Assembly (NCBI GenBank): GCA_003574885.1
Contig: PJFC01000006.1
Span: 1 to 64,000 of the forward strand
Source of the DNA: Geobacter sp.
Lineage (GTDB): Bacteria > Desulfobacterota > Desulfuromonadia > Geobacterales > Geobacteraceae
Reading direction: 5' to 3'
DNA length: 64,000 bases
In this document: piece by piece, positions 1 to 64,000 of the stretch
How positions within the stretch are numbered: position 1 is the stretch's first letter
Layout of the letters: each line of letters begins with the position of its first letter
Position numbers and translations under genes: made by a program
Notes under the pieces: generated by a model
Told to the model about the DNA's origin: nothing
The model's database searches: none
What the model saw: the letters and a program-made list of their open reading frames with translations, nothing else

Positions 1-23
1 TTCAACTCGTTATTGACCGGTTT

Positions 24-103
24 CCGTATATAAGTAATATATTACCTATATACGTAATTTACTACCGATATAAGTAATGTCTCAGGTTACCTATATAGCA
101 AAT
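24..103. repeat. AT-rich array of four palindromic ~14-bp sites
   Basis: Four related boxes begin at 24, 45, 65 and 90 (CCGTATATAAGTAAT, CCTATATACGTAAT, CCGATATAAGTAAT, CCTATATAGCAAAT). Spacing is 21, 20 and 25 bp, about two DNA turns. Read with flanking bases, each approaches the palindrome TTAC-CTATATA-GGTAA. The tract is far more AT-rich than its surroundings. This pattern fits a cooperative repressor or activator array for a gene beyond the left edge, which is not visible here. The function is inferred. Confidence 0.5.
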
Positions 104-242
104 TTCGTCAGTCATGCAGTTCAGCCAGTCGGTCGACCAGCGGTGTTCCGCGGATCAGGCCGTACCGCACGTACCAGAGTTTCCTCCCGGCATCCCACCT
201 TGCCTGCATGGCGTGCAGCTGTTGCCGCAACTCCTCATTCGC
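62..242 (-). pseudogene. relic of a small WD/KLW-motif protein often seen near mobile genes
   Basis: An open frame starts right after an in-frame TAA at 243-245 and ends with TAG at 62-64. It has no good start codon or ribosome site. Its product contains ELRQQLHAMQARWD and KLWYVRYGLIRGTPL. I recall a similar pattern (ELR...V...GG+WD...KLW.V.YG.I.GT.LE) in short hypothetical proteins close to transposases and toxin-antitoxin genes in deltaproteobacteria. The frame also stays open on the other side of the TAA (ALQERLQRLHSVAWSMGS), so this may be a gene broken by a nonsense mutation or two overlapping gene ends. Family recognition is from memory and weak. The last codons overlap the palindromic array. 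Confidence 0.3.
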
Positions 243-336
243 TTAGCTCCCCATGGACCACGCCACACTATGAAGCCGTTGTAATCTTTCCTGCAAGGCG
301 TGTCAAGTCAGATATGGGATTTGCACACAGACGCAA

Positions 337-364
337 AGAGCCGGCAGCTTCCGCCACCGGCTCT
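337..364 (-). terminator. probable terminator after alanine dehydrogenase
   Basis: Perfect 8-bp GC-rich arms AGAGCCGG/CCGGCTCT with a 12-nt loop lie about 120 bp beyond the ald stop. Only a short TTT follows on the minus strand, so termination may be weak. Confidence 0.5.
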
Positions 365-487
365 TCCCACTCCTACAGACATCTCCACACACGTCACTTC
401 CACATATCCTCCTCCACCTTCCCGAAAACAGCCGTGGCACGCTCGAATTCGGCCAGGTCCTGTGCGCTCCAGGTCCCGGCCAGATGG

Positions 488-1588
488 TTAAGGGGTAAAG
501 GGGCAAAACGCCTTCCCTACCCCCTCCGCAAGTGCTTTATGGGCAATACCGCCATGGTAGGTATTGAGCGCACCGGCCAGCGACCTGTCAATGCTGAGAG
601 CTTCGTCGATTCCCCGCCCGGCAAGGGTTCTGATATAGGGAAGCGTAGCATTGGTAAGCGCCAGGGTCGATGTCCGGGGGTAGGCACCGGGCATGTTGGC
701 CACGGTATAATGAATAATGCCGTCAACCTCGTAGACCGGGTCGTCGTGGGTGGTGGGACGGCTCGTTTCGGCGCACCCCCCCTGGTCGATGGAGACATCG
801 ACGAGCACACACCCCCGCTTCATCGTCCCGAGCATTTCCCGGGGAATCATGACCGGTGTTCTCCCGCCGGGGACGAGTATTGCTCCGATCACAAGGGCAG
901 CCTCCCGGATTTTTTCCCGGAGGATCTGCTCATGGGAAACGAGGGTCTTCACCCGGCCGGGAAAAAGTTCCTCCAGACGCCGCAGCCTGTCGGTCCCCCT
1001 GCTGATGACGGTCGTATCCATGCCGAGGCCGATGCAGACCCGGACGGCATTGGCACCGACCGTACCAGCCCCCAGGATAAGCGCCCTTCCTGGTTCCACT
1101 CCCGTTGCCCCGCACATCAGCTCTCCTGTCCCGCCATAGAGCTTTTGCTGATAGAAGGCTCCCATGAGCGGCGCCATCCTCCCGGCTATCTCGCTCATGG
1201 GGGTGAGGAGCGGCAGAGCTCCTCCGACTTCGAGGGTCTCGTAGCCTATGGCGGTCACCCCTCTGTCAAGGAGAAACGTGGTGAGCTGAAGATTCGACGC
1301 AAGGTGAAGATAGGTGAAGAGCGCCTGTCCCTCCCTGAGGAGGCCGTACTCGGAGGGGAGGGGCTCTTTTACCTTGACGATCAGGTCGCTCCTCCCGAAA
1401 AGTTCTTCCCGGAGGCAGATAGCGGCCCCCGCCTGCCGGTAGGCATCATCGTCAAAGCCGCTTCCGTTTCCGGCTCCCGCCTCGACGAGAATGACATGCC
1501 CGTCCCGCGCCAGTTCGGTGGCACCAGCCGGAGTGAGGCCGACCCGGTATTCGTGTCGCTTGATCTCCTTCGGAACGCCGACAATCAT
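488..1588 (-). CDS. ald: alanine dehydrogenase
   Basis: NAD-dependent enzyme that interconverts L-alanine with pyruvate and ammonia in the cytoplasm. The 366 residues match the family length. Hallmarks are the N-terminal VGVPKEIK, the catalytic lysine in KVKEP (K74), the catalytic histidine in YLHLASN (H95), the Rossmann loop GAGTVG (174-179), and DVSIDQGG with the conserved aspartate at 269. The ATG is preceded by GAGGAGGAG at a suitable distance. It appears monocistronic, with a hairpin downstream and a 54-bp gap to the upstream oxidoreductase gene on the same strand. It probably links amino-acid use and nitrogen supply to central carbon. No regulatory site was recognised. Confidence 0.97.
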   Translation of the reverse strand: MIVGVPKEIKRHEYRVGLTPAGATELARDGHVILVEAGAGNGSGFDDDAYRQAGAAICLREELFGRSDLIVKVKEPLPSEYGLLREGQALFTYLHLASNLQLTTFLLDRGVTAIGYETLEVGGALPLLTPMSEIAGRMAPLMGAFYQQKLYGGTGELMCGATGVEPGRALILGAGTVGANAVRVCIGLGMDTTVISRGTDRLRRLEELFPGRVKTLVSHEQILREKIREAALVIGAILVPGGRTPVMIPREMLGTMKRGCVLVDVSIDQGGCAETSRPTTHDDPVYEVDGIIHYTVANMPGAYPRTSTLALTNATLPYIRTLAGRGIDEALSIDRSLAGALNTYHGGIAHKALAEGVGKAFCPFTP

Positions 1589-1642
1589 CTCTCCTCCTCG
1601 TACCCCATTCCAATAGACCGTTTTTCGTTCACCGATACCCCT

Positions 1643-2764
1643 CTACCGCATTGCGTAGAGCCCCTTACGGTCGGCATGGAGAAACCAGCGGTCCAGCACT
1701 ATATGACGGACAAACCAGCTGCCGGAGAGGAGCCTCGCACCGCAGAATCGGGCAATCCCGGAGACAAGAGGTGAGGACGGCATATCCCCGCCGCCGCCAA
1801 AGCGGGCGGCCAAGCGGGACGCATACAGCTCAAGTTTGTCGCGCCGGTAGTCGCCGCCGGCCTCGACAATGGTATCCGCCGCCAGGAGGGCCGATTCGAT
1901 GGCAGGGAGAATCCCTTCGCCGCTCTGGGGATGGGAGAGTCCGGCCGCGTCGCCGATGAGCATCACGCCATCATCCACGCATCTGCGCCCCCCCTGTCGC
2001 TGGTAAAGAAGATAGGCATGCCCCTGGAAGGTGCCGGGAAACCCTTCCGCCAGATATCCGCGCCGCTGGAGAAACAGACAGAATTCACGGACATGGTGAC
2101 CGAGATTATCCTTGTCCATTCGCCCCAGTCCGATATTGAGATAGTCCCCCTTCCGGAAGAACCATCCGTACCCTTTCATATCCCGGCAGAAGAAGAGTGC
2201 CGGCGTACCGGCAGGGATGGGGCATTGCTGCTCCTGCTCCGGGGTCATGGCAAACTCCGCAGCCTGGGCGGCAATAACCGCCTCCCTGCCGATCTTCGCC
2301 CCCAGGTGGCGCGCCACCGGGCAGTAATGGCCACCGGCACCGACCAGGAGCCGGGCTCTGATACGCCCATTCACGAGCCACCTTCCCTCTTCCCGTTCCA
2401 GTGACATTACCGGTTCGCCCAACGACCGGCGTACACCACTGCGCTCAAGCAGGTAGTGATCGAATTCGCGGCGTCGGATACCATAGCTCACGGTCTTGCC
2501 ATAGGGGATAACCACCTCCGTCCCGCCCACAAGGCCGACACGGAAGGTACTGACATCCTGGAGCACCCTCCCCTTACGGTAAAGATCGGGGTCGAGTTCA
2601 AGTGTTGCCAGTGCCGCCGGCGTTATCCAACCGGCACACGGTTTCTCCCGCGGGAATGTCTCTCTGTCGAGCAGCAGCACATCGAGTCCTGCCTGGCGGA
2701 GTTTCCCGGCACAGACAGAGCCTGCCGGGCCGCCACCGACGACCAGGACATCACAGCTCTCCAT
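1643..2764 (-). CDS. FAD-dependent oxidoreductase, geranylgeranyl-reductase-like
   Basis: The protein (373 aa) opens with a dinucleotide-binding motif VLVVGGGPAGSVCAGKL and continues with the ERG of the fold, LLLDRETFPREKPCAGWI, typical of the geranylgeranyl-reductase / PHBH-type FAD family. A second FAD motif, GVMLIGDAAGLSHPQSGEGI, sits near residue 275. Such enzymes reduce or hydroxylate isoprenoid or other lipid double bonds. Its start codon overlaps the stop of the upstream cyclopropane-fatty-acid synthase by one base (TGATG), so the two are translationally coupled. A membrane-lipid modification role is therefore likely, but the substrate cannot be told from sequence. Confidence 0.8.
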   Translation of the reverse strand: MESCDVLVVGGGPAGSVCAGKLRQAGLDVLLLDRETFPREKPCAGWITPAALATLELDPDLYRKGRVLQDVSTFRVGLVGGTEVVIPYGKTVSYGIRRREFDHYLLERSGVRRSLGEPVMSLEREEGRWLVNGRIRARLLVGAGGHYCPVARHLGAKIGREAVIAAQAAEFAMTPEQEQQCPIPAGTPALFFCRDMKGYGWFFRKGDYLNIGLGRMDKDNLGHHVREFCLFLQRRGYLAEGFPGTFQGHAYLLYQRQGGRRCVDDGVMLIGDAAGLSHPQSGEGILPAIESALLAADTIVEAGGDYRRDKLELYASRLAARFGGGGDMPSSPLVSGIARFCGARLLSGSWFVRHIVLDRWFLHADRKGLYAMR

Positions 2765-4038
2765 CAGGATTTACCACCGGGAGCAAGATGTGAACGGGTC
2801 AGGGGGACAAGATTGTTGGCGGAACGCGAAAAGACAACCTGGAACAGCTGGAGGGTCCCGAGGTTGAAGTTGGCGATGCAGCCGGAGAGATAGAGCCGCC
2901 AGGCCCGGACAAAACGCTCATCGAACATCTCGGTCACCTGATGCCGGTTCTCTTCGAAACGCTCCAGCCAGTGCTCGACGGTTTTCGCATAGTGCAGCCG
3001 CAGGTTTTCGACATCCAGGACGGTGAATCCTCCGGGCTCGAATACCGCCATCATTTCTCCAAGAGTCGGAGGATAGCTGCCGGGAAAAATACGCTTCAGG
3101 AACCAGGGGGACATGGGTGCCGCGATGTCCTGTCCGATGGTATGAATAAGACCGAGCCCCCGCTGCTTGAGGGAACGATCGATAACCTTGCCGAGGTCAC
3201 GGTAATGGTCAGGCCCCACATGCTCCACCATCCCCACCGACACGAAGGCATCACACTCCCCGGCAATGTTGCGGTAATCGTCTTCCAGGTACGCGATCTG
3301 CCCTGCCAGACCTTCCGCCTTGGCGCGCTCCTGGGCATAGACGATCTGTTCATGAGAGATGTTGTATGCCCTGACCTTCACTCCGTAGTACCGTGCCATG
3401 TGCCGCGCCAGAGCACCCCATCCGCACCCTGCCTCAACTACGGTCTGACCCGCCTGCAGGCGCAGTTTCCGGCAGACCAGGTCCATCTTGGCAATCTGTG
3501 CCTCTTCCAGCGACGCGGAGGGGTCCGGGAAATAAGCGCAGGTATAGACCATTTCTGCGTCGAGCCATAACCGGTAAAAATCGTTACCGATGTCATAGTG
3601 GTGATGGATGTTCTGCCGTGACCCCAAGAGAGAGTTAAGGGCCGGTTGATTGCGGCGGTACGCTGCGGGATCGGAAACCCGCCGGTATCTGCTGGTCCGG
3701 GACATGGCGCGGTAGACTGTTTCCATGAACGCCACCATCCCCCCTTCTATTTCGATCCTGCCGGTGGCATAATCATCACCGAAATAGAGAAGGGGATTGA
3801 GCAGAAGGCGCCAGAGGGCGCCCCGGTCGCGGATCGTCATGGTGACTGCAGGGGTCGTGGCAGGGGGTACTATTTCCTGCCCTTCCCACAAAACCACGCG
3901 CAAGGCGGGACCGCCGATAGCGTGCAGAAACTTGTGCACCAGCCATGTATCCATGCCGGATACCCGGCCGCCGGTATTCTCCCGGTCATGACGGTAGGGG
4001 AAGGGCACATTGGATACGCTCGCTTTGGAATTTTTCAT
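2764..4038 (-). CDS. cfa: cyclopropane-fatty-acyl-phospholipid synthase
   Basis: SAM-dependent enzyme that adds a methylene bridge across unsaturated acyl chains of membrane phospholipids. The SAM-binding motif VEAGCGWGALARHMARYYG is near residues 200-220. The C-terminal YLSGCIANFNLGTLQLFQVV carries the conserved cysteine before the family signature LxLFQVVFSR. The frame is open 26 codons further upstream, but the ATG at 4038 (MKNSKASV) follows GGGAGGAC at a good distance, so I start there (424 aa). The first ~30 residues precede the family core. It is coupled to the FAD oxidoreductase gene downstream. Confidence 0.92.
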   Translation of the reverse strand: MKNSKASVSNVPFPYRHDRENTGGRVSGMDTWLVHKFLHAIGGPALRVVLWEGQEIVPPATTPAVTMTIRDRGALWRLLLNPLLYFGDDYATGRIEIEGGMVAFMETVYRAMSRTSRYRRVSDPAAYRRNQPALNSLLGSRQNIHHHYDIGNDFYRLWLDAEMVYTCAYFPDPSASLEEAQIAKMDLVCRKLRLQAGQTVVEAGCGWGALARHMARYYGVKVRAYNISHEQIVYAQERAKAEGLAGQIAYLEDDYRNIAGECDAFVSVGMVEHVGPDHYRDLGKVIDRSLKQRGLGLIHTIGQDIAAPMSPWFLKRIFPGSYPPTLGEMMAVFEPGGFTVLDVENLRLHYAKTVEHWLERFEENRHQVTEMFDERFVRAWRLYLSGCIANFNLGTLQLFQVVFSRSANNLVPLTRSHLAPGGKS

Positions 4039-4224
4039 GTCACCAGTCCTCCCACGGCGGTAACCCGATAGACGTCGGAGCACGAGCCTGGTCTCCGCAC
4101 CGGAAACCAGGCTCAATCCGTCTTAAATTGTGGCTGTTGTTCGGGAGTTGTCAAGCGAACAGGGGGGACAATCGCGACACTTCAGCATCGTGTGCAGAGA
4201 ATGGAGGAAGGTTTTTGCAGAGGA

Positions 4225-5793
4225 TCACTTACCGCGGATCAGATTTTCAATCTGTTCAGGGGAAGGGCGTTTGGTAAAGGTGTTCGCGCGCCGGGCCTCG
4301 GCATCCAGGTTACCGAGCAGGCCAACCAGGCGGTCAAAGGTGGTGACCCGGTAAAATTTTCCGATTTTTTCAGCCATGGCCTCGATGTCCGTCCCTTCCG
4401 GAAAGACGATGACCCCGTAGGCTGACAGTTTCCAGCGCCCTCGTTTTACCAGGTTCATCAGGCTCATGGTGTATTCGCGCACCTGGTGGTAGGGGTTAAT
4501 CCCCCATGAGCTCTTCACCTCCACCGTCGTGCCGTCGTTGCTGTTGCAGAGCCAGGCGGTATTCTCCGGGTCACCCTCAGCAACGATTCTCCCCGAATAA
4601 TTTTTCGCCTCCACCACTATAAGACAGTCCCTGCTGATGACCATGCAGTCAACGAACTGACTCCCACCCTTGCCGATGGCCACATCGAAATTGGTGACCA
4701 CGCTCCAGTCACCCTTGCGGCACGTAGGGCTGCTCATGATGGCGGTGAACACCTTCTTTTCAAAGCTGTTGGCGAACTGGGGGTTTATGGCCATCTCCAG
4801 CGCCGTCGAGGCACCGGGCCGGTCTTTGCGGGGATCCTTCCGGTATTTCTCGAACTCTGCCTGGAGCGCCTGTTTCTGCAGGTTGGTCCGTTCCAGCTCC
4901 TCCCTGAAAGTCACCGATTGCTGGGTCTTTTCATCTTCCAGCTCCCGGATAATGGTTTCCACGCTCCGGCGGTAGTCGTCAACATTCTGCAGTTTCCGCT
5001 CCAGCTCCCGTATCCTGCCGATGTACACTTCGTACTGGCTGCGGGATCGCCGCTCCTCTTCTTCCAGCTGTCGTTCCTTTACTTCAAACTGCCGCAGGAA
5101 GAGGTCCGCATCCCGGAGCAGGTCGTGTTCCCGCTGGCGGGCATTTTTCCGCTCAATCTGGCGGATCTTCAGAAACAGCTCCACGAGCAGCCAGGCCCCA
5201 ATCCCCCCCGCCAGACATGTTGTCATGGTTATCAGATACCTTCTCGACAAATCGTCGTTCCGGAAGGGGTCTCTCATCCAGAGGCGGTAATCTTCCTCGA
5301 AGCCAGGGATGGTGCTGATGGAATAGACGCGGCCGATAATCGCCCCCTTCCCCCCACCACCTTTCACCTCGTTCTCCAGAATATTCAACACAGAGGAGGA
5401 GGGGCGACGCAGAAGCGCATACGGATAACGCGCCAATTCAGCCGGGCGAATCTCCCCCCCCCGGAGGAGAGAAGGATTCGTTGCGAAAAGGATTTTCTCC
5501 CCGCTGCATTCCCCTTTCTCCGCCGTACAGTCGGTTATCACAAGGGCAAATATACTGGCGTTACGGTCAATCAGCTCTTGAATCTTTGTGCGGTCCCCCT
5601 CCAGGAGCAGTTTTGCAATCTGGCTTACGTCGAAGCCACGCCCCTCCGCATGAATCTTTACCAACGCTCTGCCGATGTGATCCGAATAGTTCCTGTTGTT
5701 CAGGTAATGGGCGACCATTATCGCCAGATAGAGACAAATACAGAGTCTCACCAGGATATACAGACCCCGCATGATCGACTTTCGGGATAACAT
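4225..5793 (-). CDS. membrane-anchored coiled-coil protein with C-terminal NERD domain
   Basis: A 522-aa protein of unusual build. Residues ~8-30 form a first membrane helix, ~30-185 a presumably periplasmic sensor-like region with three cysteines, and ~187-212 a second helix. Residues ~215-320 are a charged coiled coil. Residues ~345-480 resemble a NERD (nuclease-related) domain: VFTAIMSSP, then FDVAIGKGGSQFVDCMVI, LIVVEAKNYSG and VEVKSSWGINPYHQ, where D, E-x-K and Q match the PD-(D/E)xK-like core. GAGGAG precedes the ATG. NERD proteins are poorly characterised; a nuclease role is inferred. It may be a transmembrane sensor controlling a DNA- or RNA-acting domain. It stands alone, with a 180-bp repeat element just upstream. 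Confidence 0.75.
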   Translation of the reverse strand: MLSRKSIMRGLYILVRLCICLYLAIMVAHYLNNRNYSDHIGRALVKIHAEGRGFDVSQIAKLLLEGDRTKIQELIDRNASIFALVITDCTAEKGECSGEKILFATNPSLLRGGEIRPAELARYPYALLRRPSSSVLNILENEVKGGGGKGAIIGRVYSISTIPGFEEDYRLWMRDPFRNDDLSRRYLITMTTCLAGGIGAWLLVELFLKIRQIERKNARQREHDLLRDADLFLRQFEVKERQLEEEERRSRSQYEVYIGRIRELERKLQNVDDYRRSVETIIRELEDEKTQQSVTFREELERTNLQKQALQAEFEKYRKDPRKDRPGASTALEMAINPQFANSFEKKVFTAIMSSPTCRKGDWSVVTNFDVAIGKGGSQFVDCMVISRDCLIVVEAKNYSGRIVAEGDPENTAWLCNSNDGTTVEVKSSWGINPYHQVREYTMSLMNLVKRGRWKLSAYGVIVFPEGTDIEAMAEKIGKFYRVTTFDRLVGLLGNLDAEARRANTFTKRPSPEQIENLIRGK

Positions 5794-5837
5794 GAGGCAG
5801 GCTCCTCGTATCGTGTTTTCAGGATTATCCTGAAAAC

Positions 5838-6017
5838 GGCAGTTGAATGCTGCCGGAAGGAGTACATGAGGGCTATTTCGTCATAATTCTTGGCGAAATG
5901 AAACGTCCGCAGCCGATCCTGTCTGAACCCGCAGGGTGAGTTGATCGGATGCAGCGTAATGAGCCTAGAATTGCAGAAATAGGCCTTTAGTACGAGTGCA
6001 GGCAGTGTTCAACTGCC
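5838..6017. repeat. 180-bp self-complementary element, copy A
   Basis: The ends are imperfect inverted repeats about 42 bp long. GGCAGTTGAA opens the left arm and its complement TTCAACTGCC closes the right, with CTATTTC/GAAATAG at the inner end of the arms. The core holds CCGATC...GATCGG enclosing ACCC-GCA-GGGT, with GAGTTGATCGG and AATGAGCC. A second element of exactly the same length, sharing the core but not the arm sequence, lies at 36576-36755. It could be a MITE, a structured RNA or a DNA hairpin. No open reading frame fits it. Confidence 0.65.
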
Positions 6018-6100
6018 AAATGCAGAATTATTGCACATGCCGGAAATAATCTAAAGCATGAAATTCAAGAAAAACGGGCAGATACCTGCGTCGACCACAA

Positions 6101-6136
6101 GAAAAAGCCGCACCACCCCTGGAAGAGTGGTGCGGC
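6101..6136 (-). terminator. rho-independent terminator of the small lipoprotein gene
   Basis: Perfect 10-bp arms GCCGCACCAC/GTGGTGCGGC with a 10-nt loop, followed on the minus strand by TTTTTC. It lies 27 bp beyond the stop of the lipoprotein gene. Confidence 0.9.
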
Positions 6137-6163
6137 CACGGGAAACAGGGCAACCAACCGGTA

Positions 6164-6505
6164 CTATTTGTTCGGCCCCTCCATCTTCATATATACCGCC
6201 TGCTCCCCCTGACCATTCAGGACGAAGACATTTTTATCCACACTCCCCGTCAGTGAGCGGACTTTCCCCTGGTAGGGTATATCGAGCTGCACGTTATCCC
6301 CCTTAACGATTTTCCAGGTAAAAGATAGTGGAGAACCGTCTTTTACGATGAAAGTCCCGGTTTTATCGTTCTTGAATTCCACAATCTCCGGCAACGACTG
6401 ATTTCTCCATTTGCCGACTAAACGGCTTTCATTTTTGTTGCATCCGGCCTGACAGAAGATTGCGACAACCAATGCCATCAACAGCGCTGCTTTCAGAAAC
6501 TTCAT
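6164..6505 (-). CDS. small exported lipoprotein of unknown function
   Basis: The 113-aa product begins MKFLKAALLMALVVAIFCQAGC, a signal sequence ending in a lipobox, so the mature protein is anchored by Cys22. The rest (GKWRNQSLPEIVEFKNDKTGTFIVKDG..., ending in QAVYMKMEGPNK) reads as a small beta-rich domain. It is reminiscent of lipocalin-like or DUF-type 'GTW+...' lipoproteins that score deviation from a template, but I cannot assign a family. The ATG at 6505 follows AGAGGAGA, and upstream in-frame codons lack a ribosome site. It has its own strong terminator. Confidence 0.75.
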   Translation of the reverse strand: MKFLKAALLMALVVAIFCQAGCNKNESRLVGKWRNQSLPEIVEFKNDKTGTFIVKDGSPLSFTWKIVKGDNVQLDIPYQGKVRSLTGSVDKNVFVLNGQGEQAVYMKMEGPNK

Positions 6506-6628
6506 AGTCTTTCTCCTCTGCATACAGAATCTGTTTATTAAGGTAGCCGGCTGGGTCAAGCTGCCGGTTTGACTTCTCATTTCGTGGCGAAGCTGCAGAT
6601 GGCACACATCCACCTGCCATGCAGAACC

Positions 6629-7156
6629 CTACGGTTTTTCCCCCATGACATTCAACAGCTTGCGCGCATTGACGTGCTTCTGCCGGGCTGCCTTGCGCAG
6701 CCACTTTACCGCCTCCTTGGGGTCTTTCTGCACACCTTCGCCATTAGTGTACATGAGGCCGAGGTTGAACTGCGACTGCGCGTCCCCCTTTTCGGCAGCC
6801 TTTCGGTACCATTTCGCAGCCATGGGGAGGTCCCGGGGAATGCCGTCACCTTTGTCATACATCATCCCCAGGTTGTTTGCCGCCTTGACGTTCCCTTTTT
6901 CAGCGGAAACCCGCAGCCATTTTGCCGCTTCCTTTTTATCCGGAGCAATACCTTCACCCTTGTAATACATGATGGCCAGGAGATAACTGGATTGCGGGCC
7001 ACCATCCGCCTTGAATTCGCGCATAGCCCTGGCATAGTCGTGACGTTGATACGCCGCGAATCCCGTCGTGAAATTTGCCCACGCGGGCGGAACAAAGCCG
7101 GCGACAAGGCTTATACAGAGAATCAGGCACACCTTACTGCATGTCAGTTTTGTCAT
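6629..7156 (-). CDS. periplasmic Sel1-repeat (TPR-like) protein
   Basis: The 175-aa protein has a cleavable signal peptide (ALVAGFVPPAWA-like end near residue 27). After it come about three Sel1-like repeats of 36 residues: YKGEGIAPDKKEAAKWLR, YDKGDGIPRDLPMAAKWYR and YTNGEGVQKDPKEAVKWLR. Sel1 repeats stack into a solenoid that binds proteins, often as an adaptor. The ATG follows GAGGAGAT. The small lipoprotein and the HhH-FKBP gene flank it on the same strand with gaps of ~120 and 60 bp, so the three exported proteins may belong to one transcription group. The partner is unknown. Confidence 0.85.
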   Translation of the reverse strand: MTKLTCSKVCLILCISLVAGFVPPAWANFTTGFAAYQRHDYARAMREFKADGGPQSSYLLAIMYYKGEGIAPDKKEAAKWLRVSAEKGNVKAANNLGMMYDKGDGIPRDLPMAAKWYRKAAEKGDAQSQFNLGLMYTNGEGVQKDPKEAVKWLRKAARQKHVNARKLLNVMGEKP

Positions 7157-7216
7157 AACTATCTCCTCGCATTGCTATTCATGGTTATACCCGCGCAATC
7201 TTCAACAGGCTTGTCA

Positions 7217-7939
7217 TCACTCTATTCCCAACAGCTCGACTTCAAATATCAGGGTGGCATCGGGAGGGATCACACCACCACCTGCTCCCTTTTTGCCATA
7301 GGCGAGCGACGGCGGAATGATGAGTCTCCGCTTGCCGCCGACCTTCATGGATTTGATCCCCTCGTCCCACCCCTTGATGACCTTCCCCTTTCCTATGACA
7401 AAGCTGAAAGGCTCGTTTCTATCCAGGGAACTGTCGAATTTCGTGCCGTCTTTCAGCCACCCCGTGTAATGCACCCTGACCGTCTTGCCGTCCTTTGGAG
7501 ACACGCCGGTTCCCGGTACCAGATCCTGATAGACAAGGCCGCTCCTGGTCCTGATTTTCCTGGCCCCGGTTTTCATTCTGTCGTCCAGGGCCTTCCTGGC
7601 TTTGTCCTTGTTCACTTTGTCGAGAGCTTTCAGGTCTATCGTGATGTTGTTGACTATGTCATAGAAGGTATCGGTAGAAACGACAGAATCCTTCAGCAAC
7701 TGGGTTTTCATCCGGTAGGGTCGCCCGTCAATGATTTTTTGTACATCCTTTTCCTTAATTCCCGGAAGAGTCATCAATTGTTCGCGACTTGCCAGGTTGA
7801 GGTCGATGAGGTTCTTACCGCTATCGGCAACAGAACCGGCAGGAACACTGGCAGGAGATTTAGTTTGCAGTGCAAAACCAGTACAAGCATACATTAATGT
7901 TGCCAGCAATACTGTCATAACTAATAGCATTTTACTCAT
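7217..7939 (-). CDS. exported FKBP-type peptidyl-prolyl isomerase with N-terminal HhH domain
   Basis: Signal peptide of about 25 residues ([21 protein letters not shown]). Residues ~45-105 are a ComEA-like helix-hairpin-helix segment ([25 protein letters not shown]). Residues ~130-240 are a complete FKBP domain ([52 protein letters not shown]). The active-site aromatics and the Y-x-G-W motif are present, so it should isomerise X-Pro bonds in periplasmic proteins. ATG 7939 is preferred because AGGGAGAT lies 8 nt upstream. It is divergent from the hexahaem cytochrome gene, which suggests a folding role for exported proteins at this locus. An HhH-FKBP fusion is uncommon. Confidence 0.88.
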
Positions 7940-8115
7940 TGTTGCAGATCTCCCTTTGGCTGACACAGCTTAATAATTACTGACAAGATTGTTGTTACAT
8001 TGCTGTACCTGCATATTCCAATACTAAATACAGCATTTAAATACAATGCACACTACATCATACATTATGCGTATGCCATATTTTTATGATCAAACAGTAA
8101 TTTTGCCAATTAACA

Positions 8116-8143
8116 TTGACTTGCTACTGAATAATCGTATAAT
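8116..8143 (+). promoter_or_regulatory. sigma-70-like promoter of the first OmcS-like gene
   Basis: TTGACT, 16 bp, TATAAT. Transcription would start near 8150, giving a ~20-nt leader. The whole 7967-8160 stretch is very AT-rich. No -24/-12 element is seen here, unlike the OmcS-like paralogue at 24.2 kb. Confidence 0.7.
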
Positions 8144-8170
8144 TAATAATCAATATTTGGCGGGGTGCCT

Positions 8171-9496
8171 ATGAAAACGTTATCATTGAAAGTGGCCATC
8201 CTCGTTTCAGCCTCGTTGATCTGCACTCTTCCCGCAAGATTTGCATTTGCCTTTCACAATGGGGGCGTTGCCGACTGCGACGGCTGTCACACCATGCACA
8301 ACTCATCGGGAAACGTTCCGATGACGAAAAGCGGTCGCCCGACGGGGACAGGTTTCGCTTATCTGCTCAAAGGCTCGGACCAGAGTTCGACCTGCCTTAT
8401 CTGCCATGCAGGGTCCACCCCTGCCGACAGCTTCAGGGTTGCCACCAATCCAGTCCCGACGCCGGGAGCATATCCGCTCCAACTGACGCCGGGGGGCGAT
8501 TTCTCCTATATGCAGAAAAACTACAACTGGGTTACCTCCACCGGAACCCCCCAATCGAGTCCCGGCGCGAACCACGGTCACAACATCAACGCAACGGATT
8601 TTCTCTATTTCAGCAACAGTGCCCGGTGGACTACTTCTCCCGGGGGCTTTTACCCCACGGCAAGCCTCGGTTGTACAAGCTGCCACGACCCCCACGGCAA
8701 GTACCGTCTTCTTGATGCCGGCGGCACCATGGTCGCCGCCACCGGAAAGCCGATCAGCGGGACCGGTTCCTACGGAGCGCTGCCGACTGCATCCACCGCT
8801 GTCGGATCCTATCGCCTCCTCGCGGGGCAATACTACAAACCGGCCTCGCTGCTGGGCAATTATGGCTTTGTGGCCAATCCCCCCATTGCCGTGGCACCTG
8901 TCGTCTATAACAGGTCGGAAGCCGCGTCCGACACCAGGGTCGCCTACGGACTGGGAATGTCCGAATGGTGCGGCAACTGCCACGGCACCCTGCAACACAA
9001 TACCGTCAACCCAAGCACTACCGTGGGGAACCACCCTGCCGGGTACAGCGCCAAGCTCACCAACGTCTATGCGACCTACAACGCCTATATCTACACCGGC
9101 AATCTCACCAACACGAACCCTGCCGTCGGCTACAGTTCCCTCGTGCCGTTTGAGGAGAGCTTTTCCTACTTGGAAAATCTTGCCGCCGACACGGGCAGCA
9201 CAGTCGGTGCATCTCCAACCGACAACGTTCAATGTCTAACCTGCCACCGTGCCCACGCTTCCGCCTGGGACAGCTCTACCAGATGGAATATGGCCAAGGG
9301 GGCCTATCTTACCGTGGACGGTTCTTATCCCGGGATTGACTCTCCCTCACTGCAGGGTCAGCAAGGGGAAAATGCGACGGGCAAGACCATGGCGGAATAT
9401 CAGCAAGCCATGTACGGCAGACTACCAGGCAGCTTCGCACCAGCTCAGGTATCCCTCTGCAACAAATGCCATGAGCAGGATCAGTACAAACAGTAG
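8171..9496 (+). CDS. OmcS-like hexahaem c-type cytochrome
   Basis: 441 residues with a signal peptide ending ...RFAFA and a mature start FHNGGVADCDGCHTMHNSS. There are six CxxCH motifs (CDGCH, CLICH, CTSCH, CGNCH, CLTCH, CNKCH). The order and spacing, plus the blocks TPGGDF, GHNI, SCHDPHGKYR, RVAYGxGMSEWC, CLTCHRAHAS and SLCNKCH, match the OmcS family, whose members polymerise into extracellular haem filaments in Geobacter. It is a clear paralogue of the gene at 22847-24190. ATG 8171 is chosen; an in-frame GTG two codons earlier is possible. It has its own sigma-70-like promoter and is convergent with the large minus-strand cluster. Filament formation is inferred from family. Confidence 0.9.
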   Translation: MKTLSLKVAILVSASLICTLPARFAFAFHNGGVADCDGCHTMHNSSGNVPMTKSGRPTGTGFAYLLKGSDQSSTCLICHAGSTPADSFRVATNPVPTPGAYPLQLTPGGDFSYMQKNYNWVTSTGTPQSSPGANHGHNINATDFLYFSNSARWTTSPGGFYPTASLGCTSCHDPHGKYRLLDAGGTMVAATGKPISGTGSYGALPTASTAVGSYRLLAGQYYKPASLLGNYGFVANPPIAVAPVVYNRSEAASDTRVAYGLGMSEWCGNCHGTLQHNTVNPSTTVGNHPAGYSAKLTNVYATYNAYIYTGNLTNTNPAVGYSSLVPFEESFSYLENLAADTGSTVGASPTDNVQCLTCHRAHASAWDSSTRWNMAKGAYLTVDGSYPGIDSPSLQGQQGENATGKTMAEYQQAMYGRLPGSFAPAQVSLCNKCHEQDQYKQ

Positions 9497-9543
9497 CGAT
9501 CTGACGCCACGGCATCTCTCTCCCGACCGGGACATCCACGCGC

Positions 9544-9969
9544 CTATTTCTTACTGAAAGTGGCGTTTTCCACGATGACGCTGTAAAAATACCCCGCGCC
9601 AAAATCACGATTAGTCACCAGCGTTCCCGAGATGGTTACCACCGAGCCCTTGCGCGGCAGCGGTTCCGAAGTGGTGCAGGTAAGATCGTAGTTTCCCATG
9701 TCCGACGATCCGGTACCATCCTGAATGTGGATCCAGTTCTTATCCAGTATTCCACCGGTAACCTTGACAACCTTGCCTCTGATAACAACTTTTTTCCCCG
9801 CCAGCTTGGCGCTATCCCGGTACACCTCTTCGACAGTCACGGCATTCTGACCGGTTGCCTTCTTGACGGAAACCTTGCCTGCCTTGTCCGCAGAGGTGCG
9901 ATTTCCGGCAGCCAGAGCTGACCCGGCAGCAATAAGAATCATAAGTGCAAAAATTATCGTTTTTTTCAC
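9544..9969 (-). CDS. small exported OB-fold protein
   Basis: 141 aa with signal peptide MKKTIIFALMILIAAGSALA and a GTG start behind AAGGGGG. The body (VEEVYRDSAKLAGKKVVIRGKV..., WIHIQDGTGSS, GSVVTISGTL, YFYSVIVENA) matches the five-strand OB-fold layout of exported 'nucleic-acid-binding OB-fold' proteins, which often sit beside cytochrome genes. It is last in the minus-strand series after the 26-haem, 16-haem and NHL genes. A periplasmic accessory role in cytochrome assembly or electron transfer is plausible but unproven, and no nucleic-acid role is implied by location. Confidence 0.75.
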   Translation of the reverse strand: MKKTIIFALMILIAAGSALAAGNRTSADKAGKVSVKKATGQNAVTVEEVYRDSAKLAGKKVVIRGKVVKVTGGILDKNWIHIQDGTGSSDMGNYDLTCTTSEPLPRKGSVVTISGTLVTNRDFGAGYFYSVIVENATFSKK

Positions 9970-9996
9970 AGTACCCCCTTGTATTAAGCGTCTATG

Positions 9997-10899
9997 CTAC
10001 TTGATCTCGAAGATCTGCACCCGGTTGTTGTCCCGGTCCGCAACGAAAAGGAAACCCTTGTCATTGAGGCAGATCTGACCGGGGTAGTAAAGAAGGCCGG
10101 GCTTCCACCCCATGCTGAGCATGCGGGTCCGTACTGCCCCATCAGCTCCCAGGACGATGATCCCGCCGCCGTTCTGGTCGACGACATAGAGACTCCCCCC
10201 GCGGTCGGTGGTTATGTAGCCGGGGAAGTCCATGTCGGCCTTGAGGCTTTTCGACAGCGGCGTAAAGGCGGCAGCATTTTTCGCCGCCGCAAAGACCATG
10301 GAGTTCGTGCTGTCAATCAGATAGATACTCCCGTCGGTATGTACCGCCAGGTCGGTAAAGAAGCCGTGCTGCGGGGGGAAGGGTATCTCTTTCTGGAAAT
10401 TCCCGCTCGGATCGAGCAGAAGCACCCGACTGGAGAAAATATCCAGAACGTAGATGTTGTCTTTTGCATCTATCTTGAAGCTGTTGGGCACGGGGGCGGC
10501 CCCCGCCGGAAGTCCCTGAATATCCAGGTAGCCGAGAAAGGAGCCTTGCGGGCTGAGACGGAGAATGCGGCGCGACTTCCCGTCGAGAACGTAGATTTCC
10601 CCTTTCGAGTTCAGCTGGAGCCGAAGCGGGGAGGTCATCTGGGGGACCTTGATTTCACCTCCCCCTTTGACCGCGTCATCCTTGAAGGTATAGGTCAGGA
10701 GCCGGCCATTGCCGGTATCGGCAACAAAGAACGCCCCATCGCTGGTGCAGGCGACCCCCTGGGGACTCTTCATCATCCCCTCCTTGGCGTCAACGAGAAC
10801 CGGCTGGACAAGTTTCAGCGTCATCGTTTCCGCGCCGAAAGAAGCGGCGGGAAGCAGCAGTAGCGACATGGTCAGAAATCTGGTTGCACGTAGTATCAT
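9997..10899 (-). CDS. exported NHL-repeat beta-propeller
   Basis: 300 aa with signal peptide MILRATRFLTMSLLLLPAASFG. Repeats follow the NHL pattern (SPQGVACTSDGAFFVADTGNGRLLTY; LQLNSKGEIYVLDGKSRRILRL; YYPGQICLNDKGFLFVADRDNNRVQIF) and suggest a six-bladed propeller. Such proteins act as protein-binding scaffolds. The start at 10899 has AGAGG 8 nt upstream; ATG 10905, which overlaps the stop of the 16-haem gene as TGATG, is an alternative. Tight linkage to two giant cytochromes implies a part in their assembly or surface presentation. It resembles the NHL protein at 21699-22673. Confidence 0.85.
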   Translation of the reverse strand: MILRATRFLTMSLLLLPAASFGAETMTLKLVQPVLVDAKEGMMKSPQGVACTSDGAFFVADTGNGRLLTYTFKDDAVKGGGEIKVPQMTSPLRLQLNSKGEIYVLDGKSRRILRLSPQGSFLGYLDIQGLPAGAAPVPNSFKIDAKDNIYVLDIFSSRVLLLDPSGNFQKEIPFPPQHGFFTDLAVHTDGSIYLIDSTNSMVFAAAKNAAAFTPLSKSLKADMDFPGYITTDRGGSLYVVDQNGGGIIVLGADGAVRTRMLSMGWKPGLLYYPGQICLNDKGFLFVADRDNNRVQIFEIK

Positions 10900-10904
10900 G
10901 GTCA

Positions 10905-12185
10905 TCACCTCTTGAACTGCTCGTGGCACTGTACGCAGAGTTCGCTCGTTGACGGGAACGGTATGAAATGCTTGTACTCGGTTCCGTGGGACCGGTGGCA
11001 GCTCAGACACTGCACAGAGACGTTCTTGTTCCGCGGGTCGCGGACTTTCTCCCCGAGGGGATGGGTCGAATGCTTCTGCCAGTCATGACAGGTCGCGCAC
11101 TGATCAATGATGGTTGCCTTTTTGAACATGTACGGGTTGTCGGATGCATGGGGGTCGTGGCAGACGACGCATTTCCCGTCTTTTATCGGCTCATGCTTGG
11201 TCTGGGATTTTTCCTGCCGTCTGATCGTGTCATGGTGACAACGTCCACACGTGGTTATCAGATCCCCCTTCATGAGCCCATTATGTTTTGAGGCATGGGG
11301 GTTATGGCAGCTGAGACACCCTTCCTTGCTCAGAATAGGCCAGTGAACCATGTTCTTGGCGAACATTGAGTTCACCTGCGTACTGTGGCAACCACGACAG
11401 AGCTCATAGCCGCTTTTCTTGGTCTTGAGCGGAGTTGCTGAAGTTGCTTCCTCGTGGCACTGGTTGCACATCCTGCTGACAACCGGCTTATGCACGTTGT
11501 TATACAGGATGCCCGCCCTGTCTGACCCGTGCGGATCATGGCAACTGGTACATCGCGAAGCAGCAACCGGATAGTTCATGTGGCTCTTGATGAAATTGGG
11601 GCGGTCTGTCTTGTGGCACCCGATACAGAGGGCCGGTACGTCGCTTTTCAGCAGGAAAGCCGCTTTGTTGGACGCGTGGGGATCATGGCAGGTCAGGCAC
11701 CCCTTCACCAGCGGACTATGCTTGAATTTCACCTTTGCAACCGATTCGCCCATCTCCTTGTGGCAGCCGAAGCAGAGGTCGTTCCCCCCCTTGAGGAGGT
11801 TGAACTTGCTGTTGGCGCTATGGGGATCATGGCATTTCGTACAACTGCCTTCTGCCACGACCTTGTGCACACTCTGCGCGTTGGCAGGCACTACGCTTTT
11901 GTGGCAGGTGGAACAGATGTTGCCCGCATCCGCCACCAGCAGCTTTCCATGGGATGCGCTGTGGGGGTTATGGCAGCCGGTGCATTGCCCCTTTTTAAGC
12001 GGCGTGTGAATGGCAGGTTTGGTTAGCTTTTCCTTGAATGCCGTGTGGCACCCCAGGCACAGCTTGCCATTTGCTCCCGGCTTCAGCTTGAACTTCAGAT
12101 CGTTTTCCTCGGCATGGGAAACCAGACACATGCACAGGAAAATGGTGAGAATCGACAGAACCAGCGTGGGATATCTAAAATTCAT
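10905..12185 (-). CDS. 16-haem c-type cytochrome (doubled CxxCH type)
   Basis: 426 aa with an N-terminal export signal (NFRYPTLVLSILTIFLCMCLVSHA). I count sixteen CxxCH motifs, mostly in alternating pairs: GxCxxCHDPHAS followed ~20 residues later by LCxxCH. This is the doubled-CxxCH repeat of large Geobacter cytochromes. GAGGAG lies 7 nt before the ATG. It sits 12 bp downstream of the 26-haem gene and is followed immediately by the NHL gene, so these form one operon. A periplasmic or outer-membrane electron wire is likely. The repeat pattern suggests descent from partial duplication of the 26-haem gene or a shared ancestor. Confidence 0.93.
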   Translation of the reverse strand: MNFRYPTLVLSILTIFLCMCLVSHAEENDLKFKLKPGANGKLCLGCHTAFKEKLTKPAIHTPLKKGQCTGCHNPHSASHGKLLVADAGNICSTCHKSVVPANAQSVHKVVAEGSCTKCHDPHSANSKFNLLKGGNDLCFGCHKEMGESVAKVKFKHSPLVKGCLTCHDPHASNKAAFLLKSDVPALCIGCHKTDRPNFIKSHMNYPVAASRCTSCHDPHGSDRAGILYNNVHKPVVSRMCNQCHEEATSATPLKTKKSGYELCRGCHSTQVNSMFAKNMVHWPILSKEGCLSCHNPHASKHNGLMKGDLITTCGRCHHDTIRRQEKSQTKHEPIKDGKCVVCHDPHASDNPYMFKKATIIDQCATCHDWQKHSTHPLGEKVRDPRNKNVSVQCLSCHRSHGTEYKHFIPFPSTSELCVQCHEQFKR

Positions 12186-12197
12186 AACAAGCTCCTC

Positions 12198-14174
12198 TTA
12201 TTGCTTGCTGACAATATGGCATTCCTCGCACGATCGTGAGGCAAAGGGAGGGTGGACCGTGTCTTTGAAGAATTTCGGATCCTTCGAGGCATGGGGGTCA
12301 TGACAGCTGATACAGTTCATGCTGCCGGGGTTAATGTTCAGGTGCGCCTTCGCAAAAGATCCACTCTTCAGGTCATGGCACTGGGCGCACACTTCAGTCG
12401 GCTGGCTGGCCAACAGCGGCCGTACGGCGGAATAGTGAGGTTTGTGGCATTCCTGGCAGTTTTTCTGTGCCGGAGGATGGGGCGTTTCCTTGGCGAGCTT
12501 CTCCTTGAGAGGCTTGTGACAGGTCACGCACAGGTCGGTCCTTTCGGCGAGAAGCAGTTTGGGGAGCTTCGTTTTATGCGGATTGTGGCATTTCGTGCAG
12601 TCACCCGCCGTAAAAGGCGCGTGCGTACTGCCGGCAGTCTTGAGCCCTTTCTCCAGAGTGTCATGGCAGGTGAAGCAGGTGGCATCCTGTTTCTGGGAAA
12701 GCATTCCAGGTATGCTGCTGGAATGGGCATTATGGCACGCAAGACAATCCCCATCGGCAAAGGGTTGATGGTTCGTGCCGGCGGCTTCTTTTTTCATGAG
12801 ATCCGAATGACACGGTTCGCACAGCTTGGGTACCGGCGCTTTGAGAAGTTTCTTCTCCTGACTGCCGTGGAGGAAGTGGCACGCACTACAGTTACCCGAC
12901 AGCACCGGCTTGTGGGTATGGCTTTGCTTGAACTTCCCTTCCAGATCACTGTGACAGCCGTAGCAGACAACATCCATCGTATCCTTCAGCATCCCCGGCA
13001 AGCCTGAGCCGTGGGGATTGTGGCATGCATCGCACTCCCCGGACGCGAAGGGAGGGTGAATAACCTTGCTCGTTTTCTGGGCATCTTTTGTCTTGGCATG
13101 GCAACCGTAGCAGAGGTCGGCCCCCTTGACGTTCAGCAACCCTTTGTTTTTGGCGGCGTGGGGCCGGTGGCACGAGATACATCCTTTCCCCTTGGTGACC
13201 GCATCGTGCTTGAACAGGGGAACCGTTTTCTTCTCCTGATGACAGGTTACGCAGAGGTCGTTGCCTTCGCCGACAAGGAGTTTGGGGTAGTCAGAGGTGT
13301 GGGGATTGTGGCAGGAAAGACATTTGCCGCTTTTGAACGGTTCGTGCTCGACCGTACCCCCCTCTTTCAGCTTGGCAACATCGTGGCACTGGTAGCAGAG
13401 CTCGCTCCCCTTCGCGGTAACCGCAAACGGCTGGGGAGATGTGGCTGCGTTGTGACAACCATCGCACCCGCCGGTGGCAACGGGATTGTGAGCACTCTCC
13501 TTGAGCAGCTTGGGCTGGGTCGAGGAATGGGGGTTGTGGCAGACAGAACAGCGGCTTTTCTCCACTGGATACCCGCCGTGGGCCTTTTTGAAGGAGGAAC
13601 CGGCACTATCGTGGCAGCCAAGACAGAGTTTCGGTTCGGCCTGGGTCAGCAGGTTTTTCTCGTCAGCGCTGTGGGCAAGGTGACATGCAGTGCATCCCTT
13701 ATCCGCAAGAACCTTGTGGACGAACTTTTTCTCGAACTGTTCCTTTTTGTGACACGCATAGCACATTGCATTCCCGTCCGCCTGGAGGAGATTGCTCCCC
13801 TGTGAGGCGTGGGGATTATGGCACGTGGTGCATTTCCCTTTTTTCAGGGCCGTATGCACATTGGCCTTGTTGAGGCCTATCTTGTCCTTGGCGTGGCACG
13901 TGAAGCAGAGGGCGTTGCCCGTCTCCTTCAGAATCAGCTTGGGGATGATGCCGTGGCGCAGATGGCACCCCTCGCATTTCTTGTCCTTGACCACGGAATG
14001 CACATTCTTCATGGCAAAGTACTTGTCGGCAAACTTTGTGTGGCAATCAAGGCATTCCTTGCTGGCAAATTTCTTCGCCGCATGGGAGGGAGTCGTCGAG
14101 AAGAGACCGACAACTCCGCACAGGACCAGCGCCGCCACCAACAGGGAACAACGTCGCATGTTCATTACCCTCAT
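12198..14174 (-). CDS. 26-haem c-type cytochrome (doubled CxxCH type)
   Basis: 658 aa with signal peptide ending THPSHA-like at residue ~32 (...FSTTPSHA) and twenty-six CxxCH motifs counted by eye. They run from CLDCH near residue 41 to CEECH just before the C-terminus. The protein is one repeated unit of ~45 residues: CxxCHNPHxSxxPKLL....LCxxCH....H.PF..G. Histidines in NPH and KHEPF-type segments can serve as distal ligands, giving bis-His haems. GGGGAGA precedes the ATG. It lies in an operon with the parvulin gene upstream (18-bp gap) and the 16-haem gene downstream. A haem chain this long could span many nanometres. I recall a 26-haem cytochrome near omcS in G. sulfurreducens, but cannot verify it here. 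Confidence 0.95.
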   Translation of the reverse strand: MRVMNMRRCSLLVAALVLCGVVGLFSTTPSHAAKKFASKECLDCHTKFADKYFAMKNVHSVVKDKKCEGCHLRHGIIPKLILKETGNALCFTCHAKDKIGLNKANVHTALKKGKCTTCHNPHASQGSNLLQADGNAMCYACHKKEQFEKKFVHKVLADKGCTACHLAHSADEKNLLTQAEPKLCLGCHDSAGSSFKKAHGGYPVEKSRCSVCHNPHSSTQPKLLKESAHNPVATGGCDGCHNAATSPQPFAVTAKGSELCYQCHDVAKLKEGGTVEHEPFKSGKCLSCHNPHTSDYPKLLVGEGNDLCVTCHQEKKTVPLFKHDAVTKGKGCISCHRPHAAKNKGLLNVKGADLCYGCHAKTKDAQKTSKVIHPPFASGECDACHNPHGSGLPGMLKDTMDVVCYGCHSDLEGKFKQSHTHKPVLSGNCSACHFLHGSQEKKLLKAPVPKLCEPCHSDLMKKEAAGTNHQPFADGDCLACHNAHSSSIPGMLSQKQDATCFTCHDTLEKGLKTAGSTHAPFTAGDCTKCHNPHKTKLPKLLLAERTDLCVTCHKPLKEKLAKETPHPPAQKNCQECHKPHYSAVRPLLASQPTEVCAQCHDLKSGSFAKAHLNINPGSMNCISCHDPHASKDPKFFKDTVHPPFASRSCEECHIVSKQ

Positions 14175-14192
14175 AGTTCTCCCCTAACGTAG

Positions 14193-15953
14193 TTAGTTGC
14201 TGCTGTTCGTAAGATAAATCTTGACCGGGTAAGCCTTTCTCAGTTTGTCCGACCAGCCGTCTACCGTATTGTTCAGTCTGGTGACGAACAACTCGTTGAA
14301 TATCTTTTTCTGTTCCTTTTCCAGGGGTGAATTGGTCGCCGGAACGACCTTCTTCACCTGCAGGAGGTAGAAGTATCCCTCCGGAGAGGTGTACAACCGC
14401 GTCTCTTCCTCCTTGGCCCCCTGCACCGCTTCCCTGAGCCCGTCAGGCAGCGATTTGACCGACAGGAGCTTGTCCGAGAATTCCAGCAGTTCGCCGCTCT
14501 TCTCCTTATCGACCTGACCCTCGGCATTGTTTTTAACCCAATCGAAGTCGATTCCCTTTTTAAGCTTTGCCATATTGTCCTCTGCGGCATTTTTTTTCTG
14601 AAAAACAAGGCCCTGGACCTTCATCATGGCAGGAATCGTATACTCATTGATATGCTGCTTGTAATATTCAGCAACATCATCATTTGTTACCTTGACGTCG
14701 GGAGCAACGACTTTCTTGATAAATTCACCGAAGACAACGGAGTTGCGGTACTCGGTGACATCGTGCAGGTATTCAGGGGATTTGTCGATTCCCTGACTTT
14801 TAGCCTCGGCAATGAAAGCCGACCGGTAAATCAGGTTATCCAGCGCAGTACGTTTTGCCGCGTTGACCGCATTTTGCTTGATTGCCTCGTCGACACCGTG
14901 GAAGAACCTGCCTGCGAGGGCTTCCGCCAGGTCCGCAACGGTAATCGGATCCGCCCCTTTCATCCGCACAACCACCCGTTTGTCGGCTCGCAGTTTCTTG
15001 AAGCCCGGCTTCGCAGCTTCAAAATCGAGCTTATTGAGCAGTTTTTCGTCGATCGTCGCGTATTTTTTGGCCATCGCCTTGTTGAAATCGGTCAGGACCT
15101 TCGTCCGCTTGATCTCCAGAGCCTTTCTCTCGGCTTCCTCCTGTGCCTTTGTGTTACCTTCCGGATAGCGGACAGCCTCCAGTTTTATGACCGTAAACGC
15201 TGGCCCGACAGCAATAACCGGGCTCACCGACCCGACCTTCAATGCGGCTATGGCATTTGACACTTCAGGCAAAAGAGCACTTGGCTGGATATATTGCCCC
15301 TCTTTCACCCCTTCCGCTTTATGGCTGTCGATAAGTTTGTTTGCGAGGTCATCGAACGTGCCACCGGCAGCGATTTCTTTTACCAATGCATCTGCATCTT
15401 CCTTCTTATCAAGCTTTATGGACCGTAGTTTCCATTCCTTGACGGCATCCCGGTAAAACTGCTCTACCTCCTTGGCGTCAGGTTTTACATCTTTTATCTG
15501 CTGCATCTTGAGCATGTCCCGCAGGTGATCCATCTTGAAGACGTCGATAGACGTCTTTACCTCCGGATTCTCGTCGAGACCCATTGTTGAGGCTTCCGCC
15601 AGGATAAGCCTGGTGTTGATCAGACGATTCAGGACCTTCTGATAATCCTTTTTCCCCACCTGTTTCCCTTCGGTTGCCTGCCGGTGAAGACCCATAAGGG
15701 AATTCTTCAGATCCTCAAGGAGGATAGGCTCGTCATTGACCGCGGCAACGGGAGTCTTGTCAAAAAGCGGTGAAAATATGGGAAATTTCAATCCTATATA
15801 AGCTTCTTCATCCGTACTTGGCACCTCTGTTTTTGCAGTCACTGTCGTTTTCGCATTGTCAGTGCTTTGTTCATTGTTTGCAGCTGACACTGATGTTGAT
15901 ACCATCATGGCCAACACATACACAACAGACATAGTAAATGATGTTTTTTTCAT
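14193..15953 (-). CDS. SurA/PpiD-like periplasmic parvulin with two rotamase-type regions
   Basis: 586 aa with signal peptide (...VLAMMVSTSVSA). A SurA_N-like helical chaperone region follows (residues ~65-170: VNDEPILLEDLKNSL, LNRLINTRLILAEAS, YRDAVKEWKLRSI). A first parvulin-like segment lies at ~175-260 (ADALVKEIAAGGTFDDLA...VSPVIAVGPAFTVIKL) and a second helical plus parvulin-like segment at ~340-560. It likely chaperones exported cytochromes or the outer-membrane barrel. It is first in the parvulin / 26-haem / 16-haem / NHL / OB-fold operon, with its own promoter and AAGGGAG before the ATG. Isomerase activity cannot be judged by eye, since parvulin active-site residues are scattered. Confidence 0.85.
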   Translation of the reverse strand: MKKTSFTMSVVYVLAMMVSTSVSAANNEQSTDNAKTTVTAKTEVPSTDEEAYIGLKFPIFSPLFDKTPVAAVNDEPILLEDLKNSLMGLHRQATEGKQVGKKDYQKVLNRLINTRLILAEASTMGLDENPEVKTSIDVFKMDHLRDMLKMQQIKDVKPDAKEVEQFYRDAVKEWKLRSIKLDKKEDADALVKEIAAGGTFDDLANKLIDSHKAEGVKEGQYIQPSALLPEVSNAIAALKVGSVSPVIAVGPAFTVIKLEAVRYPEGNTKAQEEAERKALEIKRTKVLTDFNKAMAKKYATIDEKLLNKLDFEAAKPGFKKLRADKRVVVRMKGADPITVADLAEALAGRFFHGVDEAIKQNAVNAAKRTALDNLIYRSAFIAEAKSQGIDKSPEYLHDVTEYRNSVVFGEFIKKVVAPDVKVTNDDVAEYYKQHINEYTIPAMMKVQGLVFQKKNAAEDNMAKLKKGIDFDWVKNNAEGQVDKEKSGELLEFSDKLLSVKSLPDGLREAVQGAKEEETRLYTSPEGYFYLLQVKKVVPATNSPLEKEQKKIFNELFVTRLNNTVDGWSDKLRKAYPVKIYLTNSSN

Positions 15954-16002
15954 ATATCTCCCTTGTCATTACTTTGGTTGATACAATATTTATTGTTACA
16001 TT

Positions 16003-16029
16003 ATTATAGCATCGTCCATATTTATTCAA
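16003..16029 (-). promoter_or_regulatory. sigma-70-like promoter for the parvulin/cytochrome operon
   Basis: On the minus strand CTTGAA, 16 bp, TATAAT, about 50 bp upstream of the parvulin start. The surrounding intergenic DNA is AT-rich. Confidence 0.55.
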
Positions 16030-16191
16030 GACATAAATGCGATTTTGTTTATATTTAATACATGTTTATAATTATTTTTACTTACTGTGACAATTGCCTC
16101 CATGTCGCATACAGTATCCTGGCATACCGTAAATGTATGCGCGGCATCACTCTGCCAATATCTTTATCCACAAACACTGATGCTCGCATAA

Positions 16192-17364
16192 TCAATGATT
16201 CGGCGCAATGCGTCCACCCCCCTCGACTGCCGGGGTACCACGTTGCATGTCAATACGGTCCATGATACCGCGAATCATTTCGATTGCCACCCCGTAAGCC
16301 GTGCTGATCCTGCCAAAATCGAAGAAATGAACCCGGTCGTCGCCGGTGTTATAGCTGTCGGCAGCGAGCACGATCATGTGATGCTCCTTGTCCAGCATAG
16401 TTACGGAAAAATCTACTGTGGGGACACCGGTTTCGCCCCGGCCATCCTGGTAATCGATCACCCTTCCCGTCAGGAGGACATTGGCCTGGAGCACGTCATA
16501 AATGACATCCGCATTGGCATTCGTGACGCCTCCCTCCATGATCAACCGGTACTGCAGGAGATGATGCCGCACCATCCCGGGCTCTACCACGGTGAAGTTA
16601 CCAAGCCTGCGCAGTTCCTGAACGAAATGGAGGGCCATGATCTCTCCGGCATTCTTTCGATCGCTCCGGTTATAGAACGGCAGGACCACGATCCGGAACT
16701 GCTTGTCCGGGGCCAGGTCCGAACGGTAGAATTGCCGGGGCGGGAATTTTTTTTTCAACAACTGGTCAACACTGACCCTGAAACCGCCCCCGAAGGAGTC
16801 TGAAAGCGACCGGGTCAACTCCCGGAATGCCTTATCGGTAAGTTTCGCCGGATCTCTGATGAGACCGGTGTCGAACAGCCCCGGGGAATCGTTCCCCGAC
16901 AGTGCAATGCTGTCCATCCAGAGGATTTCGGGCTCGCCTGCCGTACTCACCAGCCTGGCTGTAAGGGCAATTTTCGGTGGATAGCTGTCGTCATAATATT
17001 CCAATGACGGAATGAGCACCGCTTGTACCTGTTCCTCTTCAGCCATATCCCTGGCAGATTCCCCGTCGATTCCGCCTATGTAACGAATGCGGTGACGAGC
17101 CAGGAATTTGTTGAGAGAATCATCGGGAAGGACATCAAAACCGGCTGTTTTGATCTTTTCCGCCAATGACAGCCGCAACTCCTTGAGTGGAGCCTTCCCG
17201 CCGCTCAGGTTTTCGACAGGGAAGATAGCGATGCGATAGCTCCCCTTTTCAGGCCTCTGCATCGTCTCCGCCATTCCTCTCGGCCCTGCGCACCCGACAC
17301 ACAGGAAGAGTCCGGTCAGTACGACCAGTACAAACCTATTGGAAGAGCTTATTGATGAGATCAT
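16192..17364 (-). CDS. lipoprotein with two CsgG/TolB-N-like domains
   Basis: 390 aa with signal sequence and lipobox (VVLTGLFLCVGC). It has two similar halves. RIAIFPVENLSGGKAPLKELRLSL (residue ~45) and FRIVVLPFYNRSDRKNAGEIM (residue ~223) each resemble the opening strand/helix of the CsgG/GNA1162/TolB-N fold, followed by blocks of the type 'DVIYDVLQANVLLTGRVIDYQDG'. Family members are periplasmic-facing lipoproteins, some forming export pores (CsgG). The start overlaps the end of the upstream CsgG-like gene by 29 bp, so both are co-translated. Location just after the barrel-protein gene suggests an outer-membrane secretion or assembly role, which is inference. Confidence 0.72.
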   Translation of the reverse strand: MISSISSSNRFVLVVLTGLFLCVGCAGPRGMAETMQRPEKGSYRIAIFPVENLSGGKAPLKELRLSLAEKIKTAGFDVLPDDSLNKFLARHRIRYIGGIDGESARDMAEEEQVQAVLIPSLEYYDDSYPPKIALTARLVSTAGEPEILWMDSIALSGNDSPGLFDTGLIRDPAKLTDKAFRELTRSLSDSFGGGFRVSVDQLLKKKFPPRQFYRSDLAPDKQFRIVVLPFYNRSDRKNAGEIMALHFVQELRRLGNFTVVEPGMVRHHLLQYRLIMEGGVTNANADVIYDVLQANVLLTGRVIDYQDGRGETGVPTVDFSVTMLDKEHHMIVLAADSYNTGDDRVHFFDFGRISTAYGVAIEMIRGIMDRIDMQRGTPAVEGGGRIAPNH

Positions 17365-17941
17365 CGACGGCCTTTTCCGTGATGGTGTTCATCGGCTCGC
17401 CGCCACCGCCGAAAAGCCGATCAGTTACACTCACCCCACCCCTCGTCGTCGAGGCGCTCCAGACAACCTTACCGGTCTGTGTTTCCATCAACTGGAGGCT
17501 GAGAGATATCACATTGCCGACGGCGGTTCCCGACCTCACCTCACCATATTCCTTCAGGGTACCGGTAATGACTCCATCGGCCTTGATGAAGCTCCCCAGT
17601 TTCACAATCTCCTCGGCGGAGGGTGCGGCAGGATTGGCGATGGCAGCTCTGACCACGCCCCGGTTGACCTCGCCGATCGGTACGACGTATACCCCTCCCG
17701 AAGCGAGCAGCGCCGTAATGAGCACATCGCGCACCCGTTCTCCAGCTGAATTGTCACGGGAAAGGTTGACAAAGGGCAAAACTTCCACGGTGCGGATCGA
17801 ACCGAAATCCATATTTTCATTACGGTAGGTTCCCGAGGGGTGGAATGCTGCACAACCTGTCAAAGAAACCATAGCAATGGACATCACTGTTTTCAGGAAC
17901 AGGCTTGACACAATTGATTTCACTCTTCTGGTACCAGGCAT
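17336..17941 (-). CDS. CsgG/GNA1162-family lipoprotein
   Basis: 201 aa with a lipobox (MVSLTGC) after a basic N-terminus. The core follows the family closely: SIRTVEVLPFVNLSRDNSAGERVRDVLITALLAS, then VYVVPIGEVNRGV, IVKLGSFIKADGVITGTLKEYGEV, ISLSLQLMETQTGKVVWSAS, and a C-terminal AVDDLINKLF. GTAGGAG lies 9 nt before the ATG. It sits between the beta-barrel gene (25 bp upstream) and the two-domain lipoprotein (overlapping). By analogy with CsgG, these lipoproteins may form or gate an outer-membrane passage for the cytochrome subunits or help anchor the barrel. Experimental support is not visible here. Confidence 0.8.
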   Translation of the reverse strand: MPGTRRVKSIVSSLFLKTVMSIAMVSLTGCAAFHPSGTYRNENMDFGSIRTVEVLPFVNLSRDNSAGERVRDVLITALLASGGVYVVPIGEVNRGVVRAAIANPAAPSAEEIVKLGSFIKADGVITGTLKEYGEVRSGTAVGNVISLSLQLMETQTGKVVWSASTTRGGVSVTDRLFGGGGEPMNTITEKAVDDLINKLFQ

Positions 17942-17965
17942 TGACTATACTCCTACCCATAGTGA

Positions 17966-20233
17966 TTAAAAAAACAGCCGCAAGATCATCGACACGTAGC
18001 TTGATTTTGTCGACGATATCAACGATTCGGACGTGAGGAGCGAATAGGACAGATTGAGCGTCGCCCTCGGCGCGATTCTCCAACTGACGGAAGGGGTCAG
18101 ATTGGTATCCTTCTGATTGTTGAGGGTTGTGGCATTTTCGTTGTAGGCAACGTTAAACTGGAGATCTCCGTCGGGAAACGGTGACCAGTTTCCCCCGTAA
18201 TTCTGGATATACTGGGTTTGCTGGTTCTCTCCCTGCTGGACACCGAGTGAGGCGAACAGGTACAGACTGGGAAATGGCCGGTAACTGATCCCCAAAAGAC
18301 CATTCTGGGAAGAGGACGAGGATGGCGGAGTGGTGCCTCCCGTTATGTTGCTCTTGCTGAGGTTGTACGTCAGGGTAAAACTCAGGTCCTGGCGGGGAGT
18401 GATACTTGTACCGCTGGCAAACGACAGGTTCTCCGACTTCTGCCCCACCAGGTTGGTGGAGATGCCGTATCCCGCCGACAGATTGAAGGCGACCCCCTTG
18501 TAGGGCTGTGAAATGTTGGTAAAAAAGATGGAATTGTTGTCAGTTGTCCCTTTGGGCTGGTAGTCGATACGCCCGCTGTAGACAAGGGTGTTGGTCAATC
18601 CGACCAGGGGGATCGCCTTCAGGGAGGCGCTGTACAGGAAAGCGGAGCTCTGCTGGCCGGACGAGGAGATGTCCTCACGGCCAACGGTCGCCCCTACGGA
18701 AAACACCTCGTTGATCTTGTGATCGAGCAACAGGCTGTTGTTAAGGATATAGCTTATGTCCGCGCCTGACGTGGCGGTGAGGGAAAGGTTGAGGCTGTGG
18801 TAGAGGGAAGGTGAATCGAGAATCCTCGTCCGGACGTCCATATTGAGATTCTGGCTCGAGCTTGACCTCGTGCCCTTTACCTGCGCCGCCGGCTGACTGA
18901 GCACTCCCTGAAATTCCGTCACGAAGATCCGGTCCGGATTCTGGAACGACGGATTGGCAAGGGCCATGCTCTGGGGAAGGGTATTGACCACTACCTTGAT
19001 GAACCTGGTCTTTACGCTGCTCAGCAAGGTCAGCGTAAAATCGTAATTGTTCTGGAGCGGCTCGAAAGTAGCAGGAATCATGTTAGCCGAATTGGGCGCT
19101 ACCGTAGTGCCGTTCTGATCGATCTGGCTCCAGGTATCCGTCTCCCTATCACGCACCCAGATTTGCCAGGTAAAGGCGCTCGCTATGGACGTGGGGAGTT
19201 GCCGGTCAACAAAGATGCGGATCTTGTTGATCTCTGTCACGTTGAAAAAATCGACGCCGATACTCCATTTATTGTTCGTATTCACCGCAGGAGCGACGAC
19301 TCCGAGATTGATCCCGGTAGTGGAGGTAAAGTTGCTGTCGATCAGTGCAGGATTCCCCGTATTCTGGTCTGCGGTTCCCAGAGAAGGATCGATATTGAAG
19401 GCGGAGATGCCGCTCACCGGAAAGAGCGCGGTATCGACAACTCCCCCATTCCCCGCGCTGGTTGTGGATTGCTGGTAATTCACATTATACTGTGAATAGA
19501 GGGAGACCCGTTTATCGAAAAACTGGTCAGAGTAGCTCACCGAGGCGTTGTGCAACATCTGGGTGGTGTCCGTATCGTGCAGGTTGTCCCGGGTGTCGGT
19601 ACCGGTGAACTGGTAGCCGAGTTTGAATGTTCTGTACATGTACCGGGAACCGACGGAGACCATGTCAGTGGTCCCATCCCGGTTGAGCCGGTCTACGTCG
19701 TAGTTGTTGGCGTGGGAAAGCCGGACGGACAGGTCGGGGAGGTCTACCGGCCGCCACCCCAGCGCGGCGTGGTACTCCTCATTGATTGTTTTCGGTTCAA
19801 CCGCCAGAGTCCCGCTCTGGGAATTCTCCGTCCGGACATAGCCAACTCCCGCCTGGTAGAGCGTATTGGTAAGCAGGGCGTCGAAATAGGGTGAGAACGA
19901 CGTGGTCGTGCCATGAGAATTTGAGTTGATGTCATGCAGGGTAGTGACATCCTGCTGGATCAGTGCCCCTGAAGAAATCTTCAGCAACGGGAACGGATTG
20001 ACTGCCAGGGAGATATTATACTTTTGCATGAACTCGTTACCCTTGCTGTTCGAGGTAACAACCCCGGTGGCATCCTTGGTTTTGTTCCACGAAAGGTTCA
20101 TGTCCAGTTCCGCACTTCCTGATATGATATCAGCCTGCACCGCACGAGGCAAACCCCCGAACAGCACAACGACCATGGCTGCGCAGGCGCATACTGACGC
20201 CGGTCCTGATGCCCTTCGCCGGGGAACCTGCAC
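17966..20233 (-). CDS. large outer-membrane beta-barrel protein with discoidin-like insert
   Basis: 755 aa from a GTG start (behind GAGAGG) with signal peptide ending ...RAVQA. Most of the protein is alternating polar/hydrophobic strands with aromatic girdles (YNISLAVNPFPLLKISSG, FKLGYQFTGTD, LNLSLTATSGADISYILN). It ends MILRLFF, a terminal phenylalanine typical of BamA substrates. Residues ~305-445 differ: WSIGVDFFNVTEINKIRIFV, FTWQIWVRD, TRFIKVVVNTL and FVTEFQGVL resemble an F5/8-type (discoidin) jelly-roll, so a binding domain may be inserted between barrel parts. As the only barrel in a cytochrome cluster, it is the best candidate porin for an electron conduit or subunit exit. It is coupled to the YVTN gene 4 bp upstream. 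Confidence 0.8.
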   Translation of the reverse strand: MQVPRRRASGPASVCACAAMVVVLFGGLPRAVQADIISGSAELDMNLSWNKTKDATGVVTSNSKGNEFMQKYNISLAVNPFPLLKISSGALIQQDVTTLHDINSNSHGTTTSFSPYFDALLTNTLYQAGVGYVRTENSQSGTLAVEPKTINEEYHAALGWRPVDLPDLSVRLSHANNYDVDRLNRDGTTDMVSVGSRYMYRTFKLGYQFTGTDTRDNLHDTDTTQMLHNASVSYSDQFFDKRVSLYSQYNVNYQQSTTSAGNGGVVDTALFPVSGISAFNIDPSLGTADQNTGNPALIDSNFTSTTGINLGVVAPAVNTNNKWSIGVDFFNVTEINKIRIFVDRQLPTSIASAFTWQIWVRDRETDTWSQIDQNGTTVAPNSANMIPATFEPLQNNYDFTLTLLSSVKTRFIKVVVNTLPQSMALANPSFQNPDRIFVTEFQGVLSQPAAQVKGTRSSSSQNLNMDVRTRILDSPSLYHSLNLSLTATSGADISYILNNSLLLDHKINEVFSVGATVGREDISSSGQQSSAFLYSASLKAIPLVGLTNTLVYSGRIDYQPKGTTDNNSIFFTNISQPYKGVAFNLSAGYGISTNLVGQKSENLSFASGTSITPRQDLSFTLTYNLSKSNITGGTTPPSSSSSQNGLLGISYRPFPSLYLFASLGVQQGENQQTQYIQNYGGNWSPFPDGDLQFNVAYNENATTLNNQKDTNLTPSVSWRIAPRATLNLSYSLLTSESLISSTKSSYVSMILRLFF

Positions 20234-20237
20234 GCAG

Positions 20238-21656
20238 TTACCTCTCCCCCATCAGGGAGGTCCAGTAGGGGGCTTCGCCCACATCAAACTCGGCAATGAC
20301 TTCCCTTGTGACAAGATTGATGACGTCCACGGTGTTCCGCTCACTGTTGATCACGAAAAGGTTGTTCTGTTCTCCGTCGATCGCCATATGGAGGGCACTG
20401 CCGTTCATTCTGATAGTAGAAAGCGCAACGAAGGTTGATGGCTCGTAGACCTCGATATCGGGGCTGAACCGTTTCCCGACATAGACCAGGTTCGTCAACG
20501 TATCGAGTTTTATGGCAATCGCCCCCATACCGATCCGGTACCTCTGCTGCAACGCCAGGGAAGGGAATGGAGCCAGCAGCCGCACGAAGGGGTTCATCTC
20601 ATGAATTGTGTAAAGAATAGTTCCGTTCCGGCTGAACTGCCCCCGCGACAGCCCCGGTTCAGAGGGGACGGTTGCCACAACGGAACGGGAAGCGACATCG
20701 ATGACTGAAATGCTCTGGGAAAAGCTGTTGAACACGTACGCCCGGGTCCCGGCAGGATCCAGCAGGATCGACTCAGGGGTGTTTCCGACCTGGATCCTGT
20801 CCGTCTCCTGATAGGAAAGGGGATCGATCACGCTCACCATGTTGGTGCCGGTGTCAACTGCCAAGAGAAGCTTGCCGTCAGGGGTCAGGGCGAGTTCCTG
20901 CGGTGCATCACCCGGTTTCAGTCTGATCCGGGTGATCTCCTCCCCGAGAGGGATATCGATCACCTCGACTGCATCATCCCCGGCAAGGGCTACATAGGCC
21001 CTGCGCCGCAGCTGGTCGAATGCCAGCCCCTTCGGGCCTGCACCGGTAGCTATGACACCCACCACCTCCCGGTACTGCTTGTCAAAGACCGTAAGGGTAT
21101 TGGAACCGTAATTGCTGACGTACCCAACAAGCCCCGTCACCGGCTTCCCTGATGGGGTGACGGTGAATACCGGGTTGAAGCTGTAACCGGTCATGACGGA
21201 CTTGTCGTAGTTAAAGGCCAGAGAACTGAACGTGGCCCGTTTCTGCGTAACGTTAAAGCGGCAGTCGATACGAACCGGCTTTTCCGGGACGAGCAGTTTC
21301 TCCTCGCCCTCTTCGTCCAGCAGGGTCGCCCCGGCAACTCCCACGGCCAGGGCCACGTAATCACCCGGGGGAAGCTGCCCCGAGGCGAAAAAACGCTGAC
21401 GATTGACCAGGTTGACGGAGAAATCCTTGAAGGAGAGGGAGAGCGGGTATTCGCTCCCGTCATCTTTAACCGCCGAGACCTGCGACAGGGCGAATTTCAG
21501 CCGCCGCGCTTCCCGGGGCAAGGTACGGACATAGAGGAAGAGTTCACCCTGGTCCGTAAGAGACGGCTTCAGAATCGTTCTCTGGGGCTGGCACCCGGCA
21601 AGAAGCCAGGTGGCGGCAAACAGCAGCAACAATGCTCTCAGGGGAAACCCTTTCAC
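20238..21656 (-). CDS. YVTN-type beta-propeller lipoprotein
   Basis: 472 aa from a GTG start behind GGGAG. Signal sequence with lipobox LLAGC. Residues ~30-160 are a beta-rich N-terminal domain (LFLYVRTLPREARRLKFAL..., LPPGDYVALAVGVAGA). Residues ~175-470 carry YVTN repeats (VGYVSNYGSNTLTVFDK; KGLAFDQLRRRAYVALAGDDAVEVID; LALTPDGKLLLAVDTGTNMVSVID; FVINSERNTVDVINL), fitting a seven-bladed propeller. It is probably anchored in the outer membrane, where it may cap or guide the barrel and the OmcS-like cytochrome. It lies between the NHL gene (42 bp) and the barrel gene (4 bp) in one operon. Confidence 0.85.
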   Translation of the reverse strand: MKGFPLRALLLLFAATWLLAGCQPQRTILKPSLTDQGELFLYVRTLPREARRLKFALSQVSAVKDDGSEYPLSLSFKDFSVNLVNRQRFFASGQLPPGDYVALAVGVAGATLLDEEGEEKLLVPEKPVRIDCRFNVTQKRATFSSLAFNYDKSVMTGYSFNPVFTVTPSGKPVTGLVGYVSNYGSNTLTVFDKQYREVVGVIATGAGPKGLAFDQLRRRAYVALAGDDAVEVIDIPLGEEITRIRLKPGDAPQELALTPDGKLLLAVDTGTNMVSVIDPLSYQETDRIQVGNTPESILLDPAGTRAYVFNSFSQSISVIDVASRSVVATVPSEPGLSRGQFSRNGTILYTIHEMNPFVRLLAPFPSLALQQRYRIGMGAIAIKLDTLTNLVYVGKRFSPDIEVYEPSTFVALSTIRMNGSALHMAIDGEQNNLFVINSERNTVDVINLVTREVIAEFDVGEAPYWTSLMGER

Positions 21657-21698
21657 TGCAAACTCCCGACTGACCGCGCCATGTGCGTTGTCCCTCTC

Positions 21699-22673
21699 CT
21701 ACTCGGGGGTAATCCGGTACACACTCACCCCTCGGTTCGCACTCTGGGAAACATAGACCAGGTCTCCCAGTACGGCCACCTCCATGGGGGCAATGAGATT
21801 CCCGGGATCGAAGCCACGTTCGCCATACTCACCCCGGAAGGTGAAATCCTTGTCCCGTTCAAAGACCATGATAACACATCGTAGGGTATCTGCCACATAC
21901 AGGCGCCCCTTGTCGTCTGCAGCCACGCCGCCGATAATATTGAACTTCCCCGGGCTGCTCCCGCGCCGGCCGAACGTAGTCAGTTTTTTGTCGGGAGAAA
22001 TGAGGTACACCAGCGAATTAACCGGAATGGTGAATATGAGCGTCCCCTCTGCATCAACGGTAACGCCGCGAATATCGAAATCGCTTCGCTTTTTGTAATT
22101 CACGTTGATCATGGAGGCGAATTCAAAACCGTCCTCGTAGTTTCCGTGGAGGTCGGTGATGAGGACCTTGAACTCACGGGGGTCGATCAGGTAGAGATGC
22201 CCCTTACGGCAGAAGATCCGCTCCGGATTGAAATTATCCGTAAACAGGGGGGGGAGATTCTCCAGTTTGAGGACTTCCTGGGGATCTCCGCGGAAATTGG
22301 CGATGACGACCTGGGTACGTTTCCCCCTGCTCGAAAGGACATATATGGTGCCGTTGTCGTCCACGTCGAGACCTCGGATGGCGCCAAATTCACCTTCCTC
22401 ACCGAAGGAGTAGACCAAGAGGCCGGTCTTGTTGAACACGTCCACCGACTGATCGGAGGGATTGACCACGTACAGTTCCTTCTGCGTCTTGTCGGTGCCG
22501 AAGGTCACCCAGCTCGATGCGATGGAACCGTTAAAATTGGAGAGATTGTACAGATACACGAGCTTTGCCTCAGCCCGCGTGCTGGACAGCATGAACATAG
22601 TGAACAGCAGGCAGGCAATTGCTACCGGCAAGGTACGGTGAAAGCGAACTATGATTGATGCGTATGTTTTCAT
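21699..22673 (-). CDS. exported NHL-repeat beta-propeller, downstream of the OmcS-like gene
   Basis: 324 aa with signal peptide ending ...STRAEA. NHL-type blades (VNPSDQSVDVFNKTGLLVYSFG; IRGLDVDDNGTIYVLSSRGKR; FNIIGGVAADDKGRLYVADTLRCVIMVF; VAVLGDLVYVSQSANRGVSVY) suggest a six-bladed propeller. The ribosome site is weak. It follows the OmcS-like gene after tandem hairpins, so its expression is probably much lower than the cytochrome's. An NHL gene beside omcS is, as I recall, conserved in Geobacter. A role in export or assembly of the filament subunit is inferred. Confidence 0.87.
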   Translation of the reverse strand: MKTYASIIVRFHRTLPVAIACLLFTMFMLSSTRAEAKLVYLYNLSNFNGSIASSWVTFGTDKTQKELYVVNPSDQSVDVFNKTGLLVYSFGEEGEFGAIRGLDVDDNGTIYVLSSRGKRTQVVIANFRGDPQEVLKLENLPPLFTDNFNPERIFCRKGHLYLIDPREFKVLITDLHGNYEDGFEFASMINVNYKKRSDFDIRGVTVDAEGTLIFTIPVNSLVYLISPDKKLTTFGRRGSSPGKFNIIGGVAADDKGRLYVADTLRCVIMVFERDKDFTFRGEYGERGFDPGNLIAPMEVAVLGDLVYVSQSANRGVSVYRITPE

Positions 22674-22765
22674 ACGAATATCTTCACGCCTCTGCTCAGG
22701 GTGTTCGGTGAGATCTATTGCCGGCCACTTTGCCGGCTGTTGACAGGGAGGAGCGGGACGTTTTC

Positions 22766-22831
22766 AAAAAGGGGGCCGGCTTTGAGCCGGCCCCGATCAT
22801 TGCGAAGGTGCCGGGAGCTTGGCTCCCGGCA
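22766..22831 (-). terminator. tandem hairpins / terminator between the OmcS-like and NHL genes
   Basis: The first hairpin (22809-22831) pairs TGCCGGGAG with CTCCCGGCA. The second (22772-22794) pairs GGGGCCGGC with GCCGGCCCC around a 5-nt loop and is followed by TTTTT on the minus strand. Read-through would reach the NHL gene, so these probably stabilise the upstream mRNA and attenuate the downstream genes. Confidence 0.85.
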
Positions 22832-22846
22832 TGCAGGTTCATCAGA

Positions 22847-24190
22847 TTAGTCTTTCGCGTGGCACTTGTTGCAGAGCGAACGCTGGCTATAGGCAAATTT
22901 GGTGGCCGGCTGATCGTACATGGCGGCTGCATACACGGCCTGATTCATACCGGTGGAGTTGTCGTAAGACTCGGTACCAGCGCCGGCCGCAAAGTCAGGA
23001 TATGCGTTGGCAACCGTCAGGAAGTCGGTGGTGTTGCTCCACCGGGTCATGCTGTTGAAGCCGGAGGCATGGGCACGGTGGCAGGAAAGACACATGACGT
23101 TTTCCGTACCGGTCGAGGGACCGGCGGTCACGGTGCCGGTAATGTCTGCATGGCTGAGCAGGGTGGCGATATCTTTGGTACCTTCTTCGTACGGTACGAG
23201 AGAGCTGTAGGAGGTAGCCACCGTACCGGTCAGATCGCCGGAGTTTTTGTAGACATTGTAAAGAGCGGCGATGGTGGTACCGGTGCCGTTCCCCTGCAGG
23301 TCATTGGCGGCTGCGGTCAGCAGTGCGCCGTTGCCGGCCGGGTGAATAAGGGCAGTGTTGGCGGCGTTGGTAGCGTCAACGTGGATTGTCCGGTGGCAGT
23401 TTGCGCACCATTCGGACATGCCCTGACCGTAAGCAACGCGGGTATCGGCAGTAGCCTCGGAACGGTTGTAGGTTTTAGGAGCAACGGCAACCGGCGGATC
23501 GGCGTTGAAGGGGAGCGGGTTGACGTAGGACATCTGGGAGTAGTTGGCGCCGCCCAGCAGGCGGTACACACCGACCGCCTCGTTGGCGGTGGGCAGGTCA
23601 CCGTAAGAGCCGTAGGTACCGATCGGCAGGACCTTCTGGCCAGGGATGGCATAGGCGATGGTGCCGGCGGCATCGACAACACGGGCGCGGCTGTGGGGAT
23701 CATGGCAGCTGGCGCAGGAGAGTGCAGCGGTGTCATACTGCCCACCCGGTGCGACGAGGAGTTTAGTGTCAGGAGTCAGACCGAAATCCGCTGCGACGAC
23801 GTTGTGACCGTGGCGTTCGCCGAGGCTGACGGCAGAACGGCCGGCTGCTGGGAAGGTCTGGGTCAACCAGGCAAAGTCACCGCCCGGTGTCCTGTTGACC
23901 GGAGCGCTGGCATTGACGGCCGGGGCCGGGTAGGTCATGACGTGGTAGCCGCTCAGGGTGGCGCCGGAATGGCAGTTGAGGCAGGTGGAGCTGTCGTCCG
24001 ACCCCTTCAGGAGGTACTTGTTCCCCTGGAATTGGGCGGTGTTCTTCGTCATGGCTGCGTTGCCAGAGGAGTTGTGCATGGTGTGGCAGCCATCGCAGTA
24101 AGCGACGCCACCGTCATGAAAGGCAAATGCGCTGCCGGAAGCCGCGAGCGTCAGCATGGCTGCCGCTGCCAAAATCTTTGATGCTTTCAT
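22847..24190 (-). CDS. omcS: OmcS-like hexahaem c-type cytochrome, sigma-54 controlled
   Basis: 447 aa with a signal peptide ending SGSAFA and mature FHDGGVAYCDGCHTMHNSS. Six CxxCH motifs (CDGCH, CLNCH, CASCH, CANCH, CLSCH, CNKCH) occur in the OmcS order. Diagnostic blocks include TPGGDFAWL, GHNVVAADF, PGGQYDTAALSCASCHDPH, RVAYGQGMSEWCANC, LIHPAGNGA, SGDLTGT, FEEG-like PYEEGT, CLSCHRAHASGFNSMTR, and the C-terminal RSLCNKCHAKD. OmcS polymerises outside the cell into a haem nanowire. The ATG follows AAAGGAAC. It has a -24/-12 promoter, a ~290-nt structured leader and tandem hairpins after the gene. Given the paralogue at 8171, I cannot say which is the true orthologue, but this one is closer by eye. 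Confidence 0.92.
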   Translation of the reverse strand: MKASKILAAAAMLTLAASGSAFAFHDGGVAYCDGCHTMHNSSGNAAMTKNTAQFQGNKYLLKGSDDSSTCLNCHSGATLSGYHVMTYPAPAVNASAPVNRTPGGDFAWLTQTFPAAGRSAVSLGERHGHNVVAADFGLTPDTKLLVAPGGQYDTAALSCASCHDPHSRARVVDAAGTIAYAIPGQKVLPIGTYGSYGDLPTANEAVGVYRLLGGANYSQMSYVNPLPFNADPPVAVAPKTYNRSEATADTRVAYGQGMSEWCANCHRTIHVDATNAANTALIHPAGNGALLTAAANDLQGNGTGTTIAALYNVYKNSGDLTGTVATSYSSLVPYEEGTKDIATLLSHADITGTVTAGPSTGTENVMCLSCHRAHASGFNSMTRWSNTTDFLTVANAYPDFAAGAGTESYDNSTGMNQAVYAAAMYDQPATKFAYSQRSLCNKCHAKD

Positions 24191-24318
24191 TGTTGTTCCT
24201 TTCGTTTAACTGTTTGTTTGAATTCCTTCGTTTCTGATGTTTTCTTCATACTGCTGGTTACGTACATCCCATTGATTAGCCTTTCGAGATAACCACCCCC
24301 TTTTCTTGTCTGCACAGC

Positions 24319-24433
24319 AGGGTCAATCGGTGAACATCCGGGAGAAGCTGACCCTCCATGCTCTGCTTCGGGAAACATCTGTCATGCCGCTGGTTGCCTT
24401 CCTCGCAAAACGGCATTTTCTGTCCAACCCGAA
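24319..24433 (-). promoter_or_regulatory. structured 5' leader of the OmcS-like mRNA
   Basis: Between the predicted sigma-54 start (~24480) and the ATG lie nested stems. TTCGGG/CCCGAA (24428-24433 with 24367-24372) encloses ATGCCG/CGGCAT (24411-24416 with 24384-24389). A separate 7-bp stem AGGGTCA/TGACCCT pairs 24349-24355 with 24319-24325. No T-run terminator follows. It does not match the GEMM/c-di-GMP-I consensus. Possible roles are mRNA stability, a regulatory RNA element or translational control. The rest of the leader to 24191 holds no supported gene. Confidence 0.45.
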
Positions 24434-24490
24434 ACGTTAAAAAAGTTTAACCAAGTTATTCCGCTTCCTTCATTTTCTACTTTATGTAAT

Positions 24491-24506
24491 GGCAACTGCC
24501 GTGCCC
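24491..24506 (-). promoter_or_regulatory. sigma-54 (-24/-12) promoter of the OmcS-like gene
   Basis: On the minus strand GGGCACGGCAGTTGCC, with GG and GC exactly 10 bp apart, an almost ideal RpoN site. The start would be near 24480. Confidence 0.85.
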
Positions 24507-24693
24507 GACACCACCATCTCACAAGACAGATGACGTTCTCTATCCCGTTATTACCTGAAATTGTTTGTTTTTTTCTTCTAAAAAAAATCCCCAGAGGCTG
24601 GAGCGGGGGAGGAAGGATACTGAAAAATTGACGCGGTTTTCCGGGATATGGAAGGGTGGCGGAGAAAAAAGCTAAAACTGCCGCACAACAAAA

Positions 24694-24720
24694 TTACGGC
24701 AAGATGACGATTTTGTAATC
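24694..24720 (-). promoter_or_regulatory. putative enhancer (UAS) of the OmcS-like sigma-54 promoter
   Basis: A 27-bp motif, TTACGGCAAGATG followed by ACGATTTTGTAATC on the plus strand, ends 188 bp from the -24 element. A near-identical motif at 30029-30055 lies 189 bp from the other sigma-54 promoter. It probably binds the same enhancer-binding activator. Homology between the two regions extends through roughly 80 flanking bases. Confidence 0.65.
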
Positions 24721-24752
24721 TCCAGGAAATACATTTTCCAATAAGCTTCTTT

Positions 24753-24787
24753 AAAAAAAAAGCCCCCTTCCTGAACGGGAGGGGGCT
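24753..24787 (-). terminator. terminator of the PilZ gene
   Basis: GC-rich stem AGCCCCCTCCC pairing with the downstream GGAAGGGGGCT around a short loop, followed on the minus strand by nine Ts. It isolates the OmcS regulatory region from the PilZ gene. Confidence 0.92.
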
Positions 24788-24839
24788 GAAAGGGTTAAGC
24801 TGAAAACTGTCTGGTCATGGAGCATTTGAGAACCCGCTT

Positions 24840-25232
24840 TCACCATCTGTTTACCGCATCTGATGTGACAAAAAGCTCCTCCAGGACATTTTCACTGTTC
24901 TCTTTTGTTAAATCAAAGATCACCTCAAAATGCAGCAGCATGTCGGCATCTATCTGTGCGGACGTCAACCCCAGACCTGTTTCATCAATGCGCGCCACGC
25001 TGCACGGTAGCGTAATGGACAGTTCTTTTTCATCGTAGTTAAAATAGACGGTTAATTCTATCGCGTCATTCACGGCAAACGGGCAACTTGCCATAAGGTA
25101 GGCGCCCCTGTTACTGATGTTAATGATTTCACCGGGGAATACGGCATCACCCATCCTGACCTGCGCATGCGCGTGAAAGGTATGACGCTGGGAAAAACGC
25201 GTTCCGGACTGCTTGGCTATCGATAGTGTCAT
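24840..25232 (-). CDS. PilZ-domain protein, probable c-di-GMP receptor
   Basis: 130 aa, essentially a single PilZ domain. The c-di-GMP signature is present as R-x3-R (RFSQR) near residue 12 and N-x-S-x2-G (NISNRG) near residue 40, followed by alternating strands (AYLMASCPFAVNDAIELTVYF). ATG 25232 is chosen since GGAGG lies 11 nt upstream; an in-frame start 17 codons earlier has no such site. It lies between the OmcS-like regulatory region and the large membrane/spermidine-synthase-like gene (66-bp gap), so the latter two may be co-transcribed. It probably couples c-di-GMP level to a surface or transport process; the target is unknown. Confidence 0.85.
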   Translation of the reverse strand: MTLSIAKQSGTRFSQRHTFHAHAQVRMGDAVFPGEIINISNRGAYLMASCPFAVNDAIELTVYFNYDEKELSITLPCSVARIDETGLGLTSAQIDADMLLHFEVIFDLTKENSENVLEELFVTSDAVNRW

Positions 25233-25297
25233 GACAAAGATATCCTCCTTCAGGGTAATTGTTCCCGGGTTATGTATCATCACATCAATGTTGAGGG

Positions 25298-28200
25298 CTA
25301 ATTGCTGTTTTGATGTTCGACCCTTAATTCGACAAGTCGCTTAATCTCCGGGAACAAGGTCGTTTCCTGTGGCAAATTATGCCCACTGGCAACCGCCTGG
25401 CTACGTTGCTGGGTATAGATATCCTCTATTGCTTTAGTCAAATCCTCGATAAAACTGGAAATAAAGGGTTCTTTGTTTGCCCCTTTGACCCTCAACGTCC
25501 CAAACACTAAACGAGAGGCATTGTCTACAAAATATACCCGCGCCTTTTCCTTGTTTTTCTGTACCAGCACGGCAGAAAACTGGAATTTTACAGGTTCCCC
25601 ATCCTTATTGGTTATGTCCAGGACTATTTGTTTGAGAAGTTTTGGGGTCCCAGCAAATATGTCCTGCCTGTCGTCATAATTTTCCTGTAGAAATTTACGT
25701 GGTGCATATTCAGGGAATTTTGACTCAAGTTCCGACATCAGAAGCATACATTCAGGAGTCTCGATGTTACCCGTAAGATACATGACATGAGCTTTGTCAT
25801 ACATAACCGCGGCTTTCTGGTTTTGCTCCCATCTGTATTTTTGTTTCAACCTTTCGGGTTCATTATCGGATAAGCGAATATAAGGAAGAATGCTTTCCCG
25901 ATGTTTTAACAAGTCCATAACATTAGTGGCCAGCACTTGTGTCTTGCCAATACTGTGAGGGGCAGAAAATTCCAGGTAGAGGTTATTATCAGTATTGACA
26001 ATCCCTTGCTCACTGTAGGCCTTTGTTCCCGCATTTCCCATTATGAAATAACTCAAAAAAGCTTCTGCCGAACCCATGTTAACCTGTTCCAGGTCTCTTT
26101 TAACTTCAGGCACTTTTATACGTTCCTCAAGTTTTTTCTCATCAATGATAATTGGAGAATTACTCCCTATCAGTTCAGCATCAACGTGTGTAAGCCAAAT
26201 CATCGTGTACTTGAAATTCTGCCGCAGGGTTTTGACCACTGATTGCAAATTCTCTTCGGTCAGCTCATAGAGTGGTAACCATTGGCATATAATACCGCCT
26301 GGATTGAGATGGTCAGCCGCAATCTTGAAGTATTCGGTCGTATACAGATATCCTGCTCCACTAAACCATGGATGAACAGGGTCGGCGGTGATTACGTCGA
26401 ACTTATCCTTCGTGGTCAGCAGAAAATTTCGCCCGTCGTTGAACACTATCTTCAGTTTCGGATTCGGTTTGTTCAGGACATAGTGATTATAGACGCCAAA
26501 CGATTTTGCCACGCCGAGCACCTTGGGTTCTATCTCGGCCAGGGTTATCTGCTCGACGCTCGGGTGGACGGAAGTCGCTCCGAGGGTCATGCCGCTGCCC
26601 GTGCCCAGGACAAAGACCTTTTTCGGATTGGGGTGGAGAAGCATCGGCAGGTGCCCCAGCGTATACTGGCACTGCCTGTCTTGATTGAGATTTGATGCCT
26701 CGACCCTGCCGTTGGTTATGAAGTACAGCGCGTCACTCGACTGAACCGAACTTATGATGGAATTTGTTCCCTCTGCATAATATCTGATATCGTTATTGTC
26801 CAAAACCTTCTGCTTTTTCTCGGGAGTGCTGAACATGTCGGGAGTGTTGGCTTGATAGACCGCATACATCTTTGGGTCCCACAATTGCCAAAAAGTCGGG
26901 TTGAATACCGGGACCAGTATGACTGCCAATGCCACGCATGCCGTTAGCGCATTCAGCACCTTGTTGTGTCTGATGCTCACCATAACAAGCAGTCCGTAGC
27001 CGATATTAATCAGGATGATTATCTCAAGTGACCTCTGTATGCCGAATAGATAGATAAAGACGAAACCGCTGGCCGCGGAACCAAATATCGCACCAACAGT
27101 GTTAAACGACAGAATTTCTCCGACCGACTGACCCACCACTTTTTTATGGTAACCATGTATCTTGCCTGCCAGCGGGAAAGCAGATCCCATAAAGAACGCA
27201 GGTATAAACATGAATGAAAATGCAGTGATGAAATTATCTAGCTGTCCGATCTTGAAAGGTTGCATATTAAATTTCATGCTATAGATAACATCACGTATTT
27301 GTGAAGAGTGTGTTGGCAGGTCTTGGATACCTATTGAAACGAATAACGCTGACAGACCGATAGTTATCTGAATAGCGCCAAAAAGAATAACGAGGTTTCG
27401 TAAGCTATGTGCCTTTTCTTTTCGGCGCGTTCCTAAAACTTTGGCCAGAGCGCCAAGAGCAGAACTGCCTAAACCAATACCGGCCAGGAAAGCCATCAAC
27501 AAAATGGCGAACCCATATGTTGAGGCACCGATGATGATGGAGAGAATACGAGTCCAAAGCACTTCATAGGCTAAAGCACAGAATCCGCTTACACCTATGC
27601 CCCATAGCACCAACTTGAGCGGGAACGTATCTTCGGCTAATTCCGTTAGAGAGACATCCTGAATCCCTGGATCAGATACCGGTTCTCCAGTGGATACAAT
27701 TCCCTCAACGACAACAGGTGTCTTCGCCTGCAATGCAATGGCAATAACGCCGACGAGTACGTTGATTATTATTGCTATTATCAAAGTGGTGCTTACTGAA
27801 TAATTAACCAGAAAGTAGAAGCCGGTGAAAGCGGTTCCTACGACCGCACCAATGGTATTAATGCCATAAAGGAAAGAAAGATGGCGACCCAACCCTTTCA
27901 GGCGATGAGCAACAAAACTTGATAATACCGGCAGTGTCCCGCCCATAAGCGTGGTTGGCAGAATAAGGGCAAAGGTGGCAAAGGCAACACGGATTATTGA
28001 TAGGTAGAGAGGGGACGTTTCATTTAACTGGGCCAGCGGGATGTATATCAGTGGATAAATGCGCATCAACCCCCAAAACATCAGGGCGGAAAAAGCTATT
28101 CCGAGTTCCAGAAAACCATACAGGCGCAGTAATTTTTCAGCATTTCCAATTCTCTTGCCGATTATAGAGCTGCCCAGGGCTAACCCGCCCATGAAAACTG

Positions 28201-28339
28201 CCAACACTGTGGTGACCGCAAGATGAGACCCGCCAAAAATGAGACTTAAATAGCGAACCCACAGCATTTCGTAAATGAGTGCCGCAGCTCCAGACAAAAA
28301 GAAGACGAAATAAATCAAAGCGGTTACAGGAATTCCCAT
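25298..28339 (-). CDS. large membrane protein with C-terminal spermidine-synthase-like domain
   Basis: 1013 aa. Residues ~1-200 and ~235-490 hold two sets of membrane helices (LIYFVFFLSGAAALIYEMLWVRYLSLIFG; GVSGFCALAYEVLWTRILSIIIG), the MFS-like 'fused spermidine synthase' architecture with internal duplication. Residues ~570-760 are a Rossmann methyltransferase/aminopropyltransferase-like region (KKVFVLGTGSGMTLGATSVHPSVEQITLAEIEP, FDVITADPVHPWFSGAGYLYTTEYF). The SpeE-type D-x2-H-P motif is partly retained, but polyamine activity is doubtful for this subfamily. Its base composition is visibly more AT-rich than neighbouring genes, which may reflect transfer. It follows the diguanylate cyclase on the same strand beyond a probable terminator. 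Substrate unknown. Confidence 0.8.
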   Translation of the reverse strand: MGIPVTALIYFVFFLSGAAALIYEMLWVRYLSLIFGGSHLAVTTVLAVFMGGLALGSSIIGKRIGNAEKLLRLYGFLELGIAFSALMFWGLMRIYPLIYIPLAQLNETSPLYLSIIRVAFATFALILPTTLMGGTLPVLSSFVAHRLKGLGRHLSFLYGINTIGAVVGTAFTGFYFLVNYSVSTTLIIAIIINVLVGVIAIALQAKTPVVVEGIVSTGEPVSDPGIQDVSLTELAEDTFPLKLVLWGIGVSGFCALAYEVLWTRILSIIIGASTYGFAILLMAFLAGIGLGSSALGALAKVLGTRRKEKAHSLRNLVILFGAIQITIGLSALFVSIGIQDLPTHSSQIRDVIYSMKFNMQPFKIGQLDNFITAFSFMFIPAFFMGSAFPLAGKIHGYHKKVVGQSVGEILSFNTVGAIFGSAASGFVFIYLFGIQRSLEIIILINIGYGLLVMVSIRHNKVLNALTACVALAVILVPVFNPTFWQLWDPKMYAVYQANTPDMFSTPEKKQKVLDNNDIRYYAEGTNSIISSVQSSDALYFITNGRVEASNLNQDRQCQYTLGHLPMLLHPNPKKVFVLGTGSGMTLGATSVHPSVEQITLAEIEPKVLGVAKSFGVYNHYVLNKPNPKLKIVFNDGRNFLLTTKDKFDVITADPVHPWFSGAGYLYTTEYFKIAADHLNPGGIICQWLPLYELTEENLQSVVKTLRQNFKYTMIWLTHVDAELIGSNSPIIIDEKKLEERIKVPEVKRDLEQVNMGSAEAFLSYFIMGNAGTKAYSEQGIVNTDNNLYLEFSAPHSIGKTQVLATNVMDLLKHRESILPYIRLSDNEPERLKQKYRWEQNQKAAVMYDKAHVMYLTGNIETPECMLLMSELESKFPEYAPRKFLQENYDDRQDIFAGTPKLLKQIVLDITNKDGEPVKFQFSAVLVQKNKEKARVYFVDNASRLVFGTLRVKGANKEPFISSFIEDLTKAIEDIYTQQRSQAVASGHNLPQETTLFPEIKRLVELRVEHQNSN

Positions 28340-28387
28340 GAAGTAGTTCCCTATTAATTCTTTTTATATGTATGACGTGAAAAGCAC

Positions 28388-28415
28388 AAAAAATCACCCC
28401 CATTGCATGCAATGG
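28388..28415 (-). terminator. palindrome and possible terminator after the diguanylate cyclase
   Basis: Perfect 16-bp palindrome CCATTGCATGCAATGG (28400-28415), then a few bases and ATTTTTTG on the minus strand. It could be a terminator or a protein-binding operator in the 158-bp gap. Confidence 0.45.
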
Positions 28416-28497
28416 AGTGTCACCTGTCGGGAAACCGCTCTAAGCGACTGATATTAACGATGCCATGCTCATATATGACCTGTTCACCTACTGGGAC

Positions 28498-29430
28498 TCA
28501 ATGCAATGATGGGATTGCCATTGATTCAACCCTGTTCCGTCCCAGTTCCTTGGCACGGTACAGCGCTTCATCCGCTTTCTGGAATAACGAGTCGCTATCG
28601 TTAACACCGCATGAAGGATAGGTAGCTATTCCATAGCTACCTGTGACGATCAGTTTTTCCAATGGCGGCTCAAAGGATAGCGACTGGACAGTTTCCCTCA
28701 TTCTTTCAGCAGCTATTCGAGCGCCCTCCAGGGGGGTTGTCGGCAGGACAATCGCAAACTCATCGCCACCATAGCGTGCGACGATTTCATATCTGCGCAG
28801 TCCTGACTTGATTGCATTTGCAATAGCGACAAGAACGATATCACCGGCCTGATGTCCGTAGGTATCGTTCACCTCTTTAAAGGAATCAGCATCGAGGAGT
28901 ATAAGGGAAATGCATTTATAGCCTCTGTTCGATCGCTCGATCTCAAGGCCGAGGGTTTCCATGAGATAACGTCTGTTATAGAGATTTGTGAGAGGATCTG
29001 TATAGGAAAGCTTTTCTAAATATTTGTTTGAACTTTTCAAGTCGTCCTGGCCTTTTTTTATCTGCAACTGCCGTCTGACCCTCGCCACCAGCTCCTCTGG
29101 ATCAAACGGTTTTGAGATGTAATCATTGGCCCCCAGATTGAAACCTTTGATTCTAAAATCAGTGCAGTCTTGACCCGTAACAATTATTATAGGAATATCC
29201 CACAAATCCGGCCTTTTTTTCACCATGCTGATAAACATCAGTCCATCTACATGGGGCATGGCCAGATCACAGATAATAAGGTCCACCGGTGCTTCAAGGA
29301 GAAACCTGAACCCCTCGGAACCATCCTGGGCTGTTCTGTATTGTTGGGCAACATTGTACTTTAAGAGAGTTTCAACAATCTGATCCCTCTGTTGTGCCGA
29401 ATCATCAATTACCATTATTCTGGTTGGCAT
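28498..29430 (-). CDS. response regulator diguanylate cyclase (REC-GGDEF)
   Basis: 310 aa. The receiver (1-120) has acidic DD at 9-10, a phospho-acceptor in LIICDLAMP (~D55) and the SKPF lysine. A short linker precedes the GGDEF domain (145-305) with LTNLYNRRYL, LDADSFKEVNDTYGHQAGD and the intact active site YGGDEFAIVLP. It should make c-di-GMP when phosphorylated. The inhibitory RxxD I-site position reads RRYE, so classical product inhibition may be weak. Transcription starts from a -24/-12 promoter and passes a c-di-GMP-I riboswitch and terminator, suggesting feedback at RNA level. A CusS/CusR-like pair lies upstream, and its kinase could be a partner. Confidence 0.95.
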   Translation of the reverse strand: MPTRIMVIDDSAQQRDQIVETLLKYNVAQQYRTAQDGSEGFRFLLEAPVDLIICDLAMPHVDGLMFISMVKKRPDLWDIPIIIVTGQDCTDFRIKGFNLGANDYISKPFDPEELVARVRRQLQIKKGQDDLKSSNKYLEKLSYTDPLTNLYNRRYLMETLGLEIERSNRGYKCISLILLDADSFKEVNDTYGHQAGDIVLVAIANAIKSGLRRYEIVARYGGDEFAIVLPTTPLEGARIAAERMRETVQSLSFEPPLEKLIVTGSYGIATYPSCGVNDSDSLFQKADEALYRAKELGRNRVESMAIPSLH

Positions 29431-29548
29431 CTCTACTCCCTGGCAGACACGATAAAAATAGCATCAAGGCATGTATGGCATTAACAGTGAGCACAGTTTT
29501 CAGGATGGTACGATTACTTCTTTACCCCCATCCGCGGGGTCAAGAAAC

Positions 29549-29578
29549 AAAAAAAACCCACCATCGATTAATGGTAGG
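29549..29578 (-). terminator. riboswitch-controlled terminator
   Basis: Stem CCTACCAT/ATGGTGGG (one G-U pair) with a 6-nt loop and eight Ts on the minus strand, between the aptamer and the cyclase gene. Its 5' arm repeats CTACCAT from the aptamer (29621-29627), so the 3' arm could pair with either. Confidence 0.93.
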
Positions 29579-29589
29579 CGGTCCACCCT

Positions 29590-29670
29590 GCCACTTCGAT
29601 AGCCCCTCTATCCCTGTAGGATGGTAGCTTTGTGCCCCACGGTTACCCGTGGTTTACCCTTTTCGGTGAC
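29590..29670 (-). promoter_or_regulatory. c-di-GMP-I (GEMM-I) riboswitch aptamer
   Basis: On the minus strand P1 pairs GTCAC (29666-29670) with GTGGC (29590-29594). The 5' joining strand is AAAAGGGTAAACC, then a hairpin CCACGG-GTAA-CCGTGG with a GNRA tetraloop, GGGGCACAAAGC, a second hairpin, and GATAGAGGGGCTATCG. These match the GEMM-I blocks AGGGCAAACC, GGGACGCAAAGCC and TAGCGGGGTTACCG. The residue equivalent to Vc2 G20 is G, favouring c-di-GMP over cGAMP. It controls the REC-GGDEF gene. Confidence 0.85.
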
Positions 29671-29824
29671 GAACATGCTTGCCAACCCGGCAGGGGAACA
29701 CTGGCAGAATACACAGTGCGAAGAAAGCATCAATTCCCACCGGCAGGCAACAAAAACAGTGTCAACATCATTGCAAAATGTTAATCTTTTTCTTCCGGCT
29801 ACTTCCCTTACAGGCTTTTGAAAA

Positions 29825-29840
29825 GGCAACTACCGTGCCC
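29825..29840 (-). promoter_or_regulatory. sigma-54 (-24/-12) promoter of the riboswitch/cyclase transcript
   Basis: On the minus strand GGGCACGGTAGTTGCC, differing by one base from the OmcS-like promoter and with the same 10-bp GG-GC spacing. The start is near 29813, giving a ~380-nt leader that includes the riboswitch. Confidence 0.85.
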
Positions 29841-30028
29841 GGTTTCAGCCAGACAACATACAAACTGATCTCCGCATGCCTCTATCCAACTTATTTTATT
29901 CATGTTTTTTCAAAAGCAAAAAGTCGCAGAGGGGATATCAGTTGGCAGGCTACCAGGAAATTTACGTGATTTTACGGGGACATAAAGGGGTTGACGAAGG
30001 AAATAACGAAACGTGCCGCTCAATAGCA

Positions 30029-30055
30029 TTACGACAAAATTACAATTTTGTCATC
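30029..30055 (-). promoter_or_regulatory. putative enhancer (UAS) of the cyclase sigma-54 promoter
   Basis: Contains a perfect palindrome GACAAAAT-TACA-ATTTTGTC flanked by TTAC and ATC. It lies 189 bp upstream of the -24 element and aligns base for base with the motif at 24694-24720. The intervening DNA to 29881 resembles the corresponding OmcS upstream region, and no gene is supported there. Confidence 0.7.
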
Positions 30056-30065
30056 TTGAGTAAGG

Positions 30066-31472
30066 CTATGCGACAGATGGAGGAAAGTGGAGGGTAAAAG
30101 TCGTTCCTCTGTCCAGCTCGCTCTCGACAGTTATGGTGCCGCCGTGGAGTTCCACGGTTGCCTTGGCAATGGGAAGCACCAGCCCCGGCCACATGGGTGA
30201 AAGCTGCTTGGAACGACCGTTTCGGTAGAGACGATCGAATATTTGGGGAAGGGTATCGGGGGATATGCCGCAACCGGTGTCGCCAATACGGATCTCGGCG
30301 GAGCGGTCTTTCAGGTGATGTAACGCAACAGTCACCCTTCCCCCTTTTTTGTTATAGACGATGGCATTATGGATGAGATTACTGAGGGCACGGCGAATCA
30401 GTTCCCGGTCTCCCACCAGGGATTCCTCTCCTTCAAAATCAAGGGTGATGTCATGCTGTTCGACAAGCGGACCAAAATATTCCCATATCTCGGTGACGAT
30501 CTCACGGACATTCACCTCTTGCTGTTCCGGCTTAATCTCGCCTCTGTCGCACTGGGCAAGGAAACGGAGACTTTCGATCAGGCGTGTGAGGTGCCGGCAT
30601 TCCTCCAGTTCCGATTCAATCACCCGTCGATACTCCGTGGCGCTCCTCTCCCGCGACAATGCCACCTCTGCCTCCCCCATGAGAATACTGACAGGAGTCC
30701 TCAGTTCATGGGCAAGACCGGCGCTGTAATTGGAAAGGCTTTCAAATGAATTTTTAAGGCGATCGAGCATGCCGTCGAAAGCAGTTGCCAGCTCACCTAA
30801 CTCCTTCGGAAGTGATGCATTGCAGATGCGATCATCCAGGTTGGATGCGGTAATTCGTCGGGCACGCTCCGCAATATCACGGAGTGGAGCAAGATCCCTG
30901 CGGGCGATATAGATACCGGCGCCGGCACAGAAGAACATTCCCATGAAGAGCACTGATATGAGCATGGAACGGTAGTCATTACGGATTTTTTCAAGATGGG
31001 AAAGTTCCAGCGCCACCTGGACAAGCAGCTTCTCCCCCGACGCCATAGGGATCCAGGCCGATTTTAGCACATACATCTTGCCGTCCGCAAACCGTCGCAC
31101 CTTCTTGTTATCCCTGGAAGAATTCTCAGTGAAAAGTTCCGGTGGAAGCGTATTCCTGATCTCAGGTGGTCCCATCAACATGTGACCTTTTTCGTCAAGG
31201 ACCCACGCGTAATGGCGGATATATTCGACGGGCGAAAGCCTGTACTGGATGTCTCTCTGCAAACCCTCGCGATCTCCCTTCTGCAGCAGTTGCTCGACAA
31301 GGTGAATCTCGGAATCGAGATACATGTCATTGCGTCTTTCAAAAGACTCGACAAGTCCCCAGTACGTCAGGCAACTTGATACCAGCAGAATGAGGAACGC
31401 AGCGAGGGTATAGTGTACCGTCAGTTTGGAGACGAGGGATAACGAACAGATGCATGGCGGTTTGATGTTCAT
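30066..31472 (-). CDS. CusS-type membrane histidine kinase
   Basis: 468 aa. Membrane helices at ~15-37 and ~160-185 bracket a periplasmic sensor. HAMP region ~185-240 (RDLAPLRDIAERARRITASNLDDRI). H-box SAGLAHELRTPVSILMGEAE with the phosphorylated His near residue 257. N-box LSNLIHNAIVYN and G1 IGDTGCGIS are intact. The G2 stretch reads PGLVLPIAKATVELHGG, with valine where the second glycine of GLGL is usual, so ATP-lid function may be altered. The start overlaps the regulator stop by 4 bp (ATGA-type coupling). The ligand is unknown; this family often senses metal or envelope stress. The gene ends 11 bp from the enhancer motif of the cyclase promoter. Confidence 0.9.
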   Translation of the reverse strand: MNIKPPCICSLSLVSKLTVHYTLAAFLILLVSSCLTYWGLVESFERRNDMYLDSEIHLVEQLLQKGDREGLQRDIQYRLSPVEYIRHYAWVLDEKGHMLMGPPEIRNTLPPELFTENSSRDNKKVRRFADGKMYVLKSAWIPMASGEKLLVQVALELSHLEKIRNDYRSMLISVLFMGMFFCAGAGIYIARRDLAPLRDIAERARRITASNLDDRICNASLPKELGELATAFDGMLDRLKNSFESLSNYSAGLAHELRTPVSILMGEAEVALSRERSATEYRRVIESELEECRHLTRLIESLRFLAQCDRGEIKPEQQEVNVREIVTEIWEYFGPLVEQHDITLDFEGEESLVGDRELIRRALSNLIHNAIVYNKKGGRVTVALHHLKDRSAEIRIGDTGCGISPDTLPQIFDRLYRNGRSKQLSPMWPGLVLPIAKATVELHGGTITVESELDRGTTFTLHFPPSVA

Positions 31473-32146
31473 GGCTCACGCTCCTCCAGGACATAACCGA
31501 CACCCCGGACCGTATGGATCAGCTTCTTTTCGAAGGGATCATCAACTTTCGCCCGCAGGCGACGCATGTGGACGTCAACCACATTGGTATCACTCTCAAA
31601 TTCCATGTTCCATACCCGCTCGGCGATCCGGACCCTGGTCAGCACCTCACCCGTCCGCCGCATCAGGAGCGAAAGCAGGGCAAATTCTTTTGGCGTAAGG
31701 TCGAGTCTCTTCCCTGCCCGTTTAGCTGTGTGCGCAATGGGGTCGACTTCCAGATCCCCCACCTTGTAGTGGTCACTCTGCTTTGCAGGGCCATGGCGGA
31801 CGATATTCCGCATGCGGGCGATGAGCTCGGAAAAGGCAAAGGGTTTCACCAGATAGTCGTCTGCACCCAGTTCCAGTCCCTTGACCCGGTCCGTCACCGC
31901 ATCAAGGGCGGTCAGGCAAAGAACAGGGGTCTCTTTCCCCCGCTCGCGAAGCTTTTTCAGAACTTGCCATCCATCCAGATTGGGAAGCATGATGTCAAGA
32001 ATAATGAGATCGAACTCTCTGGTAAGAGCAAGGTTTAGCCCCTCTTCACCCTCATATGCGATCTTGACGCTCATCCCGTTTTCGGAAAGCCCCTGTCGTA
32101 AAAAGGATGCGGTTTTCACATCATCTTCAACTACCAGAACACGCAT
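31469..32146 (-). CDS. OmpR/CusR-family response regulator
   Basis: 225 aa. Receiver (1-118) with acidic VVEDDVKTA, phospho-acceptor LIILDIMLPNLDGW (~D51) and lysine in LVKPFAF. The C-terminal winged helix (130-222) has LTPKEFALLSLLMRRTGEVLTR and VDVHMRRLRAKVDDPFEKKLIHTVRGVGYVL. It is first in a two-gene operon with the histidine kinase (4-bp overlap). Being OmpR-type, it cannot itself be the sigma-54 activator predicted for the flanking promoters, so that activator is encoded elsewhere. Its targets are unknown; autoregulation is common in this family. Confidence 0.95.
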   Translation of the reverse strand: MRVLVVEDDVKTASFLRQGLSENGMSVKIAYEGEEGLNLALTREFDLIILDIMLPNLDGWQVLKKLRERGKETPVLCLTALDAVTDRVKGLELGADDYLVKPFAFSELIARMRNIVRHGPAKQSDHYKVGDLEVDPIAHTAKRAGKRLDLTPKEFALLSLLMRRTGEVLTRVRIAERVWNMEFESDTNVVDVHMRRLRAKVDDPFEKKLIHTVRGVGYVLEEREP

Positions 32147-32345
32147 GGGTGCATTCCTTAATGCATTTCTATCTATATATCAGTATAACATATCGTTATT
32201 AATTATATTGCAAATGCTGTGCCTTTTCCCGACCACCTGTCGTCAACTATTGTCACAAAACTTTCAGACTGTCGAAACACTCCTGTAGTTTCCATGCGGT
32301 ACTCTCGTTATCATAGATGTATTTTATGAAAAGGAGACTCAATAA

Positions 32346-32546
32346 ATGAAACTGATTCCGGCAGGCGACTACTATCTCTGGTTTTGTGAATGGTGCGACT
32401 CGCAAAACAATACTCTCTGGACCCGGATGGATGCCCATCATCTTACCTGCGGTGTCTGTTCGCGGCAGGAGGACCTCTGGCGGGTAATATCCGCCAGCCC
32501 CGGAACAATGTGCGGCACTAATTCCATGGCTTTTCCTTTCCTGTGA
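32346..32546 (+). CDS. small protein with two CxxC motifs (zinc-ribbon-like)
   Basis: 66 aa behind a strong AAGGAGA ribosome site. FCEWCDSQN near residue 14 and LTCGVCSRQ near residue 36 form two CxxC knuckles about 18 residues apart, the layout of a small zinc ribbon. The C-terminal third (ISASPGTMCGTNSMAFPFL) looks unstructured. It is divergent from the response regulator gene and has no partner in the same orientation until thiF. I do not recognise a family. It might be a nucleic-acid or protein adaptor. Coding is supported by the ribosome site and the paired cysteines only. Confidence 0.55.
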   Translation: MKLIPAGDYYLWFCEWCDSQNNTLWTRMDAHHLTCGVCSRQEDLWRVISASPGTMCGTNSMAFPFL

Positions 32547-32623
32547 ATGACTGCCCCCGAACCAACGGAGCATATCCGCATCGCATCTCTGACAGTCAAA
32601 CTAGCTGCAGCGTCCCCAGGCTC

Positions 32624-32652
32624 TTGACAAAGCTGAAATCGTAGGGGATTAT
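32624..32652 (+). promoter_or_regulatory. candidate sigma-70 promoter upstream of thiF
   Basis: TTGACA, 17 bp, GATTAT. This would leave a ~210-nt leader before the thiF ATG. The 32547-32866 gap has no TPP-riboswitch signature that I can see. Confidence 0.4.
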
Positions 32653-32866
32653 GGCGAACCATCGGATTTGCAACGGCGCTTTTATCCCCCTCACCCAGTC
32701 CTTTCCCCGAAGGGAAGGAAGATAAAAATGGGGAACTTTGGGAAAGCGGGCGGATCGAGGCAGGGAGATTACAGATTTTGCAGGATTTTCTGCTTTTGCA
32801 AGGGTTTCAAACGACTACCATTACGGTCTGTCTTCCCATCCAAAACAGGCTTTCGGAGAAAGTTTC

Positions 32867-33673
32867 ATGCAGGTCAAAGTGAACGAGCAGATACGGGATA
32901 TGGCTGAAGGCGTATCGGCCGGGGAGGTGCGGGACCTGGTCAAGCCGGGGGCCGACCTGGTCATCCTGAACGGCTTTCCGGTTCCACTCGATACGGCGAT
33001 CAAGGAGGGGGACGAACTGTACCTCATCCGGCGCGGGGAAATTCCGCCACGGGAGGAGCTTGAGCACCTGCTGGTCGCCCGCCACACTCCCCGGGTGTAT
33101 GAACGGCTCAAAGCTTCACGGGTCGGGATCGCCGGCGTGGGAGGACTCGGTTCAACTGTTGCCGTGGCCCTGGCGCGGGTCGGGATCGGGGAACTGGTTA
33201 TTGCCGACTTCGATGTAGTTGAGCCGTCCAACCTCAACCGACAACAGTATTTCGTGGACCAACTGGGGCACTACAAGGTGGACGCCCTCACCGAGACGCT
33301 ACACCGTATCAACCCCTACGTCACCGTAACCCCTCACCGTATCCTCCTCGACCCGGACAACGTCCCGGCCGTCTTCGCCGGTTGCAGCGTAGTAGTGGAG
33401 GCCTTCGACCGGGCGGACATGAAGAGCATGCTGGTGGACGCCATCATCACGAACCTGGCGGATACCATGGTGGTAGCAGCCTCGGGTCTGGCGGGGTACG
33501 GCCCGAACAATGCCATCACCACCAGGAAAATCTCCCGCCGTCTGTACCTCGTGGGGGATCTCTTGTCCGAAGCCCGGCCGGGGAATGGTCTCATGGCGCC
33601 GCGGGTCGGTATCGCCGCGTCCCACCAGGCCAATCAGGTGATCAGAATACTCTTGGGTGAGGACATCCAATAG
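32867..33673 (+). CDS. thiF: ThiF-family adenylyltransferase with N-terminal ThiS-like domain
   Basis: 268 aa from ATG 32867 (MQVKVNEQ), which follows GGAGAAAG. The frame is open 43 codons upstream but without a ribosome site. Residues 1-62 are a ThiS-like beta-grasp (LVILNGFPVPLDTAIKEGDELYLIRRGE) lacking the terminal Gly-Gly needed to carry sulfur. Residues ~65-268 are the E1-like ThiF domain with nucleotide loop GVGGLGSTVAVALAR, IADFDVVEPSNLNRQQYF, and DRADMKSML. This is the 'ThiF family 2' layout of anaerobes. It likely adenylates a separate ThiS for thiazole synthesis. No other thiamine gene is in the window, and a terminator follows at once. Confidence 0.88.
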   Translation: MQVKVNEQIRDMAEGVSAGEVRDLVKPGADLVILNGFPVPLDTAIKEGDELYLIRRGEIPPREELEHLLVARHTPRVYERLKASRVGIAGVGGLGSTVAVALARVGIGELVIADFDVVEPSNLNRQQYFVDQLGHYKVDALTETLHRINPYVTVTPHRILLDPDNVPAVFAGCSVVVEAFDRADMKSMLVDAIITNLADTMVVAASGLAGYGPNNAITTRKISRRLYLVGDLLSEARPGNGLMAPRVGIAASHQANQVIRILLGEDIQ

Positions 33674-33703
33674 TCTCGCCCGCAATAACTCATGCACCAC
33701 GCA

Positions 33704-33745
33704 AAAACGCCGTGAATCCTTTTCAATAGAGGTTCACGGCGTTTT
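33704..33745. terminator. bidirectional terminator between thiF and lpxD
   Basis: Perfect 13-bp arms AAAACGCCGTGAA/TTCACGGCGTTTT with a 16-nt loop. T-runs at both outer edges serve the two convergent genes. Confidence 0.9.
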
Positions 33746-33817
33746 AGTGTCTGCTAGATCTCTTTTCGGGGTTTTCGCAATCAACCTTGCGGTTTCGCGC
33801 CCCGTAACCTGGGCATC

Positions 33818-34873
33818 TTAATCCACCAGGGATACTATCCGGGGCGGTTCCAGCAGTTCCTCGATTCGGGTCAGACGATTTCCCATCCGGGTAAGGGATT
33901 TGCGCATTTCCGGCAAGTGGGGGAACACTGCGGCGGATTTGAGCCGTGCCTGGTGGGGGATGGCCGGGGTGCCGCTCAGTACCTCGCCCGGTGCCACGCT
34001 ACCGAACACGCCGGATTGACCGGAAATCATCGCGTTGTCGCCGATCACGGCATGATCCACAATTGCCACCTGTCCGCCGAGGGTTACATGTCGTCCAAGT
34101 TTAACGCTGCCGGCGATGCCGGTTTGCGCCACAATAAGGCAATCCTCGCCGATCGTGCAATTGTGCGCAACCTGGACGAGGTTGTCGATTTTAGTGCCGC
34201 GCCCGATGCGGGTCGTTTCGAGAGCCGCCCGGTCCACCGTTGCATTGGCCCCGATTTCCACATCGTCTTCAATGACGACGTTGCCAACCTGCGGGATCTT
34301 GCACCAGGAATGGCCATCCGGAGCGTAACCGAAGCCGTCGCCACCAATGACGGTGCCGTTGTGGATGGTCACCCGATCCCCGATCCGGCATCCTTCCCGT
34401 ACCGACACTCCCGCATGTAGCGTGACGTCGTCCCCCAGTACAACTCCCTCGTAAAGAGTAACGTTCGGATGAAGCGTAACCCGGTCGCCGATGTGGACCC
34501 CTTCGGCAATGAAAGTACCAGGGTAGACGGATGCTTCCTTGCCGATGACGGAACTCTCGTCAACGGAGGCCCCGGCCATTATCCCTCTGGCTACCCTCGG
34601 CCTGGCGGTAAATAGTGCGAGCAATTTGGCGAAGGCGAGGTACGGGTTGTCAACGACAATGGCAGGTCGACCGAACGGGTCGGTTTTGGGAGGAAGGATA
34701 ACGGCAGATGCACCGGTGGTCTTCACCTTGTGTGCATATTTCAGGTTGGCGAGGAAGGTGATCTGCCCCGCTGTCGCCGTCTCCAGGGTTCCGAGGCCAC
34801 TGATACCGACAAAGGGATCCCCTGTGAGCTGGCCGCCCAGATAATCGGCCAGTTCCTGCAATGTCTTGTTCAT
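33818..34873 (-). CDS. lpxD: UDP-3-O-acylglucosamine N-acyltransferase
   Basis: Adds the N-linked 3-hydroxyacyl chain to UDP-3-O-acyl-glucosamine in lipid A synthesis. 351 aa, normal length. The N-terminal uridine-binding domain (~1-100: [37 protein letters not shown]) precedes a left-handed beta helix of hexapeptide repeats ([21 protein letters not shown]). The catalytic histidine is in [13 protein letters not shown] and [10 protein letters not shown] is characteristic. The C-terminal helix ends the protein. It is alone here, away from the usual lpx-fabZ cluster, so it may be a second copy with different chain preference. AAGGAAA precedes the ATG at a long spacing. Confidence 0.95.
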
Positions 34874-35248
34874 GGTGTTCTATTTCCTTTTCCGGTAACG
34901 ATTACACGGGAATCCCGAAGGAGCAGGGGGAGGTCGGATATGTTTTTGAGAGGAAAGCGGTAGCAGCGAACAAACGGCAGCGCTTACAGGCAGACGGGGC
35001 AAACCTTATCAATAGAGCTTGAATTAAATGCTTCGGTGGCATAGCATGCAGGTAATCCATGCGAGCGCAGTAATATATTTTTGTTTATAATGTATGATTG
35101 CTCTTGAAATTGCAAGAACAGATTTGCCCCTCACATTAGGCAAACTCAACAATACTGCACACGTATAGTGCTATAGTGAATAGCGAGATGTGAATTGCTT
35201 GCGGGATAAAGCGGTCCAGAAAATGAATCAACGCACCTGGGAATAACC
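34874..35248. other. 375-bp divergent intergenic region
   Basis: Lies between lpxD and the DACNV gene. It is AT-rich in the middle, with a TATAAT at 35086 lacking a clear -35, and a small inverted repeat TCTTG...CAAGA about 35 bp beyond it. No open frame with a ribosome site, RNA gene or repeat is recognised. Confidence 0.4.
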
Positions 35249-36523
35249 ATGCCGATTACCGCATTCGATACCTTGAGGGGAAACATTCGCTCCTTTCTCG
35301 GCGGGGCCGAGGTTGACCTCGTTGCCGGCGAGGAAGAAGCCGTGGCGACGGAGCCCGCCATCCGTATCGGCATCTCTATCGAGGAGCGCCCCTATACCTT
35401 CACCGCCATGAGGACTCCCCTCCACTTCACCCGCACAGAAGAGGCGTTCTGTCGGGAGCTTCTAACTGCATTTTCAGCCCTGTACACAGGATTCCGGCAG
35501 GAAGGTTACGCAGCACACTTCCGGACGGCGCTCCTCGCCTCCATCATGGACATCACGGTAGCTCGCTTCCTCCGAGGAGACCACCGAAAAGGGTTCTGGC
35601 CGATACAGCAACTGATCCAGCTGCTGAAAAACCTCTCCTATCAGCAGTACGAAGGTACACCGGCCACCACCGGCTTTCTCGTCCACCGTACCACCCTTCC
35701 CGAACTCCGCAGACTGATACGGTACCGGAAGCATTCCCTCTTCCCCCTTCAGCCGTACCAGCCCATCACACCCACCTTCTTCGACAACCCCCTCGCCTAC
35801 CGCTTCATCGACGGTAGCAACCTGTTTTTCGTTGCCAACATCCAGATGCAGGTGACCGGAATCATCAGGACCAGCGACGCCGAAACCCACAACGATGTCG
35901 AGCGCCTGACAAACAGGGAAATCTTCTCCCTCGTCAGGAACACCGGCACGGGGGCCTTTGCCGTGACCGTCAACGATTCCTCTGAAATCGAGGTAATGAG
36001 CAGCCCCGACAAGCTGCTCGTCCGGCGCAAGGGAAGCTGGGCCATCTTCGACCCGGATATCTTTCGCTCCTTCCTCGCCGGAAGCCTGGATGAAGAGGCG
36101 GTCGACGATCTGCTCTGGACGGTCTACGCCCTCTCCAAGGTCCGGCACGGCACGGTTATCCTCATCCATGACCGGAGCCCCCGGCAGCTGGCCACCCTGA
36201 AGAAAGGATCCGTCGGCGGAGACGACCCCATCGGCCGGCTTCTCACCCGCCGGGTAAAGGGAAAAACCATCGGCGACCTGAAGCATTCAGGGACCCTGCT
36301 TCGCCTTCTCTCCTCCGATGGGATGACGGTGTTCAGCCGGAGCGGTAGGCTTCTGGAAACCGGCTTCATCATCGACACCTCCCATGCCCGGGAGGTGGTC
36401 ACCGGCGGGGGACGGACCACGGCCGCCAGCGCCGCGTCCTTTTTTGGCAAGGTGATCAAGGTATCACAGGACGGGCCGATCGAACTGTACCATGAGGGGA
36501 GGCAGATCTACCGCTTTGGATGA
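35249..36523 (+). CDS. DACNV sensor protein with degenerate diadenylate-cyclase-like domain
   Basis: 424 aa, cytoplasmic, no signal or membrane segment. Residues ~1-275 match my recollection of the DACNV sensor module. Residues ~285-424 follow the fold order of DisA-type DAC domains: TVILIHDRS, LLRLLSSDGMTVFSRSGRLLETGFII, GGGRTTAASAASFFGKVIKVSQDGPIELYHEGRQIY. The catalytic DGA reads DGM and the RHR motif reads RTT, so cyclic-di-AMP synthesis is unlikely. It is better seen as a nucleotide-binding sensor. Monocistronic, with a terminator 10 bp after the stop. Family naming is from memory of comparative-genomics work. Confidence 0.7.
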   Translation: MPITAFDTLRGNIRSFLGGAEVDLVAGEEEAVATEPAIRIGISIEERPYTFTAMRTPLHFTRTEEAFCRELLTAFSALYTGFRQEGYAAHFRTALLASIMDITVARFLRGDHRKGFWPIQQLIQLLKNLSYQQYEGTPATTGFLVHRTTLPELRRLIRYRKHSLFPLQPYQPITPTFFDNPLAYRFIDGSNLFFVANIQMQVTGIIRTSDAETHNDVERLTNREIFSLVRNTGTGAFAVTVNDSSEIEVMSSPDKLLVRRKGSWAIFDPDIFRSFLAGSLDEEAVDDLLWTVYALSKVRHGTVILIHDRSPRQLATLKKGSVGGDDPIGRLLTRRVKGKTIGDLKHSGTLLRLLSSDGMTVFSRSGRLLETGFIIDTSHAREVVTGGGRTTAASAASFFGKVIKVSQDGPIELYHEGRQIYRFG

Positions 36524-36533
36524 CTAATCACAA

Positions 36534-36557
36534 AAAACCCGCATCCGCGGGTTTTAA
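36534..36557 (+). terminator. terminator of the DACNV gene
   Basis: AAAACCCGC/GCGGGTTTT arms around ATCC, ending in TTTTAATT. Confidence 0.9.
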
Positions 36558-36575
36558 TTATTCAGGCCTGAACTC

Positions 36576-36755
36576 GTGAGGGGTGAGTGTCCCGTAGAGC
36601 GAATGTGCCCGAGTGCCAGCCGCTGTAGGCGAAATTGATCAAAGACGGACGATCGTGTTTGAGCCCACCAGGGCGAGTTGATCGGCCGGCGCTCAATGAG
36701 CCGTACAGCGGCGGCGCGAGGGTACTCTGAGCGCAACGGGGCACTCACTCCTCAC
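36576..36755. repeat. 180-bp self-complementary element, copy B
   Basis: The ends are ~55-bp imperfect inverted repeats. GTGAGGGGTGAGTGTCCCGT on the left faces the complement of a GTGAGGAGTGAGTGCCCCGT on the right, and pairing continues inward to CCGCTGTA/TACAGCGG. The core shares GGCGAAAT, CGATC.TGT.TGA.CCC, AGGGxGAGTTGATCGG and AATGAGCC with copy A (5838-6017) in the same positions. Within the core, GCCC-ACCA-GGGC replaces copy A's ACCC-GCA-GGGT, a compensatory change. The right end supplies the last codons and stop of the radical SAM gene. Confidence 0.7.
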
Positions 36756-38286
36756 TGATTCTCGTCAGCGAGTTAAAAAACGGGGCATGGTTCGAGGTGA
36801 AGAGGGGAGGATCGCGTCTCAGGATTGCGGCGACAGCGGGGTCTCGCTTGAATTCGCTTGACAGGAACCGCCGCACCTGCTTCCGGTCCCATCCATGGGG
36901 ATGGCGAAAACCGGTATAGAGGGAGAGGTCCGCTTCGTAGAACGGTTCGGTCTCGTATGCGGCTGAGTCGTCCCCGCATATCGGCATGTTGAAGATCGCC
37001 AGATTGAGAAAACCGATTGACTCCCGGTGCCGGACCACGAACTCCAGGGTCCGCCTCGCTTCCGGCTCCGTTTCCGCCGGGGTGCCGAAAAGCAGATAGA
37101 GGTACACCCCGATCCCCGCCTCCCGCAGGTTCGCCAGCACCCGTGACACCATCCCCAGATCGATTCCTTTCCGCAGCCGGTCAAGCACCCCCTGGTCTCC
37201 CGATTCCAGCCCAAGCTTGAGCATGACACACCCCGAGCGCTTCAGCCCCCTGCAGAAACCGGCATCAGCCAGCTCCTCCCCGAACCGGGCAAAACCGTAC
37301 CAGGGAGCCGGAGGCGGAGCATCGACCATGGCCCGCAAAAGGGCCGGGCTGATGGCATTGTCCAGGAGATGAATGAGGGCCGGCCTCGTTCGTGCGGACA
37401 GTACCCGCAGATCGTCCAGCACCTCCCCCACGGGAACGGGGTAGTACCGGTTCCCCTCGGCCCGTTCGGGACAGAAGGAGCAGTCGTTCCAGTAGCAGCC
37501 GCTTGCGGCGCTGTAGGGGAGGACAAAGCCGGGAGAGAGGTAGGCGCTCAGCGGGAGGGGGGTGTAATCGGGGGGAACATGGTGCCGCCCCACCCCATCG
37601 ACTCCGAATAGTTTCAACAGGGGTACTTCCCCCGGGCCCGCCACCAGTTGATCCACGAGACCGCCAAAGGGGTTGAGCCAGCCGGGGCGCTTCATCCACG
37701 ACGTCACCAGCCCACCACCAAGCACAATGGTGAGTCCGGGGAACCGCTGCCGCAGGTACCCGATCATGGCGAAGGTGCACAACGCCTGCCCCAGATAGTT
37801 AAGGGAAAAACCGACCACCCGGACCGACCCGCCGTGCAGGTTATCCAGCAGTTCAGGCAAACGCGCGCTGAAATAGGGATAAAAGGGATTCAGGTCGGGA
37901 TGCTCCGCCGCCGCGAGCAGGTCTGCACTCCGAAGAGGAGAAAGGCGCGAATGCCCATAGTCCGCCAAACTCACTACTGCCCCGTTTTCCCGGGAAGAGA
38001 CGGCGAGGACCCGGTTCACGTCACGCACTGCCCGGGCGTAGCGGTCGGGTGAGAGGTAGGTCTTGGGGTCCCGCAGGGCGGCGATATTTGCCGGGAGGTT
38101 TTTCAAAGCCCTGCGGCTCCAGGTATCGTCTGCGATTAACGGCCGTTCCATCAGGTAAATGAGCCCTTCCAGGTTGGCGTCCAGCAGACGGCAGGGAATG
38201 CCGTGGGCCCGGAGTACGGCCGAAAGGAGTGCAATGCCGGCCGGCGGCTCGCATGGTTTGGCAACGGGTGGCGAGATAAGGAGCAT
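36745..38286 (-). CDS. B12-binding-type radical SAM protein
   Basis: 513 aa. The N-terminal half (~1-230) has the cobalamin-domain-like opening LLISPPVAKPCEPPAGIALLSAVLRAHGIPCRLLD and VVGFSLNYLGQALCTFAMIGYLR, LTIVLGGGLVTSWM. The DxHxxG cobalamin loop is not evident, so B12 may not bind. The radical SAM core follows with SGCYWNDCSFC (Cx4Cx2C spacing, seen in this subfamily) near residue 265 and GLESGDQGVLDRLRKG. Substrate is unknown; relatives modify lipids, tetrapyrroles or peptides. It stands alone, divergent from the acetate kinase gene. Its C-terminus ...RISEE and stop lie inside the end of 180-bp element B, so the original terminus may have been replaced. Confidence 0.82.
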   Translation of the reverse strand: MLLISPPVAKPCEPPAGIALLSAVLRAHGIPCRLLDANLEGLIYLMERPLIADDTWSRRALKNLPANIAALRDPKTYLSPDRYARAVRDVNRVLAVSSRENGAVVSLADYGHSRLSPLRSADLLAAAEHPDLNPFYPYFSARLPELLDNLHGGSVRVVGFSLNYLGQALCTFAMIGYLRQRFPGLTIVLGGGLVTSWMKRPGWLNPFGGLVDQLVAGPGEVPLLKLFGVDGVGRHHVPPDYTPLPLSAYLSPGFVLPYSAASGCYWNDCSFCPERAEGNRYYPVPVGEVLDDLRVLSARTRPALIHLLDNAISPALLRAMVDAPPPAPWYGFARFGEELADAGFCRGLKRSGCVMLKLGLESGDQGVLDRLRKGIDLGMVSRVLANLREAGIGVYLYLLFGTPAETEPEARRTLEFVVRHRESIGFLNLAIFNMPICGDDSAAYETEPFYEADLSLYTGFRHPHGWDRKQVRRFLSSEFKRDPAVAAILRRDPPLFTSNHAPFFNSLTRISEE

Positions 38287-38478
38287 GCCCCATTATGCGT
38301 GATGCGAAACGCCAAGGCAAGGGGATTGGCCCATTCGCCCGATCATCTGTCTTTTCCTCGTTATAACCTTGTGATGGAGGAAGAGATGGCACCTCAGGAC
38401 GCTTCCCCTTCGTTAGTTTTGCTTTACGCGAGACAGGTTGACGCGCTCTGCCACATGTGAGACACTGGCATGTTTGTG

Positions 38479-38500
38479 GGCCGGGATCCTGCTCCCGGCC
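38479..38500 (+). other. perfect GC-rich hairpin in the acetate kinase leader
   Basis: GGCCGGGA/TCCCGGCC with a 6-nt loop, 27 bp before the GTG start. There is no T-run. It may affect translation or mark the end of an upstream transcript. A similar GCCGGGAG/CTCCCGGC hairpin lies after the OmcS-like gene. Confidence 0.5.
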
Positions 38501-38527
38501 TCCCCACCTCTCTTCGAGGAGTCACCG

Positions 38528-39841
38528 GTGCTTATCCTCACCCTCAATTGCTGGAGCTATTCAATCCGTTATCAGCTGTTCGACTGGAACGCCTACTCCG
38601 TCCTCGCCCATGGCGAAGTGGAACGGATCACCATGGGCGGTACGACCATCACCCACACAACGAGGAACGGGACCAGCTACCGCAGAGGATTCGAATGTCC
38701 CGATCACCGGGCCGGCATCGCCGCTGTTCTGGCAGCTCTGACCGACCCCGGCTCCGCAGTTATTTCCAACCTGCGGGATATTACCGCCATCGGCCACCGG
38801 GTGGTGCATGGCGGTGACACCTTCACCCATTCCACCCTCCTCAACGACGAAGTCCTGGCCGCCATCCGGGAAGCACAGCAGCTGGCACCGCTCCATAACG
38901 CCCCTAACATCGCCGGCATCGAAGCGGCCCGCTCCCTCTTCCCCCTTATCCCCCATGTGGCGATTTTCGACACCGCTTTTCACCAGACCATGCCGGAACA
39001 TGCCTACCTCTACCCCCTTCCGATGGAGTGGTACACGCAGCACGGTGTCCGGCGCTACGGATTTCACGGCCCCCCCCATCTCTACCTTTCACGACGGGCC
39101 GCCCTGCTTCTCAATAAAGGTCCGGCCGACTGCAACCTGGTAACCATCCATCTCGGCAAGGGGGTTTCCCTCTGTGCCATAAGAAACGGGTGTTCCATCG
39201 ATACCAGCATGGGACTGACCCCCCTGGAAGGGGCAATCATGGACACCCGCTGCGGCGACATCGATCCCGGCATCCCCTCCTTCATCATTGAGGAAGGGAA
39301 TCTCACCGCCCGGAACATGGACAACATCCTCAACCAGAAAAGCGGCATGGCCGGCATCACCGGCAGCGTTGCCGACAGACATCTGGTGCAGGAAAGGGCC
39401 GCAGCAGGCGACGAACGCTGTCTGCTCGCCCTGAAGATGCAAAGTTATCGCCTGCGCAAGTACATCGGCTCCTACATCGCCGCCGTCGGCCAACCGGATG
39501 CCGTGGTCTTTACTGCCGACAGCGGAGAGGCAGGATGGCTGCTGAGGGAAATGACCCTGCAAGGCCTGGAATGTTTCGGCATCGCCATGGACAGTGACAG
39601 AAACCGCGCAGCCATTGGCAACGAGAAGGAATGGTGCATCTCACGTGACGAATCGAAGGTCAGAATACTCGTCATCCAGACAAAAGAAGAGCTGGTCTTT
39701 GCAGAGGACGTGGCCGCCATAATCGCGGGCAGGCATCCCGACCCCCTCTCCTATGACTATCGGTTCGCCCGGCCGGTGTCGGGGATGGAATCGGCCGTTA
39801 CGTATGCTGACTCCGGTAGAAAGAACAACAAGGGGGCCTGA
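38528..39841 (+). CDS. divergent acetate kinase family protein
   Basis: 437 aa from GTG 38528, set by GAGGAG 6 nt upstream; the 30 codons open before it lack a ribosome site. Conserved acetokinase elements are LTLN near the start, HRVVHGGDTF, FDTAFHQTMPEHAYLYPLP, RRYGFHGPPHLYLS, IHLGKGVSLCAI and DTSMGLTPLEGAIMDTRCGDIDP. Differences from true AckA are NCWSYS for NCGSSS, HLGKG for HLGNG, and FTADSGEAG for FTGGIGEN in the adenine-binding loop. It may act on acetate, propionate or another acyl phosphate, or have lost activity. It is 4 bp upstream of the PLD-family gene, an odd pairing, and no phosphotransacetylase is nearby. Confidence 0.85.
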   Translation: MLILTLNCWSYSIRYQLFDWNAYSVLAHGEVERITMGGTTITHTTRNGTSYRRGFECPDHRAGIAAVLAALTDPGSAVISNLRDITAIGHRVVHGGDTFTHSTLLNDEVLAAIREAQQLAPLHNAPNIAGIEAARSLFPLIPHVAIFDTAFHQTMPEHAYLYPLPMEWYTQHGVRRYGFHGPPHLYLSRRAALLLNKGPADCNLVTIHLGKGVSLCAIRNGCSIDTSMGLTPLEGAIMDTRCGDIDPGIPSFIIEEGNLTARNMDNILNQKSGMAGITGSVADRHLVQERAAAGDERCLLALKMQSYRLRKYIGSYIAAVGQPDAVVFTADSGEAGWLLREMTLQGLECFGIAMDSDRNRAAIGNEKEWCISRDESKVRILVIQTKEELVFAEDVAAIIAGRHPDPLSYDYRFARPVSGMESAVTYADSGRKNNKGA

Positions 39842-39845
39842 TCAC

Positions 39846-41333
39846 ATGCGGTCAGTCCTGATCATGCTGGCGTCCATCGCCACTTCACTCTTTCTCGCTA
39901 CAGGGCCGGTTTCGGCGGAGGTCGAACAGTCTCTCGGAACAATCGTGCAGCCCCTCCTCGCTACCCACGTCGGCAAATCCGGTGCCTACGTTCTGGAAAA
40001 GGGGGAAGAGGCGCTCCTCGCCAGGGCGTGGCTCGCCGATCATGCTACAAAGAGCATCGACGTGCAGTATTTCATCTGGAGTACGGACAACATCGGCATC
40101 CTCGCCAGCGAGGCGCTGTTACGGGCTGCGGAGCGGGGTGTGAAGGTGCGGGTGCTGGTGGATGATCTCATGATCGATGCGCCCCCCGAGGCGATGCTCG
40201 CCCTGGCGCTCCACCCCAACATCGACGTCAGAATCTACAACCCCATGCTGACGGTGGGGACATCGAAGCTGAAGCGGGTCGGCAACGTGGTGACCGGTCT
40301 ACGCAGCGTCAATCAGCGTATGCACGACAAGACCGCCCTGTTCGACGGCATGGTGGGGATCACCGGCGGCCGCAACATGGCCGACGAATATTTCGATTAC
40401 GACCACGAGTACAACTTCCGCGACCGGGACATGCTGGTAATGGGACCAGTTGTAGCGGACATGACGGCGAGTTTCGAACGTTTCTGGGGGAGCGCCCTGG
40501 CGGTGCCGGTGGAAAAGCTGCTTCCCAAGGAACTGAAGAAAATCAACCCCCCGCGGATGCGGACCGTCTACGCCGATCTGCACGCCTATGCGGCCCGGGA
40601 GGAAAATTTCGCGCCGGACGTGCGGGAGAACGTGCGCAGCATCTCTCGCAAGTTCGACGGGCTTCTGCGGGAAATGGTCTGGGATGAGGTGCGGTTCGTC
40701 AGCGACCTGCCGGGTAAAAACGACGGCAGCAAAGGGCTCGGGGGTGGTGGACGGAGTACGGAAGCCCTGGCAGCCCTCCTGAAAAAGGCGAAGAAGAGGG
40801 TCACCATCCAGTCCCCCTACCTGGTCATGCCCAAGGGGGCGCTGAAACTCTTCCGCAACCTCGTCAAAAACGGGGTGGAGGTGCGCATCATCACCAACTC
40901 CCTCGCCTCAACCGACAACCTCCAAGCCTTCAGCGGCTATCGTAAACAGCGCGCATCGATTCTGAAGAGCGGCATCAAGATCTACGAATTCAAGCCCGAC
41001 CCGGCCATCAGGAGGGAACTGATCGATCGGTATCCCAAACTGGAAAAGACTGCCCCGATCTTCGCCATACACGCCAAGTCCATGGTCATCGACGGCGAAA
41101 CCCTCTTCGTCGGCACCTTCAACTTCGACCCCCGCTCGGCAAACCTGAACACCGAGGTCGGGATGCTCGTCACCAACCCGAAGCTGGCCGGCGAGGTGGA
41201 ACGGAACATCAAACAGGACATGAGCCCCGAAAACAGCTGGAACGCTGCCGACAATCCCGACACGTTCGCATCCTCCGAGAAGCGGCGAAAGCTCAGGCTC
41301 TGGGAAGCCCTGCCGATGGATCCGCTGCTGTGA
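39846..41333 (+). CDS. secreted/periplasmic phospholipase D-family enzyme
   Basis: 495 aa from ATG 39846 with signal peptide MRSVLIMLASIATSLFLA...VSA. There are two HKD motifs: MHDKTALFDG...GGRN near residue 160 and IHAKSMVIDGETLFVGTFNFDPRS near 408. Both retain H, K and D. This is the two-domain PLD/cardiolipin-synthase (ClsC-like) architecture, so it probably exchanges or cleaves phospholipid headgroups in the periplasm or outer membrane. Region SIDVQYFIWSTDN and VRVLVDDLM are typical of the group. It is coupled to the acetate-kinase-like gene (4-bp gap). Confidence 0.88.
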   Translation: MRSVLIMLASIATSLFLATGPVSAEVEQSLGTIVQPLLATHVGKSGAYVLEKGEEALLARAWLADHATKSIDVQYFIWSTDNIGILASEALLRAAERGVKVRVLVDDLMIDAPPEAMLALALHPNIDVRIYNPMLTVGTSKLKRVGNVVTGLRSVNQRMHDKTALFDGMVGITGGRNMADEYFDYDHEYNFRDRDMLVMGPVVADMTASFERFWGSALAVPVEKLLPKELKKINPPRMRTVYADLHAYAAREENFAPDVRENVRSISRKFDGLLREMVWDEVRFVSDLPGKNDGSKGLGGGGRSTEALAALLKKAKKRVTIQSPYLVMPKGALKLFRNLVKNGVEVRIITNSLASTDNLQAFSGYRKQRASILKSGIKIYEFKPDPAIRRELIDRYPKLEKTAPIFAIHAKSMVIDGETLFVGTFNFDPRSANLNTEVGMLVTNPKLAGEVERNIKQDMSPENSWNAADNPDTFASSEKRRKLRLWEALPMDPLL

Positions 41334-41608
41334 AGAGTCGTTTGACCCCACAGTCAACTCCCCGGAAAACCGGTGATAACACCATAATGATGAAGAGCTT
41401 CGGTCGAAATGACGGAGGGACAACCCGCTGATTTTATCAAGAAAAGCTTAAATAAAAACCCTCCAACCCTGCAGCGACATATGTCTCCACACAATGGCAA
41501 AGTTTTTGCTGTTTACACTGTTAAATTAATTTTTTCCCGGCACCCTTCCGGATGACTGATCGTTGGATTATACTTATCGATGGTAATTTCGCAGGCAAAG
41601 GGGCCTGA

Positions 41609-43960
41609 ATGGTCGAACCACGACAGGAAAGTTTGGGATTGCGCACGTTGGAGGATATCAGCGGCCTGATCCTCCATTCCCATGATCTGCAGGAGACCCT
41701 CGACAATATCGTCGCCCTTGTTGCCCGGCGGATGGACTCGGATGTCTGCTCCATCTATCTTCTGGAAGACGACGGAGAAACCCTCCGTCTTGCTGCAACC
41801 AAGGGGCTCTCCCGAAATTCGGTCGGCAAGATCACCATGAAGACCTCGGAAGGTCTCACCGGGCTCGTCATCGAACAGAAGGGGGTCGTTGCCATCGAAG
41901 ACGCCCCGGCCCACCCCCGCTACAAGTACTTCAGGGAAACCAGAGAGGAAAAGTTCCTCTCCTTTCTCGGCATCCCCCTCTTCGAACGGAAGACCCCGGT
42001 CGGGGTCATCGTCGTCCAGACGCGGGAGACGCGAGTCTTCACCCCCGCTGAAATAAGCACCATCACCACCATCGCCTACCAGATAGCCAGCATCGTCATC
42101 AACGCCAAGCTCCTCGATTCCATCCGCCGCAAGGAGGAGGAACGGGCCTTCTTCCAGCAGGAACTGGAGCGAATGAGGGCTGCAGGCCTCATCAAGGAAG
42201 AGAAGGGGAGCCCGACCCGGAAGAAGAAAGGGCGCCAGCACTTTTCCCTGATTGGAATCGCCGCTTCCCCCGGCTTCTGCTGGGGAAAGATATACATCCT
42301 CAGCCAGCGCACCAACCATGCCGGAGTGGAACTGGAAACCGCCCTCCCTCGTGAGGAAGAGCGGAAACGCTTTCAGCTTGCCCTGGAAAAGACCAAGATC
42401 CAGACCCTCTACATGGAAAAGCGGGTTGGCGATATGCTGTCGAAGGAAGACGCATCCATCTTTCATACTCACCTCATGATCATGGAGGACCGGGGCTTTC
42501 TCGGCAAGGTGAATGACCTTATCGACAGTGGAATCAGCGCCGGCCAGGCTGTCCGGAAGGTGGTGGAGAACTACGTGCGGGCATTCGCCCAGATGGATGA
42601 CCCCTACCTGCGTGAGCGTTCAGCGGACATGGAAGACATCGGCCGGCGAATTATCAACGCCCTCGACGGCTCGGAGCGCCGCGACCGGCTGCGAGAGAAA
42701 CGAATCATCGTGGCCCGGGACATCTTCCCGTCGGACATGGCAACCCTCGACCACGAAAAGATCCTCGGCATCATCACTGAAAAGGGGGATGTCAATTCCC
42801 ACGCGGCCATCATGGCCAGATCCCTCGGTATTCCGGCCGTGCTCGGAGTCCCCGACCTGATCAAACAGATCGGCCTGCGGGACGAAGTGATCATCGACGG
42901 CAATTCCGGCCATATCTACCTCAACCCGGACGACAAGATCAGGGGTGAATACGAGCGTTTGCAGCGGGACCACGGTGTGCGCCAGCGGGAACTGGAAGAA
43001 CTCCGCGACCTGCCGGCGGAGACCACCGATGGGGTGAGGGTAAGCCTTCGAGCCAACATCGGACTCCTCTCCGACATCCGCGTCGCCCTCGCCAATGGCG
43101 CCGAGGGGGTGGGCCTCTACCGTACCGAGTTCCCTTTCATGACGCGCAAAGCATTCCCCGGCCGGATCGAACAGCAGGTCCTCTACATGAAGATGCTGGA
43201 AGGGTTCGCCGGCCTGCCAGTGAATATCCGGACCCTGGATATTGGCGGCGACAAGGGGCTCCCCTACTTTACGTATCCAAAGGAAGACAACCCGTTCATG
43301 GGATGGCGTTCCATCAGGGTCTCCCTCGACCTGCAGGATATCTTCCGCGAGCAGCTTGCGGGGATTCTTCTCGCCTCCCCCCACGGCAAGGCCAGCCTCA
43401 TGTTCCCCATGGTTTCGGGTGTGGACGAGATTCGGACCGTCAAACAAATCCTGGCAGATGTCAAGGCGGAACTGGAGCGCGCGGGAAAACCGTTCGACCA
43501 CTCAATCCGCACCGGCATCATGGTGGAACTCCCGGCGGCAGTGCAGATCGCCGATATGCTGATACGTGAGGTGGACTACTTCAGCATCGGCACCAACGAC
43601 CTGATCCAGTACACCCTGGCTGCGGACCGGAACAACCCCAAGGTGAAACAGTACTACGACCCCTATCACCCGGCCATCCTCCACTCCATCAAGCGGGTGG
43701 CCGACGTGGGTCGGGCCGCCGGCAAGCAGGTCTCCCTCTGCGGCGAGATGGCCGCCGAACCAATCAACGCCCTCCTCCTCCTCGGCCTCGGTATCACCGA
43801 CTTCAGCCTCTCCGCCCCCTACATCCCGCTGGTAAAACAGGCAATCCGCAAGACAAGTCTGACCTTCGCCCGGGAAATTGCCATGACAGTACTGACCATG
43901 GAAAGCAGTCGCGACATCAGGACATACCTGATGAAGCAGCAGGCCGCTCTGGAAATTTGA
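41609..43960 (+). CDS. ptsP: GAF-domain PEP-protein phosphotransferase (enzyme I Ntr)
   Basis: 783 aa. GAF domain (~12-160: LRTLEDISGLILHSHDLQETLDNIVALVARRM), linker helix, then enzyme I. The phospho-histidine is in GDVNSHAAIMARSLGIPAVLG (H398), and the PEP-binding barrel holds LYRTEFPFM, RTLDIGGDKGLPYF and SIGTNDLIQYTLAADRNN, with the catalytic Cys in VSLCGEMA. It transfers phosphate from PEP to an NPr-type HPr, feeding regulatory PTSNtr that responds to nitrogen state and often touches sigma-54-dependent genes. AAAGGGG precedes the ATG. No HPr or EIIA gene adjoins. The 275-bp upstream gap holds no gene. Confidence 0.96.
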   Translation: MVEPRQESLGLRTLEDISGLILHSHDLQETLDNIVALVARRMDSDVCSIYLLEDDGETLRLAATKGLSRNSVGKITMKTSEGLTGLVIEQKGVVAIEDAPAHPRYKYFRETREEKFLSFLGIPLFERKTPVGVIVVQTRETRVFTPAEISTITTIAYQIASIVINAKLLDSIRRKEEERAFFQQELERMRAAGLIKEEKGSPTRKKKGRQHFSLIGIAASPGFCWGKIYILSQRTNHAGVELETALPREEERKRFQLALEKTKIQTLYMEKRVGDMLSKEDASIFHTHLMIMEDRGFLGKVNDLIDSGISAGQAVRKVVENYVRAFAQMDDPYLRERSADMEDIGRRIINALDGSERRDRLREKRIIVARDIFPSDMATLDHEKILGIITEKGDVNSHAAIMARSLGIPAVLGVPDLIKQIGLRDEVIIDGNSGHIYLNPDDKIRGEYERLQRDHGVRQRELEELRDLPAETTDGVRVSLRANIGLLSDIRVALANGAEGVGLYRTEFPFMTRKAFPGRIEQQVLYMKMLEGFAGLPVNIRTLDIGGDKGLPYFTYPKEDNPFMGWRSIRVSLDLQDIFREQLAGILLASPHGKASLMFPMVSGVDEIRTVKQILADVKAELERAGKPFDHSIRTGIMVELPAAVQIADMLIREVDYFSIGTNDLIQYTLAADRNNPKVKQYYDPYHPAILHSIKRVADVGRAAGKQVSLCGEMAAEPINALLLLGLGITDFSLSAPYIPLVKQAIRKTSLTFAREIAMTVLTMESSRDIRTYLMKQQAALEI

Positions 43961-44249
43961 TTCTCCTGCCGTATCGCCACATGCCGTCCGTAACCCTGCC
44001 AAATGACAGCGACTCCATCGTTATTACCCGTTCAAGTACCCCTCTATTCCCCGAATTCACCCTTCCCCGCCACACTTCGCCACCGACGCCAAACAGCCAA
44101 GCGGGGACTCCGCAAGCATTTACCCAGCCCAATTACCTGCAAATAATTAAACGGCAGTAATCTTGCATCCCTACCCCCAGGAACAGAGCTGCCGGGGATA
44201 ATTGACCCTGGACAGGCTCCCCATCTCACCTGTCTGAGAAAGGTCGGCT

Positions 44250-45242
44250 ATGTCGAACAAACCGAAACTCGCCATGTTCTGGGGCGCATCGTGCGGGGGA
44301 TGTGAAATTGCCCTCGTTAACCTGCACGAACGGCTACTCGACGTGGACGAAGCCTTCGATTTCATGTTCTGCCCCTGCCTTATGGACACCAAACTGCGCG
44401 ACATCGAAGCGCTTCCCGACCGGGGGATCGCCCTGACCCTCTTCAATGGCGCAATCCGTACCGCCGAAAACGAGGAGATGGCCCACCTCATGCGACGCAA
44501 ATCCCAACTCCTCATCGCCTTCGGCGCCTGCGCCAAAGGGGGCTCCATACCGGCCCTTTCCAACCTTCATGCCCCCGTTGACCATTTTGCCAGCATCTAC
44601 CTGGACAATCCCACCGTGGAGAATCACAGCCTCATCTTCCCCCAGACCGAAACTTCCATGCCGGAGGGAGAACTGCAGCTGCCTGCCTTTTACGGTAGGG
44701 TGAAGAGCCTCTCCCAGGTGGTCGATGTGGACTACGTCATCCCCGGCTGCCCTCCCGAACCCCACCAGATATGGAACGCCATAGAACTGGTGCTTCAGGG
44801 TGGCCCCCTTCCCCCCCGGGGAAGCGTTCTTGGCACCGGACAGACAACGGTTTGCGAGGAATGCGACCGCCGCAAGGAAGACAAGAAAATCACGCGCTTC
44901 TACCGGACCTGGGAAATCATTCCCGACACCGAGCGATGTCTTCTGGAGCAGGGGCTTGTCTGCATGGGAATTGCCACCCGTGACGGCTGCGGCGCTCTCT
45001 GCCCCCAGGCCAACATGCCCTGTTCCGGATGTTACGGCGCTCCGGAGGGGGTACTCGACCAGGGGGCGAAGATGGTTGCGGCCCTCGGCTCCATCATTGA
45101 CATCGACGCCTTGAAAGGGCTGCCGGAAAGTGAGATTACCGCGCACATAGACAAGGTACTCGGCTCCATCCCCGATTACGCGGGGACTTTCTACAAGTTC
45201 ACGCTGGCGGAATCACTGCTGAAAGGCACGGTCAGGAGATAA
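44250..45242 (+). CDS. mvhG: NiFe hydrogenase small subunit, MvhG-like
   Basis: 330 aa, cytoplasmic (no Tat signal). The proximal cluster ligands open the protein (MFWGASCGGCEIALV), and further cysteines follow in FGACAKGG, VIPGCPPEP, VCEECDRR, GLVCMGIATRDGCGALCP and MPCSGCYG, enough for three FeS clusters. This is the F420-non-reducing hydrogenase (group 3c, MvhG) pattern. It passes electrons from the NiFe site to MvhD/HdrA. GAGAAAGG precedes the ATG. It is first in a six-gene run (small, large, protease, HdrA, MvhD, TusA) with overlaps or near-overlaps throughout. No obvious -24/-12 or FNR-like site was found in the 289-bp upstream gap. Confidence 0.92.
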   Translation: MSNKPKLAMFWGASCGGCEIALVNLHERLLDVDEAFDFMFCPCLMDTKLRDIEALPDRGIALTLFNGAIRTAENEEMAHLMRRKSQLLIAFGACAKGGSIPALSNLHAPVDHFASIYLDNPTVENHSLIFPQTETSMPEGELQLPAFYGRVKSLSQVVDVDYVIPGCPPEPHQIWNAIELVLQGGPLPPRGSVLGTGQTTVCEECDRRKEDKKITRFYRTWEIIPDTERCLLEQGLVCMGIATRDGCGALCPQANMPCSGCYGAPEGVLDQGAKMVAALGSIIDIDALKGLPESEITAHIDKVLGSIPDYAGTFYKFTLAESLLKGTVRR

Positions 45243-45243
45243 C

Positions 45244-46740
45244 GTGGAGCGGATAAGCATCGACCCCATAACCCGCCTGGAAGGGCACGGCAGAATAGAG
45301 ATTTTCCTCGACGACGCGGGGAACGTGGCCAACGCCTATTTTCAGGTCCCCGAACTGCGTGGATTCGAACAGTTCTGCATCGGCCGACTGGCCGAAGAGA
45401 TGCCGATCATCACCAACCGGATCTGCGGTGTCTGCCCCGAAGCCCACCACATGGCATCGGTCAAGGCCCTCGACGACCTCTTCGCGGTAGAACCGCCGCC
45501 GGCCGCGCGAAAAATTCGCGAACTGCTCTACATGGCTTTCTTCGTCACCGACCACACCACCCATTTTTACGCTCTCGGCGGCCCTGACTTCATCGTCGGC
45601 CCCGACGCTCCCCCGGGGGAACGGAACATCCTCGGCGTGGCCCGCAAGGTGGGACTCGATATCGCCCGACAGGTAATCGGCTGCCGGTCCCGCAATCATC
45701 ACATCATCCAGCTCCTGAGCGGACGAGGGATCCACCCGGTGGCAGGGGTGCCGGGGGGGTGGAGCCGGCAGGTAACCTCGGCCGAGCAGGCGGAGATCGT
45801 CGAGGCAGCGCGGCAGAACGTGGAATTCGCCCTTTTCACCCTGCAGCTGTTCGCCGACATCGTTCTCGCCAATCCGGTCTACCGGGAGCTCGTCACCTCA
45901 AACCTCTACCTCCACCGCACCTATTCCATGGGAACGGTGGATGGGGAGCGGCGGGTCAATTTCTACGACGGCCTCATCCGGGTGGTGGATCCCGACGGGA
46001 ATGAACTGGTTACCTACCCGCCGTCCTCCTACATGGACCATATCGCCGAACGGGTCGAGCCTTGGACCTATCTCAAGTTCCCCTACCTGAAGAACGTCGG
46101 CTGGAAGGGATTCGTGGATGGCCCGGAGAGCGGTGTCTACACCGCAACCCCCCTGAGCCGGCTGAACGTTGCGGACGGCATGGCGACCCCCCTGGCACAG
46201 GAGCACTTCGACCGGTTGTTTGCCACCTTCGGCAGCACGAAAAACGACACGGGACGGTACCAGCCGGTGCACCATCGTCTCGCCACCCACTGGGCCCGGC
46301 TTGTGGAACTTCTCTACGCCGCCGAGCGGATGCTGGAACTTGCCGAAGACCCGGAAATCATCTCACCCCACATCCGCACCATCCCCGACCCGCGCGGCAT
46401 AAAAGGGTCCGGCATCGGCTCGGTGGAGGCGCCTCGCGGCACCCTCACCCACCATTACGTCACCGACAAGCGCGGAGTGCTCCAGCAGGTGAATCTTATC
46501 GTCGGCACCACCAACAACTACGCTCCCATGGCCATGTCGGTGAAGCGTGCGGCCGAGGGGCTCATCAAGGGAGGAGAGGTTATCGAAGAGGGGCTCCTCA
46601 ACCGGATCGAGATGGCCTTCCGCCTCTACGATCCCTGTCTCTCCTGTGCCACCCATGCCCTTCCCGGCCAGATGCCGTTCCGGCTTCGTATCCGCGACCC
46701 ACAGGGTACTGTCCTGCGGGAACTGGGGAGAACGCTATGA
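45244..46740 (+). CDS. mvhA: NiFe hydrogenase large subunit, MvhA-like
   Basis: 498 aa from a GTG start behind AGGAGAT. It binds the NiFe(CN)2CO site through RICGVCPEAHH (near residue 59) and the C-terminal DPCLSCATHAL (near residue 463). All four cysteines are present. The ~28 residues after the conserved histidine are the peptide that a maturation protease removes, and that protease gene follows with an ATGA overlap. The start IDPITRLEGHGRIEIFLD is typical. With MvhG, HdrA and MvhD it should form an H2-dependent flavin-based electron-bifurcating complex. Confidence 0.94.
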   Translation: MERISIDPITRLEGHGRIEIFLDDAGNVANAYFQVPELRGFEQFCIGRLAEEMPIITNRICGVCPEAHHMASVKALDDLFAVEPPPAARKIRELLYMAFFVTDHTTHFYALGGPDFIVGPDAPPGERNILGVARKVGLDIARQVIGCRSRNHHIIQLLSGRGIHPVAGVPGGWSRQVTSAEQAEIVEAARQNVEFALFTLQLFADIVLANPVYRELVTSNLYLHRTYSMGTVDGERRVNFYDGLIRVVDPDGNELVTYPPSSYMDHIAERVEPWTYLKFPYLKNVGWKGFVDGPESGVYTATPLSRLNVADGMATPLAQEHFDRLFATFGSTKNDTGRYQPVHHRLATHWARLVELLYAAERMLELAEDPEIISPHIRTIPDPRGIKGSGIGSVEAPRGTLTHHYVTDKRGVLQQVNLIVGTTNNYAPMAMSVKRAAEGLIKGGEVIEEGLLNRIEMAFRLYDPCLSCATHALPGQMPFRLRIRDPQGTVLRELGRTL

Positions 46741-47228
46741 CGACCTCCGCGAAAGCGACCATTATCGGCATAGGCAACCCTCTGCTCACGGACGACGCCG
46801 TAGGAATCACCACCGTCCGCCGGTTGCAGGAAACTCTGGGCGGTCGGAACAACATCGTGCTCCAGGAACTCTATACCGGCGAAATCCGGCTTATGGAAGC
46901 AATGGCGGGCTTTGACAGGGCGTGGGTGGTGGATGCCATGGTGACCGGTACCCTCCCCCCCGGCACGCTCCGCCAATTCTCGCCGGCCGACTTCGTCGCC
47001 ACCCGCCATGCCGCATCGAGCCACGACACCGACCTGGCCACGGCGCTCGAAACGGCGCGTCTCCTCGGCATCCGGCTCCCCCGCGAGATCACGATCTGGG
47101 GGGTGGAAGCGGCGGAAGTTGGACAGTTCGGCGAATTCCTCACCCCCGCCGTGGCCATGGCCATACCACAGGTCATCGCCGGCATTATCGGTGAACTGTC
47201 GTCCATGGGGAGGTCAGCATGCGTGTAG
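46737..47228 (+). CDS. hydrogenase maturation protease
   Basis: 163 aa, HycI/HyaD family. GIGNPLLTDDAVGITTVRRL contains the first nickel-binding acidic residue, FDRAWVVDAMVTGTLPPGTL the second, and the histidine-rich ATRHAASSHDTDL the third ligand region. It removes the C-terminal peptide of the large subunit after nickel insertion. ATG 46737 overlaps the large-subunit stop (ATGA). The end overlaps hdrA by 10 bp. WGVEAAEVGQFGEFLTPAV is a common family block. Confidence 0.92.
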   Translation: MTTSAKATIIGIGNPLLTDDAVGITTVRRLQETLGGRNNIVLQELYTGEIRLMEAMAGFDRAWVVDAMVTGTLPPGTLRQFSPADFVATRHAASSHDTDLATALETARLLGIRLPREITIWGVEAAEVGQFGEFLTPAVAMAIPQVIAGIIGELSSMGRSACV

Positions 47229-49180
47229 GGGTCTACTTCTGCAACTGCGGCATCAACATCGCCGGGAGGATCGACCCGGAGCAGGTCAAGGCACGACTCC
47301 AGGACATGCCGGAAGTTGACTATTTCGAGACCTGCGGATTCCTCTGTTCGGAAGACGGCAAACGCTTTCTGGCCGAAGATATTCGAAACAAGGAGCCTGC
47401 CCGGGTGGTCATTGCCGCCTGCTCGCCCCGGGACCACGAGGCGAATTTCATGCGGGTTCTGGAAAGCGCCGGACTTAATCCCTATCTTTTCCAGATGGCG
47501 AACATCCGTGAGCAGGTCGCCTGGGTGACTTCCGATCCCGAACGGGCTCTGAGCAAGGGAGTCAGCGCCATCCGGAGTGCAATAGCCCGGGTGCGGCTCC
47601 ACGAACCGCTGGAAAAACAGAAACTGGACATCATCCCCGACGTACTCGTGATTGGTGCCGGTCCAGCCGGCCTCAAGGCCGCCCTCACCCTGGCCGCCGC
47701 CGACCGGCGCGTGGTCCTCGTAGAAAAGGATCCGGTCATCGGCGGCAAGCCGGTCCGCTACGAAGAGCTCTTTCCCGCTATGGAGTGCGCCCCCTGCATG
47801 CTGGAGCCACTCATGGGAGATGTCTTCCATGGCGAACACGCCGACCGCGTGGAACTCCTCACCCAGACAAACGTGGTGGAGGTGACCGGCTACTACGGCA
47901 ATTTCATCGTCAAACTACGTCAACAACCGCGTCACGTCGATCCGGTTCAGTGCATCGGCTGTGGTGAATGCGTCGCCGCCTGCCCCGCAAGCGCACCCAA
48001 CGAATTCAACTGCGGCATGAGCGAACGGAAAGGCATCGACTTCCCCTTCGCCGGGGCCCTCCCCTACGCCCCCTACCTCGATCACCAGACCTGCGTCAGG
48101 GGCAAGGGAGACGAATGCCGCCTCTGCAAGGATGCCTGCCCCCTCGGCCCGGACATCATCGATCTGGATGCGGGAGAACTGGTGAAGGAACGGAATGTCG
48201 GCGCCATTATTGTTGCCACCGGTGCCGGCCTCTATGACTGCTCGGCCCTGCCAAACCTCGGCTACGGCCGCCTGCCGAACGTATATACCAGTTACGAATT
48301 CGAGCGAATCCTCTCCTCCACCGGACCGACCGGCGGAGAACTGGTGACGAAAGAGGGGGAACCGCCGGGAAGTGTCGCCATCATCCACTGCGTCGGCAGC
48401 CTCGACGATGGGCACGTCCCTTACTGCTCCGGTGTCTGCTGCCAGTATGCCTTCAAGTTCGACCACCTGCTGCGCTCACGGCTCCCCGATATCAGGATTA
48501 CCCACCTCTACCGGCAACTGGTTCTTCCCGGCAAGGACGGAACCACTCTTTACCGGGAGGCGGTAACGAGCCATGCCGTGGACCTGATTCGCTACGAAAA
48601 TATTAGCGAATTCTCACTTTACTCTTGCAATTCAGGCAATGGCGGAACTATTATAAGCGTAGGCCAATATGGCAAGCTTAATGCGGACCTTGTCATCCTC
48701 TGTCCCGCCATTGCCGCTAATCAGGGAGCAGCCACCCTGGCCGAGGTGCTTGACGTCAGTCGTGACCGCTGGGGATTCTTCGAAGAGCTCCATGGTCGGC
48801 TCGATGCGGCCCAGAGCAAGCTCATGGGAGTGTATCTGGCGGGGACCTGCCAATCCCCCATGGACATTCAGCAGGCCATGCAGCAGGGGATGGCGGCTGC
48901 GGGGTATGTGCTTGCCGGGCTGATCCCCGGCCGCAAGCTGGAGATCGAGCCGATTACCGCCGCCGTGCAGACCGACCGGTGCGGTGGCTGCCGTGTCTGC
49001 ATAGCGGTCTGCCCCTACAAGGCAACTGGTTTTGACGAAGAGAGCCGCAAATCCGCCGTCAACCCGATCCTCTGCCACGGCTGTGGCACCTGCGTGGCGG
49101 CCTGTCCGGCTGGTGCCATGGAAGGACACCATTTCACCTTCGCAGAGATCACGGCGGAACAGGAGGAGGCCCTCGGATGA
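47219..49180 (+). CDS. hdrA: HdrA-like flavin/iron-sulfur protein
   Basis: 653 aa. N-terminal HdrA segment VGVYFCNCGINI and ETCGFLCSEDGKR (cysteine-rich), then an FAD-binding core VLVIGAGPAGLKAALTLAAADRRVVLVEK (~141-170). Ferredoxin-type clusters are CIGCGECVAACP (~244), a CVRGKGDECRLCKDACP block (~293-309), CGGCRVCIAVCP (~587) and CHGCGTCVAACP (~619). HdrA is the bifurcating flavoprotein, taking electrons from hydrogenase via MvhD and reducing ferredoxin plus a high-potential acceptor. HdrB and HdrC are absent from this operon, so the second acceptor is unclear. GGGGAGG precedes the ATG. Confidence 0.93.
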   Translation: MRVGVYFCNCGINIAGRIDPEQVKARLQDMPEVDYFETCGFLCSEDGKRFLAEDIRNKEPARVVIAACSPRDHEANFMRVLESAGLNPYLFQMANIREQVAWVTSDPERALSKGVSAIRSAIARVRLHEPLEKQKLDIIPDVLVIGAGPAGLKAALTLAAADRRVVLVEKDPVIGGKPVRYEELFPAMECAPCMLEPLMGDVFHGEHADRVELLTQTNVVEVTGYYGNFIVKLRQQPRHVDPVQCIGCGECVAACPASAPNEFNCGMSERKGIDFPFAGALPYAPYLDHQTCVRGKGDECRLCKDACPLGPDIIDLDAGELVKERNVGAIIVATGAGLYDCSALPNLGYGRLPNVYTSYEFERILSSTGPTGGELVTKEGEPPGSVAIIHCVGSLDDGHVPYCSGVCCQYAFKFDHLLRSRLPDIRITHLYRQLVLPGKDGTTLYREAVTSHAVDLIRYENISEFSLYSCNSGNGGTIISVGQYGKLNADLVILCPAIAANQGAATLAEVLDVSRDRWGFFEELHGRLDAAQSKLMGVYLAGTCQSPMDIQQAMQQGMAAAGYVLAGLIPGRKLEIEPITAAVQTDRCGGCRVCIAVCPYKATGFDEESRKSAVNPILCHGCGTCVAACPAGAMEGHHFTFAEITAEQEEALG

Positions 49181-49620
49181 TACGCCATAACGTGCCAGCC
49201 GGCTTCGAGCCGAAGATCATCGGTTTTCTCTGCAACTGGTGCTCCTATGCAGGAGCCGACAAGGCGGGAACTGCGCAAATCGCCTACCCTCCGAATATCC
49301 ATGTGGTCCGGGTAATGTGCAGCGGACGTGTCGATCCCCAGTTTGTCCTGCAGGCATACCACAAAGGGGCGGATGGTGTGCTCATACTGGCCTGCCACCC
49401 GGGGGACTGCCACTACAAGGAGGGGAATTACCGCACGGCTCAGCGCAACAGGCTGTTAAAGCTGCTGCTCGGTCAGTTTGGCATCGAAGAGGAGCGCTGC
49501 CGGCTCGATTACGTCTCCGCCGGCGAAGGAGAACGTTTTGCGAGAATTGTCACGGAGATGGTCGAGTCGCTCAGGCGACTTGGTCCACTCGCCACTAACC
49601 ACCATGGAAAGGAGGCATGA
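49177..49620 (+). CDS. mvhD: MvhD iron-sulfur subunit
   Basis: 147 aa, overlapping hdrA by 4 bp. FLCNWCSYAGADKAGT, VRVMCSGRVDP and LACHPGDCHYKEGN hold the cysteines that bind a [2Fe-2S]-type cluster in MvhD, which bridges the hydrogenase small subunit and HdrA. The length is normal for the family. Its placement directly after hdrA confirms that a complete MvhADG-HdrA unit is encoded. Confidence 0.94.
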   Translation: MIRHNVPAGFEPKIIGFLCNWCSYAGADKAGTAQIAYPPNIHVVRVMCSGRVDPQFVLQAYHKGADGVLILACHPGDCHYKEGNYRTAQRNRLLKLLLGQFGIEEERCRLDYVSAGEGERFARIVTEMVESLRRLGPLATNHHGKEA

Positions 49621-49622
49621 AT

Positions 49623-49844
49623 ATGTCTGTCACTACATTTGACGCACGCGGGATGAAATGCCCGCAACCAACCCTCCGGCTCACCACAATGTCGCTCAAG
49701 ATGCAACAGGGAGAAGTACTGGAAGTCGTAGCAGACTGCACAACCTTCGAGAAGGATGTCCGCGAATGGTGCGACCGCTGCAAAAAGATTCTGCTCTGGG
49801 TGCGAAGCGAAGGTCCCAACATGCGCTGCCAGATCCAGTTCTGA
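49623..49844 (+). CDS. TusA/SirA-like sulfur-carrier protein
   Basis: 73 aa. It has the TusA-family Cys-Pro motif in FDARGMKCPQPTLRL and the second half VLEVVADCTTFEKDVREWC. The start at 49623 is favoured by GGAGG 7 nt upstream; the ATG at 49617, overlapping mvhD, is too close to that site. Additional cysteines (DC, WCDRC, RC) are unusual. TusA proteins carry persulfide or move sulfur to partners, and in sulfur-oxidising systems they occur with Hdr-like complexes. Here it may deliver a sulfur substrate to, or regulate, the hydrogenase-HdrA complex. It is last in the operon. Confidence 0.85.
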   Translation: MSVTTFDARGMKCPQPTLRLTTMSLKMQQGEVLEVVADCTTFEKDVREWCDRCKKILLWVRSEGPNMRCQIQF

Positions 49845-50000
49845 TGACACCGTGACAGGGGCGGCCAGCGAGTCGCCCCGATCATTCTCACCCATACAAC
49901 AGCCGAACATTCTCTCTTATTTGCCCAAATGTACCAAAACGGTTTCACTCTGTCCTGAGAAAGTGGCAGTATTTTACCACGTTATCGGGACGATCAAACG

Positions 50001-50035
50001 GAAAGGGGGGCTGATCTCCTGATCGCCCCCCTTTC
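50001..50035. terminator. bidirectional terminator downstream of tusA and the small membrane protein
   Basis: GAAAGGGGGG/CCCCCCTTTC perfect 10-bp arms with a 15-nt loop. Convergent genes lie on both sides. A weaker GGGGCG/CGCCCC hairpin lies just after the tusA stop (~49859-49877). Confidence 0.8.
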
Positions 50036-50085
50036 ACCCCTGGTTCCCGATACTTATTCGATTGTGGTGTACCATCGCTCCTCCT

Positions 50086-50316
50086 TCAGTTCGCTGCATG
50101 CTCATGGGCCACTTCCCTTTTGACCCCTTTGGCGAAGCCGAGCATCATCAGCACGGCCGGCAGCATCTGGGCTACTACGATCAGCGCGCAGAATGCGAGG
50201 AAGATTCCTGCGAAGATGCCGCTATTGTCTTCCCGGGCGCCGGAGGCCGCAAAGGCAGAAGAAACAGTCCCGATCATCATGGCCATCGCTGCGGTTACAT
50301 TAGCTAGTGTTCTCAT
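50086..50316 (-). CDS. small membrane protein of unknown function
   Basis: 76 aa from ATG 50316, which follows AGGAGG. N-terminal signal-like helix (MRTLANVTAAMAMMIGTVSSAFA), a short polar stretch, then one membrane helix (GIFAGIFLAFCALIVVAQMLPAVLMMLGFAKG) and a charged tail VKREVAHEHAAN. I recall similar short proteins in Geobacter but no function. A candidate sigma-54 promoter lies ~50 bp upstream. It is convergent with the hydrogenase operon. Confidence 0.7.
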   Translation of the reverse strand: MRTLANVTAAMAMMIGTVSSAFAASGAREDNSGIFAGIFLAFCALIVVAQMLPAVLMMLGFAKGVKREVAHEHAAN

Positions 50317-50367
50317 GACATCCTCCTCGAATCCTTTTTTTTGCTTCACATCATTTGTCTTTACTAT

Positions 50368-50384
50368 TGCAGCGACCGGGCCAA
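50368..50384 (-). promoter_or_regulatory. candidate sigma-54 promoter of the small membrane protein gene
   Basis: On the minus strand TTGGCCCGGTCGCTGCA: GG and GC 10 bp apart, with one core departure (C for A in TTGGCA). It is weaker than the two sites near 24.5 and 29.8 kb. Confidence 0.45.
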
Positions 50385-50648
50385 AATAAGAATAATTTCA
50401 CAAATACATCGTAACTGACTGGTATCATGAAGAATAAATTATTTAAACATTCCTCACCATGGTGGTAACCCCTCCGATTGAGACACTTACTGTATAAATA
50501 TTTTGTTCTTATTTACACACAGCAAGCCGGTGAATTCAAGAATCCTGTCCCGTAACGAGCTGGATTTATTAAACTAGTCACACTACCAGGAAACGCTGTG
50601 ATTTTTCCATCCAGCTGATATTTCTTTTATACATGACCGGTCCCTCTC
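50385..50648. other. AT-rich intergenic remainder upstream of the rhomboid gene end
   Basis: No open frame with a ribosome site is seen. Long A/T runs (e.g. around 50420-50440 and 50490-50520) could hold upstream activating sites for the sigma-54 candidate at 50368. Nothing further can be supported. Confidence 0.3.
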
Positions 50649-51626
50649 TCATCTACCACCGTACAACAGCGCCCACCACCATGCAGATGCCACCACGACA
50701 CCGCATAAAAGTGACAGCAGGGCATTCAGCCTCCTGTCGGGACGACCGTACCTCCCCTCTGCCTTTTCCGCCATAGCTCCGAGCACCACCCCGAAGACGA
50801 AACCAAACAGGTGCGCCCCCAGGTCGGTGTTCTTCCCCTCTGTACCCAGAATAGCCAGGAGAGCCAGTGCGGCAGCTATTGGAGGAAGCCAGCGCCGTTG
50901 CGGGGGGGAAGGATAACGCACCACACTGATGGCGGCAAATATGCCGACTGCTCCGAACACGGCGGTAGAAGCACCGACCGACCGGTGGCTTGAAAGCTGA
51001 AAAAAGGCATTGGCCAGGTTGCCGAGTATTCCGGCGCCGAGGAGGAGGCTCCAGGCAAGACCTGACCCGAGTTCGCGGCAGAGGAGGAGGATAAAGATAC
51101 CACCGATCGTCAGGTTGCTGATGAGGTGCAGCCAGTCGGCATGGAGGGTCAGCGCGGTGACGAGCCGCCACCACTGGCCGTCCAGAATACCGCCAGCATG
51201 GGCATTGCCCAGTTCAACCCAGTCGACGGAGGTATGACCGGCGAGAGATATGTCAAGACGGGTAAGATTGTAAAAGGTGGCAAGGAGGAGGAGAACCGAC
51301 AGCGTGGGGAGGGTATTTTCCACCAGAGGGCGGTGGGGCAACAAGGGTGGGGGCCAGTTGCGGTTTTCCTTTTCGAAGAGGCGCAGTTCGTTGCAGGCAA
51401 CGGTAAGGTCAGCCGCCGGCACATGAAGCAGCCACCCTCCGTCGCCAGGCTCGATGAAGGAGGGGATATGGCGCGCCTCCAGGACCAGTGACCAGAGATG
51501 GGCACGCTGCTCGGAAAGGGGGCTGATGGCATCGCCCTTACCCAGACCAGGGGGTATGACCCGCCATTCCTCCAACTTACCGTTATGCTCATCAACATGC
51601 ACCATACTTACTACTATAAGCATCAA
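50649..51626 (-). CDS. rhomboid-family intramembrane serine protease
   Basis: 325 aa. The N-terminal ~100 residues are cytosolic, including a VLEARHIPSFIEPGDGGWLLHVPAADL segment similar to domains seen before some rhomboids. About six membrane helices follow. WWRLVTALTLHADWLHLISN, the serine motif GASTAVFGAVG (canonical GASGA-like) and HLFGFVFGVVLG with the catalytic histidine support activity. It cleaves membrane proteins within the bilayer; the target is unknown. The exact start is uncertain: 51626 is the longest, 51605 is possible, and neither has a strong ribosome site. Confidence 0.85.
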   Translation of the reverse strand: MMLIVVSMVHVDEHNGKLEEWRVIPPGLGKGDAISPLSEQRAHLWSLVLEARHIPSFIEPGDGGWLLHVPAADLTVACNELRLFEKENRNWPPPLLPHRPLVENTLPTLSVLLLLATFYNLTRLDISLAGHTSVDWVELGNAHAGGILDGQWWRLVTALTLHADWLHLISNLTIGGIFILLLCRELGSGLAWSLLLGAGILGNLANAFFQLSSHRSVGASTAVFGAVGIFAAISVVRYPSPPQRRWLPPIAAALALLAILGTEGKNTDLGAHLFGFVFGVVLGAMAEKAEGRYGRPDRRLNALLSLLCGVVVASAWWWALLYGGR

Positions 51627-51725
51627 CGGTGGCCTTTACCACCCTGACCAGCAAATTAAAACCCGAAAAAAGAAACGACCGGCAGGTTTCTCCGGGAAAC
51701 ATGTCTGGGAATTCAGGAGTACTGC

Positions 51726-53132
51726 CTACATCGTGACATCTTCGGCTATACCGAGTTTGCTCCTGAGGACGAGATTGACCTTCTTCCAGTCAACCTTGCC
51801 GGTCGCCCTGTTTTTCCGGAGAGCCTCTTTCACTTCCTTTTCAAAGTCTATCTTCTTGTCGTAGATATCCCGGTTAACTTCCAGGAACACACGACCGTCT
51901 TTGGTAACCGCGACCTTGATCGGATCATAGATGATTTCACCCCGGGTGTTGACCTCGACCTCATCGAACAGGTCTTCCATCATGCCGGGCGAAACCCTGA
52001 TGCAACCATGACTGCTGAAACCATAGATGGAGGCAGGGCGAATGGTGCTGTGGATCATTATCCCCGGGATCGATGTCCGCAATGCATATCTGCCAAGAGG
52101 GTTCTTCTCCCCCGGCGGAACCCTGGTGACAACCTCCTTCCCCTGTTTTTCCATCTCCTTCTGGATGGAGGGAGGAACGCGCCAGACCGGATCTTTTTCC
52201 TTGGTCAGTATCCTGAACACGCCGGTGGGGGTGTGCCAGACGACATCGTCTTCCTGGATATCACGGGTGTTTGGTCTCCCGAGGGCCACGGGAATGGATT
52301 TCGTCAGTCGCCCCTGCTTGAAGTAATACATCATGCGATCGGGAATATTGATAACCAGCCCATTCCTGATCCTTTTGGGAACGATTTTCCGGTTCACCAC
52401 CCTCAGTTCCTGTCCCTCGTAGAGATACTTCTTCGGGTCGAGATTATTGATCTTTGCGAGATACCGCCAGCTGACCCCCAGCCTCGCGCCGATCAACCCC
52501 AGGGTATCCCCCTTTTCCACTACATAACACTCTTCACCGCCAATTATCCGGTCGGACTTGATGACCCGGGAAGGGAAGTGCGATTGTGCCCGTTCAGTTT
52601 CTCCAACGGCTTTCGGCTCACGCGAAGCATCTTCCTGCACTTCGGGATCGAAACCAGCCTCTCCCTGCCTTGCAGGAAGTGGTTGGCTTACAATCGGCCG
52701 ACCGGGTTCCGCAGCCACTGCTGTCGGGACAGAATAGGGGACTGACTGCCCTTCCCCGTCCTGACCGCTCGGAAATTTCTTCAGCGATTCACCGGACGGA
52801 ACTCTGACCTGCACGGCAGAAGGAGAACCCGAGGTAGACAGGACGAGCTTCTCCCCCTTCCCTGCAATCTGTTCTTCAAGAAGTCTCCCCTTAACCAGGG
52901 CGAGCCGGTAATAGTTCTCGGCCATCCGGCTGTTGTTTTTTTTCAGAAAAGCTTCGGCCTGGACATAGGCTTCCTCGACACTCAGGTATTCATCATAGGA
53001 CCGCGCCGGCGCATCGGCATCCCACAGGCGTGTAAGGGTCGCCTGTGCCTCAGGCCTGCTCTTTGGAGGGCTGGCGCAGCCAGAAAGAGCGATCGGCAGC
53101 AGCATGGCGAGGGTAAACAATCGTAACAGCAT
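51726..53132 (-). CDS. LysM L,D-transpeptidase lipoprotein
   Basis: 468 aa with lipobox ALSGC near residue 19. Residues ~20-110 are helical and repeat-like (EAYVQAEAFLKKNNSRMAENYYRLALVKG). A disordered Pro/Gln/Glu-rich linker follows. LysM at ~205-250 (CYVVEKGDTLGLIGARLGVSWRYLAKINNLD). YkuD catalytic domain at ~260-420 with HSTIRPASIYGFSSHGCIRVSPGMM, containing the H...SHGCxR active site. It forms 3-3 crosslinks or attaches proteins to peptidoglycan in the periplasm. Alone in its transcription unit. Confidence 0.93.
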   Translation of the reverse strand: MLLRLFTLAMLLPIALSGCASPPKSRPEAQATLTRLWDADAPARSYDEYLSVEEAYVQAEAFLKKNNSRMAENYYRLALVKGRLLEEQIAGKGEKLVLSTSGSPSAVQVRVPSGESLKKFPSGQDGEGQSVPYSVPTAVAAEPGRPIVSQPLPARQGEAGFDPEVQEDASREPKAVGETERAQSHFPSRVIKSDRIIGGEECYVVEKGDTLGLIGARLGVSWRYLAKINNLDPKKYLYEGQELRVVNRKIVPKRIRNGLVINIPDRMMYYFKQGRLTKSIPVALGRPNTRDIQEDDVVWHTPTGVFRILTKEKDPVWRVPPSIQKEMEKQGKEVVTRVPPGEKNPLGRYALRTSIPGIMIHSTIRPASIYGFSSHGCIRVSPGMMEDLFDEVEVNTRGEIIYDPIKVAVTKDGRVFLEVNRDIYDKKIDFEKEVKEALRKNRATGKVDWKKVNLVLRSKLGIAEDVTM

Positions 53133-53399
53133 GGTCGTTTCCGCGATCTTTCCCGAAAAATATCAGATGAGGCTCTTACAGAACCAAAGAATAATTTTCT
53201 ACCGTATTTCGGCAAGATATAGGAGACGTAATGTATTTTCAATCACTAAATAAACTGGTGCTTATTTTTTAGACAGAAGTGCTTTTGGGGGAATCGAGTA
53301 GGGAGAAATGGGAACGGAGATGGTCAGACAACGCCCGAATGCGTAGCGAAGAAGAGAATCGACTTGCTGCCACGCAGTCGGGCCGGTGTTTCGCCACTA

Positions 53400-53963
53400 T
53401 TACTCAGTGAGAAGTATCGCCTCCGCAATCTGACGCATGCTTTTCCGCTTGTCCATGGCCAGTTTCTGCATTTTTCGGAACGCTTCGGGCTCAGAAAGCC
53501 CCTGGCGCTGCATGAGAACACCCTTGGCCCTCTCAATCGTCTTCCGGCTCTCAATGGATTCCCGAAGGTCCTCCACTTCCTCCTTGAGCTCTTCCACCTC
53601 CGAGGCATGGGCAAAGGCAAGTTCGATGGCCGGCCAGAGATCCTGCTCGCGGAACGGCTTGGTGAGGATCGCGGCAATGCCTGCTTCCTTTGCCTTCTTG
53701 ACAGTCCCCTCGTCGTAACAGGCAGTGAGGAGGAGGATCGGTATCTTCAGCTTCTTCCTGATCTCCCGGGCCGCAGAGATGCCGTCCAGGCGCGGCATCG
53801 CCACGTCCAGTATGGCCATGTCGGGGATGCGGGCAAGCGCCGTTTCCACCGCCACGTTCCCGTCTCCGCACTCCATAATTTCATCAAACCCAAGCTCCTT
53901 CAGCTTGTTTTTTAGGCTCAATCTGACGATGGGCTCGTCATCACAGATAAGTACCGTTTTCAA
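53400..53963 (-). CDS. ANTAR-domain response regulator (AmiR/NasT type)
   Basis: 187 aa. Receiver (1-120): LICDDEPIVRLSL, phospho-acceptor MAILDVAMPRLDG (~D54) and LTKPF lysine. A coiled-coil linker (EVEELKEEVEDLRESIESRKTIERAKG) leads into ANTAR (VLMQRQGLSEPEAFRKMQKLAMDKRKSMRQIAEAIL). ANTAR proteins bind tandem hairpins in mRNA leaders to prevent termination, commonly in nitrogen-metabolism genes. No partner kinase adjoins. The RNA target is not identified; no matching dual hexaloop hairpin was found nearby. Confidence 0.95.
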   Translation of the reverse strand: MKTVLICDDEPIVRLSLKNKLKELGFDEIMECGDGNVAVETALARIPDMAILDVAMPRLDGISAAREIRKKLKIPILLLTACYDEGTVKKAKEAGIAAILTKPFREQDLWPAIELAFAHASEVEELKEEVEDLRESIESRKTIERAKGVLMQRQGLSEPEAFRKMQKLAMDKRKSMRQIAEAILLTE

Positions 53964-54096
53964 TTAAATCACCGCCTTATGATGGATTTGTCCCATTTTT
54001 CAACACTGCCTTGAGTTATAAGGAGCACAAAGCATTCCAATCGGCAGCATTAGATGGTATAAATCACTATGGAATTCCGAACGGAAGGGGTTTACG

Positions 54097-55089
54097 GTGT
54101 CTAAAAAGCTCGTGGTGATCATTGTCCTGGCGCTGGTGGCGGCTGCCGCAGCGTTTTTCATGCTCAGGAATCCCCGCACGACGGACGGAGCTGTCCGGGT
54201 GTCGGGAAATATTGAGGTAACCACCGTTGAGGTAAGTTTCAAAATACCGGGACGGGTCATTGAACGGTTGGTAGACGAAGGGATGAAGGTCGATGCCGGC
54301 CAGCTCGTCGCCCGTCTCGACAGCTCTGACCTTGCCAAGGAAGTGGCGCTGCGCGAGGCGGATGTACAGGCATCCCGTGCGGTGCTGGCCGAGCTGGAAG
54401 CGGGCTCCCGCAAAGAGGAGATAGGTCAGGCGGAGGCAACCCTGTCGCGAGCCGAAGCCGAGACGACCCGGGCAGAGGCTGACTTCAAGCGGGTCAAAAA
54501 TCTGTTCGAGCGGGAAGTTGTTTCCCGTCGCGATCTTGACAATGCACGGGCAGCCGCCGATGCTGCAATCGCTAATGTACGACTGGCGCGTGAGAGCCTC
54601 ACCCTCTCACGCAAGGGGCCACGGAAGGAAAGGATCGATCAGGGACGCGCAAGAGCCAAGGAATCGGGGGCAGCCCTGGCCATCGCCAGGGAGCGGCTCT
54701 CCTACGCCACCCTTGCCGCGCCTTCGGCCGGCATGGTCATGGCCAAGCATGTAGAGCCGGGTGAACAGGTGGCCCCCGGCACGCCAGTCATTACCATCGG
54801 CGACATGGAGAACACCTGGGTCCGGGCCTACATCAATGAAACCGACCTCGGCAGGGTGAAACTCGGCCAGGAGGTCAGGGTCACCACCGACACCTACCCC
54901 GGCAAGTCCTACCAGGGGAAGATCTCCTTCATCGCCAGCGAGGCGGAATTCACACCCAAGAGCGTTCAGACACAGAAGGAACGGGTCAAGCTCGTCTACC
55001 GGATCAAAATTACCATCCCTAATCCGAACATGGAACTGAAGCCGGGAATGCCGGCGGATGGGGAAATACTTACGGGAAAGACAAATTGA
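54097..55089 (+). CDS. HlyD-family membrane fusion protein
   Basis: 330 aa from GTG behind AAGGGG. N-terminal membrane anchor (KLVVIIVLALVAAAAAFFML), lipoyl/barrel-sandwich half (VSGNIEVTTVEVSFKIPGRVIERLVDEGMKVDAGQLVARLD), a long alpha-helical hairpin (~80-190), the second sandwich half (RLSYATLAAPSAGMVMAKHVEPGEQVAPG) and a beta-barrel domain. It bridges an inner-membrane transporter to an outer-membrane channel. It is first of five genes with two ABC ATPases and two ABC-2 permeases (YhiI-RbbA/YhhJ-like arrangement). No TolC-type channel gene is present. Confidence 0.92.
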   Translation: MSKKLVVIIVLALVAAAAAFFMLRNPRTTDGAVRVSGNIEVTTVEVSFKIPGRVIERLVDEGMKVDAGQLVARLDSSDLAKEVALREADVQASRAVLAELEAGSRKEEIGQAEATLSRAEAETTRAEADFKRVKNLFEREVVSRRDLDNARAAADAAIANVRLARESLTLSRKGPRKERIDQGRARAKESGAALAIARERLSYATLAAPSAGMVMAKHVEPGEQVAPGTPVITIGDMENTWVRAYINETDLGRVKLGQEVRVTTDTYPGKSYQGKISFIASEAEFTPKSVQTQKERVKLVYRIKITIPNPNMELKPGMPADGEILTGKTN

Positions 55090-55164
55090 CAGGGATATTC
55101 AGGATAATCAGGATTTTAGTCCAACCTATTTGAGGTTTTATCCTGTATATCCTGTGCATCCTTG
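55090..55164. repeat. inverted repeat inside the exporter operon
   Basis: CAGGGATATTCAGGATAATC on the left is imperfectly complementary to the right arm ending ...TATCCTGTGCATCCTTG. AGGATA-type units recur on both sides. It fills the gap between the HlyD and first ATPase genes and could form a hairpin of about 28 bp in the mRNA. Confidence 0.55.
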
Positions 55165-55183
55165 TTAATTGATTTTGTGCCTT

Positions 55184-56113
55184 ATGGATGCTATCAAGAC
55201 CGACAACCTGACCAAACATTTCGGCAAGCTCACCGCCGTTGACGGTCTCACCATCTCCGCCGCGCAGGGTGAACTGTTCGGCCTGGTCGGGTCGGACGGG
55301 GCGGGTAAGACAACCACCATGCGGATGCTTGCCGGCATCATGGACCCGAGCGGTGGTGAGGCTTGGGTGCTGGGGCGGCATACGATGCGCGACAGCGAGG
55401 CGATCAAGAACGACATCGGCTACATGAGCCAGCGTTTCGGCCTCTACCCTGACCTGACGGTGATGGAGAACATCCACTTCTACGCCGACATCTACGGTCT
55501 TCCCCGGCGCGGACGTGCCGAAAAAATCGAACGGCTCCTCTCCTTCAGCAATCTCACCCCCTTCAGAAAACGCCAGGCAGGAAACCTCTCCGGCGGCATG
55601 AAACAGAAGCTGGGGCTCGCCTGCGCCCTTGTCCACACCCCCAAGGTCCTCTTCCTCGACGAACCTACCAACGGCGTCGATCCGGTGTCCCGCCGTGACT
55701 TCTGGCGCATCCTCTATCAGCTCCTGAAGGAGGGAGTCACCATCTTCGTCACTACCGCCTACCTGGACGAAGCGGATCGCTGCAACCGGGTGGGGCTCAT
55801 CCACAAGGGGAAGCTCCTCGCCTGCGATACCCCGACAAACCTTAAAAAGCTCATGCGCGGCATCATCCTCGAAATCCGTACCGCCGACCCCCGCCTAACC
55901 GCACGTCTCCTGCGCAACCGGTTTCCCGAAGCATCGGTCGGACTCTTCGGCGACCGGGTCCACCTGGTGACCGGTGATCCCGACACGGGAGAAACCACCG
56001 TCACCCCGCTGATGAAGTCAGAGGGGATCGAGCTCCGCGGCATCCGGCAGATCGAGCCGAGCCTGGAGGATGTGTTCGTGTCAGTGCTCTCAAGCCAGGA
56101 TGGTGCGCAATGA
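55184..56113 (+). CDS. ABC transporter ATP-binding protein 1
   Basis: 309 aa from ATG 55184 (MDAIKTDNLTKHFG); no strong ribosome site is visible. Walker A GSDGAGKTTTMRML near residue 37, signature LSGGMKQKLGLACALVHTPKVLFLDEPTNGVDPVSRRD covering Walker B, and H-loop replaced in VTIFVTTAYLDEADRC (threonine-alanine instead of T-H). The switch histidine is thus missing, and this ATPase may be hydrolytically weak while its partner is canonical. It pairs with ATPase 2 (ATGA overlap) to energise the two ABC-2 permeases. Confidence 0.92.
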   Translation: MDAIKTDNLTKHFGKLTAVDGLTISAAQGELFGLVGSDGAGKTTTMRMLAGIMDPSGGEAWVLGRHTMRDSEAIKNDIGYMSQRFGLYPDLTVMENIHFYADIYGLPRRGRAEKIERLLSFSNLTPFRKRQAGNLSGGMKQKLGLACALVHTPKVLFLDEPTNGVDPVSRRDFWRILYQLLKEGVTIFVTTAYLDEADRCNRVGLIHKGKLLACDTPTNLKKLMRGIILEIRTADPRLTARLLRNRFPEASVGLFGDRVHLVTGDPDTGETTVTPLMKSEGIELRGIRQIEPSLEDVFVSVLSSQDGAQ

Positions 56114-57084
56114 ACGACCCGGCCATCGATTACGCCGTCACCCTCACGGACCTCTCCAAGCAGTTCGGCGACTTCGTGGCTGTCGATCGTCTGAACCTCA
56201 ACGTAAAGCGGGGGGAGATTTTCGGTTTCCTCGGCCCCAACGGAGCCGGCAAATCCACAACCATACGAATGCTCTGCGGCATTCTCCCTCCAACGAGCGG
56301 GAGCGGGACCGTGGCGGGATTCGACATTGGGCGCGATGCGGAGAAGATCAAGAAAAACATCGGTTACATGAGCCAGAAGTTCTCCCTCTACGACGACCTC
56401 ACCGTGGAGGAGAACATCGACTTCTACAGCGGTATCTACCGGATTCCCGATGCCAAGAAGCGGGAGAGGAAGGAGTGGGTAATCGGGATGGCCGGACTCG
56501 GGGAGCACCGCCGCTCCGGTACCGCCATCCTTTCCGGCGGCTGGAAACAGCGGCTGGCATTGGGATGTGCCATCCTCCACGAGCCACCCATCATCTTTCT
56601 GGATGAGCCGACCTCCGGGGTTGACCCCATCAGCCGGCGCAACTTCTGGGACCTGATCTACCACCTGGCTGGCCAAGGAGTGACGGTGTTCGTTACCACC
56701 CACTACATGGACGAGGCCGAATACTGTGACCGGCTCGGTCTCATCTACCGGGGTGAACTGATCGCCCTCGGCACTCCTGAGGAACTGAAGACCAGAGAAA
56801 TGAGGGAAGAGATCGTGGAGGTATTCTGCGACCGCCCCCAGGACGCCATGGGGCTCATTGAGGAACTGCCGGGAGTGCGCCACGCGGCCCTCTTTGGACG
56901 GGGGCTGCATGTGGTAGTGGAACAGGCAGAGGGAGCAATTCCGACCATCGAGAGAAAACTGAAAGATGCTGGCTATCCATCGGTAGAGGCAGAAAGGATC
57001 ATCCCCTCCCTGGAGGACGTGTTCGTTTCGCTCATCGAAGCCCGGGATAGACGGGAAGCGCCGCAGCAGGAATTTGCACGATGA
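56110..57084 (+). CDS. ABC transporter ATP-binding protein 2
   Basis: 324 aa, overlapping ATPase 1 by 4 bp. Walker A GPNGAGKSTTIRML, signature LSGGWKQRLALG, Walker B IIFLDEPTSGVDPISRR and an intact H-loop VFVTTHYMDEAEYCDRLGL. The C-terminal ~100 residues form a regulatory strand domain. The canonical motifs suggest it provides most ATP hydrolysis. It overlaps the first permease by 4 bp. Confidence 0.94.
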   Translation: MNDPAIDYAVTLTDLSKQFGDFVAVDRLNLNVKRGEIFGFLGPNGAGKSTTIRMLCGILPPTSGSGTVAGFDIGRDAEKIKKNIGYMSQKFSLYDDLTVEENIDFYSGIYRIPDAKKRERKEWVIGMAGLGEHRRSGTAILSGGWKQRLALGCAILHEPPIIFLDEPTSGVDPISRRNFWDLIYHLAGQGVTVFVTTHYMDEAEYCDRLGLIYRGELIALGTPEELKTREMREEIVEVFCDRPQDAMGLIEELPGVRHAALFGRGLHVVVEQAEGAIPTIERKLKDAGYPSVEAERIIPSLEDVFVSLIEARDRREAPQQEFAR

Positions 57085-58214
57085 AACTGCTGCGCATCAA
57101 GGCGGTCGCCCGCAAGGAATTCCTCCACGTCATACGGGACCCGCGCAGCCTCATGATGGGGCTCGCCATCCCCATGCTGCTCCTCTTTCTGTTCGGCTAC
57201 GCCCTGACCCTGGATGTGGACCGGGTGCCGCTCGTGGTATGGGACCAGAGCAACACCGCTACGAGCCGGGACTTCGTCAGCCGCTTCGCCAACTCCCGCT
57301 ACTTCTCCCTGCAGGGGACCACAGATACCTACCGTGAGATCGAACGGGCCATCGACCGGCGCGATGCACTCTTCTCCCTAGTCATCCCCGTGGACTTCGC
57401 CCGCCGGATCGAAACGGGCCGCCGCGCCGAAGTCCAGGCAATCCTTGACGGCAGTGACTCCAACACCGCCACTATCGCTCTCGGGTACGCCAATGCGGTC
57501 ACACAGGAGTATTCCCAGGAGGTCGTCCTGAAGCTGGCCAGACGCTCAGGTAACGGAATATCCATCGGGCAGCTGGATGTCAGACCCCGCATCTGGTTCA
57601 ATTCCGACATGATATCCCGGAACTATATCTTCCCCGGCCTCATCGCCGTCATCATGATGGTCATCACCGCCCTCCTCACCTCGCTCACGGTAGCGCGGGA
57701 ATGGGAAACCGGCACCATGGAGCAGTTGATCTCCACCCCCCTCACCGGACCGGAACTGATTACGGGGAAGCTCATCCCCTATTTCACCATCGGCATTATC
57801 GACCTGATCCTCTCAGTGCTGGTCGGTGAGTTCATCTTCGATATACCTCTCAGGGGTAGCCTCTGGCTGCTCTTCGGCATGTCAGTCATTTTCCTGATCG
57901 GCGCCCTCTCCCTCGGCATGCTCATCAGTATCGTCACGAAAAACCAGCGGCTGGCCAGCCAGATTGCCATAGTGACAACCATGCTGCCCGCCTTTCTTCT
58001 CTCAGGGTTCATCTTCCCCATCGAAAACATGCCGCTTCCGATCCGGGCGATAACCCATATCATCACCGCCCGCTACTTCGTCAAAATCCTGCGCGGAATC
58101 TATCTCAAGGATGTGGGGATCGACGTCCTGGCTCCGGAGGCGCTATTTCTTGCAGTTTTCGGCGTCGTGGTGATAACTCTGGCCATCAGGAAGTTCCGGA
58201 AGAAGATCGCCTGA
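57081..58214 (+). CDS. ABC-2 type permease 1
   Basis: 377 aa. First membrane helix ~20-45 (GLAIPMLLLFLFGYALTLDVDRVPLVV), a large extracytoplasmic domain (~50-175), then five helices (LIAVIMMVITALLTSLTVAREWETGTMEQLI, IIDLILSVLVG, MSVIFLIGALSLGMLI, LPAFLLSGFIFPIENMP). The EWETGTMEQL coupling helix is the family hallmark. It forms a heterodimer with permease 2. Substrate is unknown; YhhJ-like systems export drugs or envelope components. Confidence 0.92.
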   Translation: MKLLRIKAVARKEFLHVIRDPRSLMMGLAIPMLLLFLFGYALTLDVDRVPLVVWDQSNTATSRDFVSRFANSRYFSLQGTTDTYREIERAIDRRDALFSLVIPVDFARRIETGRRAEVQAILDGSDSNTATIALGYANAVTQEYSQEVVLKLARRSGNGISIGQLDVRPRIWFNSDMISRNYIFPGLIAVIMMVITALLTSLTVAREWETGTMEQLISTPLTGPELITGKLIPYFTIGIIDLILSVLVGEFIFDIPLRGSLWLLFGMSVIFLIGALSLGMLISIVTKNQRLASQIAIVTTMLPAFLLSGFIFPIENMPLPIRAITHIITARYFVKILRGIYLKDVGIDVLAPEALFLAVFGVVVITLAIRKFRKKIA

Positions 58215-58243
58215 AATTATGGACCGTTCCCAAGGAAGACCGA

Positions 58244-59374
58244 ATGTTTGAACGACTGCTCTGCATGCTGAAAAAAGAGTTCATCCAGACGCTACGCGAC
58301 CCGCGGATGCGCTTTATCCTGTTCGTCATTCCGGCGGTGCAGACCGTAATCTTCGGCTATGCGGTGAACACCGATGTACGGCAGATAAAAACCGCAATCT
58401 ACGATCTGGACAACAGCATTGAAAGCCGGGACATCGCCGCCAGGTTGGTCCGATCCGGCTATTTCCAGGTGACCGAGCATATCAGTCGGGAGGGACGGGT
58501 CAGGGAACTTCTGGACAGGGGAGAGGTAAAGGCGGTGTTCCGGATGAACCGGGGGATGGGGGAAACCCTGCGGGGTGGACGGACCGCTCCCCTGCAGCTC
58601 ATTCTGGACGGAACCGACTCCAACACTGCGGGGATCGTGCTCAACTATGCGATGAACATCGCGGCGCGGTACAACGAACAACTCCAGGTACTGCAGATCA
58701 CCCGTCAACGGGGAGTCTCTGAACCCCCGGAAGGCGTCGTACTGCAGAGTCGTGCCTGGTACAACGAGAACCTGGAAAGCCGCAATTACTACGTACCGGC
58801 CGTCATTGCCCTTATCGTGCTGATAATCACCATGCTCCTCTCTAGCATGGCCGTGGTGCGGGAAAAGGAGATCGGCACCATGGAACAGATGATCGTCACC
58901 CCCATCAGCCGCGGAGAGTTCATCCTCGGGAAAACCATCCCCTTCGTACTGATCGGTTTCATTGACGTGGCGCTCGTTACCGTCGTGGCCTATTTCTGGT
59001 TCGGGGTCCCGCTCCGCGGCAGCCTCCCCCTTCTCTTCGCCGCCACGGGTCTGTTTCTCATGAGCAGCCTCGGTTTCGGCCTCTTCCTCTCCACCATCAG
59101 CCGCACCCAGCAACAGGCTATGATGAGCTCGTTCATGTTTATCTTCCCCGCCATGCTCCTTTCGGGGTTCGCCTTCCCCATCGAGAACATGCCGGAACCC
59201 GTACAGTGGCTCACCTTTCTCAACCCCCTCCGCTATTACCTCGTCATCATCCGGAGCATCTTCCTGAAAGGAGTGGGCCTCTCCATACTCTGGCCACAGC
59301 TGCTCGGGCTCTTCCTCCTCGGAATAGCCATCCTCTCTTTTGCCGTGCAACGCTTCAAGAAGACATTGACCTAG
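58244..59374 (+). CDS. ABC-2 type permease 2
   Basis: 376 aa, paralogous to permease 1 with the same topology. It opens MLKKEFIQTLRDPRMRFILFVIPAVQTVIFGYAVNTDV, has a large outer domain, then VREKEIGTMEQMIVTPISRGEFILGK as coupling helix and a final FPAMLLSGFAFPIENMPEPVQWLTFLNPLRYYL. It is last in the five-gene exporter operon (29-bp gap after permease 1), followed by a hairpin. Confidence 0.92.
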   Translation: MFERLLCMLKKEFIQTLRDPRMRFILFVIPAVQTVIFGYAVNTDVRQIKTAIYDLDNSIESRDIAARLVRSGYFQVTEHISREGRVRELLDRGEVKAVFRMNRGMGETLRGGRTAPLQLILDGTDSNTAGIVLNYAMNIAARYNEQLQVLQITRQRGVSEPPEGVVLQSRAWYNENLESRNYYVPAVIALIVLIITMLLSSMAVVREKEIGTMEQMIVTPISRGEFILGKTIPFVLIGFIDVALVTVVAYFWFGVPLRGSLPLLFAATGLFLMSSLGFGLFLSTISRTQQQAMMSSFMFIFPAMLLSGFAFPIENMPEPVQWLTFLNPLRYYLVIIRSIFLKGVGLSILWPQLLGLFLLGIAILSFAVQRFKKTLT

Positions 59375-59396
59375 AACAAACCGGACACACACAATA

Positions 59397-59429
59397 AGAC
59401 CTGGCTGGTTTTCAAAACCCGTCAGGTCT
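59397..59429 (+). terminator. probable terminator of the exporter operon
   Basis: AGACCTG...CAGGTCT arms with inner GGTTTT/AAAACC pairing. Few Ts follow, so efficiency is uncertain. It also faces the convergent ferritin-like gene. Confidence 0.55.
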
Positions 59430-59480
59430 GGCTTCTACGCGATTCATGGCATTAAAGATGGCTTTTCCTTACCCTTTATT

Positions 59481-59792
59481 CTAGGACTTCTTCTGCAACT
59501 CCTCCATCATCTCCCGAACTTCCTCTGTCCCTTTGGCGTAAAACTTTTCCTCATCCGGCGCCAGGAGCCGCAGGAGTTCGAGGAATTCGCCCGCATGGAC
59601 CCGCTCTTCGTCGGCGATATCCTTCAACACCTCGATCGCCAGAGTGTTGTCAGTTGACTCGGCCAGTTGCATGTAAAGCTGGATAGCCTCGTACTCGGCC
59701 GCGACAAGGAACCGGATGGCGCGGACCAGTTCCTCGTGGGTCAGATTGCGGCCATGGGCCAACCCCGAAAAGGGTGTTCCAAAGTCAGGCAT
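59481..59792 (-). CDS. ferritin-like protein (encapsulated-ferritin type)
   Basis: 103 aa. Two helices carry the metal ligands: AIRFLVAAEYEAIQLYMQLAES (E near 34) and VLKDIADEERVHAGEFLELLRLL (E-x2-H near 62-65). It ends PDEEKFYAKGTEEVREMMEEL. This resembles EncFtn/rubrerythrin-like half-ferritins, which pair as dimers to form a di-iron ferroxidase centre and are often cargo of encapsulin shells. No encapsulin gene is adjacent in this window. It probably stores or oxidises iron. Transcribed on the minus strand just after the GGDEF gene (28-bp gap). Confidence 0.85.
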   Translation of the reverse strand: MPDFGTPFSGLAHGRNLTHEELVRAIRFLVAAEYEAIQLYMQLAESTDNTLAIEVLKDIADEERVHAGEFLELLRLLAPDEEKFYAKGTEEVREMMEELQKKS

Positions 59793-59820
59793 TGCTCATT
59801 CCTCCTTTGTTGTGTGGTGA

Positions 59821-60696
59821 TCATGTATACAGCGACGGAGTAGTGCACACCTCGTGGACCGTCTTGCCTATCCCGCCTTCACGCACCCTGGTTGCTAGCC
59901 GTTCAGCCTTTTCCAACAATTCTTCCACCGTTTCGGGAGGACGCAGAAACGTCACTGCGCCGACCCCCACCAGGAGCCCCCACTCGTTTTTCCGAAGCAG
60001 TTCGGCAAGCCGGTCATAGAGTTTCCTGAGTACGATATCGGCTGAGCAGTTGTCCGTCTCAGGCAACATCAGAACGAACTCGTAGTCCCGCTGCAGACCT
60101 ACCACGTCGCAACTGCGGGTATTGGCACGGATTGACCGTGCAATCTTTCGCAGGACCGCCCCTTCATTGCGACAGCCAAGGTTAGGGGGCGTCCCCTCTC
60201 CGTACCGGAAATTAAGGAAAGCCAGGGTGAACGGCCGGCCATAGCGTTGTGCCCGACTGATCTCGGCGCTCGCCAGTTCGGAGAAGAAGTTGCGGGTGCA
60301 GGCACCGCTCCCCCGGTCATAGAGTGCCAGATGCCGGTTGATAGCTCGTTCATGCCGCAGGGCGGATACCACCAGGGAAAATGCGACAAAACCTCCGAGC
60401 AGCATGGCAAAATTGACCCCGTTGATGGCGGAAGTCGCCAGGCTGTCAAGAGGAGGTTTCCCCGTGAAGAACCACATACAGGCACTACAACCGGCCATTG
60501 CCACTCCCACCCCGCGTGGCGCATGCCAGCTGACCAGCGCGATGGGAATCATATAGGCAAAATCCAGATGGATGCCGGGATTCAGGTAATCGGCAAGGGC
60601 GAGAAGCACTGCAAGGACAAACCCCAGCGCTGCAAGAAACATCCGGGACTGTTTATGCAGGTACTCTTCCAGCTCGTTCATCGCCCCAGCCCCCAC
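59821..60696 (-). CDS. membrane protein with degenerate GGDEF domain
   Basis: 291 aa. A GTG start at 60696 follows GGGAGG by 8 nt; ATG 60681 is an alternative. N-terminal four-helix membrane region (~15-115), including LDFAYMIPIALVSWHAPRGVG, resembles a DUF4118/MASE-like sensor. The GGDEF domain spans ~125-280, but the active site reads RDYEFVLML rather than GGDEF, and the D-x-F-K metal block is also lost (FLNFRYGEG). It cannot make c-di-GMP. It may bind nucleotide or act as a structural regulator. It probably shares a transcript with the ferritin-like gene downstream. Confidence 0.85.
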   Translation of the reverse strand: MGAGAMNELEEYLHKQSRMFLAALGFVLAVLLALADYLNPGIHLDFAYMIPIALVSWHAPRGVGVAMAGCSACMWFFTGKPPLDSLATSAINGVNFAMLLGGFVAFSLVVSALRHERAINRHLALYDRGSGACTRNFFSELASAEISRAQRYGRPFTLAFLNFRYGEGTPPNLGCRNEGAVLRKIARSIRANTRSCDVVGLQRDYEFVLMLPETDNCSADIVLRKLYDRLAELLRKNEWGLLVGVGAVTFLRPPETVEELLEKAERLATRVREGGIGKTVHEVCTTPSLYT

Positions 60697-60764
60697 TATT
60701 AGCGCCTCCCAATATTTTCAAAAGGGTTAACATAGCAGAATCGACCCCGCACCTCAATTAGAAA

Positions 60765-60797
60765 CATCTAACCAAAATAAATTCAATAGGTTAGATG
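60765..60797. other. 9-bp perfect inverted repeat upstream of the GGDEF gene
   Basis: CATCTAACC/GGTTAGATG with a 15-nt AT-rich spacer, about 70-100 bp upstream of the GGDEF start. No T-run on either side. Possible operator or mRNA hairpin. The rest of the 338-bp gap to yggT holds only the promoter listed next. Confidence 0.5.
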
Positions 60798-60968
60798 CGC
60801 ATGTGTGCAAGTGTACCACAGCCCTCCGGAATTACCAGTCAGGCCGGCGAGACCATCAACCACTTCGTTCTCCCGTCAGGTAATATTCAACCCTCCACAC
60901 CACGGGAAAGATAAGGACAACATACCCGACCATGGAGTTGCAGCAAGGTTCCCAAGGGGTTGTTGAGC

Positions 60969-60997
60969 TTGACATGGTATTGAATATTCTGTATAAA
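60969..60997 (+). promoter_or_regulatory. sigma-70 promoter of yggT-divIVA-yggU
   Basis: TTGACA, 17 bp, TATAAA. Start near 61004, with a ~30-nt leader before the yggT ATG. Confidence 0.8.
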
Positions 60998-61034
60998 TTG
61001 CGAGTTGTTCGAGCCGTATTCAAAGGGGCACCCC

Positions 61035-61352
61035 ATGTTCGTCGTTGCCAATTTCCTCATCGCTGTCTCAAAGGTGGCCGACATCCTCCTCACCATCTAC
61101 ATGTATGTCATCATCGGCCGGGCGATCGTCTCCTGGGTGAATCCCGACCCCTACAACCCGATCGTCAGGTTCCTCTACCGGGCAACAGAACCTCTCCTTT
61201 CGCGGGTCCGCCGGGCTATCCCTGACATGGGTGGCCTCGACCTGTCACCGCTTGTGATTCTTCTGGGAATCTTTTTTATCCAGAAATTTGCCATCACCTC
61301 CATATATGAACTTGGTTTCAGACTGAAAATGAGCGGGGGAGGAATGCCATGA
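61035..61352 (+). CDS. yggT: YggT-family membrane protein
   Basis: 105 aa from ATG 61035 (MFVVANFLIAVSKV) behind AAAGGGG. Two membrane segments, one at each end, and the family signature RAIVSWVNPDPYNPIVRFLYRATEPLL and IPDMGGLDLSPLVILLGIFFIQ. The family is linked to osmotic tolerance and cell division/envelope processes and is commonly followed by divIVA-like and yggU genes, as here. Overlaps divIVA by 4 bp. Confidence 0.92.
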   Translation: MFVVANFLIAVSKVADILLTIYMYVIIGRAIVSWVNPDPYNPIVRFLYRATEPLLSRVRRAIPDMGGLDLSPLVILLGIFFIQKFAITSIYELGFRLKMSGGGMP

Positions 61353-61798
61353 AAATAACACCATTGGATATACAGCAGCAGCAGTTCAAGGGGAAGATGT
61401 TCGGCGGGCTCGATCCTGAGGAAGTTGACGGCTTCCTGCAGACGGTATCCCACGAGATGGAGGACCTCCTCCGGGAAAACAGCGAGTTGAAGGAGCAGGC
61501 GCACCGTCTTTCCGTTGAACGTGAAGAGATGACCGAGCGGGAAGGGAAGCTGCGCGAGACCATGCTCGCGGCACAGCGGGTTACCGAAGAGATGAAGGCC
61601 AATGCCCAGAAAGAAGCAAGCCTCCGTGTCTCCGAGGCCGAACTGAAGGCGGAACGAATCCTGATAGATGCGGAAAAAAAACTTACCCAGCTGACCAGCC
61701 AGATCCAGGACCTGCGCAGGGAAAAGATGCAGTTCGAAACCTCGTTCAAGTCCCTGCTCGACTCGCACTACAAAATGCTGAACATCGATGAATCGTGA
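61349..61798 (+). CDS. DivIVA-domain coiled-coil protein
   Basis: 149 aa. The N-terminal membrane-binding DivIVA motif (KITPLDIQQQQFKGKMFGGLDPEEVDGFL) is followed by a continuous coiled coil with heptads (DLLRENSELKEQAHRL, MKANAQKEASLRVSEAELKAERI). DivIVA proteins sense negative membrane curvature and organise poles or division sites. In Gram-negative deltaproteobacteria its role is little studied. It overlaps both neighbours (ATGA with yggT; 11 bp with yggU). Confidence 0.92.
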   Translation: MKITPLDIQQQQFKGKMFGGLDPEEVDGFLQTVSHEMEDLLRENSELKEQAHRLSVEREEMTEREGKLRETMLAAQRVTEEMKANAQKEASLRVSEAELKAERILIDAEKKLTQLTSQIQDLRREKMQFETSFKSLLDSHYKMLNIDES

Positions 61799-62084
61799 CT
61801 CTCTGAAAATCACCGAAACCGGTGGTAGCGTCGTCTTTTCCGTCCATGTGCAACCCCGCGCCTCCCGTACCGAATTGTGCGGCGTTCAGGGGGAAGAGCT
61901 CAAGCTGCGATTGACCTCACCGCCGGTGGACGATGCAGCCAACAGGCTCTGCCAGGAATTTCTGGCCAAACTCCTCGGCGTGGCAAAATCACGGGTAACC
62001 ATCGTTGCCGGTGCAAAGTCGCGCCATAAGACGGTGCAGGTAACCGGCATCGGGAAGGACGAAGTCCTCGCCCTGCTCAATTAA
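61788..62084 (+). CDS. yggU: YggU/DUF167 family protein
   Basis: 98 aa of the conserved DUF167 fold: FSVHVQPRASRTELCGVQGEELKLRLTSPPVDDAANRLCQEFLAKLLGVAKSRVTIVAGAKSRHKTVQVTGI. The block VQPxAxxxE, the L+V+APPVDGxAN pattern and GxxSRxK are all present. Biochemical function is unknown. It is third in the yggT operon, with its start inside divIVA. Confidence 0.92.
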   Translation: MNRDSLKITETGGSVVFSVHVQPRASRTELCGVQGEELKLRLTSPPVDDAANRLCQEFLAKLLGVAKSRVTIVAGAKSRHKTVQVTGIGKDEVLALLN

Positions 62085-62102
62085 CTTATTGGAGTCAGTC
62101 CC

Positions 62103-62567
62103 ATGAAAGCCCGCGACATTATGTTCACCGATTTCCCCATGATTTCGCTCCACGCCTCCGTCGGCGATGCTGTCCGCATCCTGCACAAGAACTTCGGCGA
62201 CGAAAGCTACATGAATGCCGCTCCCGGCATCGTCGTAGTGAATGACAACGGCGAACTTGCCGGCATACTTTCCCCCCTCACCATTCTCAAAACCCTTGGG
62301 ATGGAAGCGAATGAAGCAGGCCGGCCCCGAGAGGAATCGCCTGAGTTTTACGCCACCCTCTCTGCCACTATCAAGGGGAAAAAAGTCAGCGATATCATGG
62401 ACTGGCAGGCAATATCGGTCACTGAGGAAGCCCAGCTCCTCGACGTAGCGGACCTGTTCGTGGCCAACCGCTTTCAGCGTATTCCGGTAGTTCGTGACGG
62501 CAAGGTGACAGGCCTCATCTACCGCTCCCGTCTCCTCTTTGCCCTGGCCGACTCCCTCCTTGCCTGA
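62103..62567 (+). CDS. two-CBS-domain protein
   Basis: 154 aa. A pair of CBS motifs: KARDIMFTDFPMISLHASVGDAVRILHKN...GIVVVNDNGELAGILSPLTIL and KVSDIMDWQAISVTEEAQLLDVADLFVANRFQRIPVVRDGKVTGLIYRSRLL. Paired CBS domains bind adenine nucleotides and report energy state. It stands 18 bp after yggU and so probably belongs to the same operon. No catalytic domain is attached; the partner is unknown. Confidence 0.92.
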   Translation: MKARDIMFTDFPMISLHASVGDAVRILHKNFGDESYMNAAPGIVVVNDNGELAGILSPLTILKTLGMEANEAGRPREESPEFYATLSATIKGKKVSDIMDWQAISVTEEAQLLDVADLFVANRFQRIPVVRDGKVTGLIYRSRLLFALADSLLA

Positions 62568-62590
62568 GCGGGGGAAAGACATCATCCCCC

Positions 62591-62620
62591 TTGACAAAAA
62601 GGGACCCCCTCCACTATATT
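62591..62620 (+). promoter_or_regulatory. sigma-70 promoter of the FmdB-like gene
   Basis: TTGACA, 18 bp, TATATT; start near 62627. Confidence 0.7.
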
Positions 62621-62673
62621 GAAGAGTGGGAATACCCCTAAGTATCAACTGCTTGACAGGAGGAAGTCGAACC

Positions 62674-62922
62674 ATGCCCGTTTACGAGTACCAGTGCACT
62701 GCCTGCAACAACACCTTTGAACTGCGCCAGAAATTTTCTGATGAGCCTGCCACCGAATGCCCGTCCTGTGGTGGAACAGTTAAGAAACTCATTTCCAGTA
62801 CCGCTTTCACCTTAAAGGGGGGAGGATGGTACGCAGAAGGATATAGCGGGACGAGCGGCTCCGGTTCAACCGGTTGTCCTTCGGGTGGCGGCTGTGCCGG
62901 CTGCCCGTCGGCCGCTGCCTGA
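62674..62922 (+). CDS. FmdB-family zinc-ribbon protein
   Basis: 82 aa from ATG 62674 behind GGAGG. The zinc ribbon is formed by YEYQCTACNNTFELRQK and TECPSCGGTVKKLIS. The tail is low complexity and glycine/serine rich with extra cysteines (GCPSGGGCAGCPSAAA). Family members are putative regulators or assembly factors (FmdB). It has its own promoter and terminator. Confidence 0.9.
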   Translation: MPVYEYQCTACNNTFELRQKFSDEPATECPSCGGTVKKLISSTAFTLKGGGWYAEGYSGTSGSGSTGCPSGGGCAGCPSAAA

Positions 62923-62954
62923 CCTGACGCAGCTAACCCTGCGGACACAAAAAG

Positions 62955-62982
62955 AATCCTCCATCTCCGGAGGATTTTTTTT
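62955..62982 (+). terminator. terminator of the FmdB-like gene
   Basis: AATCCTCC/GGAGGATT arms, 6-nt loop, then a run of eight Ts. Confidence 0.95.
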
Positions 62983-62994
62983 GTCCTAAAAGGC

Positions 62995-63023
62995 TTTACA
63001 AATCCCCCCTCGTTTTCTATTAT
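62995..63023 (+). promoter_or_regulatory. sigma-70-like promoter of folD
   Basis: TTTACA, 17 bp, TATTAT, about 50 bp upstream of the GTG start. Confidence 0.65.
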
Positions 63024-63073
63024 CTGCGGACATTACTACGCATGAAGGTCCTATGCATGAAGGGAGTACGACT

Positions 63074-63931
63074 GTGACCCAGATAATCGACGGAAAAGCT
63101 ATTGCTGCCAAGATTCGCAGCGAAATTGCCAACGACGTCAAAACCCTTGCCAGCCGTGGGATTCAACCGGGACTGGCTGTGGTACTGGTAGGCGAAGATC
63201 CGGCCAGCAAGGTCTACGTCAGCATGAAAGAAAAGGCCTGCCAGGCCGTGGGGATATTTTCCGACGAACATAAACTGCCGGCGGAGACCAGCGAGGCAGA
63301 ACTGTTGGCACTTATCGACAAACTGAACCACGATCCGCGCATCCACGGCATTCTGGTCCAGCTTCCGCTCCCGAAACAGATAGACACAGAAAAGGTGCTG
63401 GAAGCAATCTCCCCCTCAAAGGACGCAGACGGTTTCCATCCCTACAACGTCGGACGGCTCATGATCGGCAAACCGCTCTTCCAGCCCTGCACCCCCTACG
63501 GTGTCATGATCATGCTGAAGGAGACCGGGATCGACCTGAAGGGGAAGGAGGTGGTGGTGGTCGGCCGCTCCAACATCGTCGGCAAGCCGGTCGCCCTCAT
63601 GTGCCTGCAGCAGCATGCTACCGTCACCATCTGTCATTCCCGGACACGGGACCTGGCGGCAAAAGTCGGGCAGGCCGATATCCTCATCGCCGCCGTCGGC
63701 GTGCCGGAGATGATCAAGGGCGCCTGGATCAAGCCGGGGGCAGTGGTTATCGACGTCGGAGTCAACCGGGTCGGCGACAAGAAGCTCGTGGGGGACGTAG
63801 AGTACGCAGCGGCCTGCGAACGGGCGTCAGCCATCACACCGGTCCCGGGTGGCGTCGGCCCCATGACCATCACCATGCTCCTCTACAACACCGTGGAGTC
63901 TGCGAAGAGAACGGTGCATAGTGAAAAGTGA
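63074..63931 (+). CDS. folD: bifunctional methylenetetrahydrofolate dehydrogenase/cyclohydrolase
   Basis: Interconverts 5,10-methylene-, methenyl- and 10-formyl-tetrahydrofolate using NADP. 285 aa from GTG 63074, supported by AAGGGAG upstream and by the family start [10 protein letters not shown]; an ATG 7 codons earlier is less likely. [14 protein letters not shown] holds the catalytic Tyr and Lys. [34 protein letters not shown], the Rossmann [15 protein letters not shown] and the C-terminal [16 protein letters not shown] are all intact. The last 69 bases of the window contain no further gene start. Confidence 0.97.
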
Positions 63932-64000
63932 TAGGAAAAGGGAAAAGGCGGAGCAATGTATCCACATAACGTCTATTCACTATTCACCTTTCACGGGGAG

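Follow-up and report, generated by a model that had tools for sequence, protein, structure and literature searches.

The closest described counterpart of the locus presented here is the osc cluster of Geobacter sulfurreducens (GSU2493-GSU2505 region), the work of Shen et al. 2025 as related in PMC13194489 and PMC12977616. In the accessible parts of these sources, a role in the folding and secretion of OmcS is reported for the osc proteins (PMC13194489), and published G. sulfurreducens genetics are said to support this role (PMC13194489, PMC12977616). Other accessible passages concern the wires themselves. Work cited by PMC13194489 found OmcS wires dispensable for growth on anodes and for Fe(III) oxide reduction, PMC6771412 makes the case that OmcS filaments may have arisen as an artefact of preparation and that wires may not be formed by the G. 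uraniireducens homologue, and PMC12977616 states that clear information is lacking on which OmcS relatives form wires.

We have analyzed a 64,000-nucleotide stretch of Geobacter sp. DNA (contig PJFC01000006.1, positions 1 to 64,000), hereafter the window. By its gene content and order, the segment 8165-24190 is an osc (omcS-companion) cluster, a well-preserved member of a type already in print and described as making and secreting haem-protein nanowires for mineral respiration. What is new is not the cluster type but the pattern of His16 among OmcS-like proteins.

Results

An earlier note on this DNA had described two OmcS-like hexahaem cytochromes flanking a block of minus-strand genes, and the sequence bears this out. 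At the head of the operon lies OmcS1 (22847..24190, minus strand), a candidate filament subunit recognized by its CXXCH count and by phmmer, while a second OmcS-like hexahaem cytochrome, OmcS2 (8165..9496, plus strand, ATG at 8171), is convergent with the operon and falls in a clade of its own. Each has six CXXCH motifs and matches OmcS (6ef8) in phmmer searches, OmcS1 with E=2.8e-110 and 53.0% identity over 400 aligned columns, and OmcS2 with E=4.7e-98 and 46.3% identity over 397. Between them, all on the minus strand, are an NHL propeller protein found by domain search (21699..22673), a YVTN/YncE-type propeller with a lipobox-like N terminus (20238..21656; OscD-like), a predicted outer-membrane β-barrel with a CBM32-like insert (17966..20233), the lipoprotein LpB, PelC/GNA1162-like by Pfam and profile search (17336..17941), the lipoprotein LpA, with two PelC/TolB-N-like domains by profile search and model (16192..17364), a SurA/parvulin-type chaperone (14193..15953; Pfam, OscH-like), two cytochromes with 26 (12198..14174; OscI-like) and 16 (10905..12185; OscJ-like) haem motifs, a second NHL propeller protein, NHL2 (9997..11010; Pfam), and a small exported protein (9544..9969). 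The names OscD, OscI and OscJ are used by analogy. The true start of NHL2 is probably inside the ORF, since the latter overlaps the 16-haem gene.

Most of the earlier gene readings stand. There are NHL domains in two ORFs and a YncE/lactonase-type propeller in a third, Parvulin/SurA-type domains in the putative chaperone, and haem counts of 26 and 16, and the barrel ORF does end in Phe and forms a barrel in the predicted model. The exception is the small protein, which had been called an OB fold. It looks OB-like by eye, but it has no match in Pfam and a single NCBIfam match far below cut-off, and among 52 named clusters it carries a label in two. As for the tight spacing, it applies to most genes, which are 4-42 bp apart or overlapping, but ORF coordinates also reveal gaps of 238 bp before the parvulin gene and of 173 bp separating OmcS1 from its downstream neighbour. 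Within the latter gap is a terminator-like hairpin (22772..22794, minus strand; a 10-bp stem with nine G-C pairs, then T-rich), whose stem is the longest among the 18 terminator-like sites that a consensus scan found in the region, where 18.8 are expected in shuffles. OmcS2 has its own promoter-like match, an 11/12 sigma-70-like site (8116..8143, plus strand) from a consensus scan only.

Divergent from OmcS2 is a gene for an FKBP-type prolyl isomerase with a helix-hairpin-helix domain (7217..7966, minus strand; Pfam), a relative of which is found near 4 of the 52 named clusters. Beyond OmcS1, also on the minus strand, domain searches identified a PilZ-domain protein, from a c-di-GMP sensing family (24840..25283), and a membrane spermidine-synthase-like protein (25298..28339), and there is a predicted GEMM-I (c-di-GMP-I) riboswitch (29595..29668, minus strand), with a GGDEF response regulator and the cluster downstream of it. 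Relatives of the spermidine-synthase-like protein are present in 8 of the 52 named clusters. We considered this gene as a novel component, but the omcS region of G. sulfurreducens contains GSU2502, which bears the name spermidine synthase, and the idea was dropped on that account.

We ran the comparison of synteny across the class that the earlier note had proposed. Among 117 genomes, with thresholds of E<=1e-90 for full OmcS and E<=1e-75 for LpB, both placed where the results showed a gap, all 30 genomes with a full OmcS carry LpB, at a distance of 4.2-5.6 kb in every case. Conversely, OmcS is present in 30 of the 31 LpB genomes; the remaining one has LpB without OmcS, on a contig that breaks off shortly upstream. 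Orthologues of the parvulin, LpA and the barrel are confined to the same nine genomes out of 28 relatives. Genome G005 is an exception with His16-bearing OmcS copies, in which we searched for the parvulin orthologue, LpA and the barrel and found none, on contigs that break inside OmcS. The order from the YVTN propeller to NHL2 is conserved in all eight relatives fetched, and the YVTN propeller, barrel, two lipoproteins and parvulin of this locus match the osc order. The same gene order in other genomes shows that the arrangement is not due to chance.

In a wider set of 52 named loci, all fetched via LpB (which is labelled in 47 of them, ORF picking having hidden the others), all ten genes are found in 20. 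Judging by record titles, several further phyla also have the block, and in it the pair of large cytochromes is nearly fixed: 26 haems in 41/45 and 16 haems in 40/40, the two being sometimes fused as one 42-haem chain. Divergent sister clusters in Desulfuromonadia carry the barrel, PelC-like, parvulin and 26/16-haem genes, with ~35% identity of the 26/16-haem pair, together with other OmcS-related cytochromes, of which some have a CX5CH haem motif, and 12-haem cytochromes. A further exception is locus L133, from a MAG with runs of N: its 20.6 kb include a barrel and LpB, yet no cytochrome gene. The strict linkage and the near-fixed 26+16 pair suggest one machine that may serve both to export the filament and to wire it.

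How might OmcS be exported? The earlier note had read the lipoproteins as CsgG/TolB-like and proposed a curli-like logic of CsgG-like pore, chaperone and polymerizing subunit. Taken in full, such a logic would have CsgG-type lipoprotein pores pass OmcS kept unfolded by the parvulin. The superfamily part of this reading holds for LpA, since the N-terminal domain of its model has the shared TolB-N/CsgG fold and superposes on CsgG (4q79) with a Z of 13.0 (rmsd 4.7 over 131), but CsgG is tied there with CT253 (Z 13.7), GNA1162 (13.3) and FlgT (13.2). Both lipoproteins show weak matches to the Pfam CsgG model, but these fall below the cut-off (19.8 and 15.8 versus 20.8 bits). Instead, the best solved-structure match of the LpB and LpA profiles is PelC (9h80_C, E 3.4e-7 and 3.5e-5, respectively), LpB also matches GNA1162 and LpoB, and the C-terminal domain of the LpA model fits PelC (5t11) closely, with a Z of 16.0 and rmsd 2.2 over 136. 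The sheet strands of the LpA model are 10-11 residues long, neither of its domains exhibits CsgG-type transmembrane hairpins, and the lipoproteins are accompanied by a separate barrel, labelled in 50 of the 52 loci. The CsgG channel is a passage for unfolded chains. As c-type haems, such as those of OmcS, are bound covalently in the periplasm, passage of unfolded OmcS is unlikely. On the sub-cut-off Pfam scores, the PelC profile match and the hairpin-free LpA model, and notwithstanding the tie for its N-terminal domain, we rejected a CsgG pore, and we regard the curli-like route as very improbable. The lipoproteins are probably PelC-like, which replaces the curli picture with one in which a haem protein could pass, already folded, through a wide barrel.

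The barrel ORF has no match in Pfam or NCBIfam at E 0.01. Its predicted model (pTM 0.61) has ~26-30 strands, counted by eye, and an estimated bore of 36-50 Å; the OmcS filament is described as ~4 nm wide in the accessible part of PMC6584659. A barrel of this kind could also belong to a porin-cytochrome conduit, sheathing the 26/16-haem cytochromes as MtrB does MtrA, so that electrons and not OmcS would cross the outer membrane. MtrB (6r2q_B) comes second in Foldseek, and none of the 50 VIA matches listed has a lower rmsd (5.6 Å over 322), but its VIA Z of 14.9 is tied with generic barrels, and neither program singled out a fold family. The Mtr complex also supplies a match for the 26-haem protein, its chain A (6r2q_A, E 2.3e-22), and MtrAB has the same layout of a wide barrel beside long cytochromes with paired CXXCH motifs. 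However, the block contains no ten-motif ORF that would correspond to an MtrC/OmcA-type surface decahaem. An MtrC/MtrF-domain Pfam model does score above cut-off in OmcS1 and in the 16- and 26-haem proteins, and an OmcA/MtrC NCBIfam model far below it in the 16-haem protein. Moreover, we know of no counterpart in Mtr of the parvulin or of two ring-type lipoproteins, and the osc proteins have a reported role in OmcS folding and secretion. We therefore consider a conduit of this type unlikely, and a passage for OmcS the better reading of the barrel.

Whether the OmcS-like proteins of this locus are wire subunits can be approached through their axial histidines. His16 is presumably the inter-subunit ligand of the OmcS filament. 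In an alignment of 94 OmcS-like proteins (OmcS included, exact duplicates removed), all 12 axial histidines are found in 80, and the other 14 have no His16, one of them also appearing to have no His2 owing to an alignment shift. Five ORFs of six-haem type were left out: two divergent ones in L091, an unrelated one in L107, and those of L136 and L144, which have five motifs only. In named loci L100-L150, to which the comparison of head and tail copies is confined, His16 is kept in 61/61 head copies, and those without it are tail or dispersed copies. A copy was counted as "head" if it lay anywhere upstream of the YVTN-barrel-LpB genes, one such copy, in L150, being on the opposite strand. Two in-cluster copies that a later sample added, L175 and L176, carry this histidine one position further along (CxxCHxxxH), and a rule based on His16 may therefore need a tolerance of one.

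These data bear on the idea that OmcS1 and OmcS2 are monomeric surface cytochromes borrowing the secretion block. OmcS1 and OmcS do fall in separate groups of the tree, the former with proteins of G012 and Geomobilimonas luticola in a group of 31 rows (SH-aLRT 93, not starred), the latter in a group with SH-aLRT 95 (starred), and GSU2501-like homologues may be ancestral according to the accessible part of PMC12977616. But OmcS1 and OmcS2 each retain all twelve axial histidines, His16 among them, whereas a third OmcS-like paralogue in the same genome has lost His16 alone, and we find the monomer idea rather unlikely. As subunits of a wire, OmcS1 and OmcS2 would fit a broader scheme that we offer tentatively, the odds being somewhat against it as a whole: His16 would divide OmcS-like proteins into chain subunits and end or monomer paralogues, and the barrel block would be a wire platform with exchangeable cargo. 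His16-less paralogues, which apparently arose at least twice by loss, might end the filament as a cap or membrane anchor or stay monomeric with an open haem 5. Capping of canonical filaments is kept as a hypothesis only, because genome G007 has a His16-less protein (L095) but no canonical osc block. Such a rule would be a one-residue prediction of wire-forming ability, and it proposes filament-end subunits; the accessible parts of the literature searched make no mention of either.

Discussion

We think it likely that this locus is an osc-type nanowire biogenesis cluster in which folded OmcS is exported via the barrel and PelC-like rings and is fed by the 26/16-haem cytochromes. In line with the strict co-occurrence and the published osc work, the accessory genes probably serve the making and export of the OmcS wire, much as the earlier note had proposed in all but its curli/CsgG detail. 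OmcS1, and OmcS2, would reach the periplasm via Sec, have six haems attached there, and be held by the parvulin chaperone before export. Folded OmcS would then exit through the wide barrel, guided by PelC-like lipoprotein rings below it, in a mode like that of PelB/PelC and not of CsgG. Outside, subunits would be joined head to tail, with haem 5 of each subunit ligated by His16 of the preceding one, and the propeller proteins might have a surface role or influence the shape of the filament. The 26- and 16-haem pair may be the route by which electrons cross the periplasm and reach the base of the filament; the accessible part of PMC10954620 reports that PpcA-E can charge OmcS directly.

Comparison with known systems places the locus as follows. 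With the CsgG exporter, it shares a distant TolB-N/CsgG superfamily fold and a polymerizing cargo with a chaperone, but it differs by its hairpin-free LpA model, separate barrel and holocytochrome cargo. With MtrCAB, it shares a wide barrel and paired-CXXCH cytochromes in one operon, but here there are a chaperone and lipoproteins, 26 and 16 haems rather than 10, and hexahaem OmcS in place of MtrC. As in the PelB/PelC exporter, a PelC-fold lipoprotein lies beside a β-barrel, in keeping with the ring-plus-barrel route proposed there, but the two PelC-like proteins differ from each other, one being two-domain, the modeled barrel is wider, the cargo is protein, and the gene content at 7.2-31.5 kb includes no pel polysaccharide genes. 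Closest is the osc cluster of G. sulfurreducens, which, in the accessible parts of the sources, likewise has an OmcS-like hexahaem cytochrome at its head, a propeller, secretion proteins, a chaperone, a 26-haem cytochrome (GSU2495) and a further one (GSU2494, presumably with 16 haems), the hexahaem gene being followed by an eight-gene block, with a spermidine-synthase-like gene close by. Relative to that account, the present locus has a single hexahaem gene at its head and no omcT, its spermidine-synthase-like gene is upstream, and a second, His16-bearing OmcS lies convergent at its tail beside the FKBP gene.

The locus is an osc-type cluster

The window locus is a well-conserved further example of the omcS-companion cluster (osc) known from Geobacter sulfurreducens, and every gene named in the earlier note is present where it was placed. 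On the minus strand, OmcS1 (22847-24190), an OmcS-like hexahaem cytochrome with six CXXCH motifs, matches OmcS (6ef8) in phmmer with an E of 2.8e-110 and 53.0% identity over 400 columns. Downstream lie genes for an NHL protein (21699-22673), a YVTN propeller with a lipobox-like N terminus (20238-21656), a barrel protein recognized from its structure model (17966-20233), the lipoproteins LpB (17336-17941) and LpA (16192-17364, overlapping LpB), a parvulin/SurA-type protein (14193-15953), cytochromes with 26 (12198-14174) and 16 (10905-12185) haem motifs and a second NHL protein (9997-11010), the NHL, YVTN and parvulin assignments coming from family searches. The last minus-strand gene encodes a small exported protein (9544-9969), for which no search result supports the previous label of OB-fold. 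A second OmcS-like hexahaem cytochrome, OmcS2 (start at 8165 or 8171, end at 9496, plus strand), is convergent with this operon and matches 6ef8 with an E of 4.7e-98 (phmmer) and 46.3% identity over 397 columns.

The central inference of the earlier note, that the accessory genes export and assemble the OmcS filament, is right and had been published before. According to PMC13194489, Shen et al. 2025 proposed roles in OmcS folding for OscH, secretion for OscE, OscF and OscG, and morphology for OscD; the same paper gives the names oscJ, oscI and oscC to GSU2494, GSU2495 and GSU2501, respectively, and reports that OmcS wires were dispensable in several growth tests. PMC12977616 describes, in 12 Geobacter genomes, a block of eight genes (GSU2500-2493) downstream of a hexahaem gene like GSU2501, and states that it is not yet clear which homologues form wires.

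OmcS co-occurs with the accessory block

Among 28 relatives searched for parvulin, barrel, LpA and OmcS, a parvulin orthologue (E<1e-100) was found in nine and the barrel in the same nine. LpA occurs in these nine with an additional weak match in the genome G007, and OmcS in these nine plus G005, G007 and one marginal match, G026. The genome G005 has several OmcS copies (L092, L093, L094, L098, L152), two of them with His16, the presumed inter-subunit haem ligand; no osc parvulin orthologue, LpA or barrel was found in it, and its contigs break within OmcS genes.

A class-wide sample of 117 genomes, with thresholds placed at gaps in the results (LpB, E<=1e-75; full OmcS, E<=1e-90), contains LpB in 31 genomes, full OmcS in 30 and neither in 85. 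In this co-occurrence check, which had been proposed for omcS and the accessory families, all 30 full-OmcS genomes carry LpB too, 4,232-5,571 bases away (Fisher p about 1e-25, kinship ignored). The sole genome with LpB and no OmcS, G056, has a canonical block (L191) on a contig that begins at the YVTN gene, and the sole one with OmcS-like sequence and no LpB, G125, has two partial matches close to contig ends.

A scan of named genomes with the LpB profile yielded 52 loci, whose record titles include Geobacterales, Nitrospirae, Rokubacteria, Acidobacteria, Anaeromyxobacter, Schekmanbacteria and others. All ten genes are present in 20 of these loci and OmcS is labelled in 46; five of the other six start downstream of the OmcS position on a cut contig. 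In L133 (MAG chromosome CP070783.1), which has relatives of the barrel and LpB, no cytochrome gene was found in 20.6 kb that include runs of N. Gene order from YVTN to the second NHL is kept in all eight fetched relatives, and at the head (upstream end) of the cluster OmcS and the first NHL gene swap places among them. Of 45 ORFs for the 26-haem protein, 41 carry 26 motifs, the exceptions having 25 (two), 42 (one fusion) and 23 (one cut contig); the 16-haem protein has 16 in 40/40. The two are fused into a single 42-haem chain in L147 and in the divergent cluster of G007 (L091:392-3631), suggesting a pair that functions end to end. In three Anaeromyxobacter loci (L130, L134 and L137), the head OmcS is 60-67% identical to that of the window and shares a group with it in the tree (99, starred), a pattern suggestive of horizontal transfer.

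Surroundings and putative regulation

Upstream of OmcS1, family searches identified genes for a PilZ protein, a membrane spermidine-synthase-like protein, a GGDEF response regulator and a histidine kinase, the last adjoined by an ORF at 31469-32146. A GEMM-I riboswitch (53.0 bits; 29595-29668, minus strand) precedes the GGDEF gene and, together with the PilZ gene before OmcS1, makes cyclic-dinucleotide control of the cluster likely. In three of 14 named clusters scanned (L109, L112 and L122), a riboswitch of this class overlaps the front of the stop-to-stop frame of the head OmcS and thus probably lies within the OmcS leader. Between OmcS1 and the next gene is a terminator-like hairpin (22772-22794, minus strand; 10-bp stem, 9 G-C), its stem being the longest among the 18 such sites of a scan in which 18.8 were expected; if real, it would leave the OmcS1 subunit in excess over the assembly genes. 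Divergent from OmcS2, an FKBP-type isomerase with a helix-hairpin-helix domain (7217-7966, minus strand) is a possible second chaperone, a relative of which is found near four of the 52 named clusters.

Divergent sister clusters

The class search also revealed 14 genomes with a divergent class of LpB (E 1e-22 to 1e-36), and in five of these canonical LpB is present as well. Nine of the 14 loci were fetched, including a 3.9-kb fragment (L188), leaving eight (L182-L187, L189 and L190). All eight encode a 26-haem protein (34-36% identical to that of the window), a 16-haem protein (33-36%; in L182 the best match is the 42-haem chain of G007) and two or three lipoproteins of the divergent LpB kind. 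An NHL protein is labelled in seven, parvulin in six and the barrel in four (20-23%), the other four having an unlabelled ORF of 678-757 aa, and 12-haem proteins of 268-298 aa are found in six. The OmcS-related cytochromes of these clusters show 23-27% identity to their best match among window and G007 proteins. The 12 that we inspected from divergent clusters, two of them from L091, all have a histidine three residues past the first haem motif, and eight have a CX5CH motif. These cytochromes may belong to the OmcS sister clade with CX2-5CH motifs reported in PMC12545173.

His16 is missing from a subset of OmcS paralogues

Of the 12 axial histidines in OmcS, 11 belong to the same chain as the haems, and the remaining one, which ligates haem 505, is contributed by the adjacent subunit (PMC6584659). 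We counted these residues in 94 OmcS-like proteins, after removal of five rows and exact duplicates. In 80 of them, all six motif histidines are present along with His2, 16, 110, 147, 257 and 335, the latter making up just the number of distal ligands that six haems require. His16 is absent in 14 and is the sole loss in 13; in the other, L085, His2 was also scored missing, but its Phe-His pair is merely shifted by one alignment place. We take His16 to be the inter-subunit ligand on the basis of the pattern in the 94 proteins and of what Wang et al. 2019 reportedly described, rather than of coordinates. An extra histidine near residue 255, present in 8/14 His16-less proteins versus 10% of the others, is a possible substitute ligand. 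In two in-cluster copies from a later sample (L175 and L176), the histidine lies one residue further on.

In the named loci, His16 is found in 61/61 copies upstream of the block and in 8/13 other copies, one of these eight (L116) belonging to a rearranged cluster, where it separates barrel and LpB. Five more copies at the tail (downstream end), in L085-L088, are without it, as are four dispersed copies (L094, L095, L096 and L099), of which L096 is the third OmcS paralogue of the window's own genome. In a quick tree of OmcS-like proteins from which the His16 region had been left out, one clade (97, starred) unites 12 of the 14 His16-less proteins and the other two lie elsewhere; the distribution needs three changes, two of which are forced by starred branches. 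From their residues, His16-less paralogues would accept a neighbour's histidine and be unable to donate one, and could therefore end a filament. Alternatively, they may be monomers with an open haem 5, a reading favoured by G007, whose His16-less paralogue occurs without a canonical osc block. We found no statement of the His16 split in the accessible text of the open-licence literature searched.

A proposed wide barrel with PelC-like lipoproteins

Together with the His16 split and the sister clusters, a PelC-like reading of the lipoproteins is worth following. When profiles of LpB (32 sequences) and LpA (33 sequences) were compared with solved structures, the best match of both was PelC 9h80_C (E 3.4e-7 and 3.5e-5, respectively), with more PelC chains and GNA1162 also among the matches. 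The LpA model (mean pLDDT 86, pTM 0.83) divides into two domains, of which the C-terminal agrees with PelC 5t11 (Z 16.0, rmsd 2.2 over 136) and the N-terminal fits CT253 (13.7), GNA1162 (13.3), FlgT (13.2) and CsgG (13.0, with an rmsd of 4.7 over 131) equally well; long inserted hairpins of the CsgG-barrel kind are seen in neither. The curli/CsgG-like pore previously envisaged is thus not supported. As for the barrel protein, its model (mean pLDDT 87, pTM 0.61) has about 26-30 strands, counted manually from the strand list, and the protein contains a CBM32-like insert (2jd9, E 0.0046). A standard barrel formula, applied to this modelled count, gives a bore of about 36-50 Å; the OmcS filament is of similar width, 4 nm (PMC6584659).

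Because of the PelC matches, the missing hairpins and the wide bore, we favour a wide barrel above PelC-like rings, through which folded haem protein could pass. The main rival is an MtrAB-like conduit in place of an OmcS exporter. Such a wide-barrel exporter would differ from CsgG, whose barrel consists of long inserted hairpins, in having a separate barrel protein encoded in the block, and would be akin to PelC, which the window LpB and LpA profiles and the modelled LpA C-terminal domain all resemble.
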